A stretch of DNA of 41,220 bases from Lachnospiraceae bacterium (GTDB lineage: Bacteria > Bacillota > Clostridia > Lachnospirales > Lachnospiraceae). The stretch spans positions 1-41,220 of the forward strand of contig JAILBQ010000123.1 in NCBI GenBank assembly GCA_024680815.1, written 5' to 3'. Below the pieces are notes generated by a model, which was not told where the DNA came from, made no database searches, and saw nothing but the letters and a program-made list of their open reading frames with translations. The position numbers and the translations under genes are program-made. Positions 1 through 41,220 of the stretch are shown one piece after another (the first letter of the stretch is position 1; the number at the start of each line of letters is the position of its first letter).

Positions 1-28
1 TAACAGAGTAGTTAACGGAGTTTAAGTC

Positions 29-1282
29 ATGGGCGGCAATCTGTTCACGATCCTGACATCGACAATTAAATCAAAGTTTGCTTCGATCGTTGCAAAGGTT
101 CGCCTCTGGACAAGCTGGAGCTTTGTCAAGACCCGGATTATCGGCGGCATCCGGGACTTCTTTGTCAAGCTCATGGACGTCCGTCCGAAGAACAAAAACG
201 ATTACTACACTATCTTCGGATGGATGGTCAGCAAGAAGCTGGCTTATGCGATTATCGTATTTGTAGGAGTAATAAGCCTGTGGTATATTTCCGTGACGAC
301 CCAGGTTTTTTCCAAATTTGCCATGAACGGGGGCTTACGGACCTATGCTTACAATAACGTCCTTCTGCGGCTTGCGAAAAACAGGGTCCGGATAAAGGGA
401 AAATCGGGATACCTGGCCTATGAGGGCGAGGTTGACAAGGGGTTTGTCACCGGGGCCGGAAATCTTTATTCTCCGTCCAAGGTGCTTTTATATTCCGGCG
501 CCTTCTTGAAAAACAAGTATGAGGGCGAGGGTACACAGTACTACGACGACGGAACCATGCACTATACCGGCACCTTCCACGAGAATCTCTATGAGGGCAC
601 GGGAAAGCTCTACCGCCAGGACGGGACTGAGGAATACGAGGGCGAATTCATGCAGGGCCTGAAAGAGGGCCAGGGAGTTCTCTACGACCAGGGCAACAAC
701 AAGCTCTACGAGGGAAGCTTCGCCTCCGATGATATTGTGTACAGCGAGCTTTTGGGGAAAGGGGTCGACGAAATCCGGGCAAAATATCTGGGGCATCAGA
801 CTCTTTACGAATCGGGAGATTTCGGGCAGGGTCAGATGGTGGTGGTGCTTTCGGACATTGACGCCCTTTACCTCAGCGAAAGCGACGACTCCGCCTCCGA
901 CGAGGGAGCGAAGGCAACGGCAGTATATGTGCTTGACGACCGCTTTCGTTCCGGTTCGGCCGTTGCAAAAAACGTCAACGAGCTTAAAAGCATTTTCGGA
1001 GAGCCCTTTTATGAGGGAAATTCAAACGTGATCCTGCCGGAGGCCGTGGCCATCAATATGCTGAATTCCTATAAATATGTTTTAAACGGCAGCGTTACCA
1101 TGGATACCGATATGGTATATTCGGACGATATTGTCGTGAACGATTTTGACCGTGGCTATCAGGTATATATCTATTCCTTCAAGCGCGGCGGACTGGTTTA
1201 TTCCTTTGTCGGCAAGGATAAGGACGGCTATTTTGAATTCTACTATATAACCGAGGGAAGCGAGGAAGAAGATGCGGCTTAA
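29..1282 (+). CDS. Membrane-anchored MORN-repeat protein
   Basis: This 417-residue protein has a basic N-terminal region and one hydrophobic segment at about residues 71-88, then a large C-terminal part. Residues about 130-231 carry several MORN-type repeats of the YEGEF..GxxxGxGxLY kind (for example YEGEFMQGLKEGQGVLYD). MORN repeats in general form beta-hairpin stacks used for lipid or protein contacts. The C-terminal 180 residues are acidic and I do not recognise them. The ATG follows an AACGGAG ribosome site at 15-21. The gene overlaps the next one by 11 bases, so they are probably translationally coupled. Being first in the visible CIS gene string, it is likely an envelope-side partner of the injection machine; that role is inferred from position only. 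Confidence 0.85.
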   Translation: MGGNLFTILTSTIKSKFASIVAKVRLWTSWSFVKTRIIGGIRDFFVKLMDVRPKNKNDYYTIFGWMVSKKLAYAIIVFVGVISLWYISVTTQVFSKFAMNGGLRTYAYNNVLLRLAKNRVRIKGKSGYLAYEGEVDKGFVTGAGNLYSPSKVLLYSGAFLKNKYEGEGTQYYDDGTMHYTGTFHENLYEGTGKLYRQDGTEEYEGEFMQGLKEGQGVLYDQGNNKLYEGSFASDDIVYSELLGKGVDEIRAKYLGHQTLYESGDFGQGQMVVVLSDIDALYLSESDDSASDEGAKATAVYVLDDRFRSGSAVAKNVNELKSIFGEPFYEGNSNVILPEAVAINMLNSYKYVLNGSVTMDTDMVYSDDIVVNDFDRGYQVYIYSFKRGGLVYSFVGKDKDGYFEFYYITEGSEEEDAA

Positions 1283-3302
1283 GGGAAAGCTTACGGCAGT
1301 TCTGCTCTGCCTTTCAATAATCTTTTCCGCCCTTCCCCCTGTCAGGGTTCACGCGGCGGGTAAAAAGCTCACTCTGTCGCTCTGCCGTTCCCTGGCGCTG
1401 GAGCACAGCAAGGAGAGGGATTCGGCGGAGCTTGGCGTGATCCAGAAGACGGCCAAGCGGGAGAGCGCTCTTAAGGCTCTGAAGCTTACGAAAAAGAATC
1501 TGTCGACTTTCCGGTGGATGCCGCTTTTAAGCTTCAAATTTCCCCAGTCCACGAACTTTGCCCAGGAGTCCAAGTTCCAGTTTCAGCCCCTGTCCCTGGC
1601 CAACGATATCCTGGTGGCCCAGCACAAGCTTCAGGACATAGTGTTTTCGGTGGACGAGGCGGTAAACAATCTCTTTGTTGAGATTGTGACTCTCCAGAAA
1701 ACTCTGGATTTTAACCAGAAGAGACTTGACAGCTATTCCGACAGCCTTAAACACAATCAGGCGAAGGTGAAGCGCGGTGAAGCGAACCAGAGCGATGTGG
1801 ACAGGTTACAGAAAAAAGTGGATACGCTGAATAACTCCATCGCCAGCGACCGCCGGACACTGGAAGCGGATTTGAAGAAGCTTTCCGATATGATAGGAAT
1901 GGACGTGACCACGGGCTACACTTTTGAAACGCCCTATGTGGAGGCCAAAATCAACAGGGAAAATCTGGACGCCCTTATGCAGTATACCGAGGATCGGGAT
2001 GAAACCTACTATGAAGCCTGCATGAAGGCCACCTCCGCCCGTATCGAACTCCAGACCAACTACGGGATCATGAATTCGAAATACGGGTCGGACATGAACC
2101 TTATTTCCATGTTTATAAATTCCGCCCTCAACAAGCAGGAGGTAAGCAAAACCGCTTTCTATCAGAAATATAAGGAATTTCTGGATAAGATTGACAGCTA
2201 CTGGAACAAGAGCTTCAAGATTCTTTTTATCAAGATTTCCTTTGAATTCCTGAAGGGAGAGCTGGACGGCACGCGTTATGTGGCGGACGATCCATATACT
2301 CTTTACAACAACGTTCTGGACTATATCCAGGCGTTTAAGGACGAGGACGGGGCGAAAAAGGATCTGGACAGCCAGGTAACCGACGCCTTCAATAATTACA
2401 TTTCCGTGCGGAGCTCCTACGAAAGCTACTCAAAGGATGTGGAGGAGCAGGGGAAGAAGCTGGATGAATACGCGGTTAAAAACAAGATGGGTGAGATGAC
2501 CTTCGAGGAATACCAGGACGAGGTGGATAACTACGAGGAGATTCAGAACAGCATGCTGGACAGCATGAAGCTCTACACCACCACCCTTTATTCCTTTGAC
2601 CGCCTGACCTGCGGCGGCGTAAGCGCCCTGCTTTCGGGAACCGACGCGGATATGCAGACCGCTGTTGTGGGTGAGAGCTTTGTCGAAAAGAGTACCGACA
2701 AGGCCATGTATTACCTGAAGTCCATTATCCAGAAGGAGATGTTCGAGCTGAGCCTCTTTATTCCGGAGGACTTTGATATCGAAATCACGGACTTCGAGTT
2801 ATGGTGCGACGGGCAGCTCATCGGGCAGCGTACTCCGGTTACGGGATCCTTAAGGCATCTTAAGCTGACGAATGAGAACATAAACAAGGCGTTTATAAGA
2901 CTCTATAACGGCGAGAATTTTGTGGATGACTGCATAATCAATCCCAACGAAGAGTCCGGAGAGCTCAACATCGTTACGGCCAATAACGTGAACAAGATAG
3001 AGTCCGGGGAAATCGGTTCCTACGAGACCTCCGTCAGCGACGTAACGGGCCTTGCCTCCCTGGGAATAACCCCGCTGGAGAGCGAGAAGGTGGCCGCTTT
3101 CAGGATTCTTGCCGAGGACGGAACACCCTTGGGCGACGGAAGCAACACTCCGGTGTCGAAGAAGTTTACGCACTTAAGCCTCGTGCCCAACGACCTCGAG
3201 CTTCTTTCAATCGAGTGCTACGACGAAAACGGCGGCCTGATGTACACGGGATATTTTGATACAGCGAACCAGAAGATCAGAAAGAAGGAAACCGGTGAAT
3301 AA
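1272..3302 (+). CDS. Secreted TolC/OEP-like helical protein with beta-rich C-terminus
   Basis: The 676-residue product starts with a clear signal peptide (basic start, hydrophobic core, VHAA near residue 29). Residues about 35-440 are long amphipathic helices with features typical of outer-membrane efflux (TolC-type) proteins: a VKRGEANQSDVDRLQ turn near 166-180 and a helix pair ending in a Tyr-rich LYTTTLYSFDRL stretch. The last 190 residues look beta-rich and unlike TolC. A TolC-like fold is odd in an apparent Gram-positive, so an extracytoplasmic coiled-coil scaffold is more likely than an outer-membrane channel. Start ATG overlaps the upstream MORN gene, and its end overlaps the next gene by 8 bases, making a coupled trio ahead of the CIS genes. 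The family assignment is from motif impression only. Confidence 0.7.
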   Translation: MRLKGKLTAVLLCLSIIFSALPPVRVHAAGKKLTLSLCRSLALEHSKERDSAELGVIQKTAKRESALKALKLTKKNLSTFRWMPLLSFKFPQSTNFAQESKFQFQPLSLANDILVAQHKLQDIVFSVDEAVNNLFVEIVTLQKTLDFNQKRLDSYSDSLKHNQAKVKRGEANQSDVDRLQKKVDTLNNSIASDRRTLEADLKKLSDMIGMDVTTGYTFETPYVEAKINRENLDALMQYTEDRDETYYEACMKATSARIELQTNYGIMNSKYGSDMNLISMFINSALNKQEVSKTAFYQKYKEFLDKIDSYWNKSFKILFIKISFEFLKGELDGTRYVADDPYTLYNNVLDYIQAFKDEDGAKKDLDSQVTDAFNNYISVRSSYESYSKDVEEQGKKLDEYAVKNKMGEMTFEEYQDEVDNYEEIQNSMLDSMKLYTTTLYSFDRLTCGGVSALLSGTDADMQTAVVGESFVEKSTDKAMYYLKSIIQKEMFELSLFIPEDFDIEITDFELWCDGQLIGQRTPVTGSLRHLKLTNENINKAFIRLYNGENFVDDCIINPNEESGELNIVTANNVNKIESGEIGSYETSVSDVTGLASLGITPLESEKVAAFRILAEDGTPLGDGSNTPVSKKFTHLSLVPNDLELLSIECYDENGGLMYTGYFDTANQKIRKKETGE

Positions 3303-6003
3303 AAAGAAGAAGAAAAAAGGCATTTTTTCGCCCAAAAGAATAACCCAGGCCGTAATCCTTCTTACGGTCTCGGCTCTTTTAAGCGTATATCTTAATAAAG
3401 ATGTGGCTCTGGCCCTTTTTAACCCCACGAAGGCCATGCGCTATTCACAGTATGCCGCTTCGCACACGATTCCGAATTCGACCCTCTTTATCGGGACGTA
3501 TTTAATCGTCCTTCAGGGCATGTCGGACCAGATCTACGAAAAAGCCGAGCAGAGCGCCAGCGATTCCAATCAGACCAACCAGTACTATAAATCCGAGCTG
3601 GCCGGAGGCTCCTGGTTTAACGTTACCGATGCCCAGGGCTTAAGCGACATCATCAATACCGGAGAAGTCATTAACGAGGCGGAGCTGGCCGACCTTTACG
3701 TCCAGTATTTCGTCGGGGCCGACGGGTCGGTGACGGATGTTATGACAGGGGATACCGTGAACCCTTTTGATACCCCCAACCCCTACGACCTTTCTAAGCT
3801 TCCGGAGCTCCAGGAGCTCTGGATGCAGTATACAAGCTCAGAAGAGGCCGAGTCCATAACCCAGGAGGAGTATCTTAAGAACAAAAACTCCGAGAACAGC
3901 GGAAACATGCGTTCCGACGTATATAACTATCAGATCATTACCGCTTTTTTCGGACTGGACTTAAGGGACTCGGAAACCGACAAGCTCGATGCCGACCTGG
4001 CACGTCTCTTCGCCTGCTACCAGGCCATGAAAAATGCCGGGGACGATGAGGATGCGGACATTATCTATAACCTGATGGATAAGGTGGATTCCTCGAGGCG
4101 GGCGATTGTCATGGAGAAGCTTGCGACCCTGGACATCAACTGCCTCGGGACACTATACAATCTTTGTAACGGCGAGAACTACACGACCTTCGGGGATTTC
4201 AAGGATTCTTCGGATTCCGAGGATGATATTTCGGAGGAACCGGGATATATCAGAGAGCTGCAGGACGCGGCGAGCCACAGCTTTTCAAAGGACGACAGCT
4301 CCGATGACTGGTGGTCGCCTCTTCAGGAGTCTTATGATGACTATGATCCGGATGACGATGACGCTGAAGAGCCTTCGGATGCCTATAACATTGACAACGG
4401 CCTTTTAACTGCCGTGTCAAACTGCATACAGTCCTGTTCCCAGAGCTACAGCACCTATTCCTCCAAGTCGCTCACCGATGCGGATACGGTGCTGGGACAT
4501 GCGGATTATACCTATTCCGTGCAGGTTACCGAGGAAGCTTCGGCAGACGGTTCCGCGGGTCCCATAAACTACTTAAGGGATGTGGAAAATATAGCCGGAA
4601 ATACCATAAAGCATTCCGACAGCGAGCTTGATCTTCTGGACAGCTCTCTGGTGGGTCTGGCGGAGGGAAAATATCAGAGTGCCGTGACCGCCGGAGCCTC
4701 CAGCGAATACCAGGATGCCATTTCCTCCGGCGACGGGGCAAGCTCCGCCGACAGTATCCTAACGCAGCAGCTGGGGGACACGGAGGCAAAGAGGAGCGAG
4801 CTGGAGTTTTTGATTGACGCGGTAAAACAGAGGGAAAGTTCCGCCGATGCATTGTCTTACGTCAATAACTGTATTGACTGGACCGACAAGCTCTACGGAA
4901 GTATTCCCGGGGATGACTTTTCCGCTGACGCCACGGGCTCGGTGGACAGTCATATGAAGTGGCTCAAAGACCTGGCACAGGCCATCAAGGATTCCGACGA
5001 CAGTCTTAAGGACAAGCTGGATGAGCTGAACGATAAAAAGACCGAGCTTCAGAAAAAGAGGGACGCGGCTCTTGACGATAACGACCTGGCGGGAGCCAGA
5101 GATCTGGACGCCAGCATTGCGGCAGTGGATCAGGATATAGCTGATGAAGAGGCAAATACCGGAAAGAGCTCCACTGATGATCTGGCGGATGATATTCTCA
5201 GTGATGCCCTTTCGAAGATGGCGGACGATCCGGATGCGGATATTTCCGGGGCCCTTGGGGCTCTGGCGGGAATGGGAGCCACGGACGCCCTGGATACTAT
5301 TGCGGACAGGGCGGAGGACAACGGCGCTTCGGCAGCCACCCAGAACGCAATTTCCGACGCGCAGGATGAGGCGGCGGAAAACGCGGGCGGAGGAGCCGGA
5401 GACGGTTCGGGAGACGGTTCGGGAGACGGTTCGGGATCCGGTTCCGGAGCAGCCGGCTTAAGCGAGAGCGAAATACTTGGTCTTCTCGAAGACTTCTTCG
5501 GAAAGAGCATAGACGACCTTAACGCCGCAGAGCTGGCCATTGCGACCGCGGGCACTTCGGAGTTTGCGAGAGCCGGAAACACTCCGGCCGGAAAGCTTGC
5601 CGCCCGTTTTGCGGAGCTGATGCGCTCAAAGAACAATCCGTATCTCTATGAACAGTACCGGGACAAAACGCCGGAATACATAAATTTAAAGACCATCGGC
5701 GAGGTAACGAGCTTCCGTTATTTCTATGACGATACACGGAAGAAAGCCACCATGACCCAGGGAGGGAAGGTTTTCACTATCAGGGCCAGCAACCAGACCA
5801 TTGAGCGGGGCGGAACGCCCGAGAACATGAAATATAAGTCCGTATTCCAGAAATATCCCTATATTTCCGAGGACGACGGGAAAAACTACTTCGGATGTAC
5901 GGCGGAATATGTATCTTCGACAAGCCACGCGGTATGTATTCCGGAAACTATTGAAGCGAAGGTGGATGAACTGTTCGCTCTGCTGAGCGGCGGGGGAGAA
6001 TAA
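3295..6003 (+). CDS. Large single-pass membrane protein of the CIS operon
   Basis: I choose the GTG at 3295, 6 bases after an AAGGA site and overlapping the upstream stop codon, over the in-frame TTG at 3256; this gives 902 residues. A lysine-rich start is followed by one hydrophobic segment (about residues 14-33), so most of the protein should lie outside the cytoplasm. The middle is acidic and helical, with a strong coiled coil near 565-622. A Gly/Ser/Asp linker at about 698-720 (nt 5386-5455) precedes a C-terminal domain of about 180 residues. That domain includes a segment (KKATMTQGGKVFTIRA) reminiscent of copper-amine-oxidase-like stalk domains, a weak resemblance. It is 6 bases before the cap-protein gene. 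A membrane anchor or receptor for the CIS is a plausible role, inferred from topology and context. Confidence 0.75.
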   Translation: MNKKKKKKGIFSPKRITQAVILLTVSALLSVYLNKDVALALFNPTKAMRYSQYAASHTIPNSTLFIGTYLIVLQGMSDQIYEKAEQSASDSNQTNQYYKSELAGGSWFNVTDAQGLSDIINTGEVINEAELADLYVQYFVGADGSVTDVMTGDTVNPFDTPNPYDLSKLPELQELWMQYTSSEEAESITQEEYLKNKNSENSGNMRSDVYNYQIITAFFGLDLRDSETDKLDADLARLFACYQAMKNAGDDEDADIIYNLMDKVDSSRRAIVMEKLATLDINCLGTLYNLCNGENYTTFGDFKDSSDSEDDISEEPGYIRELQDAASHSFSKDDSSDDWWSPLQESYDDYDPDDDDAEEPSDAYNIDNGLLTAVSNCIQSCSQSYSTYSSKSLTDADTVLGHADYTYSVQVTEEASADGSAGPINYLRDVENIAGNTIKHSDSELDLLDSSLVGLAEGKYQSAVTAGASSEYQDAISSGDGASSADSILTQQLGDTEAKRSELEFLIDAVKQRESSADALSYVNNCIDWTDKLYGSIPGDDFSADATGSVDSHMKWLKDLAQAIKDSDDSLKDKLDELNDKKTELQKKRDAALDDNDLAGARDLDASIAAVDQDIADEEANTGKSSTDDLADDILSDALSKMADDPDADISGALGALAGMGATDALDTIADRAEDNGASAATQNAISDAQDEAAENAGGGAGDGSGDGSGDGSGSGSGAAGLSESEILGLLEDFFGKSIDDLNAAELAIATAGTSEFARAGNTPAGKLAARFAELMRSKNNPYLYEQYRDKTPEYINLKTIGEVTSFRYFYDDTRKKATMTQGGKVFTIRASNQTIERGGTPENMKYKSVFQKYPYISEDDGKNYFGCTAEYVSSTSHAVCIPETIEAKVDELFALLSGGGE

Positions 6004-6009
6004 CGAAAA

Positions 6010-6600
6010 ATGGCAGATTATCCTATTATAGCGGATGTCAGTAATTATCTGGTGAAGGTGATGAGGGAAAAGATGTGTCCGGAGCCTATTCCGTCTCCGA
6101 ACAACATCGAGATTTCCTCTCCCCTGGATCAGGATGTGGACTACATTGTGGGCATATATCTCTACGACATTGTGGAAGACGTCCAGGTTACGACCCCGAG
6201 GCTTATTGAACGGGGCCGGGCCGAGCTGGCCAAGCCGCCCAGACCATATGCGCTACATTATATGGTCTTTATAAACGGCTCCTCCCAGATGGGATTAAAG
6301 GCGCCGGATATACAGAAAATCATCGGACGAGCCGCGCAGATCGTCAATGACAACAACTCCGTGCGGCCCGATGAGCTGCAGTCCTGGCTGGACACCAACG
6401 AACCTCCGATAGTACTGTCTCAGGCGAAGATAAGTCTGGAGGAAAAGGTAAGGGTGTGGCAGGCGATCAACAAGCCATATCAGATCAGTCTGTTCTACAA
6501 GGCGGCGCCCGTGTACCTGTCAAGCGGCGATATTCTTGAAACACCGCGTGTTGTGGATGCTCAGTTCGGATTGCATATTACAGGCGAGAGCGCAGAATGA
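6010..6600 (+). CDS. DUF4255 / Pvc16-like CIS cap (tail terminator) protein
   Basis: This 196-residue protein matches the DUF4255 (Pvc16 N-terminal) pattern: an N-terminal IADVSNYLVKVMRE helix, the SSPLD..VDYIVGIYLYDI strand, and the RPYALHYMVFING segment. In Photorhabdus virulence cassettes and related particles this family caps the end of the sheath-tube and stops its growth. A GGGGGAG site lies about 9 bases before the ATG. Its placement directly before the tip, sheath and tube genes fits the role. Length is typical of the short form of the family. Assignment to the cap is family knowledge; nothing here shows the stoichiometry or partner directly. Confidence 0.85.
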   Translation: MADYPIIADVSNYLVKVMREKMCPEPIPSPNNIEISSPLDQDVDYIVGIYLYDIVEDVQVTTPRLIERGRAELAKPPRPYALHYMVFINGSSQMGLKAPDIQKIIGRAAQIVNDNNSVRPDELQSWLDTNEPPIVLSQAKISLEEKVRVWQAINKPYQISLFYKAAPVYLSSGDILETPRVVDAQFGLHITGESAE

Positions 6601-6617
6601 AAGGAGGGAAGAATTAA

Positions 6618-7427
6618 GTGGAAGCTTCTGTTTTTGGATGTAGGCTGGATCTTCTTGTAAGACTCTACGATACCACAACGGGAGCGGCAGTAAATGAGAA
6701 CGCTATTATTTTCAGGAAAAACGATCAGATTATCAGGCCGGAGATGAGAGGGATCGGCACCTATGTATTCATCAATACGGGCAGAGAAAACTTTCTCATG
6801 CATATTAAGGTCAACGGTTTTGAGGAATATGAAACAGAGGTGGACTACGAAACCCTGGACAGTCATCTGCCGGCGCTGGATGTGTTCCTGATGCCATCAG
6901 AGAACACATTTGACGGAGAACGGTTTTTCAGTTTCTCAGGTACTCTTCCTTTTCTTGAAGCGATCGAAGCGGTAAACCTGAGCCGCCCCGTATGTATGGC
7001 AAACAGCTATGATTTAAAGAAAAACGAGCTAAGCTTTTTCGGGGTAAACGGCGGAAGAGTCCGTATGGACAGCGTCTGGTACGGTTTGCTGCGAGCAGAC
7101 AAAACAGGTTATGAAAAATTAGAGGTGAAAGCAAATGTGACACCTTCGTCTGTGAAGCTCGGGAATCCGCTGAAGGAAGAAGTGACATCGAATCTGCCGG
7201 TTATGAGGATCCTTATAGGAAGGGTCGGAGAAGACGGGACATATCTCCTGCGCGCCAGAAACGACGGCGGCGGACAGGTTTATCTTGTGCGCTTCATCGT
7301 GGACGGCAGGGAAATGTTTCAGACGGTGGATATGAATGCGCCGGAGCAGCTGCATGTTTGCGAGGCGCAGGCGGAAACAGTGATTGAAAATGATGATGCG
7401 CTTGCAGCAGAAGGGAGTAAGGTTTGA
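6618..7427 (+). CDS. Beta-sandwich (carboxypeptidase-regulatory-like) CIS-operon protein
   Basis: A GTG start at 6618 is set by a full AAGGAGG site at 6601-6607. The 269-residue product has no signal peptide or membrane segment. Residues about 5-90 (LLVRLYDTTTGAAVNENAII, GIGTYVFINTG) look like a carboxypeptidase-regulatory or prealbumin-like beta-sandwich, and the rest also appears beta-rich. I do not recognise a specific CIS family. Its stop overlaps the TTG start of the PAAR-like gene, so the two are probably made together. A structural accessory near the spike tip, or an adaptor, is a guess from this coupling. Confidence 0.7.
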   Translation: MEASVFGCRLDLLVRLYDTTTGAAVNENAIIFRKNDQIIRPEMRGIGTYVFINTGRENFLMHIKVNGFEEYETEVDYETLDSHLPALDVFLMPSENTFDGERFFSFSGTLPFLEAIEAVNLSRPVCMANSYDLKKNELSFFGVNGGRVRMDSVWYGLLRADKTGYEKLEVKANVTPSSVKLGNPLKEEVTSNLPVMRILIGRVGEDGTYLLRARNDGGGQVYLVRFIVDGREMFQTVDMNAPEQLHVCEAQAETVIENDDALAAEGSKV

Positions 7428-7813
7428 GTCAGTTGGTAGTAGTGGGAGCGAATGCCCTGTGTTCATTCGGTACCGCACCGGCACCGGTGAAGGTTACCTC
7501 CAACACAACGGTGCTTGCAGACGGGAAACCCGCAGGGACGATACAGGATGCCGCGGCCATGAGTAACATAGGTCCGTTTGCCATGTGTACGACCATGTCG
7601 AATCCCGCTGTCGCTTCCGCAACAGCAGCAGCTTTGGGTGTTTTAACCCCGCAGCCCTGTACTCCGGTGCCTGCGGGAACCTGGATCCCCACAAACGCAA
7701 AAGTTCTTATCGGAGGCAAGCCCTGTCTTTTACAGGATTGCAAGATGATGTGCGGCTACGGCGGTCAGATATCGATCACGCTTCCCGGACAGACAAAGGT
7801 TATGACGAGCTGA
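7424..7813 (+). CDS. PAAR-like (DUF4280-type) spike-tip protein
   Basis: The 129-residue product shows the PAAR-like DUF4280 pattern: an LVVVGANALCSFG start, a PFAMCTTMSNP segment, and a GKPCLLQDCKMMCGYGG end. Six cysteines (13, 55, 79, 101, 106, 110) sit at the strand junctions expected for a metal-binding cone. PAAR proteins sharpen the tip of the VgrG/gpV spike and can carry effectors; this one has no C-terminal extension, so it is not an obvious fused effector. The start is a TTG at 7424 overlapping the upstream TGA, 7 bases after an AAGGGA site. Confidence 0.85.
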   Translation: MSQLVVVGANALCSFGTAPAPVKVTSNTTVLADGKPAGTIQDAAAMSNIGPFAMCTTMSNPAVASATAAALGVLTPQPCTPVPAGTWIPTNAKVLIGGKPCLLQDCKMMCGYGGQISITLPGQTKVMTS

Positions 7814-7847
7814 CATTTCATTCTACAGAAAGGAAAAGAAGAGAAAT

Positions 7848-9545
7848 ATGGCAGAATATTTTTCACCCGGCGTGTATGTCGAGGAATATGATAATTCCCC
7901 GCGCAGCATAGAGGGAGTAGGAACAAGTACAGCGGGCTTTATCGGACTGGCGGAAAAAGGACCGGTGGAGGGACCCCCGCAGTTAGTAACAAATTTCAAG
8001 AGCTTTACACAGCAGTTTGGCGGCTTCCTTAGCGACTTTGCCTATGGCGAGTACAGATTCCTTGCCAACAGCGTTGAGCAGTTCTTCGCAAACGGCGGAA
8101 CAAGATGCTTTGTCATGCGTGTCGCCCCGCCGGATGCCGCTCCCGCAAAGGCGGAAAAGGGCATTCTTACGGTAGAAGCCAAAAACCCCGGAACCTGGGG
8201 CAACAAGGTTCAGGTTACCTTCAGCACGGTCAAAAAGCAGAAGATCCAGATTCTTAAAAAGACCGATACCGGCTTTGTGGCCAAGTCTCTGGACGGCTTC
8301 CGCGAGGGAGATCTGGTGGAGTTTGAGGGAACCTATACGAAGATCAAGACCATCTTCGACAACGTGGTAACCTTTGAGGACGAGCTGCCCGACAGCGTGG
8401 TGGACGATGCGATCATCCCCAAGTCCTTAATCTATCTTGTAACTGCTGACGTGAGCGTCCGTTATGCGGACGAGGCGGAAAGCTATTCGGAGCTGAGCTT
8501 TAATATGGAGTCCCCGAAGTACATCGTTACAAAGCTTTCCGGAAGTGAGCTTATCAAAATCGAACTCGATACCTCGGAGAGCACCGGAAATCCCGTCGAG
8601 GATATCCTCGGCGAGGGCAACGAAGCCGGAGCTTTCTTCCTTGAGGGCGGCAGTGACGGTTCTGTATCCAAGGTCAACGCGGCAACCTTCATCGGCGAGG
8701 ATAACGGCCCCGGAAAACGTACCGGAATCCAGTCCTTCATCGAGAACAATCTCGTGAGTATGCTGGCGGTGCCCGGAGTGACTATCCCCGAGGTGGTGGT
8801 AGCCCTTGTTTCCCACTGCGAGAACCTGCGCAGCCGTTTCGCAGTCATCGATATGCCGAAGGATATGTACAAAACGGCAGATCTGGTCGGCTACAGAGGA
8901 ATGATCGATTCGACCTATGCAGCAATGTATCACCCCTGGATTCAGGTGTTTGACCGCTCCTCCAACAAGCCCGATTTCATCCCTCCTTCGGGAGCGGTGC
9001 TGGGCGTATATTCCAGGACGGACATCAACCGCGGCGTCCATAAGGCGCCCGCCAACGAGACCGTGTTCTGCACCGGCCTCAAGGTCAATTACACCAAGGA
9101 CGAACAGGATATTCTTAACCCCGAGGGAGTCAACCTTATCCGTGCACTGCCCGGACAGGGAATCCGTATCTGGGGCGCAAGAACGGCTTCGAGCAACGCG
9201 GCCTTCAAGTATGTCAATGTGCGCCGCCTCTTCATCTTTGTGGAGGAGAGCATAAAGGCAAATACCAACTGGGTCGTCTTCGAGCCCAACGACGCAACCC
9301 TCTGGCAGAGAGTGGAGATGACGATCATCGGCTTCCTGGATGGCCTGTGGAGAAACGGCATGCTTGCCGGCGATTCACCGTCAACCAGCTATTTCGTCGA
9401 GATCGGGCCCAGCACGATGTCAAGGGACGATATCATGAACGGAAGGCTGATCTGCAACATCGGGATCGCGCCTTCGAGACCCGCAGAATTTGTTATCTTC
9501 CGTGTCACTCAGTTTACTGCTGAGGCCGGCGGCGGAGAAGGCTAA
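7848..9545 (+). CDS. Contractile tail sheath protein
   Basis: The 565-residue product opens with the sheath signature MAEYFSPGVYVEEYDNSPRS and the GVGTSTAGFIGLAEKGP strand typical of phage-tail-like sheath proteins. The C-terminal third has the conserved sheath core (INRGVHKAPANE, LIRALPGQGIRIWGARTAS, VRRLFIFVEESI, VFEPNDATLWQRVE). Sheath subunits wrap the tube and drive injection by contraction. It is the only sheath gene in the window, unlike Pvc and Afp clusters with three. An intact N-terminal arm and C-terminal tail suggest it is functional. It is followed 40 bases later by the tube gene, as expected for co-expression. Confidence 0.97.
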   Translation: MAEYFSPGVYVEEYDNSPRSIEGVGTSTAGFIGLAEKGPVEGPPQLVTNFKSFTQQFGGFLSDFAYGEYRFLANSVEQFFANGGTRCFVMRVAPPDAAPAKAEKGILTVEAKNPGTWGNKVQVTFSTVKKQKIQILKKTDTGFVAKSLDGFREGDLVEFEGTYTKIKTIFDNVVTFEDELPDSVVDDAIIPKSLIYLVTADVSVRYADEAESYSELSFNMESPKYIVTKLSGSELIKIELDTSESTGNPVEDILGEGNEAGAFFLEGGSDGSVSKVNAATFIGEDNGPGKRTGIQSFIENNLVSMLAVPGVTIPEVVVALVSHCENLRSRFAVIDMPKDMYKTADLVGYRGMIDSTYAAMYHPWIQVFDRSSNKPDFIPPSGAVLGVYSRTDINRGVHKAPANETVFCTGLKVNYTKDEQDILNPEGVNLIRALPGQGIRIWGARTASSNAAFKYVNVRRLFIFVEESIKANTNWVVFEPNDATLWQRVEMTIIGFLDGLWRNGMLAGDSPSTSYFVEIGPSTMSRDDIMNGRLICNIGIAPSRPAEFVIFRVTQFTAEAGGGEG

Positions 9546-9585
9546 AACGTAAAGACGAGACTACAGAAAGGAAAGGATTTAAATT

Positions 9586-10086
9586 ATGGCAGCAGATACC
9601 TATACTAACGGAGCGGGTTCATACTATCCGTTAACGAAGATGAATTTCCTGGTCACCGTCGCTACGATTTCCGGAACCGCAGCATTCAGCGAGGTGACAG
9701 GAGTAGAAGGAAGTGTTGATGTTATTGAGTTCCGTCAGGGCAATTCGGGGTCACTGGCTCCGGTAAAGATCCCGGGACTCGTTAAGCATGGAAATGTTAC
9801 TCTGAGGATGGGATATATTCTGGACAGCCCCTTCAAGACATGGATTCAGGAGTGCGTATCTGAAACCAGAGGCCAGATGCCCCGGTATGATGTGACAATA
9901 GAATTGATCGATATCAACCCGGCGGCACCGAACCAGACGGTGGAGACCACTCAGGGCACCAGAATCTGGACCTTAACAAACGCCTGGGTGGCGAAGTACA
10001 ACGCCCCCGATCTGGACGCCAAGACCTCTGATGTGGCAATTGAAAGCGTAGAGCTGGCCTATGAGGAGCTGGTGATACCGAACTAA
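9586..10086 (+). CDS. Inner tube protein (gp19 / Hcp-like family)
   Basis: This 166-residue protein fits the phage T4 gp19-like tube family used in CIS particles: FLVTVATISGTAAFSEVTGV near the start, VIEFRQGN, and a GNVTLRMGYILDSPFKTWI strand-helix unit. These subunits stack as hexamers inside the sheath and form the conduit pushed into the target. A GGAAAGGA site precedes the ATG. The gene is followed by a strong hairpin at 10106-10135 that could set the sheath-tube segment apart from the less abundant baseplate parts. A second, very different gp19-like domain is encoded at 10773. Confidence 0.96.
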   Translation: MAADTYTNGAGSYYPLTKMNFLVTVATISGTAAFSEVTGVEGSVDVIEFRQGNSGSLAPVKIPGLVKHGNVTLRMGYILDSPFKTWIQECVSETRGQMPRYDVTIELIDINPAAPNQTVETTQGTRIWTLTNAWVAKYNAPDLDAKTSDVAIESVELAYEELVIPN

Positions 10087-10105
10087 ACTTCTTTATAAGT
10101 GTTAT

Positions 10106-10135
10106 GCGTACAGGAGCGGACGCGTTCCTGTACGC
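10106..10135 (+). promoter_or_regulatory. Perfect 10-bp hairpin after the sheath-tube pair
   Basis: GCGTACAGGA at 10106-10115 is the exact reverse complement of TCCTGTACGC at 10126-10135, with a 10-base loop. There is no T-run after it, so it is not a classical terminator. It sits in the 93-base gap after the tube gene. A role as an mRNA-stabilising 3' end or processing site that keeps sheath and tube transcripts abundant is an inference. Confidence 0.6.
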
Positions 10136-10179
10136 TCTAATGCGGATAAGGAAATCAAAGAAGAAAAAGGAGATGTCTT

Positions 10180-10542
10180 ATGGAAACGGTTTACGACTTT
10201 ACTCTTCCGAAGGGGTACATGGACGCGTCGGGGGAACTGCACCGGCGGGGAAAGATGCGGTTAGCCACTGCGGGGGATGAAATATCCTCCACCAGGGATC
10301 CGAGGGTGCTCTCCAATCCCTCCTATCTGACAGTGGTCATATTAAGCCGGGTCATTACCGAGCTGGAGGGAGTGGAGGCCGTGAGCGCCACCCTTGTAGA
10401 AAAGCTGTTCACGGCTGATCTGGCCTATCTTCAGGATATGTACCAGAGAATAAACGATATCGAGCCTCCGACCCTGACGGCGGTGTGTCCGGACTGCGGG
10501 AAGAGCTTTGAGGTGCCGCTAAATTTTACCGGGGAGGGATAA
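10180..10542 (+). CDS. Phage tail-assembly-chaperone-like protein
   Basis: The 120-residue protein resembles the small CIS/phage proteins annotated as tail assembly or T4-type baseplate proteins: TLPKGYMDASGELHRRGKMR at the start, then DEISSTRDPRVLSNPSYLTV, and SRVITELEGVEAVSATLVEK. The C-terminus has a CPDCG knuckle with only one Cys pair. An AAAAAGGAGA site precedes the ATG. Such proteins are thought to help assemble the tube or baseplate and are usually followed by a small DUF6760 protein, which is present here in another frame with no normal start codon. A slippery-type heptamer lies near the 3' end (10521-10527). Confidence 0.75.
   Translation: METVYDFTLPKGYMDASGELHRRGKMRLATAGDEISSTRDPRVLSNPSYLTVVILSRVITELEGVEAVSATLVEKLFTADLAYLQDMYQRINDIEPPTLTAVCPDCGKSFEVPLNFTGEG
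10521..10527 (+). promoter_or_regulatory. Candidate -1 frameshift heptamer (A AAT TTT)
   Basis: Within codons CTA-AAT-TTT-ACC of the chaperone-like gene, the heptamer AAATTTT fits the X XXY YYZ slippery pattern in the correct phase. A -1 slip joins this frame to the open frame ending at 10742, giving a 187-residue fusion. A weak stem (GGATA 10537-10541 with TATCC 10548-10552) begins 9 bases downstream, and GAGGTG lies just upstream at 10510-10515. Function is unproven. Confidence 0.4.
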
Positions 10543-10742
10543 AACTCTATCCGGAGGAGGAGCTCTTTAAGGAGATGTCGTTTATTTCCTATTATTTCCA
10601 CTGGAGCGAGGAAAACGTCCTGTCCATTGAGCACAGAACCCGGAGAAAATGGTGCAGCGAGATTTCAAAGATCAATGCCCAGTTAAATCCCTCGAAAGAA
10701 AAGAAGGAAAAGAGCATTTTTGATATGAAGCCCAGCCGGTAA
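10539..10742 (+). CDS. Small DUF6760-like CIS protein, no standard start codon
   Basis: This frame is open from 10512 to the stop at 10740-10742 and encodes LYPEEELFKEMSFISYYFHW, then IEHRTRRKWCSEISKIN. That matches, from memory, the small DUF6760 family found beside CIS tail-assembly genes (YP..LyeEvafiayhfHW..., LeH.eRr.W..eI..iN). No ATG, GTG or TTG precedes the conserved LYPEEELF part. The options are an ATA start at 10539 overlapping the upstream stop, a shortened protein from ATG 10575 (55 residues, losing conserved residues), or a -1 frameshift from the upstream gene at 10521-10527. The start given here is therefore provisional. Confidence 0.6.
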   Translation: MKLYPEEELFKEMSFISYYFHWSEENVLSIEHRTRRKWCSEISKINAQLNPSKEKKEKSIFDMKPSR

Positions 10743-10772
10743 GACGGCATAAAGATTCATCAGGAGTCGTTC

Positions 10773-12800
10773 ATGGGAGAAAAAAAACATTATGAGACAG
10801 TAGGAACCTATAGCAGGGGAGATCTCCTTGACGGAGGTACAAGATATAAGGTCAATCCCGTTCCCTCCTTCAACTTCGCTCTGGAGGTGGAGCTGGCGTT
10901 TTTCATGCCCCTGCGTTCCGTCAGAATCGATAAGAAGGAAAACGAGTTCGAGCAGTACCAGGAGGGAGGACTCAACGATTACGTCCACATGCTCCGCAAG
11001 CCTGTTACCAGGCCCTTTACCTTTACGGTGGAGAGGTATCTCGGAACCTCGGAGTCAGCGGATTTTCCGACGTTTCTTTTCGATCCGCTTTCACTGGGGA
11101 CACAGCTTATTCTTCCGGTGATGCTCTATGTGGGCAGATATCCGAAGATCAATTTCAGCGCGGGCACAACTCTGGCTTCCTTCGGGCGGATCTATTTCTT
11201 TACCGGCTGCACCGTCATCGCCAAGGATTTCGGTGAACTGAACGCGGAGAAAAGCGGACTTCACACGGAGCTTACCACCATCTCCTACAGGGAGATGTTC
11301 GCTCTCGACAATCCGGTCAACGGCATTGATCTGGATCGCTGGGAGATCGAAAAGGGCACCAAGAAACAGACAAATTCGGACTGGCCCAAAACGAACACGG
11401 CGAAAGATCCGGCCCCTCACAAGCAGTGGTACTATCCCGGAGATCCCGACCAGGGAAGCAGCGTAAGTACCGAAAGTCACAAAACCGGAACCAAATCCAG
11501 CACAAAAACCGAGGAAAGATCCTGGAGATATCCCGGCAACCCGGTGGATGGCTCCGAGCAGAGCACCCAGAGCGCGGCGCAGCAGATTGCCGGCGAGGCG
11601 GCGGAAAACAGGCAGTGGCGCTATCCCGAAAATCCCGTGGACGGTTCAAAAGACAGCGCAGACAGCGCAAGGCATCAGGATAGTGACAGCAAGAGAACTC
11701 CCCAGAAGGAGTGGCGTCTTCCCAGCAATCCCGTGGACGGCTCGAAGCAGAGCACGGACAATGCCAGACATCAGGAGAACGAAAAAGAGCGGGCGATTTA
11801 TAACGGCTGGGAAATCGGGGATAAGCCCGGCAGCCATGAAAACACTGCGGCAAAGAAGGCAGCTGACACCGGAATCGCGGAAAAGCACCAGTGGATTTAT
11901 GACGGCAGCGTAATCGGAGGCGGCGAGCAGAGCGCGGCACAGGCGGAGGCCACCGAAGCCGAAAAGCGTGCCTGGGAATATGACGGAAGCTCAGCAGGCG
12001 GCGGCGACAGGAGCTCGAGAGAGGCGAAGGACACCGGGGAGCCCGAGAAGCGCGCCTGGGAATACGACGGAAGCGCGGCAGGCGGCGGCGACAGGAGCTC
12101 GAGAGAGGCAAAGTCCACCGAAGCCGAAAAGCGTGCCTGGGAATATGACGGAAAGCCTGAGGGCGGCGGAGACAAGAGTGCGCGACAGGCTGCAAACTCC
12201 GAGCCCGAGACAAACGAATGGGTCTTTGACGGCTCCACGGAGGGCGGCGGCCAGTCCAGCGCCAGAGTTCCCGCTGACAGCGGTACTGCCGAGAAGCGCG
12301 CCTGGGAATATAACGGAAGCGCGGAAGGCGGCGGAGACAAGAGCGCGAAGCAGAGCAACAGCAAAAAATCTTCCGACGGCAAAAAATACGATATCAAGAA
12401 CAACAGTCCGAAGAGCGCAAAGGCCGGTGAAGACACCGGAAAGCCGGAAGGCCGCGCCTTTGACATGAAGAACGGCGGAAAGAAAAGCGCCCGCAGGGGC
12501 GAGGACACCGGAAAGCCTGAGGGCCGTTCCTGGGGAATTGACGGAAGCGGAGAGAAGAGCGCCCGTCAGGCTGAGAGTTCCTCGGCGCCGGAGAGCCGGG
12601 GCTGGGGGATCGACGGAAGCGGGGAGGCCCAGGCCGCCCAGGCCAAGGACACCGGTTCGCCGGAAGCACGCACCTGGGAATATAACGGTTCCCTTGAAGG
12701 CGGCGGCACCCAAAGCGCAAAGGCGAATCCTTCCACAAAGCCCGAGAAGCTTTTATGGCCGCCCACGAGAAGGGCTAAAATGGCTGATGCGTTGAAATAA
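10773..12800 (+). CDS. gp19-like tube domain fused to a long Trp-repeat tail
   Basis: Residues about 30-190 of this 675-residue protein look like a gp19-type tube domain: PSFNFALEVELAFFMPLRSV, an EFEQYQEGGLNDYVHML loop and RPFTFTVERYLG. It may be the Pvc5-like adaptor ring at the tube base. Residues about 217-661 are instead a hydrophilic tail of about 16 degenerate repeats of 24-33 residues. Most start with an aromatic residue, as in WEYDGSAAGGGDRSSREAK, and end in EKRA or PEGR. Earlier copies read WRYPGNPVDGS. The tail looks disordered. The start follows CAGGAG at 10761-10766. Known tube adaptors do not, to my knowledge, carry such a tail. Its job (length control, adhesion, cargo docking) is unknown. 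Confidence 0.85.
   Translation: MGEKKHYETVGTYSRGDLLDGGTRYKVNPVPSFNFALEVELAFFMPLRSVRIDKKENEFEQYQEGGLNDYVHMLRKPVTRPFTFTVERYLGTSESADFPTFLFDPLSLGTQLILPVMLYVGRYPKINFSAGTTLASFGRIYFFTGCTVIAKDFGELNAEKSGLHTELTTISYREMFALDNPVNGIDLDRWEIEKGTKKQTNSDWPKTNTAKDPAPHKQWYYPGDPDQGSSVSTESHKTGTKSSTKTEERSWRYPGNPVDGSEQSTQSAAQQIAGEAAENRQWRYPENPVDGSKDSADSARHQDSDSKRTPQKEWRLPSNPVDGSKQSTDNARHQENEKERAIYNGWEIGDKPGSHENTAAKKAADTGIAEKHQWIYDGSVIGGGEQSAAQAEATEAEKRAWEYDGSSAGGGDRSSREAKDTGEPEKRAWEYDGSAAGGGDRSSREAKSTEAEKRAWEYDGKPEGGGDKSARQAANSEPETNEWVFDGSTEGGGQSSARVPADSGTAEKRAWEYNGSAEGGGDKSAKQSNSKKSSDGKKYDIKNNSPKSAKAGEDTGKPEGRAFDMKNGGKKSARRGEDTGKPEGRSWGIDGSGEKSARQAESSSAPESRGWGIDGSGEAQAAQAKDTGSPEARTWEYNGSLEGGGTQSAKANPSTKPEKLLWPPTRRAKMADALK
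11421..12770 (+). repeat. In-gene tandem repeats (72-99 bp units)
   Basis: This stretch encodes the degenerate Trp-centred repeats of the tube-like protein. Neighbouring units near 11973-12140 are nearly identical at the DNA level, with a shared 17-base GGCGACAGGAGCTCGAG block in two consecutive copies 84 bases apart, which suggests recent unit duplication. Outer copies have diverged strongly. Confidence 0.8.
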
Positions 12801-12811
12801 GCGATAGAGGA

Positions 12812-14896
12812 ATGTTAACACTTAAGGCACCTGTTGAATTAAAGAACCGTACCTCCTTTGTGCATGATAACGACAGCTTCTCCCACCGGCTTACGGACCG
12901 CTATTCCATTACGGGGTCGGGAGTGGGGGCGGAGGAGCTGCTTCATGCACTGACCACCCCGCCGGATATTGTTATCGCGGAGGGAGACTACACCACCGTT
13001 GCGGGAAATACGGTAATTAACTCCAGAAACGAAGAGAAGCTGGACATCATAAATAACGTTTTAAACCGGATTCTTGTTTCCGTGAATTCGCCTCTTACCT
13101 ATCAGGACCGGGTGTATATCACGGACTGCTTAAATAAACTGGGTATAAGGGATGACCGCCGGTTTATGTCGGAAGTGCGGCGCTTCATGCGCCGCACCGA
13201 GGAGCACAACACCCTTATAGACCTCTATTTTCAGGACGAGGCAAATGAGCTCCGGCAGGACGTACTTCAGTGGATAGTGCAGGAGCTACGGAACAGAGGC
13301 CGGGAAGAGAGGGTTGAAAGCAACAGGTATTTTGAAAACCACTTAAGCACCGAGATTATGAACCGGCTGCAGACCGGGGCGATTTACCAGATTGTTTCCA
13401 ATTTTACCCAGAATCCCGTTTTAAAGGAAATCGCCGCTCCGGAGCTTTCCGTGTCCGAGCAGGGAGAAACCGCAAGAGAAATCCTGACTCAGCGGATTTT
13501 TAATTCCTTCATAGCCGAGGGAGAGGAATTAATCTACAGGGAAGATTACTACGAGGGCGACCGTTTCGAGGAGGGCGAAGGGAAGGAACGCACCAGGGAG
13601 TATATTGAGAGAGAGTCACCGGTGGACGCGCGGGAATATACAACGGTTACCGTGGAGCCGGGGAGCACCCGGGAAATACTCCGGCAGAGTGTCAGGGATT
13701 ATTTCGGCGAGGAAAGAGAGCGCTACCTCTACAGGGTGGGGAACGTCTACGAGGAGGAATTTGTTTCGGAGAGCACCACGGAAGGGAACTTTACAACCTC
13801 TGTCACCTCAGCCGTCATGCTGGATTTAATCAAGAACCTGATCAGCGTCGGGTATGAGCGGTTAAGCAGACAGGAAAACCAGTGGTTCGATCTTCGGAAA
13901 ATCATGTATCAGTCCTCAGGAAACACTCTGAGCCGGCTTAACATTATTTCCTCCGACAATTATGTTACGACGGTGGTGGATCATGCGGAAGAAGAGACAG
14001 AGCTTGTCCACGAAAACACCGAAGAGCTCGTAACCGAAGAAACGGACAGGACCGAGGAGAACCTGGAGCTTATCCGGGAGCAGGTCAGACAGATGGAGGA
14101 AAACAACCGGAATGAGGTAAGCCGCTACCAGCAGATTTTATCAATACTTAACCGGGTACGGGAGCGCAGACGCAGTGAGGACGCTGCAGAGCGGACAAGA
14201 CGGGAATCACTCGGAGCGCTGGAAGGGGAAAACGTCGTCTACGAGAGCCTTGAAGAGGAAGCGGCAAGAGAAGAGGAAGCCAAAAGGGAAGCCTTCCGGG
14301 AGATCATCCGCCTCTTCCCCGACGACAGGGGGAGGGTGCTTTCAATACTGGAGCAGTTTTTCACCGGCAGAAGCGTGACGGAGGGAGATACCAACGTCAT
14401 GAGCTCCGATATAAACCTCCTGCTTCAGGACATAGAACGTTTCAATGAGCGCGAACGCACACAGGAGCTTATTTTAAGGGAGACCGCCGAGGGGGAGAGC
14501 GAGGCGAAGGAGGAGCTGGAAAAGCTCAGGTCCGAGAGGGAGAGCGTCCCGGAGAAGAGAGAGACGGGACGCGAAAGGGCTCCGGAAGCGGAGCTTGTTC
14601 TTCGGAGAAACGAAAGCATCACAACCGAGGAGCTGGAGGAAACTCTTGCGCAGTACCGGGCGGAACGGAGCCGCAGGGTAGAGGACAACATCGAAGAGGC
14701 GGAGACGGTGGACAACCGCTCGGAGGTCCACCGGACCGTGACGGAAAGCAGAAACGTCATGACCGAACAGGATCTCAACGAAATCCAGGACATGGTGAAC
14801 CGGGGGCTGAAGTCCCAGATGGGAGCCATCTCGGAGGAGGTTCTCCACAGGCTTGAGCGGAGACTTAAAAACGAAAAGAGCCGCAGAGGGTTATAA
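12812..14896 (+). CDS. Highly charged coiled-coil protein, tape-measure candidate
   Basis: This 694-residue protein is very rich in Glu and Arg and is predicted by eye to be mostly helical. Long heptad-like runs cover about residues 390-500 (EETELVHENTEELVTEE onward) and 540-694. It has no signal peptide, membrane segment or recognised domain. It sits between the tube-like protein and the Pvc7-like adaptors. No other gene in the cluster is an obvious tape-measure protein, so this is the best candidate for setting tube length. That is positional inference; classical tape measures are usually less charged and often carry hydrophobic segments. The GAGG site is unusually close (1 base) to the ATG, so initiation may depend on coupling to the upstream gene 11 bases away. 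Confidence 0.65.
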   Translation: MLTLKAPVELKNRTSFVHDNDSFSHRLTDRYSITGSGVGAEELLHALTTPPDIVIAEGDYTTVAGNTVINSRNEEKLDIINNVLNRILVSVNSPLTYQDRVYITDCLNKLGIRDDRRFMSEVRRFMRRTEEHNTLIDLYFQDEANELRQDVLQWIVQELRNRGREERVESNRYFENHLSTEIMNRLQTGAIYQIVSNFTQNPVLKEIAAPELSVSEQGETAREILTQRIFNSFIAEGEELIYREDYYEGDRFEEGEGKERTREYIERESPVDAREYTTVTVEPGSTREILRQSVRDYFGEERERYLYRVGNVYEEEFVSESTTEGNFTTSVTSAVMLDLIKNLISVGYERLSRQENQWFDLRKIMYQSSGNTLSRLNIISSDNYVTTVVDHAEEETELVHENTEELVTEETDRTEENLELIREQVRQMEENNRNEVSRYQQILSILNRVRERRRSEDAAERTRRESLGALEGENVVYESLEEEAAREEEAKREAFREIIRLFPDDRGRVLSILEQFFTGRSVTEGDTNVMSSDINLLLQDIERFNERERTQELILRETAEGESEAKEELEKLRSERESVPEKRETGRERAPEAELVLRRNESITTEELEETLAQYRAERSRRVEDNIEEAETVDNRSEVHRTVTESRNVMTEQDLNEIQDMVNRGLKSQMGAISEEVLHRLERRLKNEKSRRGL

Positions 14897-14925
14897 CTGA
14901 CCTGAAGTAACGAAAGGATAAAATA

Positions 14926-15804
14926 ATGGGAAATGCGCTTGAAAATGTGGGACGGAGTCTCATCGGCAATGTCGCCAAGGCGATTCTCTGCATTAGAAAC
15001 CCCGGCAGCATAACAGATGATTTGGACAATAGCAAGGAAGGGGATCTTCTGGTCGGAGAGGCAGCGGCCATTAAGGATATTGCCGGGGAAGCGGGTCATC
15101 CGGAGCAGGGACTTGAGGGTACCCTTATGAAAAGCGCGGCGGAGGCCCTTAAAAAAAAGAAGACCCTGGGCTACAGCGACGTGAAGACCAAGGCCAAAGC
15201 GAAAAATTATATTGCGCTTCAGATGCAGTATAATCCTTCCTCCCTTCGCTTCGATACCACCGCCGGCCGGCAGATGAATTACGGAAGAAACGGCGCTGAC
15301 ACGTCCCTCCAGCAGTATATCGCTCCGGCTTCCACAACCTTAAGCTGCGAGCTTCTTTTCGACGACGTGAACAATATGGATGCCTTCATGCTTTCCGATC
15401 TTCCTCTCTCCACCGGACAGATACTGAGCTTCGGAAAAAGCGTGGTCACCAATGCCAGGGGTATGGACTACAGCGTGCAGGATCAGCTGGAAGGCCTGAT
15501 TTCACTGATGGCGGTGCCCGAGGCCAAGCAGGTGATCTTTTTCTGGGGAAACATGAGCTTTCGGGGAGAAATGGTTCAGGTTACCACCACCTATACAATG
15601 TTTAACAAGAAAGGCTATCCGATCCGGGGGAAGGCCGCGATTTCCATTCGCCAGGGAGATTCCTCCAAGGATGAGGAAGCAGCCTACAGATACGATAATA
15701 CCTACTGGGACAATGCCGTTGATACCATGTTCGCCATGGACCGCGGAAAGCAGGGTACGTTTGAGAAGATAACCAACAACAATCTTTTGAATTTGAACAT
15801 CTGA
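14926..15804 (+). CDS. CIS tube adaptor protein (Pvc7-like), first copy
   Basis: The 292-residue product has the signature of the CIS tube/adaptor family: ALQMQYNPSSLRFDTTAG, STTLSCELLFDDVNNMDAFM, KQVIFFWGNMSFRGEMVQV and TTYTMFNKKGYPIRGKAAIS. In Pvc/Afp particles these proteins join the tube to the hub. The usual C-terminal LysM domain is not visible, and the protein ends soon after the core. The first 95 residues are an unrecognised, variable extension. Start ATG follows a GAAAGGA site. A paralogue follows 18 bases downstream. Confidence 0.85.
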   Translation: MGNALENVGRSLIGNVAKAILCIRNPGSITDDLDNSKEGDLLVGEAAAIKDIAGEAGHPEQGLEGTLMKSAAEALKKKKTLGYSDVKTKAKAKNYIALQMQYNPSSLRFDTTAGRQMNYGRNGADTSLQQYIAPASTTLSCELLFDDVNNMDAFMLSDLPLSTGQILSFGKSVVTNARGMDYSVQDQLEGLISLMAVPEAKQVIFFWGNMSFRGEMVQVTTTYTMFNKKGYPIRGKAAISIRQGDSSKDEEAAYRYDNTYWDNAVDTMFAMDRGKQGTFEKITNNNLLNLNI

Positions 15805-15822
15805 TTTCCGGAGATATAAAAA

Positions 15823-16797
15823 ATGGAGTTTAAGGATGTAGCTAAAAGTCTGGCCCAGAACATGGGGGCCATTGAAAAGGCCCAGATCGAGATTCTGGAT
15901 TTCAGGGAGAGGCTGGTGGACAACGAGCTGGATCCTGTGAAGCTTAACGGCGGCGGAAATGTCGGGCTGGATCCGAAAATAAACAAGGGGGCTGCCACGG
16001 CCTTCGCCGATACCGGCATGACCAACGATTTCATGGTGGAAACCGCCACAATGGACAGAAAGGAGAAGCCGGGAGCTCTGCAGGTCACCCAATCGGGCCC
16101 CACACTGGAGAAGGTTAAGAAAAAGCTTTATACCGTCCAGTTCAATCCCTCCTCCCTGCAGCTTAGCGCTCATGGCGGCGGCAGAGTGCAGAAGACGAAG
16201 TATAACACCCTGAAGGACAAAGACGGACATGACATTCTGGATGAAAACGGAAAGCCGAAGCTGGAAAGCGGCGGCGTCAGCTATGAGCGCGCCTCCACAA
16301 CCATCAGTTTAAGCGTCTCTCTCCTTTTTGACGCCATGGATATTCAGGGCGCCTTTATGTCGGATAAGTTCAATATTTCCCCCTCGGCTCTGATAGGAGA
16401 TTTGGCGAAGACTATAAATTACAATATGAGCAAGAAGGACGAAAACGGCAATAAAACCGATGAATCCCGTAAAAAGACGTCGGTGCAGCCGGAGGTGGAG
16501 GGTTTTATCGGGATTCTCAGAAACCGTTATACAAGACTTATCACCTTCCATTGGGGAAAGATGTCCTATACCGGGGTGCTAAGGAGTGTGAGCGCCACCT
16601 ATACGATGTTTGATCCCCTGGGGCAGCCCGTCAGGGCAAAGGTTGATTTAACCATAATGTGTGCCGACGAGGATATTTATAAAAGCTCCCTGAATTACTG
16701 GCGGAAACGCTATAAGGATATTTACGGCAAGGCAAAGGACGGCGGCATAAGCTATGTCAAGGCCTCACAGATGGTGGGGAATCTGTTTAATATTTAA
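15823..16797 (+). CDS. CIS tube adaptor protein (Pvc7-like), second copy
   Basis: This 324-residue protein is a paralogue of the preceding one: LYTVQFNPSSLQLSAHGGG, ASTTISLSVSLLFDAMDIQG, RLITFHWGKMSYTGVLRSV and SATYTMFDPLGQPVRAKVDL line up with it. It differs by a longer N-terminal region, a KDKDGHDILDENGKP insertion, and a C-terminal helical tail (LNYWRKRYKDIYGKAKDGG). No LysM motif is obvious. Two divergent copies in a row suggest two stacked adaptor rings or a hetero-oligomeric ring between tube and hub. The gene lies 3 bases before the hub gene. Confidence 0.85.
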   Translation: MEFKDVAKSLAQNMGAIEKAQIEILDFRERLVDNELDPVKLNGGGNVGLDPKINKGAATAFADTGMTNDFMVETATMDRKEKPGALQVTQSGPTLEKVKKKLYTVQFNPSSLQLSAHGGGRVQKTKYNTLKDKDGHDILDENGKPKLESGGVSYERASTTISLSVSLLFDAMDIQGAFMSDKFNISPSALIGDLAKTINYNMSKKDENGNKTDESRKKTSVQPEVEGFIGILRNRYTRLITFHWGKMSYTGVLRSVSATYTMFDPLGQPVRAKVDLTIMCADEDIYKSSLNYWRKRYKDIYGKAKDGGISYVKASQMVGNLFNI

Positions 16798-16800
16798 GCC

Positions 16801-18000
16801 ATGGCAGATTTTGAATATGATGCGTTAAAATCTCAATATGAAAGCTTTGAGGATCCGAGGCTGATGGTCATTATAGACGGCAAGGATCTCTCTGAATCCA
16901 AGGAGCCTTTGGAGGTAGTAGGGCTGGAGGTGGAGCTTACCAGCGGCTTTGAGGCCTCCATTGCGGAATTCAAACTCGCGGGAGCCTATTATCCCTCGGC
17001 CAGAAGCTTTGATTTAAGCAAAGCCAAGAAAACCTTTTCACTTGGCTCCTCCGTCATAATAAAGATGGGCTATGCCACTTCGGTCCGGGAGGTGTTCAGG
17101 GGGTTTATCGCCAGAGTGCGCTTTGTGATTCCCGCGGATGATACCTCGGAGTCGGCCTTTATCGGAGTTACCGCCATGGATGTCAAGGGCATAATGATGG
17201 CCAACCGCCATTCCAGGAGACTGCGCGCCACTATCTATTCCGACGCGGTAAAGGAGGTTATGGATGCCGTCCCCTATCTTACCCAGAAGGATGATCAGGG
17301 GCAGCCTTTTGTCGACGTTACAATTGACGCCACACCGGATAAGGAAAGCGGAGGCTCCGGGGGAGAAGGCGGAGGAGGCGGAAAAGTCGGAGGAAAGGAC
17401 GATAAATCCGACACCCGTGTGGAAATGGTGGAGGAAAGCGACTATGAATTCATAGTCAAAGTCGCGAAGAAATTTAATTTTGAGTTTTACAGTGTCGGAA
17501 AGAATGTATATTTTACCCAGGCTAAGAAGAATGAAACCCCGCTTATGGAGCTTTCTCCGAATAACCTGATAAACCGGCTCGAGGTGGAATATGACATTAC
17601 CGGGCTGGCCAGGTCGGTGGAGGTTCGCTCCGTCAATATGGACGACGGAAAATTTCTCGGAAAGAGCAAGAAATCCAACGCGAAAATTTCCCTTGGAAGC
17701 AAGGCCAAACCTCTGGTGGATAAACAGAAGCTGGTTTATCTGGATTCAAGCGTGGATACGAAGGAGACCGCGGGATACCGGGCGGAGTACCTTATGGCTT
17801 TAAATGAATACAGGCTGGGAAGCCTTTCGGCAACCTGCATCGGGCTCCCTGAGCTTGTCCCCGGGAGGTTCATCGAGGTAATAAATGCGGGAGAGCCCTT
17901 AAGCAATCTGTTCTATCTGACAAGGGTGCGTCACGTTATGGATGACGGGAATTTTTATACGGAAATTGAGGGAAGCGCCAATTCAATAGCGAAACAGTAA
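16801..18000 (+). CDS. Baseplate hub protein, gpD / late-control-D family
   Basis: The 399-residue product matches the phage late control D (gpD, T4 gp27, Pvc8 N-terminal half) hub family: a DPRLMVIIDGKDLSE start, SSVIIKMGYATSVREVFRGF, and a C-terminal DSSVDTKETAGYRAEYLM segment. It forms the trimeric hub that receives the tube. Residues about 181-200 are a poly-Gly/Ser loop inserted between the two halves of the domain. The spike domain is not fused here but encoded by the next gene. There is no good ribosome site in the 3-base gap, so translation is probably coupled to the preceding gene. Confidence 0.9.
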   Translation: MADFEYDALKSQYESFEDPRLMVIIDGKDLSESKEPLEVVGLEVELTSGFEASIAEFKLAGAYYPSARSFDLSKAKKTFSLGSSVIIKMGYATSVREVFRGFIARVRFVIPADDTSESAFIGVTAMDVKGIMMANRHSRRLRATIYSDAVKEVMDAVPYLTQKDDQGQPFVDVTIDATPDKESGGSGGEGGGGGKVGGKDDKSDTRVEMVEESDYEFIVKVAKKFNFEFYSVGKNVYFTQAKKNETPLMELSPNNLINRLEVEYDITGLARSVEVRSVNMDDGKFLGKSKKSNAKISLGSKAKPLVDKQKLVYLDSSVDTKETAGYRAEYLMALNEYRLGSLSATCIGLPELVPGRFIEVINAGEPLSNLFYLTRVRHVMDDGNFYTEIEGSANSIAKQ

Positions 18001-18009
18001 AGGAAAAGC

Positions 18010-18936
18010 ATGGCATTTTACGATATTTTAGAGGATGTGTCCAAGCGGCAGATCGAGAAAACCGAAACCGGAGACTCCCGCATCATGGGAGTCATGCTGG
18101 GAGAGGTGGTAAATAACTACAACCAGCAGATGCCCGGCAGGGTTGCCGTCAAGCTTCTGTCCAGGGAGGAGACCCCTTCCGATGATGGCAGTAACAGCGG
18201 CGGCGGGGGAGGCGGCGAGGAAAACACGGACGCCGCGAGGATCCTCTGGGCTAAGATGGTCATGCTTTCCGGAGGTTCCTCCTGGGGTCATTATTTTATC
18301 CCGGAGAACGGGGATCTGGTGCTGGTGGCCTTTGAACAGGGCAATATTGAAAGGGCCTACATCATAGGCTGCGTTCCCAAAACAAAGGATAAGATCATCT
18401 CCAAGTCCATAGACGAGATGAACCAGTTTAAAAAGATTGTGACCCGCAACGGAAGCGCCGTGATTTTCGAGGACTACGCCGAAAAGAGTGAGGGCGAAGA
18501 AGGCGGCGGAGGCGGTGGCGGAGGCGGCGGAGACGAGCCCGGCGCCAAGGACAAGATTACCGTAATCACCGCGGGAAGTGCCCATAAGATTCTGCTGGAT
18601 AACGAAAACAAGCTTATCCAGATTACTGATAAGGAAGGGAAAAATTTCGTCAAGCTCAACACTGACGAGGACAAGGGCCACATCGAGGTCACCGCAGCGA
18701 AAAAGATGACGGTGAAGGTGGGGGACAATATAACCGTAACCTTAAACGGAAGTTCGGGAGCGGTTACGATAAAGGCCCAGAAGGTACAGATACAGACGGA
18801 CGACGCCATGAGCGTGGAAAGCCAGGGGCGGGCCGAATTCAAGGGCACGAATGTGACTCTGGAGGGATCGTCGATGCTGAAGCTTTCCTCCAGCGGACCG
18901 GCCCAGCTCTCAGGAACACCGGTAAAATTAGGATGA
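18010..18936 (+). CDS. Spike protein, gpV / VgrG C-terminal family
   Basis: The 308-residue protein has the gpV/VgrG OB-fold start (MGVMLGEVVNNYNQQMPGRV, ILWAKMVMLSGGSSWGHYFI, PENGDLVLVAFEQGNIERAY) followed by a repetitive C-terminal beta-helix (about residues 185-308, with alternating TVKVGDNITVTLNG-type strands). It should form the puncturing spike that takes the PAAR tip. Two glycine runs interrupt it at about residues 61-71 and 164-175, the second with ten consecutive glycines. With the upstream hub gene it makes a split VgrG/Pvc8. A start ATG follows AGGAAAAG. Confidence 0.92.
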   Translation: MAFYDILEDVSKRQIEKTETGDSRIMGVMLGEVVNNYNQQMPGRVAVKLLSREETPSDDGSNSGGGGGGEENTDAARILWAKMVMLSGGSSWGHYFIPENGDLVLVAFEQGNIERAYIIGCVPKTKDKIISKSIDEMNQFKKIVTRNGSAVIFEDYAEKSEGEEGGGGGGGGGGDEPGAKDKITVITAGSAHKILLDNENKLIQITDKEGKNFVKLNTDEDKGHIEVTAAKKMTVKVGDNITVTLNGSSGAVTIKAQKVQIQTDDAMSVESQGRAEFKGTNVTLEGSSMLKLSSSGPAQLSGTPVKLG

Positions 18937-18955
18937 CTTTTTTTCAGGAGAAGAA

Positions 18956-19426
18956 ATGGCGGATAATGCGTTTTTAGGGACGGGGATGAAGTTTCCTCCG
19001 CAGATTGACAAGGCAACCGGACGCTTTGTCACGGTTTCCGGCAACCAGACCGTGAAGGAATCCATATATCTTATATTGATGACCCAGAAGACGGAGCGGC
19101 TGGCTCGTCCGGATTTCGGCAGCGAAATCATGAGCTACACTTTTATGGATACCGGGGTCACGATGCTGTCCATCATGCGGCGGAGTCTTACCCAGACAAT
19201 ACTTGCCCAGGAGCCGAGAATTTCCGATGTCGACGTGACAACCGAGTTTCACGACAGGGAGGGCATGATACTGATTAATATAGCTTATACCGTGGCCGCC
19301 ACAAATACCAGGGACAATCTGGTCTTCCCCTTCTATCTCAATTCCGGCGAGCTGCCGGAGGAGACGGTGGAGGAGGACTTTATCATGCCGGATGAAGGGC
19401 CTGGAACTCCGTATATGGATGAATAA
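18956..19426 (+). CDS. Baseplate wedge protein, gp25-like
   Basis: This 156-residue protein fits the T4 gp25/GPW (Pvc9) family: KESIYLILMTQKTERLARPD, FGSEIMSYTFMD, and the EPRISDVDVTTEFHDREG segment. gp25-like proteins connect the first sheath ring to the baseplate through an added handshake strand. The conserved family core is complete. An AGGAGAAG site lies directly before the ATG. Gene order hub, spike, gp25, baseplate J matches eCIS clusters. Confidence 0.93.
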   Translation: MADNAFLGTGMKFPPQIDKATGRFVTVSGNQTVKESIYLILMTQKTERLARPDFGSEIMSYTFMDTGVTMLSIMRRSLTQTILAQEPRISDVDVTTEFHDREGMILINIAYTVAATNTRDNLVFPFYLNSGELPEETVEEDFIMPDEGPGTPYMDE

Positions 19427-19427
19427 A

Positions 19428-19502
19428 ATGTGCATCAGACGACCTGATATTGCGGAAGCGGCGAAGCCGCTGAGCAATCCGTACTTTATTCAAAGAGTAT
19501 AA
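19428..19502 (+). CDS. Possible 24-residue leader ORF
   Basis: Between the gp25-like and baseplate genes, an ATG directly after the upstream stop opens a 24-codon frame (starting MCIRRPDIAEAAKPL) ending at TAA 19500-19502, 19 bases before the GTG of the next gene. There is no convincing ribosome site of its own. It encloses the hairpin at 19449-19478. It may be only a chance frame; coupling re-initiation is the alternative. Confidence 0.2.
   Translation: MCIRRPDIAEAAKPLSNPYFIQRV
19449..19478 (+). promoter_or_regulatory. Hairpin before the first baseplate-J gene
   Basis: AGCGGC (19457-19462) and GCCGCT (19466-19471) form a stem with a GAA loop. Flanking ATTGC and GCAAT (19449-19453, 19474-19478) extend it across a small internal loop. 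No T-run follows. It could tune expression across the 95-base gap between the gp25-like and baseplate genes. Confidence 0.45.
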
Positions 19503-19521
19503 AAAAGACGAGGAAACCAAC

Positions 19522-22500
19522 GTGAAGATCGACAACCGACTTGCAGCAGATATCGAAGAACAGATTGCCTCTCTGGCCGGAAAGTATGCGCCGGAATGGA
19601 ACTTCGACAGGAATAATCCGGATATCGGCGGCGTTATAGCCAAAATCTTTGCCGGTCAGATGAAGGAAAACATCGATCTTGTGAACAGCGTGATTGAGCG
19701 CTATCACGCGGAATTTATCAACATGCTGGATCTTTCCTTAAAACCGGCCAAGCCCGCGGGCAGTATTGTCCGCTTCCGGCTTGTGGACGGTCCGGTTCCT
19801 GGCAGCAGGATACGTAAGGGTACGAGACTTCTTGCCGACAGAACCACCGCCGAGGGAGAGGCAATCGTCTTTGAAACTGACCGGGAGATATATGCCACAA
19901 ACGCCCGTATAGTAAACGCTTTCATGACAGACAGGGAGGACAGCCGCATAACTCCGCTGCTGGGCTCTATCGCCATCCCGGAGATCGTAAGCTCCGGTAT
20001 GCTCCCCGAGGAAGAAGGAGGGACTGAAGAGGAAGAGCTTCCTGCCTATGCCACGGCAGCCTCTATCCGGCCCTTCACACTGTTTTCGGAGGGGGAAAAC
20101 GTAGCTCAGAATGTACTTATCCTGTATCATTCTTCCATCTTCGATATTGAAAACGAGCCCATCTACATCCGCATTTCCGGCAATCCGGATCTGAATGAAA
20201 AAATTCTTGCGGGGGACTATGTATTCCGCTATTACACCGATGACGGCTTTGTGCCTTTCCTTTCCATGAAGCTTCTGGAGGATAAAGAGACCTTCTGTCT
20301 TGTGAAGGACAGGGAAAACAAGAAGGTTCTGGACGGCGGAAAGGAGACCGCGGTAGTAACCCTTTCCACGGAAGAGCCCGTCACGGAGGAAACGGACGTT
20401 ACCTCCATTTCCCTTTCCTCCCAGGGACACGAAAGGGGAGCGGATTATGCCAATGACGGCGCAAATGATTTAAACCCGGAGAATTTCGCGCCCTTTGGGG
20501 AAGAGCTTCTGGTTTATAATGAATGCTATATCGGCCAGGATCTGTATTTTTCCAAGGGCGGGGCCAGAATCACCATATCCTTCCGCACCTCCTTTAAAGA
20601 GCGGGGGCTTTACCTCACAAAGCAGGAGGAAGAGGTAGAGCTGAAAATCGTCAAGAAAAAACCGAAAATTGCGGCCGGTACTGATCCGGCCCATGCATAT
20701 ACCGACGAAATATCTCTTGAATACTTCAACGGGCTGGGCTGGAAAAAGCTGCCCTGTGACCAGGAGGTGAGCGGCCTTTTCGCGACGGATATTGCCGCGG
20801 AGCACACCATTACCTTCCTGTGTCCCGAGGACTGGCGCCCTACGGAAACCGGGGCCTACAGCGGAAGGTGTCTGCGGCTGCGCCTGATGAAGTCGGACAA
20901 TTGCTACTTAAGACCCGCCGTTCACCATTATCCCGTGATTGCCGGTTTTCAGGTGTCCTTTTCCTACGGAGAGCATTTTGCAGCTCCTGAGAAGCTCTTT
21001 ATGATCTCCGGTACGGAAAAGAGGGATATTACGGTTTCTTCCCGGAAAACCAGGTCTTTCAGCGTGTTCAGTTCGGGGAAATATACGGATGACGCTTTGT
21101 ACCTGGGCTTTGACAGGAAGCTGGAGAGCGGTCCGGTGAGCCTCTACTTTGAGCTGGACGATGTTCTCAACCAGAGTCCTCTTAAATGCGTGTTTGAATA
21201 TTTCTCGCTCCAGGGCTTCAAGCAGCTCAGGGTTCTGGATTATACCTATGATTTTTCCCGCTCGGGCACGGTGCTTTTTGTTCCGCCTGCGGATTTCCAT
21301 GAAACAGAGCTGGAGGGGAGAAGACGCTTCTGGCTTCGAATACGCCGCAAGCATATTCAGGAACTGGAAGAAAAACGGATGTTCCTGCCGCGTATCCGCA
21401 GGATTTTAACAAATGTGGTAACCGTATCCAACACCATAACCTCTCCCGAGGAGGATTATTATCTGGATGAAGCTGTCCAGAACATGCATTTCCCTCTCCA
21501 TGCGGAGAATATTCTGGACGCCGAGGTCTGGGTCAATGAAAAAGGCAGCATTTCCCAGGAGGAAATCGAGGATTACGAGGCGAACCGCCCTGATGAAATC
21601 AGGGAGGAGTTTGACAGGATGGAGAGGCTGACCGCGGTCTATATCCTCTGGAAAGAGACGGACAGCTTTTTTAAAACAAAGGGTGACCGCAGGGTATACC
21701 TGATAGACAGACAGATGCGGGAAATCCACTTTTCGGACGGTATTGCGGCCGATTATCCGAAAGTTCTCGATGACGTGGGCTTCAAGGTCCGGATTCGCAC
21801 CAGCAACGGAGAGGACGGTAATGTTCCGGAGGACAGTATTAACGAAACCGAGGGGGCGGAGCTTTTCATAGACACGGTGACAAATCCGGTCAGGGCCTAC
21901 GGCGGCAGCGATATGGAAACCCTGGATCAGGCCTTAAGGCGGGGAGCCAATGTCATGTACGGCAGAAACCGCCTGGTTTCGGCTAAGGATTATGTGTTTA
22001 CGATTCTGAATTTTTCCTCCAGCATTGACAAGGCCGCCTGTATTCCCGGGCGCACCATAGACGGGAAGGAGAATCCCGCGGACATTTCCTTTGTGCTTCT
22101 CATGAAGGATTTCGCGGACGGCTCCACCTCCTTCCACAGAATTGCGGGGGTACTTAAAAACCATTTGCTGGAAAGCTCCTGTATAGCCGTTTCGGCGGAA
22201 CGCATCCACATTGTGGAGCCGATTTTTGTTTCCCTTACGGTGAATGTCTGGGCAGAGGTGGCAAACCTGGATGAGAGCTTTGAAATTCAGAGTCTGATAG
22301 GAAAGACGCTGACGGAGTATTTAAATCCCGTATCTGCCCCCGAGCATTCCGGCTGGGGAATCGGGACAATGCCGAAGCAGTCGCAGATTATGATGAAGCT
22401 GGGGACGCTCAAGGGACATGCCGCAATACGGAAGCTTGCCATGGTTGTAAAGTTTGCCGATCAGGACGGAGAGCATGAAATGGATCTTTCCGACCTTAAG

Positions 22501-22560
22501 ACCACGCCGTTTATGGTGGTGCGTTCGGGAGAGCATCATGTATATATCAACTACAGGTAA
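19522..22560 (+). CDS. Baseplate protein J family, Pvc11-like
   Basis: This is the largest CIS protein here (1012 residues). Its N-terminus (ADIEEQIASLAGKYAPEWNF, NNPDIGGVIAKIFAGQ, MLDLSLKPAKPAGSIVRFRL) matches the Pvc11/Afp11 baseplate family. The C-terminal third holds a baseplate-J-like core, with NPVRAYGGSDMETLDQALRR and GANVMYGRNRLVSAKDYVF. It would form a wedge subunit with the following Pvc12-like protein. The central 400 residues are variable beta-rich domains. The start is GTG at 19522 after a GAGGAAA site. No frameshift or truncation is visible. Confidence 0.9.
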   Translation: MKIDNRLAADIEEQIASLAGKYAPEWNFDRNNPDIGGVIAKIFAGQMKENIDLVNSVIERYHAEFINMLDLSLKPAKPAGSIVRFRLVDGPVPGSRIRKGTRLLADRTTAEGEAIVFETDREIYATNARIVNAFMTDREDSRITPLLGSIAIPEIVSSGMLPEEEGGTEEEELPAYATAASIRPFTLFSEGENVAQNVLILYHSSIFDIENEPIYIRISGNPDLNEKILAGDYVFRYYTDDGFVPFLSMKLLEDKETFCLVKDRENKKVLDGGKETAVVTLSTEEPVTEETDVTSISLSSQGHERGADYANDGANDLNPENFAPFGEELLVYNECYIGQDLYFSKGGARITISFRTSFKERGLYLTKQEEEVELKIVKKKPKIAAGTDPAHAYTDEISLEYFNGLGWKKLPCDQEVSGLFATDIAAEHTITFLCPEDWRPTETGAYSGRCLRLRLMKSDNCYLRPAVHHYPVIAGFQVSFSYGEHFAAPEKLFMISGTEKRDITVSSRKTRSFSVFSSGKYTDDALYLGFDRKLESGPVSLYFELDDVLNQSPLKCVFEYFSLQGFKQLRVLDYTYDFSRSGTVLFVPPADFHETELEGRRRFWLRIRRKHIQELEEKRMFLPRIRRILTNVVTVSNTITSPEEDYYLDEAVQNMHFPLHAENILDAEVWVNEKGSISQEEIEDYEANRPDEIREEFDRMERLTAVYILWKETDSFFKTKGDRRVYLIDRQMREIHFSDGIAADYPKVLDDVGFKVRIRTSNGEDGNVPEDSINETEGAELFIDTVTNPVRAYGGSDMETLDQALRRGANVMYGRNRLVSAKDYVFTILNFSSSIDKAACIPGRTIDGKENPADISFVLLMKDFADGSTSFHRIAGVLKNHLLESSCIAVSAERIHIVEPIFVSLTVNVWAEVANLDESFEIQSLIGKTLTEYLNPVSAPEHSGWGIGTMPKQSQIMMKLGTLKGHAAIRKLAMVVKFADQDGEHEMDLSDLKTTPFMVVRSGEHHVYINYR

Positions 22561-22575
22561 TCGGGGGTTTTAAAC

Positions 22576-24672
22576 GTGCTTAGAATTCAGGAGGCTGTAA
22601 GCAGAACCTTTAACGATCGGCTGGCGGATGTCTATACCGATCTGCCGACTCTTACCCGGGAATGGACGAATTATAACCCGTCCGACCCCGGAATCACGAT
22701 TCTGGAAAATCTGACCCTCTTTGAAACCCTTCAGGGTTTTCGGGCAAACGCCTTAAGCGCCAGGGCGGAGCGGATGCTTTTAAAGATGGCGGGCTTTGAA
22801 CCGAAGAGAGGGAAGTGCGCGAGACTCCTTCTTTCCGCGGAGGGGTTAAGACATCCGGCACTGCTTCCCAACGGCCAGCGCTTTATCCTCGGAGACCTTG
22901 TATTTGAAACCCGCAAACAGATTTTAGTGGGAGACTGTCATCTTACGGGAATATATTCCCGCGTCGGGGATGAATATCACAATTTAAGCTTCCTTCTGGA
23001 CAGGGAGTACCGTGTGCCCGGGAAGGCTTTCGGCGACAAACCGAAGGAGGGGGACGCCATATATTTTATCGCGGACGCTCTGCCGGAGGCCGGAAAGGAT
23101 ACCTCCTTCTATATCGAAATTGACGCCGTCAACAACCGGAACAGCGTGGAAAACCGGGGTGAAAACATCTTTGCGGCCCTTAAATGGGAATGCTATACCT
23201 CTGCGGGCTTTGAGGAAATGAAGGTAAAGGATTATACCGGGGCCTTTCTCTACAGCGGGGAAATCAAGCTTAAAATGCCGGATACGGAGGCGGTGCTTTT
23301 TACAGAGGGACCGGAAAAGGGATACTGCATCCGCGCCACCCTCACCCGGGCGAGCTATGATATCCGGCCAAGACTCTATCAGGTGGATGCGTTTCTTTTT
23401 GAGGTATGGCAGAAAAATACCCGTTCCATCTGCCACACCTATCAGAAAAACAGGACAATAAGAATAACGAGTCCCATTGAAAACGAGGGCTATATTCTGG
23501 TGTTCGGCAAGGAGGAGAAGGGTTCGAGTTACCGCCGCTACGAGCTTGCCGTCACCACCGGTCAGGAGGGCAGATACTGCCTTTATGAGCGGGGAGAGAA
23601 CGGTAATTTTTCCCTGACCTTCGACCGGGATATTTTCGGATTTGAACCGGAGAGACATAAGGACGCCGTCAGGGTTGTGATTTACAGCGAGGAAATCATG
23701 AGGCGTTACCGTGTGGGAGAGGTTCTGGGCTATGACGACCAGGAGCTGGAGCTTCCGGTTTCACGGATCGTACCGGAATCCTTCTGCCTGATAGCGAAAC
23801 GTTTGGATGAGAACGGAGTGCCTTTTTATGATTTTGTCAGGCCGGAAAAGGATGGAGAGGACGCCCTCTTTTATCACCTGCTTGAAAACGATGGAAAGAT
23901 CGTTATAGAGGATGCCGGAGCCTTTATCGGAGCGGAGCTTTTTATGGGAGGCTGCGCGGTTACGGAAGGACCCAAGGGGAATATCCGGGCGCTCAACCAC
24001 CTCCGTGCTCCCGGTTTTGAGGACTCCGCGGATTTCATTAATCCGGCGGAGGGTACGGGAGGGGTGTTCAGGGAGACTCTTAAAGAGACGAGAGAGCGCT
24101 TCAGGGAGGATGTCTACACGCCCTATACCTGTGTGACCGAAGAGGATTATGAGCGCCTGACGGCTTCAACCCCGGGACTGTGTATCCGCAAAACAAGGGC
24201 GAATATGAATGAAATGGAAAATATAGTTCATATCGCCGTGCTTCCCGGTACGGACGAGGAGTTTCCGAAGCTCTCCGAAGCATACCGCAAAGCCATAGAG
24301 GAGAGGCTTGACGAGCGCAGGCTTATCAATACGCGGTTTCAGATTCTTTCCCCGGTCTATGTCGGGGTTTCGGTTCGTGCCACCGTATATATCAAGCGCC
24401 ATTACAGCGACTGCAGGGAGAAGATAGAGGAACGTTTCCGGAGCATGATCCGCTATGCCGATTCCGAAAAGAATTTCGGGGAGGTGCTGCAGTTCGAGGA
24501 GGTTTTTCGGGCCGTGGAGGAGCTTGACTGTGTTGAATTCATCTACGAGCTTGCCATGCGGCCGGAAAACGGAAAATATGCAACTCTTAAGAATTCCAAC
24601 ATCCATCCTGCGGAAAACGCCCTGCTGTATCCGGGCAATATAGATCTGGAACTTATCACCTACGAGAAGTGA
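22576..24672 (+). CDS. Baseplate protein J family, Pvc12-like
   Basis: The 698-residue product carries the Pvc12/Afp12 N-terminal motif (FNDRLADVYTDLPTLTREWT, NYNPSDPGITILENLTLF, ANALSARAERMLLKMAGFEP). Near residue 510 it has the YTPYTCVTEEDYERLTASTP J-type segment, followed by two alpha-beta modules (VHIAVLPGTDEEFPKLSEAY; VRATVYIKRHYSDCREKIEE). It should pair with the Pvc11-like protein to build baseplate wedges. GTG at 22576 lies 9 bases after GGGGG. It ends 7 bases before the gpI-like gene. Confidence 0.9.
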   Translation: MLRIQEAVSRTFNDRLADVYTDLPTLTREWTNYNPSDPGITILENLTLFETLQGFRANALSARAERMLLKMAGFEPKRGKCARLLLSAEGLRHPALLPNGQRFILGDLVFETRKQILVGDCHLTGIYSRVGDEYHNLSFLLDREYRVPGKAFGDKPKEGDAIYFIADALPEAGKDTSFYIEIDAVNNRNSVENRGENIFAALKWECYTSAGFEEMKVKDYTGAFLYSGEIKLKMPDTEAVLFTEGPEKGYCIRATLTRASYDIRPRLYQVDAFLFEVWQKNTRSICHTYQKNRTIRITSPIENEGYILVFGKEEKGSSYRRYELAVTTGQEGRYCLYERGENGNFSLTFDRDIFGFEPERHKDAVRVVIYSEEIMRRYRVGEVLGYDDQELELPVSRIVPESFCLIAKRLDENGVPFYDFVRPEKDGEDALFYHLLENDGKIVIEDAGAFIGAELFMGGCAVTEGPKGNIRALNHLRAPGFEDSADFINPAEGTGGVFRETLKETRERFREDVYTPYTCVTEEDYERLTASTPGLCIRKTRANMNEMENIVHIAVLPGTDEEFPKLSEAYRKAIEERLDERRLINTRFQILSPVYVGVSVRATVYIKRHYSDCREKIEERFRSMIRYADSEKNFGEVLQFEEVFRAVEELDCVEFIYELAMRPENGKYATLKNSNIHPAENALLYPGNIDLELITYEK

Positions 24673-24679
24673 GGAAGAA

Positions 24680-25777
24680 ATGCCGAAATATTCGATCAGA
24701 AAAAACCGGCTGAAAGCCGGATATATGGAAGGCCTCAGAACGGAAGGGGAAAGCGGTATTGTTTTCGAGCCTAAATCCCATTACCATGCCCTGTTCCTTA
24801 AAGCGCTTGACGGTGCGGAGACGGGGGCCGAATGGGGCAGGTTTTCACTGACGGCGAGGTGCTCGGAGGATATCGTCTACAGCGTTCATTTTTTGGCCAC
24901 GGATTTAAGGGATTTTTCACAGGCGGACTTTGACGGAACATTGGATGAATTTTTCACCAGCCCCGAAATTCCGGTTCCGGAAAAGCTGAGTGTGTTAAAA
25001 AATCTCGGCGCGAAAAGAACAGTGGGGGGAGATGACTGCCTGCTTTACGATTTAAGCGGCCGTTATCTCTATATTGCCCTGGAGGTAGCCGGTGAAGGCA
25101 CCGGGTATTTTGAAGGTCTGAATGTTGACAGCATCGGCGATAATTTCATGAATACCTTCCCCGAGATTTACAGGCAGCGGGGTGGCTTCTTCCATCGTTT
25201 CATGTCTGTTTTTTCAAGTGTTTATAACGATTTTGAGGAGGAGATAGCAGCTCTTCCGGAAAACCTGGACCTGAATACCTGCTCCAGGGAGCTGCTTATC
25301 GCCTATGGTTCATGGATGGGCATAGATTTAAGCGGGGACTTTCTGGAAGAGGCACACCTCAGAACTCTGGTTAAGGAGGCCTATCAGCTTAACCGGATGA
25401 AGGGAAGCAGGAAAGCCATAGAGCGGATTCTGGAGATCCTGCTGGAGGAAAAGCCCACTCTTATCGAGCATAACCGTCTTCGGGAGCGAACGGGTTCAGC
25501 TTTGCAGGGGTCGCTTCCCAAGGGCTTCCGCGAGCGCGGAAACTACGATATAACGGTGCTTGTTAAAAAATGTCTTACCGAAGAACTCAGACACAAGCTC
25601 TTTTTTGTACTGGATCAGTTCAAACCCGTGCGGACGGTGATTCATCTTGTTCAGCTTGACGACTATGTTGTCATGGATTCCAACAGCTATCTGGATCTGA
25701 ACGCAAGGATTCCGGAGGAGAGGAACGCGGTTCTGGACGAAGGCACCGGCCTGGACGGCGTTATCACCCTGGTATGA
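24680..25777 (+). CDS. Phage tail protein I (gpI)-like baseplate protein
   Basis: Residues about 150-275 of this 365-residue protein match the P2 gpI-type domain: NTFPEIYRQRGGFFHRFMSV, an EEIAALPENLDLNTC helix, ELLIAYGSWMGIDLSGDF, and KGSRKAIERILEILLEEKPT. In phages gpI completes the baseplate wedge and attaches fibres. The N-terminal 140 residues are a separate beta-rich region (TGAEWGRFSLTARCSEDIVY). No tail-fibre gene follows, so the N-terminal region could serve as the outward-facing part; that is a guess. Its stop overlaps the ATPase start in an ATGA arrangement, which implies coupling. Confidence 0.85.
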   Translation: MPKYSIRKNRLKAGYMEGLRTEGESGIVFEPKSHYHALFLKALDGAETGAEWGRFSLTARCSEDIVYSVHFLATDLRDFSQADFDGTLDEFFTSPEIPVPEKLSVLKNLGAKRTVGGDDCLLYDLSGRYLYIALEVAGEGTGYFEGLNVDSIGDNFMNTFPEIYRQRGGFFHRFMSVFSSVYNDFEEEIAALPENLDLNTCSRELLIAYGSWMGIDLSGDFLEEAHLRTLVKEAYQLNRMKGSRKAIERILEILLEEKPTLIEHNRLRERTGSALQGSLPKGFRERGNYDITVLVKKCLTEELRHKLFFVLDQFKPVRTVIHLVQLDDYVVMDSNSYLDLNARIPEERNAVLDEGTGLDGVITLV

Positions 25778-26487
25778 TAGAATTTTCTCATGTGGGAAAA
25801 AGCTACGGTGACCTTACCGTTTTCCGGGATTTCAATGAGCGGATCGAGGACGGGGAGCTTGTTATAATAACGGGAAAAAGCGGCAGCGGGAAAACCACCA
25901 TTATGAATCTGCTGCTTAAGGAGATCGAACCGGACACGGGAAAGATTTATTTAAAGCGCCGCTGCCTTTCCGATGTGAAGACTTCCGAGATTCCGTTTTA
26001 CAGACGGGATATAGGGGTGGTTTTTCAGGATTTCAAGCTTTTCGATGACCGTACGGTCTACGGAAACCTGGAGGTTGTCAGGAACCTGACAGGAGGAAAC
26101 AGGAAAGAAACGGAACGCAGGATTACCAGCGTTTTAACCATGATGGGGATAGACAGGCTCCATAAGAGGCGGCCCAAAGAGCTCTCCGGAGGAGAGAAGC
26201 AGAAGGTGTGCATGGCAAGGGCCATAATAAACAATCCCGCCGTGCTTCTGGCGGACGAACCCACCGGAAATCTGGATCCGGAGTCCTCCGCGGAGGTGAT
26301 GAAGCTCCTGGAGCTCATACACAGGCAGGGAACCACGATTCTCCTTGCCACCCATGATTTCAAAACGGCTGAGTCGCTCCTGTCCCGCGGAAGAAGAATA
26401 GATCTTGATCAGCGAAGCTCCTCGGGATATTCCTCCTCGGGGATTTCCGTGAGGGAGAGGAACTCGTTGGAGCAATATCCGACATGA
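25774..26487 (+). CDS. FtsE-like ABC transporter ATPase in the CIS operon
   Basis: All ABC motifs are present in the 237 residues: Walker A GKSGSGKT (34-41), Q-loop Q85 in VVFQDFKLFDD, signature LSGGEKQK (137-144), Walker B VLLADEPTG (157-165) and switch His194. The overall pattern is closest to FtsE/LolD-type ATPases. No FtsX-like permease or other membrane partner is encoded nearby. The coding sequence starts inside the preceding baseplate gene (ATGA), tying it to the CIS operon. FtsE with FtsX controls cell-wall hydrolases, so a link to wall opening or envelope docking is possible but inferred. The last 24 residues are low-complexity and lie over the 3' end of the opposing SH3b gene. Confidence 0.9.
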   Translation: MIEFSHVGKSYGDLTVFRDFNERIEDGELVIITGKSGSGKTTIMNLLLKEIEPDTGKIYLKRRCLSDVKTSEIPFYRRDIGVVFQDFKLFDDRTVYGNLEVVRNLTGGNRKETERRITSVLTMMGIDRLHKRRPKELSGGEKQKVCMARAIINNPAVLLADEPTGNLDPESSAEVMKLLELIHRQGTTILLATHDFKTAESLLSRGRRIDLDQRSSSGYSSSGISVRERNSLEQYPT

Positions 26488-27065
26488 TCCTCGGCGGCGA
26501 CATAGGACCAGTCGTCTCCCAGCTCCAGAACATAGCCCTCGCTTCCGGGCGGGAGTCTGTATATACTTTTTGAGTTAACATCCGGCTCTTCCCGGATACG
26601 AAGACCGCCCTCCGTATTGATGGTTTTAAACCGGTAATATTTTTTGCTTTCCGTCTTTTCAGAGGGCTCTTCAGAGGGCTCTTCCTCCGTGATATCCGGA
26701 CTTTCGGCCGTTTCGGAGGGCTCTGCCAGGACACCGGACTGAACCGTGATATTTCCCTCGTCTCCCATGACCATGGTTTTGGCTTCTCCGGCTTCGGAAT
26801 CCTCTTCAGCCGGTCCGGCTCCGGATTCATTTTCTTCGGGAGAGCCGACGGTGCCCTGAATCATGTCGAGGGAGGGTTTTTCGTCCTCTTTTTGATCTGC
26901 GGGAGGCTCCGGCGCAACAGCTTCGACGGTATGGGTATCCTCGTCCTCCCGGTTGAATACCGAACCGTCATGGTTCATAAGCAGGAGAGAGAGGACGGTC
27001 ACCAGAATATAGAAGATGGCCGCAGTCACAATAAGCGCGATGTTTTTTGAATTTGACCGTTCCAT
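26409..27065 (-). CDS. Membrane-anchored SH3b-domain protein
   Basis: The 218-residue protein has a hydrophobic segment at residues 9-30, then about 110 residues of acidic, Glu/Ser/Pro-rich linker. A bacterial SH3-like domain follows at about 143-205 (GGLRIREEPDVNSKSIYRLP, then WSYVAAEDHVGYC). SH3b domains often bind peptidoglycan. It is 5 bases downstream of the HATPase gene, so the two form an operon. Its 3' end overlaps the converging FtsE-like gene by 79 bases. An extracytoplasmic wall-binding partner of the CIS or the sensor is plausible from position. Confidence 0.85.
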   Translation of the reverse strand: MERSNSKNIALIVTAAIFYILVTVLSLLLMNHDGSVFNREDEDTHTVEAVAPEPPADQKEDEKPSLDMIQGTVGSPEENESGAGPAEEDSEAGEAKTMVMGDEGNITVQSGVLAEPSETAESPDITEEEPSEEPSEKTESKKYYRFKTINTEGGLRIREEPDVNSKSIYRLPPGSEGYVLELGDDWSYVAAEDHVGYCSNEFLSLTEIPEEEYPEELR

Positions 27066-27070
27066 ATACT

Positions 27071-27970
27071 TTAAGCGGGCAGCTGGATATAGATGCCCAT
27101 ACCCTTTCCTGAGGTGCTTTTTGCGTAAATCGTGCCGCCGTAGTATTCCACGATGGCACGTGCCTGGGCAAGTCCCAGACCGTTTCCGCTGATGCGGTTG
27201 GAACCCTGGTAGTTAAGCTCGAATATATGCTTTGTTTCGGTTTCGGGCAGACCTTCGCCGGTGTCCTTAAGAACTATGAAAATATCGCTCCCGACAGTGG
27301 AGATTGTTATAACAAGCGAGCCTGCCCGGTTCATGTATTTGATTGAATTGTCGATTATGTTGCGGAAGAGGACGATAAGCCGGTTGGGATCGGCGCGTAC
27401 ATAGAGCGTATCGGAAGACGAGGAAACCGTAACAATAAGGTTCGCGCTTCTGGCGCTTTCCTCGAGTTCCTCTTTTGCCTGATTGGCAAGGGCGATGATG
27501 TCCACGGTTCTCATCTCGTTCTCCGGAGTTGTTAAGGGGGGAAGGAGAGCCGCGATGCTGGATTCCTCGGAGGCCTTAAGCTTTGTCTCCTGTTCGGAGC
27601 GGGCGTTTTCCGCATCGGCCTTGAGACGCTGGATACTGATTTTCGCTTCCTCAAGCTCCATCCGGGCAACTTCGTTTTCCTGGGTCAGGGTGGAAAGCAG
27701 AGCATCCTTCTCCATGAGGGCTTCCTGAAGAGAGGAGACCTCCTGGTTTTTTTCCGCAAGCTCCAGGCCCACCTCCTGGTGGTAGGTGCTGGAGGTCTGC
27801 TCAGATTCTCTTACTTCCAGCCAGGTTAAGAGGCAGAAGGCCAGGAGCGCGAGGCTGTGGAGCAGGAAGAGAACGATGATAAAATGGATCTTCAGGTTGA
27901 AAAAGCCGTAGATTGTGGCGGCGTAAAGCAGGCAGGACAATACAAGCAGAATTTTCTGAATTACAGACAT
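27071..27970 (-). CDS. Membrane HATPase (histidine-kinase-like) lacking a visible H-box
   Basis: Two membrane segments (about residues 5-23 and 27-50) and a coiled coil (65-135) precede a well-formed GHKL ATPase domain: N-box RNIIDNSIKY (203-212), G1 box DTGEGLP (236-242), F-region IFELNYQGS and G2 GNGLGLAQA (262-270). Where a HisKA phosphoacceptor helix should lie (about 135-175) there is no histidine. The only early His is His64 beside the membrane. No response regulator is encoded in the window. It may be a degenerate sensor, an anti-sigma-type kinase acting on a distant partner, or a structural ATPase. The gene is divergent from the ATPase-encoding CIS unit. Confidence 0.9.
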   Translation of the reverse strand: MSVIQKILLVLSCLLYAATIYGFFNLKIHFIIVLFLLHSLALLAFCLLTWLEVRESEQTSSTYHQEVGLELAEKNQEVSSLQEALMEKDALLSTLTQENEVARMELEEAKISIQRLKADAENARSEQETKLKASEESSIAALLPPLTTPENEMRTVDIIALANQAKEELEESARSANLIVTVSSSSDTLYVRADPNRLIVLFRNIIDNSIKYMNRAGSLVITISTVGSDIFIVLKDTGEGLPETETKHIFELNYQGSNRISGNGLGLAQARAIVEYYGGTIYAKSTSGKGMGIYIQLPA

Positions 27971-28021
27971 GGTGTTAATGGATACTCCTCTCGTTTAAGT
28001 GGGCTGTTTTTATATCCACGG

Positions 28022-28037
28022 GAAATTATACTATAAT
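28022..28037. promoter_or_regulatory. Divergent -10 elements between the two CIS units
   Basis: A plus-strand TATAAT at 28032-28037 and a minus-strand TATAAT (plus-strand ATTATA, 28025-28030) lie almost back to back in the gap between the HATPase gene and the small CIS gene. The -35 matches are weak on both strands (TTCACA for the minus strand at 28051-28046, 15 bases away). They could fire the two directions in a mutually exclusive way. Confidence 0.5.
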
Positions 28038-28049
28038 TTGGGTATTGTG

Positions 28050-28072
28050 AACAGTGGTTACTGTTAAGTAAC
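28050..28072 (+). promoter_or_regulatory. Two overlapping dyads in the leader of the AAA+ unit
   Basis: AACAGT-GGTT-ACTGTT (28050-28065) and GTTACT-GTTA-AGTAAC (28057-28072) share the central ACTGTT segment. As DNA they resemble a nested operator just downstream of the predicted start point. As RNA they would be two mutually exclusive hairpins upstream of the start at 28119. Either reading suggests regulation of the ATPase unit. Confidence 0.5.
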
Positions 28073-28118
28073 GTGACGCGCACTCTGCTGTGTGGCAACC
28101 GATAAGAAAGGAAAGAAA

Positions 28119-28355
28119 ATGAATCTGGGAGAAAGACTGGACAGGAAAATCCGGAGGGCAGCCGCTCCGAAATCCCCGGAGGATCTGTACTATGATACTG
28201 AAGCGGACTGGATGGAGTACGCCCCCCGAAAGTCTGAGGGAAATATTAATGAAAACGAAGGTGCCTTCGTCAGGGAAAATATCTCGGGAATAAATACCGC
28301 CAGGAGTGTTTTCGACGCGACGGCGGTTTTCAGAACCAGGCGGGAAGAGCAGTAA
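28119..28355 (+). CDS. Small hypothetical protein before the AAA+ ATPase
   Basis: The ATG at 28119 is preferred over the in-frame GTG at 28092 because an AAGGA site lies 6 bases before it; this gives 78 residues. The product is basic at the start (MNLGERLDRKIRRAAAPKS), then acidic and polar, without membrane segment or known motif. It is 24 bases before the AAA+ gene and probably co-transcribed with it. A small adaptor for the ATPase is one option, but nothing in the sequence names a function. Confidence 0.65.
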   Translation: MNLGERLDRKIRRAAAPKSPEDLYYDTEADWMEYAPRKSEGNINENEGAFVRENISGINTARSVFDATAVFRTRREEQ

Positions 28356-28379
28356 GAGCGATTATAAGAGGAGAAACAG

Positions 28380-30767
28380 ATGGCAAGGTACGATGAAGCG
28401 TTAAGAAGCCAGCCCTTTGAAAACTACGGGGAATACATGTCGTATATTTTCGACTGCGTGAATACCCGGATGGATCAGTATCTGACCCAGATGAAAAGCG
28501 TTTATGCCTCGGGGGACGGGGGATATAAAAACGTGCTCTATCCCGACCTCGAAGTGGCGGGTGATACCTGCCGGGCCAAGATCGAGCTTTTTTATACGAC
28601 TGATAAGGATAATAAGAGCGAGGCCCTTGCAGACCTTATGGAGGGGGAAGAGGACGAGGAAGAAGAGGAGGATGAGGACGACGATGCCGTAGATGATGAG
28701 CTTCTTAACCTCCTCGGCGAGTTTTCCGCCTTCAGGGAAGAGAATGAAGAGCAGGAAGAAAAAGATGCCGAGGCCAGGGAACAGGCCATGGAAGAAATGG
28801 GGAAGGAGAGCCGGATCGAGGTGAAGGACCGCCTCGAGTTCATCGACGAGAGGGCACAGCGGACCATTGAAGCGGGAATTGCCCTGCCTTTCTACGAACT
28901 CTGCCGGAAGCTCGCCTTTGAGCCTTTTACCACCTTCTGCTTTGCGGCCGGTATTCTTTCTTCAACCCAGACGGATTATGCCGGAGTCTTTCAGATCATA
29001 AATGAAAACATGAATCTTTCGGCTCCCACGATTGAAGCCGCGGCCAAGATTTTCTACGGTCCCTCCTTTTCCATAACCGGAGCCTACGGGGATATGTCCA
29101 CCTGTCTGGAGCAGCTCCTGCCGGTGCTTTCCCTCCGGGTTGTGGACAGCATGCCCTTTTCCACCGTTGTCTCTCCGGATAAAAGAGTTATCGACTGCCT
29201 TTTCGGACGCAATCCCGACAAGCTTGACGAAAATTACATCCGATTCTTCGGTATGCTGACAAAGGACGGGGAGGAGCTAAATCCCGTCATGGCCAATCAG
29301 GGAGTGCTGGACGCCATGGAGATTTCCTTCAGCGAAGGCGTACGCATTTTCTATTATTACGGGGACGAGGGAAGCGGCAGAAAGTTTTTCGTTAAGCAGT
29401 TCTGTCAGAAAAACGGTCTCCGGGCCATTTCCATAAACTGCAAAAAGCTTTTCAACTATGACTATCAGTTTGTGGACAAGGCGCTCTGGGCCGTGGCCAG
29501 GGACTGCATCCTGACCAATTCCTGCTGCTGTCTTACCGACCTTTCCTACAGAGAGGAAGAAAAGGAAAAGTTTTTCGGCTATATGGATATGGCTTTCTCA
29601 AAGCTTTTGGAACAGAACCTTACCGTGTTCGCCATGAGCAAGGAGTATATCGACTTCAGGGAAATCACGAAAAACGAATATACGGTGCTGGAGCTGCCCA
29701 CGCCGAATACCGGAGAGAGGCAGGCGTGCTGGGAATATTTTTCAAAGGACTATACACTGGAGGAGGGCATCGACATGCTGGAGATGTCCACGAAATTTCT
29801 CTTTACTCCGGGAAAGATCCACGATGCCTTAAAACATGCCAGAAGTCTTTCCGTTATGGCCCAGGCGGACGTGATCGACAGGGCCACTCTCTTTAAGGGG
29901 TGTTATAACCAGATGAGCTCGGAGCTTTCCCAGAAGGCTTCAAAGATAGCCGCCAATTTCGGCTTTGAGGATATCGTTATGAATCCCAGCCAGAAGGAGA
30001 CCATACTCCATGCCATCGACCAGATGAATTTCCGCAAGCAGGTCTATGAAAACTGGCATTATACGAAGAAATATCCCTACGGCCGGGGGCTTTCGATCCT
30101 GCTGTTCGGGGCTCCCGGTACCGGAAAGTCCATGTGCGCCCAGGTTATCGCCCACGAGCTCAATCTGGAGCTTTACCGCGTGGATCTCTCAAAGGTTATC
30201 GATAAATACGTGGGTGAAACGGAAAAATCAATTTCCATGATTTTCCGGGAGGCAAAAAAGTGCAACGTCGTCCTCTTCTTCGATGAGTGCGATACGCTTT
30301 TCGCCAAGCGTTCCGACGACGGAGGGTCGAATCAGGCCTCGAACAACAATAAGACCGCCCTTCTTTTACAGGAGGTGGAGGCTTATGACGGAGTGTCGGT
30401 TCTGGCCACGAACTACAAACACAATATCGATCCGGCTTTCTTCCGGCGTATGAAATATATCGTGGAATTCCAGTTCCCGGATGTGGATACGAGGGAAATG
30501 CTCTGGACCACCACTATTCCGAAGGATACTCCGCTGGCGGAGGATGTGGATATAAGGTTCCTTGCCGAAAAGTTCGAGTTTGTCGGAGGTAATATCAAGA
30601 ACTGTATCTTAAACGCGGCCTTCCTGGCCGCCGCTGACCCGGAGGGAGACGGCACGGTACACATGCGGCATTATCTCAATGCCATAAAATATGAGTTTGT
30701 CAAGGTCGGAAAGGTCTTTACAAAGTCAGATTTCGAGCCCTACGCTGCTGATGTGGGGCTGGCCTGA
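28380..30767 (+). CDS. AAA+ ATPase, Pvc15-like
   Basis: The 795-residue protein ends in a complete AAA+ module: Walker A GAPGTGKS (577-584), Walker B VVLFFDECD (about 629-637), sensor-1 SVLATNYKHN and the FFRRMKYIVEF arginine region. A first, degenerate module is recognisable around GDEGSGRK (328-335), where the Walker A is disrupted. Residues about 88-107 are a nearly pure Glu/Asp run. Tandem AAA+ proteins of this type (Pvc15) accompany most CIS clusters, and are linked to effector loading or particle assembly. AGGAGAAA precedes the ATG. Its separation from the main structural operon by the minus-strand pair and its own promoter suggests independent control. Confidence 0.9.
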   Translation: MARYDEALRSQPFENYGEYMSYIFDCVNTRMDQYLTQMKSVYASGDGGYKNVLYPDLEVAGDTCRAKIELFYTTDKDNKSEALADLMEGEEDEEEEEDEDDDAVDDELLNLLGEFSAFREENEEQEEKDAEAREQAMEEMGKESRIEVKDRLEFIDERAQRTIEAGIALPFYELCRKLAFEPFTTFCFAAGILSSTQTDYAGVFQIINENMNLSAPTIEAAAKIFYGPSFSITGAYGDMSTCLEQLLPVLSLRVVDSMPFSTVVSPDKRVIDCLFGRNPDKLDENYIRFFGMLTKDGEELNPVMANQGVLDAMEISFSEGVRIFYYYGDEGSGRKFFVKQFCQKNGLRAISINCKKLFNYDYQFVDKALWAVARDCILTNSCCCLTDLSYREEEKEKFFGYMDMAFSKLLEQNLTVFAMSKEYIDFREITKNEYTVLELPTPNTGERQACWEYFSKDYTLEEGIDMLEMSTKFLFTPGKIHDALKHARSLSVMAQADVIDRATLFKGCYNQMSSELSQKASKIAANFGFEDIVMNPSQKETILHAIDQMNFRKQVYENWHYTKKYPYGRGLSILLFGAPGTGKSMCAQVIAHELNLELYRVDLSKVIDKYVGETEKSISMIFREAKKCNVVLFFDECDTLFAKRSDDGGSNQASNNNKTALLLQEVEAYDGVSVLATNYKHNIDPAFFRRMKYIVEFQFPDVDTREMLWTTTIPKDTPLAEDVDIRFLAEKFEFVGGNIKNCILNAAFLAAADPEGDGTVHMRHYLNAIKYEFVKVGKVFTKSDFEPYAADVGLA

Positions 30768-30801
30768 GGTGGGTTGACATAATATTAACGGAGTGTAAAT
30801 T

Positions 30802-33054
30802 ATGGACGGATTTCTGGTTAAAAATGAAGATAAAATTCACGTGAAGGACAGACCGGACCTGGTTCTGGGAAATGCCCAGGCGTTGGTACCCGAGGAGGAG
30901 GGTGATGAACTTGTTGTGCTTCAGCAGATTCAGAACCCGTACTTGGCTGCGATGCAGAGCGTTGAAGAGCAGATGCAGAGCCTGGAGGAAAGCCAGGTTA
31001 CTGGCGTCCGCAAAGCAGTCAGATGGGCTGCCAGGGATTTTCAGCATGATCCCGACGCAAAGTTTGAAAACATCAGAAGCAATTACGGCTTTCTCAAGAA
31101 TGAGCTTCAGAGCGTGATTCCTACGGAGCAGCAGGCGTATCAGGATAAGCGGAACGAGCTCATAGGGCGTTATACGGTTCTGATACAGGGATGCGAAAAA
31201 TATATCGCCTTTAACGGGGGAAAGGTTTATTTTGAGGGTAAGGAGCGTCTCGGACTCATTAAGGGACTTCTGGCGTCTCTGAAAGTCGAGAAAATGTATT
31301 TCGAGGAACAGGCGGATAAGATTTACGCCAAAATAACTGCCGATCAGGCGCATCAACAGACGGACGTGATCTGGGGAAACGCTCTGGGGAATACGGAAAC
31401 ACGGGAATACATCAGATTCTACGCCAACGCCACCACCGGACTGGAAAAAACCTTTGGCAAAAAGGAAATGAAACATGAAGGCATGAAAACCGTGGAGCTC
31501 CTTAGTTTCTTCGATGCGGCATCGAGGGTGGCAGAGGCTGATCCCAGCGGAGAGGTTTTGAAGAAGGCCCTTACGGATTTCATAGTTGCCCACAAATCCT
31601 CCGAACTTGATAAGGAGTTTTACGATTTCCGCAGCTATGTCCGGGATAGACTGGATAAAAGCTTCGGGATTATGAAAAATAACAAGGTTCCCGCTTTCTT
31701 TGTTGCTGCGGGAGAGGATGCGAATTCGGATGAGGTTAAAACGCAGTATGCGAAGCTGATGATCCATAACGATAAATTTTATCAATACTGGACTGCAATC
31801 GGCGCGCTGGCTCCGACGCTGGGACTCGCGGGGGTTCAAAATCCCGTGGACTGGGAATCCGACGGCAATATCGCAACATATGACAAGCTTAACAGCGAGA
31901 TGGTCAGAAAGGCCCTTGATGACAGGGATTTAATCGACCGGGTGGATGCGAAGGAGACCCTGGGAAAATATATCGAGGATATGCCTCTTTTAAGTGATGC
32001 CCTGGGGGATGAGGAAAGTATTATTCAACATGATACTTCGACCTTTCAGGTGAAGCGCCCCACGACGAGGAGTGCGGGAGAGGGAGTGGATCTGGCGAAT
32101 GCGGTTTCCGCGGATGCATTCAAAGCGAAGCTTACGGATGCGGAAGGGAGAATCGAAGGCAGGGTGAACGCCGCGGAATTCACTACGCTTCACGACGGCT
32201 ACGCGGATGATGCCTATTGGAATGTTTCACTTAAAAACGCAGCCGAGCCTGCCGTGGATATCTGCGGGGATATGAAAGCGAACAGCCTCCTGAAGGCCTT
32301 AAAGGGCATCGCCACGCCGGCCCAGATCGAAGAGATTTTTAAAAAGCTGTTTGACGGAAGAAAACGGCTGGCGGAAAAGCAGGGAAAGAACGAGCCGATT
32401 ACTCCCGAGGACCGGACGGCCGTAGATAAAGAGATCGATGAGGGCATGGAGCTTGTGACCCGGATTTTTTTCATGCATGTGCGGAAGATGGAGGATACCT
32501 ATGGGGCTCTTATAGGACAGCTCCATCCGGAGGATGTCTTCAGGCAGTACGGGGACGAGCTCTTTGAACATATGAGCTGCATGAACGCCATGAAAGGCGT
32601 GCTGGGCTGGGTCAAGGCGAAAGCGGACAATGACCCGGCATACGGCCAGAAAGCCGCAACTCAGGCGTTTTTAACTCACGGGAATTTTTTCTACGATGTT
32701 TTTCACAGGATGGAGCTTTATTTTACCGATCAGGGAGATGCAGAGGGGTTCTTAGCCCGCTTTGAGCTGGATGAATCCGTGAAGAACTTAAGCAAGCCCG
32801 ATGCATTTAACGGGATAAGCGGACCGAGAATGACCAGAAGCAGGGAAAAGATGTACAATAAAAAAGTGCAGGAGAGGTTTACCGCGGACGGCGCCAGGGA
32901 GGAGCTGGCAGGAAAGCTCTTCGGAAAGTATAAGCTCCCTGAAGAGCCGCAGCCGGTGGAAGACGAAGACGACGGAGTGGAAGAAGAGCAGGATCATGAA
33001 GTTCATCATGTCGTTGAAGGTGACGATGATGATGACGACGATGACGATGAATAA
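30802..33054 (+). CDS. Large acidic-tailed protein, CIS cargo or ATPase-partner candidate
   Basis: I do not recognise this 750-residue protein. It has no signal peptide or membrane segment and is largely helical. It includes HMSCMNAMKGVLGWVKAKAD and FDGRKRLAEKQGKNEP-type helices, and it ends in an extreme acidic tail (EDEDDGVEEEQDHEVHHVVE, then nine Asp and a Glu). It follows the Pvc15-like ATPase by 34 bases with its own GGAG site. Genes in this position of eCIS clusters are often effectors, so it is a candidate cargo, with the acidic tail as a possible loading tag. An assembly partner of the ATPase is the main alternative. The capF-like promoter begins right after it. Confidence 0.7.
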   Translation: MDGFLVKNEDKIHVKDRPDLVLGNAQALVPEEEGDELVVLQQIQNPYLAAMQSVEEQMQSLEESQVTGVRKAVRWAARDFQHDPDAKFENIRSNYGFLKNELQSVIPTEQQAYQDKRNELIGRYTVLIQGCEKYIAFNGGKVYFEGKERLGLIKGLLASLKVEKMYFEEQADKIYAKITADQAHQQTDVIWGNALGNTETREYIRFYANATTGLEKTFGKKEMKHEGMKTVELLSFFDAASRVAEADPSGEVLKKALTDFIVAHKSSELDKEFYDFRSYVRDRLDKSFGIMKNNKVPAFFVAAGEDANSDEVKTQYAKLMIHNDKFYQYWTAIGALAPTLGLAGVQNPVDWESDGNIATYDKLNSEMVRKALDDRDLIDRVDAKETLGKYIEDMPLLSDALGDEESIIQHDTSTFQVKRPTTRSAGEGVDLANAVSADAFKAKLTDAEGRIEGRVNAAEFTTLHDGYADDAYWNVSLKNAAEPAVDICGDMKANSLLKALKGIATPAQIEEIFKKLFDGRKRLAEKQGKNEPITPEDRTAVDKEIDEGMELVTRIFFMHVRKMEDTYGALIGQLHPEDVFRQYGDELFEHMSCMNAMKGVLGWVKAKADNDPAYGQKAATQAFLTHGNFFYDVFHRMELYFTDQGDAEGFLARFELDESVKNLSKPDAFNGISGPRMTRSREKMYNKKVQERFTADGAREELAGKLFGKYKLPEEPQPVEDEDDGVEEEQDHEVHHVVEGDDDDDDDDDE

Positions 33055-33101
33055 CCGTAGATGTAATAAATATTTACAAGCTGTTTTTCCCCGGAGGGGT
33101 G

Positions 33102-33110
33102 TGTTATACT
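33102..33110 (+). promoter_or_regulatory. Extended -10 promoter, probably giving a leaderless mRNA
   Basis: TGT-TATACT at 33102-33110 matches an extended -10 (TGnTATAAT). The expected start point falls at about 33116-33118, at the ATG of the next gene (33118). The only Shine-Dalgarno-like stretch, GGAGGGG at 33093-33099, lies upstream of the -10 and too far from the ATG. No good -35 is visible. Confidence 0.5.
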
Positions 33111-33117
33111 CTGTCTT

Positions 33118-34293
33118 ATGAAGGAAATCAGAAATATTCTGGTGACGGGCGCCGGAGGCTTTGTGGGAAAAAATCTGGTGTCCGAGCTGGAGAATATACG
33201 TACCGGAAAAGAAAAAAATTCTCCCATAGGCCCTGAAATCCGGGTGAAGTGCATTGAGAAGGATACGCCGGAGGAGCTTTTTAAGGAATACTGCGCTTCG
33301 GCGGACTTTGTTTTCCATCTGGCCGGGGTCAACCGCCCCGAAAGGGAAGAGGATTATATGGAGGGAAACGCAGGGCTTACCGAAAGGCTTCTTAATGCTT
33401 TGCGGGAAGCCGGAAATACTCCGCCCGTCATGCTCTCCTCCTCGACTCAGGCCGCTCTCGACAATCCCTATGGTGAAAGCAAGCGCAGAGCGGAGGAAGC
33501 GGTTCGCGAATACGGTCGTGAAACGGGAGCGGCGGTTTTTGTCTACCGTTTCACGAATATCTTCGGAAAGTGGTGTCAGCCGAACTATAATTCGGCGGTT
33601 GCCACTTTCTGCCATAATATAGCCCATGATCTTCCGATTCAGGTCCGGGACCCCAAAGCCGTTTTAAAGCTTATCTACATAGACGATGTTGTAGCGGAGC
33701 TTATAAACGCTCTGGCAGGGAAAGAGCGGCGGGGCGGGGAGTTCTGCCTGGTGGAGCCTGTTTTTGAGGTAAGCCTCGGGCGCCTTTCAGAGCTTATCAC
33801 CTCCTTTGACGAAGGGAGGAAAGCCCTTCAGGTGCCGGACGTGGGGGATGCTTTTGTACGGCGGCTCTATTCCACGTATTTATCTTATCTTCCGGAAGAA
33901 AAGGTTGTCTGCCCGGCGGAAAGCCACGCCGATAAGCGCGGAAGCTTTACCGAGCTTATGAAGTTTTCCGGGGCAGGGCAGCTGTCCGTTAACGTGATCC
34001 ACCCCGGTGAAGCCAAGGGCGAGCACTGGCACCATACGAAATGCGAAAAATTCGTGGTGCTTAAGGGGCAGGCTCTCGTGGAGATGCGACGGGTCGGAAC
34101 CTATGGAGAGGGGAAGGCTTTTCCGGTTCACCGCTTCGAGCTTTCCGGTGAGAAGCCGGTTGTGATTGATATTCTGCCGGGATTTGCCCACCGTATCCGC
34201 AACCTTTCGGATAAGGAGGAGCTGATAACCCTTATGTGGGCCAATGAAATCTTTGACCCCGCAAGAGCGGATACCTATCGCGAAATAGTTTGA
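33118..34293 (+). CDS. capF: CapF/WbjC-like NAD(P)-dependent sugar reductase with C-terminal cupin
   Basis: The 391-residue protein has the two-part layout of CapF/WbjC/FnlB: an N-terminal Rossmann domain (VTGAGGFVG at 9-17, and Tyr118-x3-Lys122 within NPYGESKRRAEE) and a C-terminal cupin (KRGSFTELMKFSGAGQLSV, then EHWHHTKCEKFVV from about 302). This family reduces a 4-keto UDP-sugar on the way to UDP-N-acetyl-L-fucosamine for surface polysaccharide. Partner genes (CapE and CapG types) are not in the window, so it stands alone here. It is unrelated to the CIS by function, though it could affect the cell surface. Confidence 0.85.
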   Translation: MKEIRNILVTGAGGFVGKNLVSELENIRTGKEKNSPIGPEIRVKCIEKDTPEELFKEYCASADFVFHLAGVNRPEREEDYMEGNAGLTERLLNALREAGNTPPVMLSSSTQAALDNPYGESKRRAEEAVREYGRETGAAVFVYRFTNIFGKWCQPNYNSAVATFCHNIAHDLPIQVRDPKAVLKLIYIDDVVAELINALAGKERRGGEFCLVEPVFEVSLGRLSELITSFDEGRKALQVPDVGDAFVRRLYSTYLSYLPEEKVVCPAESHADKRGSFTELMKFSGAGQLSVNVIHPGEAKGEHWHHTKCEKFVVLKGQALVEMRRVGTYGEGKAFPVHRFELSGEKPVVIDILPGFAHRIRNLSDKEELITLMWANEIFDPARADTYREIV

Positions 34294-34297
34294 ACTG

Positions 34298-34306
34298 TGT
34301 TATAAT
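34298..34306 (+). promoter_or_regulatory. Extended -10 promoter of the MBL-fold gene
   Basis: TGT-TATAAT at 34298-34306 is a consensus extended -10 in the 51-base gap. The start point should be near 34313, leaving a 32-base leader with an AGGAGGA site before the ATG at 34345. Confidence 0.6.
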
Positions 34307-34344
34307 AAATATTTCCAAAACCATTTCAGGAGGACAGGACTCTT

Positions 34345-34941
34345 ATGGCACGGCTTTTGTTTCAGGGACACGGCAGCTTTCGGGTGGTGACGAACAGCAA
34401 TATCGTAATTTATCTGGATCCCTATGCCGGAGGAGGGTACGACATACCTGCTGACATTATTCTTGTGACGCATCAGCATTCCGATCACAACAGGGTTGAG
34501 ATGGTGCCGAGAAAGCCCGGCTGTGTGGTATATCAGAATACCAGCGCGCTCCGGGCCGGAGTGTATAAAAAGACCGTGATTAACGGAATCCCGGTGGAAG
34601 CGGTGGAGGCCTATAACGGAAACCACGACAGAGAGGAATGCGTGGGTTATGTTATAAGCGTCGACGGGAAGACCCTCTATTTTGCCGGAGATACCTCCCG
34701 AACAAAGCAGATGGAGGAGCTTGCGAAGCGGAATCTGGATTACTGCTTCCTGCCCTGCGACGGAATCTACAATATGGATGTTGACGGGGCCATCGACTGC
34801 GCAAACCTTCTGGGGGCGGCGCATGCAGTTCCGGTACACATGGTTCCCGGCAGGCTTTTTGACCGGGCAATTGCGGATGAATTTGCCGCAGGCGTGAAAA
34901 ATGCGCTGATTCTTGAGGCCGGGAAGGAGATAGGGCTTTAA
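34345..34941 (+). CDS. MBL-fold metal-dependent hydrolase (UPF0173-like)
   Basis: The 198-residue protein is a short metallo-beta-lactamase-fold hydrolase: HQHSDH at residues 43-48 supplies the metal ligands, and YFAGDTSRTKQMEEL carries the conserved Asp. The opening GHGSFRVVTNSNIVIYLDPY resembles the UPF0173 / UlaG-like subgroup, whose substrates are mostly unknown. The protein has no signal peptide. It has its own promoter and a strong AGGAGGA site. The downstream nrd operon also has its own promoter, so it is probably monocistronic. Confidence 0.85.
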   Translation: MARLLFQGHGSFRVVTNSNIVIYLDPYAGGGYDIPADIILVTHQHSDHNRVEMVPRKPGCVVYQNTSALRAGVYKKTVINGIPVEAVEAYNGNHDREECVGYVISVDGKTLYFAGDTSRTKQMEELAKRNLDYCFLPCDGIYNMDVDGAIDCANLLGAAHAVPVHMVPGRLFDRAIADEFAAGVKNALILEAGKEIGL

Positions 34942-34962
34942 CAGGGGGCATTTGAATCCGGC

Positions 34963-34991
34963 TTGACAGGAACGGGATTTCGCCATATAAT
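34963..34991 (+). promoter_or_regulatory. Consensus sigma-A promoter of nrdDG
   Basis: TTGACA (34963-34968), a 17-base spacer and TATAAT (34986-34991) match the housekeeping consensus at all twelve positions. It lies about 130 bases before nrdD. Such a strong promoter fits a gene held down by a repressor; the NrdR-like boxes overlap and follow the -10. Confidence 0.9.
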
Positions 34992-35005
34992 ACAACATAT
35001 AGTGG
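34990..35005 (+). promoter_or_regulatory. NrdR box 1
   Basis: ATACAACATATAGTGG matches the NrdR consensus ACACWATATATWGTGT (from memory) at 13 of 16 positions. It overlaps the last two bases of the -10 and the start point, so binding would block initiation. Confidence 0.7.
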
Positions 35006-35020
35006 TTGGAGAGAAGAAAC

Positions 35021-35036
35021 CCACCATATTTAGTTT
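35021..35036 (+). promoter_or_regulatory. NrdR box 2
   Basis: CCACCATATTTAGTTT matches the same consensus at 12 of 16 positions. Its start is exactly 31 bases after that of box 1, the paired spacing (about three helical turns) typical of NrdR sites. Confidence 0.65.
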
Positions 35037-35045
35037 CAAAACAGA

Positions 35046-35107
35046 ACGGCTTCGCAGAAATGCGGGCCGTTTCACTCTCGAAAGAGAGTCCGGCGGAGTG
35101 CGCTCCG
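35046..35107 (+). ncRNA. Structured nrdD leader: three tandem tetraloop hairpins
   Basis: Three hairpins lie in a row. ACGGC/GCCGT enclosing CGCA-GAAA-TGCG spans 35046-35070. ACTCTC-GAAA-GAGAGT spans 35074-35089. CGGAG-TGCG-CTCCG spans 35094-35107. The last ends 4 bases before the GGAGGGA ribosome site (35112-35118). No known riboswitch class comes to mind. It may act as an RNA switch or stability element for nrdD. Confidence 0.55.
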
Positions 35108-35122
35108 GGATGGAGGGACAGT

Positions 35123-37273
35123 ATGAATATAATAAAACGAAGCGGCAAGGAAGTGGAGTTTGACGGAACCAAGATAATCAATGCCGTGGAGAAGGCCAAT
35201 AAGGAGGTGCCGGAGGCGGACAGACTTACCGAAACCCAGGTGCTCCAGCTGGAACGCAACGTTGAGGCGAAGTGCGCCCAGATGGGGCGCGCCATGGGAG
35301 TGGAGGAGATTCAGGATCTTGTGGAAAACGAGATCATGGAGGCCCGCAAATTTGAGGCTGCCCGGAAATATATCACCTACCGCTACACAAGAAAGGTACT
35401 TCGAAACGCCAATACAACGGACAAACAGATCTTAAGCCTCATTGAACGGGACAACGAGGTTGTCAAACAGGAAAACTCCAATAAAAATCCCATAGAGAAT
35501 TCCGTGCAGAGGGACTATATGGCCGGTGAGGTAAGCCGGGATATCACGAAGCGTCTGCTCCTGCCCGATTTCATCGTGAAGGCGGACGAGGAGGGGATCA
35601 TTCATTTCCACGACTCCGATTATTTCGCCCAGCACATGCATAACTGCTGTCTGGTGAACCTGGAGGACATGCTGATGAACGGCACCGTCATCTCCAAGAC
35701 CATGATAGAGTCCCCCAAGAGCTTTGCCACGGCCTGCAACATTGCCACCCAGTGTATCGCCCAGATCGCCAGTTCCCAGTACGGCGGGCAGAGCATCACC
35801 CTGTCCCATCTGGTGCCCTTCGTAAATGTGAGCCGTATGAAGCTCAGGGAGGCCGTTAAGGAGGAATTTGACAGCGAAGGGATTGAAGTTACCGAAGAAA
35901 AGATAAACAGTATCGCGGAAAAGAGGCTGCTGCGGGAAATACGGGACGGTATGCAGACCATCCAGTACCAGGTGGAGACTCTTATGACCACAAACGGGCA
36001 GGCTCCTTTCATCACGGTATTCATGTGGATTAATGAAGTAGAGGAGCCTTTGCGGCATGATCTCTCGCTCCTTATTGAGGCGATGCTTGAGGAGCGCATA
36101 ACCGGAGTCAAAAATGCGAAAGGGGTTTACATAACTCCGGCTTTTCCGAAGCTGATATACTGCCTGGACGAAAACAACACCTATCCGGGGAGTGAGTATT
36201 TCTATCTTACGGAGCTTGCGGCGAAATGCACGGCAAAGCGCATGGTTCCGGATTATATCAGCGCGAAGGTTATGCGTTCCTTAAAGCAGGGAGACATCTA
36301 TCCCTGTATGGGGTGCCGCAGCTTCTTAACGCCTGATCCGAAAAACCATAAATATTACGGAAGGTTCAACCAGGGGGTTGTAACCATCAATCTTGTGGAT
36401 GCGGCCTGTTCCTCCGGGGGCGACGAAGAAAAGTTCTGGGAGATTCTGGAGGACCGTCTGGAGAATATCTGTTATCCGGCTCTTATGGCCAGGCATAACC
36501 GTCTTATGGGCACTCCCTCGGATGTGGCGCCGATCCTCTGGCAGCACGGGGCGCTTGCCCGCCTGGCTCCGGGAGAGACGATCGATAAGCTTCTTTATGA
36601 CAACTATTCCACGATTTCCCTGGGCTATGCCGGGATATGCGAGATGACAAAATACATGAAGGGCTGTTCCCACACGGAGGAGCCCGGGACGGATTTTGCC
36701 CTGAAGGTTATGCAGTACTTAAACGATAAATGTGCCGGGTGGCGCAGGAAGACCAATATTTCCTTCAGTATCTACGGCACGCCGCTGGAGAGCACCACGT
36801 ACAAGTTCGCGAAATGCCTCCAGAAGCGTTTCGGAATTATCAGGGGAGTGACGGACAAAAATTATATCACCAACAGCTATCATGTCCACGTGACCGAAGA
36901 AATCGACGCTTTTTCCAAGCTTAAATTCGAGTCACGTTTCCAGGAGCTTTCTCCCGGCGGCGCCATTTCCTATGTGGAGGTGCCCAACATGCAGAATAAT
37001 ATCGAGGCGGTGCTTTCCGTCATGCAGTTCATATATGAAAACATTATGTATGCCGAGCTTAACACAAAGAGCGATTATTGCCAGGAATGCGGCTATGAGG
37101 GGGAGATCAGCATTGTGGAATATAAGGGGAAGCTTATCTGGAAATGCCCCAACTGCGGAAACACCGACCAGAATCTTATGAACGTGGCCAGACGTACCTG
37201 CGGATATATAGGAACAAACTTCTGGAACCAGGGGCGCACCCAGGAAATCGCGGAACGGGTCATGCACCTTTAA
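35123..37273 (+). CDS. nrdD: Anaerobic (class III) ribonucleoside-triphosphate reductase
   Basis: The ATG at 35123, after GGAGGGA, is chosen over an upstream in-frame TTG at 35006 that lies inside the operator region; this gives 716 residues. An N-terminal ATP-cone (IKRSGKEVEFDGTKIINAVE) handles allosteric control. The catalytic domain contains GRFNQGVVTINLVDAA and NRLMGTPSDVAPILWQHGA. A zinc site (CQEC...CPNC) precedes the C-terminal glycyl radical loop RTCGYIGTNFWNQ, with Gly694 as the radical site. It reduces ribonucleotides to deoxyribonucleotides without oxygen, after activation by NrdG, whose gene starts 10 bases downstream. Regulation by NrdR is suggested by the paired boxes. Confidence 0.97.
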   Translation: MNIIKRSGKEVEFDGTKIINAVEKANKEVPEADRLTETQVLQLERNVEAKCAQMGRAMGVEEIQDLVENEIMEARKFEAARKYITYRYTRKVLRNANTTDKQILSLIERDNEVVKQENSNKNPIENSVQRDYMAGEVSRDITKRLLLPDFIVKADEEGIIHFHDSDYFAQHMHNCCLVNLEDMLMNGTVISKTMIESPKSFATACNIATQCIAQIASSQYGGQSITLSHLVPFVNVSRMKLREAVKEEFDSEGIEVTEEKINSIAEKRLLREIRDGMQTIQYQVETLMTTNGQAPFITVFMWINEVEEPLRHDLSLLIEAMLEERITGVKNAKGVYITPAFPKLIYCLDENNTYPGSEYFYLTELAAKCTAKRMVPDYISAKVMRSLKQGDIYPCMGCRSFLTPDPKNHKYYGRFNQGVVTINLVDAACSSGGDEEKFWEILEDRLENICYPALMARHNRLMGTPSDVAPILWQHGALARLAPGETIDKLLYDNYSTISLGYAGICEMTKYMKGCSHTEEPGTDFALKVMQYLNDKCAGWRRKTNISFSIYGTPLESTTYKFAKCLQKRFGIIRGVTDKNYITNSYHVHVTEEIDAFSKLKFESRFQELSPGGAISYVEVPNMQNNIEAVLSVMQFIYENIMYAELNTKSDYCQECGYEGEISIVEYKGKLIWKCPNCGNTDQNLMNVARRTCGYIGTNFWNQGRTQEIAERVMHL

Positions 37274-37283
37274 TCGGCGGAAT

Positions 37284-37820
37284 ATGCGTTACGGTAAGAT
37301 AAAGTATTTTGACATAGCAGACGGCGTCGGAGTGCGCACAGCTCTCTTTGTTTCAGGCTGCACTCACCGTTGTCCCGGGTGTTTCAATCCGGAGACCTGG
37401 GATTTTAATTACGGCGAGGAATTTACCGGGGAAACGGCGGAAGAGATAATTGAGAAAAGCGCTCCGCCCTATATTGCGGGGCTGACCCTTCTGGGAGGGG
37501 AACCCATGGAGCCGGAGAACCAGCGCTCTCTTCTCCCTTTTGTCAGGACTTTCAGGGAGAGGCTGCCGGGAAAGAGCGTCTGGTGTTATACGGGCTATAT
37601 TTATGAAAAGGATCTGAAAAAAGAAGAGGGAAGGGCTCACTGTGAGGTTACCGATGAGCTCCTTTCCCTCATTGATATTCTGGTGGACGGAGAATTTGAT
37701 GAGAGCTTAAAAAACCTTTCCCTTCATTTCCGCGGTTCCGAAAACCAGCATGTCATTGACCTTAAAACCGGGGAATATCTCTATATGGACGACCCCGGAA
37801 AGACGCTGAACGGTTCCTGA
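37284..37820 (+). CDS. nrdG: Anaerobic RNR activating protein (radical SAM)
   Basis: The 178-residue protein is a radical SAM activase: the CTHRCPGC motif (Cys26, Cys30, Cys33) binds the 4Fe-4S cluster, and LLGGEPME is the S-adenosylmethionine GGE motif. VWCYTGYIYE is also typical of NrdG. It uses SAM to form the glycyl radical on NrdD. It follows nrdD by 10 bases as one operon. Its end is 9 bases from the stop of the converging minus-strand gene, with no clear terminator between them. Confidence 0.96.
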   Translation: MRYGKIKYFDIADGVGVRTALFVSGCTHRCPGCFNPETWDFNYGEEFTGETAEEIIEKSAPPYIAGLTLLGGEPMEPENQRSLLPFVRTFRERLPGKSVWCYTGYIYEKDLKKEEGRAHCEVTDELLSLIDILVDGEFDESLKNLSLHFRGSENQHVIDLKTGEYLYMDDPGKTLNGS

Positions 37821-37829
37821 AGCGATTGC

Positions 37830-39896
37830 CTATCTGTGAAGGAAGCCGTACTGCTCCGTGATTTCCTCCGGGACATCCCGGCCCGTGGCCTGGATTTTCT
37901 TTATAAGATTGTCCATCGTATGAACCTTGGCGGAAACCTTTACCCGATAGCGCTTTATGGTTTCCTCGTACTGAGGGTTCGAGGCGAGCTGGTCGCGGAT
38001 TTCCTTTGAAGGCGGACAATAGGTGAACATGATGTCCCGGGCGATTTTGTTAAGCCTGGGCGATCCGGCTGTTTCAAAGCTTATGTAGAGAATGTAGTCC
38101 ATGACAAAGCAGTTGCGGTAGTTGTTGTTTGCCTTGGCGAGCTGCTGCTTGATCTTTTCCCGGGTCTCGGGAGATATTTCATGATTTTTCCTGTAAAACT
38201 GAAGATAGTCGAAATAGACGGAGGTTAAGGAAGGGTCGGTCACGTCGTTCCAGTGTACACCCTGCATCCGTTTGCACATCTCCCAGCGGAATTCACCGCA
38301 AAGCTTTATAAGGTTTTTCTCCAGATCTTCGCCTGTCATTATGGGAAGCAGCATCCGCGCGGGAGTCAGGCGGTTTCTGCCTTCGATTTCCTGCCACAGG
38401 GCACAGCGGGATCCGAAGTTCGGCATCAGGATAAAGACCGGAAGGATTTCCTTCTGAATATATTCCTGAACAATGCCGACTTTCTGATTGGAGTAGACCG
38501 TCTCCCGGCAGAAGCAGGAGAAATCTATGGAACGGATTTTCTTTATGATTTCCGAGATTTTCACGTATTCAAGGTAAGAGGTATCCACATCCCTTAAAAT
38601 ATTTACCTCATCCAGAATCGGGAGGAAGGTGATAACCCGCCCGAAGGTCATGCGGTTGCCCAGGGTAAAGAGATTTGTCATCTCAAAATCCAGACGGGCT
38701 TCGGGGTCTTTTAAGAGGGAACGCTCCTGCTTTTCGCTTAAATTTCCCCTGGTTCGCTCCTCCCGGAGATAGGAAGGATAGTCCAGGTCAAATTCGTTGC
38801 GGGAGGGCTCCACCTTCATATCGTAAATTTTGCAGAGCCATTCATACAGTGTCAGAACCCGGCCTGCGGGATCGGGTTTGTAATTCCAGGCAAGTTCTGA
38901 AAGTTTTACCGTGTTTTCCTCTCCGACAAGCTTTTCATCCACAAAACCAAACATGAGGAAGAGCCGGATTTCGAGAGGGACATCTTTAATCCCGCTTAAA
39001 TTGCGGGCTTTGAGGAAGATAGCCTTGTAAATCTGATAAAACAGAGTCGTGATCTCCATGCGGAGAGCACGCATCTCGTCCGAAGTGTCGTTGTGCTGGG
39101 GAGTTTTTCTGTATTTTTCCACCAGCTCCTTAAATTTAAGGGTCACATCAAGACTTTCACCGGAAAAGTTGAGAATCGTATTCATGGCGTCATGCACTAC
39201 CGGAACATCCCCTCCGGAGGAAGAGGACGCGGCCTGGGAGCGCATGGCCATCCCCTCGAGCTCGTGATTTGTTTTTTCCTGATAGCCAAGGAAAGAACGG
39301 AGAGCCGTGCTGATTTCCCTTAAGAATCCGGAGGCGTGAAGGATGACCCCGGTGCAGATTCCGTTTCCAAGTGGATAAAAGCTTTTTCTGAGTACCGGAT
39401 CCTGGCTGAAGAGGTCGCTGAAATATTCCTTCTCCCATTCCGGCGGCTGCCAGGGCACGGGGGGTTTAAGAGCCTCAACGCCGGGAAGCTTAACGGTTTC
39501 TCCGGTTAAGAGCCGGAATTGCTCATAGTCCTTCTGGGATTTTTCGAAAAGTCCCGCAGCGGTTTTAAAGGCATTATCGCACTCCTCCAGCATGTCGTGG
39601 ACGCCAAGCACCGAAGCTCCGGTTAAAAAGACGCTGATTTTCGGATTCAGCTTTATGATTTTGGGCAGATCGTCTTTCTCGTTATAATTATAGGTAAAGA
39701 CAGTGGTATCGGTCTCGGCGGTATAGGTAAAACCGTACTCCTCCCCCGGGAGACACTCCAGACCTATCATATATCCGTTTCGAACGGTTACACCACAGGA
39801 CAGGGTCACCTCTCCTGCCAGAATTACATCCAGGGAGGAAACGGTATCGTCAGCGGAATGTATGACGGACCCTGCCTGATATTCAACTTTTCCCAT
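37830..39896 (-). CDS. Cyclic-nucleotide-binding-domain protein of unknown function
   Basis: The first 110 residues of this 688-residue protein look like a cNMP-binding (Crp-type) beta-barrel: EYQAGSVIHSADDTVSSLDV, ILAGEVTLSCGVTVRNGYMI, and PGEEYGFTYTAETDTTVFTY. No helix-turn-helix or membrane segment follows. The remaining 570 residues are mostly helical and unrecognised, with TTLFYQIYKAIFLKARNLSG-like helices. It is likely a cytoplasmic sensor-effector rather than a DNA-binding regulator. It has its own promoter and a GGAGGA site 6 bases before the ATG. Its place between nrd and flagellar genes gives no clear role; cNMP-domain proteins also occur in some CIS clusters, but that link is loose. 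Confidence 0.8.
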   Translation of the reverse strand: MGKVEYQAGSVIHSADDTVSSLDVILAGEVTLSCGVTVRNGYMIGLECLPGEEYGFTYTAETDTTVFTYNYNEKDDLPKIIKLNPKISVFLTGASVLGVHDMLEECDNAFKTAAGLFEKSQKDYEQFRLLTGETVKLPGVEALKPPVPWQPPEWEKEYFSDLFSQDPVLRKSFYPLGNGICTGVILHASGFLREISTALRSFLGYQEKTNHELEGMAMRSQAASSSSGGDVPVVHDAMNTILNFSGESLDVTLKFKELVEKYRKTPQHNDTSDEMRALRMEITTLFYQIYKAIFLKARNLSGIKDVPLEIRLFLMFGFVDEKLVGEENTVKLSELAWNYKPDPAGRVLTLYEWLCKIYDMKVEPSRNEFDLDYPSYLREERTRGNLSEKQERSLLKDPEARLDFEMTNLFTLGNRMTFGRVITFLPILDEVNILRDVDTSYLEYVKISEIIKKIRSIDFSCFCRETVYSNQKVGIVQEYIQKEILPVFILMPNFGSRCALWQEIEGRNRLTPARMLLPIMTGEDLEKNLIKLCGEFRWEMCKRMQGVHWNDVTDPSLTSVYFDYLQFYRKNHEISPETREKIKQQLAKANNNYRNCFVMDYILYISFETAGSPRLNKIARDIMFTYCPPSKEIRDQLASNPQYEETIKRYRVKVSAKVHTMDNLIKKIQATGRDVPEEITEQYGFLHR

Positions 39897-39939
39897 GAAA
39901 ATCCTCCATTAGCTTTGACGCCTGACTCTTCTCTAATAT

Positions 39940-39967
39940 ATAATAAGTAAAAACGGGCAAAAGTCAA
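39940..39967 (-). promoter_or_regulatory. Sigma-A promoter of the cNMP-domain gene
   Basis: Read on the minus strand: TTGACT (39967-39962), a 16-base spacer and TATTAT (39945-39940). The start point would be near 39933, giving a leader of about 36 bases before the ATG at 39896. Confidence 0.6.
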
Positions 39968-39994
39968 ATTTTTCGAATTTTTTTAAAAACCCTC

Positions 39995-40021
39995 TAAAGT
40001 TATCCGGAGATTGTCCGATAA
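39995..40021 (+). promoter_or_regulatory. Sigma-28 (SigD/FliA) promoter of flgM
   Basis: TAAA at 39995-39998, a 15-base spacer and TCCGATAA at 40014-40021 match the flagellar sigma-28 consensus TAAA-N15-GCCGATAA with one mismatch. The leader to flgM is about 78 bases. FlgM being driven by the sigma factor it inhibits is the usual late-gene feedback. Confidence 0.85.
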
Positions 40022-40037
40022 ATAGTATAGAAAGTAG

Positions 40038-40064
40038 ATTGGCATATCAATATTTTGTGCCAAT
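40038..40064 (+). promoter_or_regulatory. Hairpin in the flgM leader
   Basis: ATTGGCA (40038-40044) and TGCCAAT (40058-40064) pair perfectly around a 13-base loop. A second small stem GTACA-AGA-TGTAC (40076-40088) sits just before the AGGGAGG ribosome site. Together they may limit access to the leader or stabilise the flgM message. Confidence 0.45.
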
Positions 40065-40105
40065 GTAGTCAATAAGTACAAGATGTACGAAGGGAGGAAC
40101 CCGAA

Positions 40106-40390
40106 ATGCGTATCGGTGTTGATGCTTTAAATCAGATTCAACAGGTATACGGAACCAACAAAACCAGGAGAACACCCCAAAGCTCCTCTGTAAGTTACGG
40201 CAGAGACGCGGTGGAAATCTCCGGACTCGGCAAGGATCTTCAGGTGGCCAGACAGGCTGTAAAGAATGCTCCTGATGTCAGGGAGGATCTTGTGGCCTCC
40301 ATTAAGGCCCGCATTGATTCCGGCGAATATAATGTATCCGCCGAAAGCTTTGCCGACAAGCTTATGAAGAAATTCGAAGAACTTGGTTAA
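40106..40390 (+). CDS. flgM: Anti-sigma-28 factor
   Basis: The 94-residue protein fits FlgM: MRIGVDALNQIQQVYGTNK at the start, DAVEISGLGKDLQVARQAV in the middle, and the C-terminal sigma-binding helices DVREDLVASIKARIDSGEY and SAESFADKLMKKF. It binds and inhibits sigma-28 until the flagellar hook is complete and FlgM is exported. A GGGAGGA site precedes the ATG and a sigma-28 promoter lies 85 bases upstream. It is followed by flgN and flgK, the standard order. Confidence 0.93.
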   Translation: MRIGVDALNQIQQVYGTNKTRRTPQSSSVSYGRDAVEISGLGKDLQVARQAVKNAPDVREDLVASIKARIDSGEYNVSAESFADKLMKKFEELG

Positions 40391-40417
40391 AAACGCGTTT
40401 AATCCCGGAGGCTTTTT

Positions 40418-40936
40418 ATGGCAAGTCTTATCGAAGAGCTGATTACGGTTCTGGATGAGGAAGAAAAGAAATACCGGCTTCTGACCGGGCTTGCCGGAAA
40501 AAAGACCCCGGTGATCGTGGAAGGGAATATCGAAAAACTTCAAATTATCACGGATGAAGAACAGAAGCTCCTGGACGATATTGCCGCCCTTGATAAAAAA
40601 AGGGAAGAGGTTACGGCGGATATCGCAGGCGTGATCAACACGGATGTTAACACTTTGAAGCTTTCTATCCTTATAGAGGTGCTTGAACGCAGACCTAAAG
40701 AACATGACGCTCTCTCGGCGGTCTACGACAGGCTTAAGGGAACGATCGGGGAGTTAAGGGTTCTCAACGAGCAGAACCGGATCCTCATCACACAGCAGCT
40801 GGACATGATCGATTTTAACCTCTCTCTTGACAGAGCCATGAGAGAGGCCCCCGAAACCGGAAACTATAACAGGCATGCGGGAATTTCGGGAGATATGATG
40901 GGCAGTGCCAGCGGAGGCTTTGATGCGAAACAATGA
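40418..40936 (+). CDS. flgN: FlgN-type flagellar export chaperone
   Basis: This 172-residue helical protein matches FlgN: MASLIEELITVLDEEEKKYR, an LTGLAGKKTPVIVEGNIEKL segment and LRVLNEQNRILITQQLDMID near the C-terminus. FlgN holds the hook-associated proteins FlgK and FlgL before export. It lies between flgM and flgK, its usual place. A CCCGGAGG site precedes the ATG. The last 35 residues (GNYNRHAGISGDMMG onward) are probably disordered. Confidence 0.9.
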   Translation: MASLIEELITVLDEEEKKYRLLTGLAGKKTPVIVEGNIEKLQIITDEEQKLLDDIAALDKKREEVTADIAGVINTDVNTLKLSILIEVLERRPKEHDALSAVYDRLKGTIGELRVLNEQNRILITQQLDMIDFNLSLDRAMREAPETGNYNRHAGISGDMMGSASGGFDAKQ

Positions 40937-40944
40937 CGTGCTAT

Positions 40945-40977
40945 GAAAGTGCGGATTAAAAAGCAATCCGCACTTTC
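40945..40977 (+). repeat. Perfect 13-bp inverted repeat overlapping the flgK promoter
   Basis: GAAAGTGCGGATT (40945-40957) is the exact reverse complement of AATCCGCACTTTC (40965-40977), with a 7-base loop. The sigma-28 -35 starts on its left arm and the -10 starts on its right arm. Transcripts from flgMN would carry this hairpin; no T-run follows. Confidence 0.8.
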
Positions 40978-40983
40978 CGATAA
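40957..40983 (+). promoter_or_regulatory. Sigma-28 promoter of flgK
   Basis: TAAA at 40957-40960, a 15-base spacer and TCCGATAA at 40976-40983 match the flgM promoter in both elements and spacing. The predicted start is near 40990, only about 12 bases before the flgK ATG, just ahead of the GAGGTG ribosome site (40991-40996). Confidence 0.8.
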
Positions 40984-41001
40984 AGATCACGAGGTGTATC
41001 C

Positions 41002-41220
41002 ATGTCGTTAATGAGCGGGCTTTACGTCGGCACTTCCGGACTTCAGACAAGCCAGAATGCGCTGAATACCACGGCGCATAATCTGGCCAATATCAATACC
41101 ACAGGCTATACCAGACAGCAGGTTACCCAGGGCGACCGGATGTATGATACGGTCGGAAGGGCCTATATTCAGCAGAATCAGGTCGGACTGGGCGTCAACT
41201 ACGCTGATGTGAGAATCGTA
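41002..41220 (+). CDS. flgK: Flagellar hook-associated protein 1, N-terminal part (cut by window end)
   Basis: The 73 visible codons encode the conserved FlgK/FlgE-type start MSLMSGLYVGTSGLQTSQNA, then LNTTAHNLANINTTGYTRQQ, and QQNQVGLGVNYADV. This N-terminal heptad region makes the coiled coil at the hook-filament junction. The gene runs off the window without a stop. It follows flgN and carries its own sigma-28 promoter, so it is a late flagellar gene. Confidence 0.93.
   Translation, partial: MSLMSGLYVGTSGLQTSQNALNTTAHNLANINTTGYTRQQVTQGDRMYDTVGRAYIQQNQVGLGVNYADVRIV

What the first reader, a model, noticed from the sequence alone, without database searches (positions are those of the whole stretch)
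29..26487. Contractile injection system coupled to three envelope proteins in a probable Gram-positive
A MORN-repeat membrane protein, a secreted TolC-like helical protein and a 902-residue single-pass membrane protein overlap each other and run straight into the cap, tip, sheath, tube, hub and baseplate genes. Known eCIS (Pvc, Afp, MAC) are usually released and lack such anchors. The arrangement suggests a CIS fixed at, or firing through, a thick-walled envelope. The gene content is seen; the anchoring is inference.
Basis: partly seen in the sequence, partly recalled or inferred. Interest (0 to 1): 0.85.

Follow-up and report, generated by a model that had tools for sequence, protein, structure and literature searches.

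The report
Envelope-coupled contractile injection system, Clostridia
A Gram-positive bacterium related to rumen species carries a phage-tail-like injection machine whose genes travel with a set of membrane and cell-surface proteins, which suggests that the machine may be held at, and perhaps fire through, the thick cell wall.

Summary
A full contractile injection system (CIS) at 6010-26487 is preceded, in overlapping genes, by a single-pass MORN-repeat protein, a secreted TolC-like protein and a 902-residue single-pass protein, in a Lachnospiraceae-like genome without Omp85. The block is larger than reported: contig C86, which ends where the window starts, carries a Cis13-like protein, a membrane pseudokinase (g281) and a multi-helix membrane protein (g819).

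In 299 family genomes strong TolC-like and 902-type matches lie in the same 14 genomes, all among the 25 with the CIS marker Pvc16_N. In 391 class genomes all 5 TolC-like matches at E<=6.3e-21 lie among 15 marker genomes. The profiles were seeded from CIS loci, so the absence elsewhere is the informative part. One relative fuses the TolC-like and 902-type proteins. Eight outgroup CIS loci lack the module.

Most likely a membrane-anchored CIS with a trans-envelope complex. Anchoring and outward firing are inferred; both structure models were unusable. Membrane-attached CIS are known, so this is a new variant. I found no description of this module in the papers searched.

The parts
29..1282 (+). 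MORN-repeat protein, 417 aa: basic N-terminus predicted inside, one TM (71-89), MORN repeats and C-terminal domain predicted outside
   Evidence: PF02493 1.2e-8; one TM in 26 of 26 homologues; found in the fetched CIS stretches of 22 of 25 family genomes with Pvc16_N (the other three are cut by contig ends or breaks)
1272..3302 (+). TolC-like secreted helical protein, 676 aa: signal sequence, OEP-type helices, two short putative hairpins (by eye), C-terminal beta region (low-confidence model)
   Evidence: PF02321 1.5e-7; profile meets TolC-family chains in the PDB at E 0.0012-0.0069 over about 85 residues; strong matches only in genomes with Pvc16_N
3295..6003 (+). 902-aa single-pass protein (902-type): N-in/C-out predicted, conserved domain about residues 47-278, coiled coil, Gly-rich linker, C-terminal part with a consensus Cys
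   Evidence: hydropathy; no family over its cut-off; alignment; fused to the TolC-like protein in G242
6010..6600 (+). Pvc16-like cap/terminator (DUF4255)
   Evidence: PF14065 1.2e-25
6618..7427 (+). g5, 269 aa, conserved CIS companion between cap and tip genes; in the Nostoc and Roseomonas loci a gene annotated carboxypeptidase-regulatory-like sits beside the DUF4255 gene
   Evidence: HMM match also in Paenibacillus L106
7424..7813 (+). PAAR-like tip (DUF4280)
   Evidence: PF14107 5.5e-31
7848..9545 (+). contractile sheath
   Evidence: PF04984 1.9e-18, PF17482 1.9e-15; only PF04984 match in the own genome
9586..10086 (+). inner tube
   Evidence: PF06841 3.7e-28; TIGR02241 1.5e-26 and CIS5_fam 3.9e-18, the latter below its cut-off
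10180..10542 (+). g9, small conserved CIS protein (120 aa)
   Evidence: 89% identical in L003-L005; matched in 5 of 8 outgroup loci
10773..12800 (+). second tube-like protein with a long repetitive tail (675 aa)
   Evidence: weak CIS5_fam 1.4e-3; tandem repeat 11947-12153
12812..14896 (+). g11, charged helical protein of variable length; position fits a tape measure (inference)
14926..15804 (+). CIS_tube-family tube/baseplate adaptor 1
   Evidence: PF19266 7.8e-20
15823..16797 (+). CIS_tube-family tube/baseplate adaptor 2
   Evidence: PF19266 9.1e-16
16801..18000 (+). hub, VgrG/gpD-like
   Evidence: NF033848 VgrG_rel 2.6e-7, below its cut-off
18010..18936 (+). spike, OB domain
   Evidence: PF04717 1e-13
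18956..19426 (+). gp25-like sheath initiator/wedge
   Evidence: PF04965 1.7e-17
19522..22560 (+). baseplate protein, first Cis11-like (1012 aa)
   Evidence: TIGR02243 1.6e-23, below its cut-off
22576..24672 (+). baseplate protein, second Cis11-like (698 aa)
   Evidence: TIGR02243 4.7e-26, below its cut-off; PF04865 5.3e-6
24680..25777 (+). Cis12-like wedge, tail protein I domain
   Evidence: CIS12_fam 3e-18, below its cut-off; TIGR02242 3.2e-17
25774..26487 (+). FtsE-like ABC ATPase overlapping the CIS operon by 4 nt; role unknown
   Evidence: TIGR02673 1.6e-66, 224 bits against a cut-off of 265; beside the CIS in G041, G080, G129, G516, not seen in the stretches of G149 and G180
26409..27065 (-). 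SH3-domain single-TM protein, companion of some loci
   Evidence: PF08239 7.3e-7; G041, G080
27071..27970 (-). membrane histidine-kinase-like protein (only ATPase-type domains in Pfam)
   Evidence: PF02518 1.1e-20; near the CIS in G041, G080, G129, G180
28092..28355 (+). g23, 87 aa; between FtsE and AAA in G516
28380..30767 (+). AAA+ ATPase with winged-helix domain, Cis15/Pvc15-like (that name is recalled)
   Evidence: PF00004 1.9e-28, PF22977 1.7e-6; 75% identical in G516

Best explanation
A membrane-anchored contractile injection system with its own trans-envelope complex in a monoderm (Clostridia). Proposed working: the baseplate (two Cis11-like, Cis12-like, Cis13-like) docks on the inner face of the membrane on the pseudokinase-TM protein (g281) and the multi-TM protein g819. 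The MORN protein, the 902-type protein and the secreted TolC-like protein form the outer part through the peptidoglycan, with a large surface protein outside. On a signal the sheath contracts and drives the tube outward, as in the archaeal T6SS. SHOWN: the genes, their order, their association with the CIS, a kinase-like domain without the searched catalytic motifs, predicted topologies, and one natural TolC-902 fusion. INFERRED: the complex, the docking on the baseplate, the wall passage, the outward direction of firing.
For: Association: strong TolC-like (E<=2.2e-81) and 902-type (E<=4.7e-38) matches in the same 14 of 299 family genomes (298 genera); all 14 are among the 25 with Pvc16_N (hypergeometric 1.2e-17, ignoring shared descent). 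11 of the 14 (TolC-like) and 12 of the 14 (902-type) had given rows to the profiles; G104, G208, G242 and G208, G242 are new. Class level: 5 of 391 TolC-like matches at E<=6.3e-21, all among the 15 Pvc16_N genomes (4e-8); G516, G454 and G626 of these are new. Pseudokinase: 20 of 230 strong matches, all in Pvc16_N genomes, 7 of them not in the profile. Conserved order Cis13-g281-g819-MORN-TolC-902-Pvc16N-g5-DUF4280-sheath. Fusion in G242: TolC-like 23-670 plus 902-type domain at 703-923, the 902 TM missing. One TM in 26 of 26 MORN homologues, an N-terminal TM with positive flank in 18 of 21 902-type rows. g281 aligns to 11 kinases at 89% HH probability, E 2.1e-6, four control profiles <=0.2%; HRD-type and DFG motifs absent where searched in 19 of 19; PAK1 chains at 2e-4. 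Eight outgroup CIS loci hit core families but none of MORN, TolC-like, 902, g281, g819. The archaeal T6SS paper reports membrane attachment, and Bacillota as nearest Cis11 relatives (section 9 and passages). No holin or endolysin Pfam hit among the 30 window proteins scanned.
Against: No experiment and no usable structure (pLDDT 44.8 and 37.9). Eleven of 25 family genomes with Pvc16_N lack strong TolC-like and 902-type matches, so these two are not essential to the machine in general. In G085 and G104 Pvc16_N and AAA sit elsewhere. Two Cis11-like genes are not special to the archaeal T6SS: the Nostoc and Paenibacillus loci have them too, and in my sheath tree Haloferax pairs with Paenibacillus, not with the window's clade (long branches). 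The OEP match may be helped by coiled coil: Herpes_UL6 6.3e-4, MakA 0.0097, tropomyosin 0.056 also appear. Profiles were seeded from CIS loci and at most 3 candidates per genome were scored for TolC-like and 902, so distant homologues away from CIS could be missed. A TolC-type barrel is too narrow for a CIS tube by recalled dimensions. Streptomyces CIS, in a Gram-positive, act inside the own cell (passages).
Confidence: 0.55

Rival explanations
1. Streptomyces-like mode: particles float in the cytoplasm and the membrane module is a sensor and trigger that recruits them to the inner face of the membrane, leading to self-killing; nothing is fired out through the wall.
For: CisA is required for firing but is not part of the particle (abstract and sections 7 and 9). 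g281, g819 and a nearby kinase-like protein look like signalling parts. Two genes upstream on C86 read like a two-component pair (by eye).
Against: CisA is one bitopic protein; here several proteins have large predicted extracytoplasmic or secreted parts, and a secreted TolC-like protein is not needed to recruit particles from inside. A multicellular life cycle, the setting of that self-killing, was not looked for.
Confidence: 0.24
2. Conventional released eCIS; the envelope block is a separate adhesion or efflux operon that merely neighbours it.
For: Core genes (Pvc16, CIS_tube, AAA with winged helix) are of eCIS type. 11 of 25 family genomes with Pvc16_N lack strong TolC-like and 902-type matches.
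Against: All strong homologues found are in Pvc16_N genomes (with the seeding caveat); order is conserved over two families of one order. No holin or endolysin hit among the 30 window proteins scanned.
Confidence: 0.11
3. The TolC-like/902 pair is a dedicated export path (for effectors, adhesins or the large surface protein) used together with the CIS but not forming its passage.
For: TolC-like proteins are export ducts (recalled); an FtsE-like ATPase ends the operon; a large surface-type protein lies upstream.
Against: No adaptor (membrane-fusion) protein and no permease partner was recognised by Pfam among the proteins scanned.
Confidence: 0.1

Closest known systems
Haloarchaeal T6SS (Halogeometricum borinquense; PMC11566945)
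   Same: CIS core with two Cis11-like baseplate genes (seen here in a relative, Haloferax larsenii L105); membrane-attached and contact-dependent; the paper says its nearest Cis11 relatives are Bacillota (section 9 and passages)
   Different: Its putative anchor is one six-TM protein; no TolC-like, MORN, 902, g281 or g819 match in the Haloferax stretch; two Cis11-like genes also occur in Nostoc and Paenibacillus loci, so this likeness is not specific
Streptomyces CIS with CisA (PMC12237407, PMC10066040)
   Same: Gram-positive host; a membrane protein encoded with the CIS and needed for firing
   Different: One bitopic adaptor; particles cytoplasmic, self-killing. A Streptomyces locus (L109) has none of the module families
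Thylakoid-anchored CIS (PMC8894136, passages)
   Same: Cis13, a baseplate-side protein, gives membrane attachment there; a Cis13-like gene is in this block
   Different: There Cis13 itself has a TM; here the own-genome Cis13-like protein has no stretch over threshold (4 of 25 homologues marginally over); the next gene, g281, supplies a TM
T6SS-iv of Amoebophilus (named in PMC12210884 passages)
   Same: eCIS-like genes used in a cell-anchored way
   Different: other anchor protein (Aasi_0556); diderm host (recalled)
TolC / OEP family (PF02321)
   Same: family score over the gathering cut-off; profile meets TolC chains over a helical stretch
   Different: no Omp85 in the genome; short hairpins and an added C-terminal region (by eye)
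T7SSb EssB/YukC (recalled)
   Same: cytoplasmic pseudokinase domain followed by one TM
   Different: no match to the Pfam YukC model in 19 members

Membership tests
Contractile injection system (phage-tail-like) | sheath, tube, spike, gp25, baseplate genes in one cluster | tested here: met
eCIS lineage | Pvc16 cap, CIS_tube adaptors, AAA+ with winged helix | tested here: met
eCIS lineage | release of free particles that act outside the cell | not testable with these tools
   only indirect: no holin/endolysin Pfam hit among 30 window proteins
Canonical T6SS | TssJLM membrane complex, TssBC sheath, TssK | tested here: not met
   no Pfam hit to TssL/TssM/TssK-type domains among the 30 window proteins and the four upstream proteins of L005 scanned; sheath is Phage_sheath_1. 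Weak below-cut-off matches of spike and gp25 to VgrG and TssE models reflect common tail parts
T6SS mode of action (cell-anchored, contact-dependent) | extended particles fixed at the membrane, firing outward | not testable with these tools
   inference from the module only
Haloarchaeal T6SS | two Cis11-like genes | tested here: met
   window 19522-22560 and 22576-24672 both hit TIGR02243, below its cut-off; L105 has two; not specific, since L106 and L108 have two as well
Haloarchaeal T6SS | six-TM anchor homologous to Hbor_38620 | not tested
   its sequence was not in hand; g819 has four predicted TMs in 17 of 26 homologues
Streptomyces CisA-type | homologue of CisA | not tested
   CisA sequence not in hand
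tCIS | Cis13 with its own TM | tested here: not met
   (own-genome Cis13-like maximum hydropathy 1.14; 4 of 25 homologues over 1.6)
CIS13_fam NF053767 | curated score of 370 bits | tested here: not met
   L005 homologue 94 bits, E 1.1e-26, best stretch residues 8-155: a relative, not a full member
TolC/OEP PF02321 | Pfam gathering score | tested here: met
   31.9 bits against 22
TolC/OEP PF02321 | seat in an outer membrane | tested here: not met
   indirect: no Omp85 in the own genome, 92.9% complete
EssB/YukC PF10140 | Pfam model match | tested here: not met
   (19 members, E up to 1)

The most novel reading that the evidence does not exclude
A Gram-positive, contact-dependent contractile secretion system that fires its tube out through the thick cell wall. 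An OEP-type helical protein that has left its outer-membrane role forms a wall collar with the 902-type protein, and a pseudokinase with a degenerate cyclase-like partner at the membrane gates firing. This would be a T6SS equivalent of monoderm gut bacteria.
Probability: 0.3. Interest if true: 0.9.

Novelty: new variant of a known kind. Interest (0 to 1): 0.7.

Why it matters
[quoted passage not shown] Here is a defined gene module that could answer it. It was found in 14 genera of the family sample and in a named record that is probably from an isolate (Lachnospiraceae bacterium AD3010, L005; that it is an isolate is presumed). It makes the question testable by tomography and gene deletion, and if right would add a contact device to Clostridia of gut and rumen. 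The TolC-like/902 fusion and the pseudokinase also give markers to find the module elsewhere.

Tried and rejected
Structure: AlphaFold2 of the TolC-like protein (5 rows) gave pLDDT 44.8 and of the 902-type domain (5 rows) 37.9; no fold search was made, because such models give meaningless matches. Viral contigs: 35 pattern matches, none a relative of the TolC-like profile. YukC: no match over the cut-off in 61 relatives (one weak), so EssB could not be compared directly; kinases were used instead. The first kinase alignment was wrong for 6 of 12 loci, which lacked the kinase motif in the open frame taken, and is not used; one search replaces it with 11 of 12 loci. g281 also matches DUF2207_C below its cut-off in 9 of 19 members (best 5.6e-5), which I read as the hydrophobic C-terminal half; and in 9 of 23 homologues a second hydrophobic stretch near residues 108-131 passes the threshold, which I read as a buried helix of the kinase-like domain, though a second membrane helix is not excluded. 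The baseplate tree (bpJ2) took one ORF for both baseplate genes in 7 loci and is not used; only the sheath tree is. In the sheath tree (29 rows) the 22 module-bearing loci form one clade (100/100), but the TolC-bearing ones do not (G626 lies basal), so losses or more than one gain must be assumed. Single-protein PDB searches gave nothing useful, nor did the g819 profile. The 902 profile met chains of unrelated, mostly engineered constructs, mainly over its Gly-rich stretch (best 7.2e-6). Rejected: prophage (no viral relative, no capsid hit among the 30 window proteins scanned); the TolC barrel as the literal bore (too narrow by recalled size).

Rows dropped or weak: 5 of 19 genomes, 5 of 19, 8 of 13 and 20 of 40 had only weak partial matches (E 2.7e-9 to 1e-3) and were not counted as homologues; one weak 902-type match is in a Pvc16_N genome on another contig (G106). 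Genomes G323, G495, G535, G586 and G655 (Pvc16_N, class sample) were not fetched; G431, of their genus, was, and lacks the module, as does G493. MORN and g819 were not searched across genomes beyond the fetched loci (g819 only in the own genome).

Full report
WHAT IS THERE. The window is contig C119 of a 2.86 Mb genome in 145 contigs. The nearest named relatives found with the TolC-like protein are four Lachnospiraceae records, L003-L006, one titled goat rumen. Genes from 29 to 26487 run in one direction with overlaps or short gaps (the longest gap, 230 nt, is before the repeat-tailed tube-like protein). Pfam and NCBIfam identify cap, tip, sheath, tube, two tube adaptors, hub, spike, gp25, two Cis11-like baseplate proteins, a Cis12-like wedge and, further down, an AAA+ ATPase; several NCBIfam matches are below the curated score. 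The sheath gene is the only PF04984 match in the genome.

THE ENVELOPE BLOCK IS LARGER THAN REPORTED. A homologue of the protein that precedes MORN in L005 was found on contig C86 of the same genome. C86 is 7713 bases long and its last 9 bases equal the first 9 of the window; the junction is inferred from that short overlap and from synteny with L005. C86 carries the end of a large surface-type protein (its L005 homologue has only a weak Ig-like hit, E 0.031), two genes that read like a response regulator and a sensor kinase (by eye), a Cis13-like gene, g281 and g819. The Cis13-like and g281 genes overlap by 4 nt. The Cis13-like protein (L005 copy) matches NF053767 at its N-terminus (1.1e-26, under the curated score).

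THE PARTS. Every MORN homologue has one predicted TM (26 of 26). The TolC-like protein has an N-terminal hydrophobic stretch in 17 of 19 rows (one of the two without is cut at its start), and its profile meets TolC-family chains in the PDB over about 85 residues (E 0.0012-0.0069). The 902-type protein has an N-terminal TM with a positive flank in 18 of 21 rows (the others: a fragment, a second copy in G180, and the fusion). g281 has an N-terminal domain of about 230 residues and one TM near its C-terminus in 23 of 23 rows; 9 of 23 show a second hydrophobic stretch inside the domain. The domain aligns to 11 Ser/Thr kinases at 89% probability, E 2.1e-6, whereas four unrelated profiles give 0.2% or less, and the HRD-type and DFG motifs are missing in the stretches searched in 19 of 19 members. 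It is most likely a pseudokinase. g819 has four predicted TMs in 17 of 26 rows; two of 12 members hit HAMP (best 9.1e-8) and one hits the nucleotide cyclase domain (0.0015), so a degenerate signalling enzyme is possible but weakly supported.

THE REFUTATION TEST. In 299 family genomes (298 genera) Pvc16_N rings in 25. Strong TolC-like matches are in 14 and strong 902-type matches in the same 14, all within the 25. In 13 of 14 the TolC-like gene is on the contig of Pvc16_N and within 20 kb; in G208 it is on another contig. In 391 class genomes Pvc16_N rings in 15, and the TolC-like profile gives four strong matches and one moderate (G626, 6.3e-21), all five among these 15. g281 is strong in 20 of 230 family genomes, all with Pvc16_N. 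Limits: the profiles were made from CIS loci, so matches in 11 of the 14 genomes (12 of 14 for 902) are by construction; the informative part is that the new ones (G104, G208, G242, G516, G454, G626; and 7 of 20 for g281) also lie in Pvc16_N genomes and that no strong match lies elsewhere. Only up to 3 (g281: 10) candidates per genome were scored. Shared ancestry means that the hypergeometric values (1.2e-17 and 4e-8) overstate independence. MORN and g819 were not put to this test.

SYNTENY AND ITS VARIANTS. In clade A (for example G041, G129, G174, G080, G516, and G454 of another family) the order is Cis13, g281, g819, MORN, TolC, 902, Pvc16, g5, DUF4280, sheath. In G085 and G104 the run Cis13-g281-MORN-TolC-902 precedes the sheath, but Pvc16 and AAA follow the tail genes. 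In clade B (such as G016, G022, G196) a MORN protein, mostly longer, stands directly before Pvc16, and no strong TolC-like or 902-type match was found in the genome. G626, of a third family, has TolC-like, MORN (opposite strand), g819 and, next to TolC, an 1133-aa protein with a weak 902-type match (2.8e-6 in a two-sequence scan). G558 and G610 have MORN and g819.

THE FUSION. In G242 one 1558-aa protein holds the TolC-like protein (residues 23-670) followed by the 902-type domain (703-923), without the 902 TM. The fused partner is therefore on the secreted side, which supports the N-in/C-out topology and suggests that the two proteins work together.

OUTGROUPS. CIS loci of Haloferax, Paenibacillus, Deinococcus, Nostoc, Streptomyces and Roseomonas (L105-L110) and of two other Clostridia (G431, G493) hit core CIS families but none of MORN, TolC-like, 902, g281 or g819 at E<=1e-3 in the fetched stretches (0 of 8). 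In a sheath tree of 29 rows the 22 module-bearing loci form one clade (100/100), with long outgroup branches; Haloferax pairs with Paenibacillus (93/88). The module is thus best read as an addition in one CIS lineage of Clostridia.

CONSERVATION. Sheath, tube and cap are 78-90% identical to the window in L005, G041 and G516. MORN, TolC-like and 902-type proteins are 41-63% identical where aligned in full, and hub, spike, Cis11-like and Cis12-like proteins 41-54% in G041 and G516 (the hub of G516 over half its length). Baseplate and envelope parts thus change at similar speed, as expected if they touch, but this is no proof.

HOW IT MOST LIKELY WORKS. A host without Omp85 has no evident use for an outer-membrane channel, so the TolC-like protein has most likely become a wall-side part. 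A CIS that attaches to the own membrane and kills on contact is published for haloarchaea, whose nearest Cis11 relatives are said to be Bacillota (PMC11566945, section 9 and passages). The window shares two Cis11-like genes with a Haloferax locus, but so do Nostoc and Paenibacillus loci, so this is weak. I favour a membrane-anchored machine with a trans-envelope complex and a gating pair (g281, g819). Shown: genes, order, association, kinase-like domain, fusion. Inferred: assembly, docking, wall passage, direction. The main rival is a CisA-like trigger for cytoplasmic particles (PMC12237407, abstract and sections 7 and 9).

LITERATURE. Searches for a CIS with such a module (listings only, 10 to 25 papers each) showed no such description. 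Passages of two surveys mention Firmicutes or Gram-positives without this module (PMC8213781, PMC12210884). Most subscription papers, bioRxiv and supplements were not searched, so prior description cannot be excluded.

VERDICT. Observation confirmed and extended; interpretation partly supported. New variant of a known kind.

Noticed in passing
window 25774-26487: An FtsE-like ABC ATPase overlaps the last CIS gene by 4 nt; no FtsX-type gene was recognised among the window proteins scanned. It recurs beside the CIS in G041, G080, G129 and G516. FtsEX steers wall hydrolases in other bacteria (recalled), so it could help to open the wall.
   Followed up: partly
window 26409-27970: A minus-strand pair: an SH3 single-TM protein (relatives in G041, G080) and a histidine-kinase-like membrane protein with only ATPase-type domains in Pfam (relatives in G041, G080, G129, G180) near CIS loci of other genera.
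   Followed up: partly
window 10773-12800: Second tube-like protein with a long tail of repeats; proteins of this family in CIS loci range from about 143 to 675 aa. The tail could be a lumen filler or cargo binder.
   Followed up: no
L005:430-3525 and L073:3-782: Very large surface-type protein with a C-terminal membrane helix directly upstream of the Cis13-like gene in L005; in the own genome two genes that read like a two-component pair lie between them.
   Followed up: partly
L045:11278-17421 (G180): Two 902-type genes in tandem (907 and 1139 aa) after one TolC-like gene.
   Followed up: no
L033:13083-17756 (G242), C-terminus of the fused protein: The end of the fused 1558-aa protein reads like a copper-amine-oxidase N-terminal-type domain, known from Firmicutes surface proteins (by eye and recall, not tested).
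   Followed up: no
window 30802-33054 and 37830-39896: Two large proteins of unknown function near the CIS (750 aa acidic, no Pfam family over its cut-off; 688 aa with a weak cNMP-binding hit); possible cargo or regulators.
   Followed up: no
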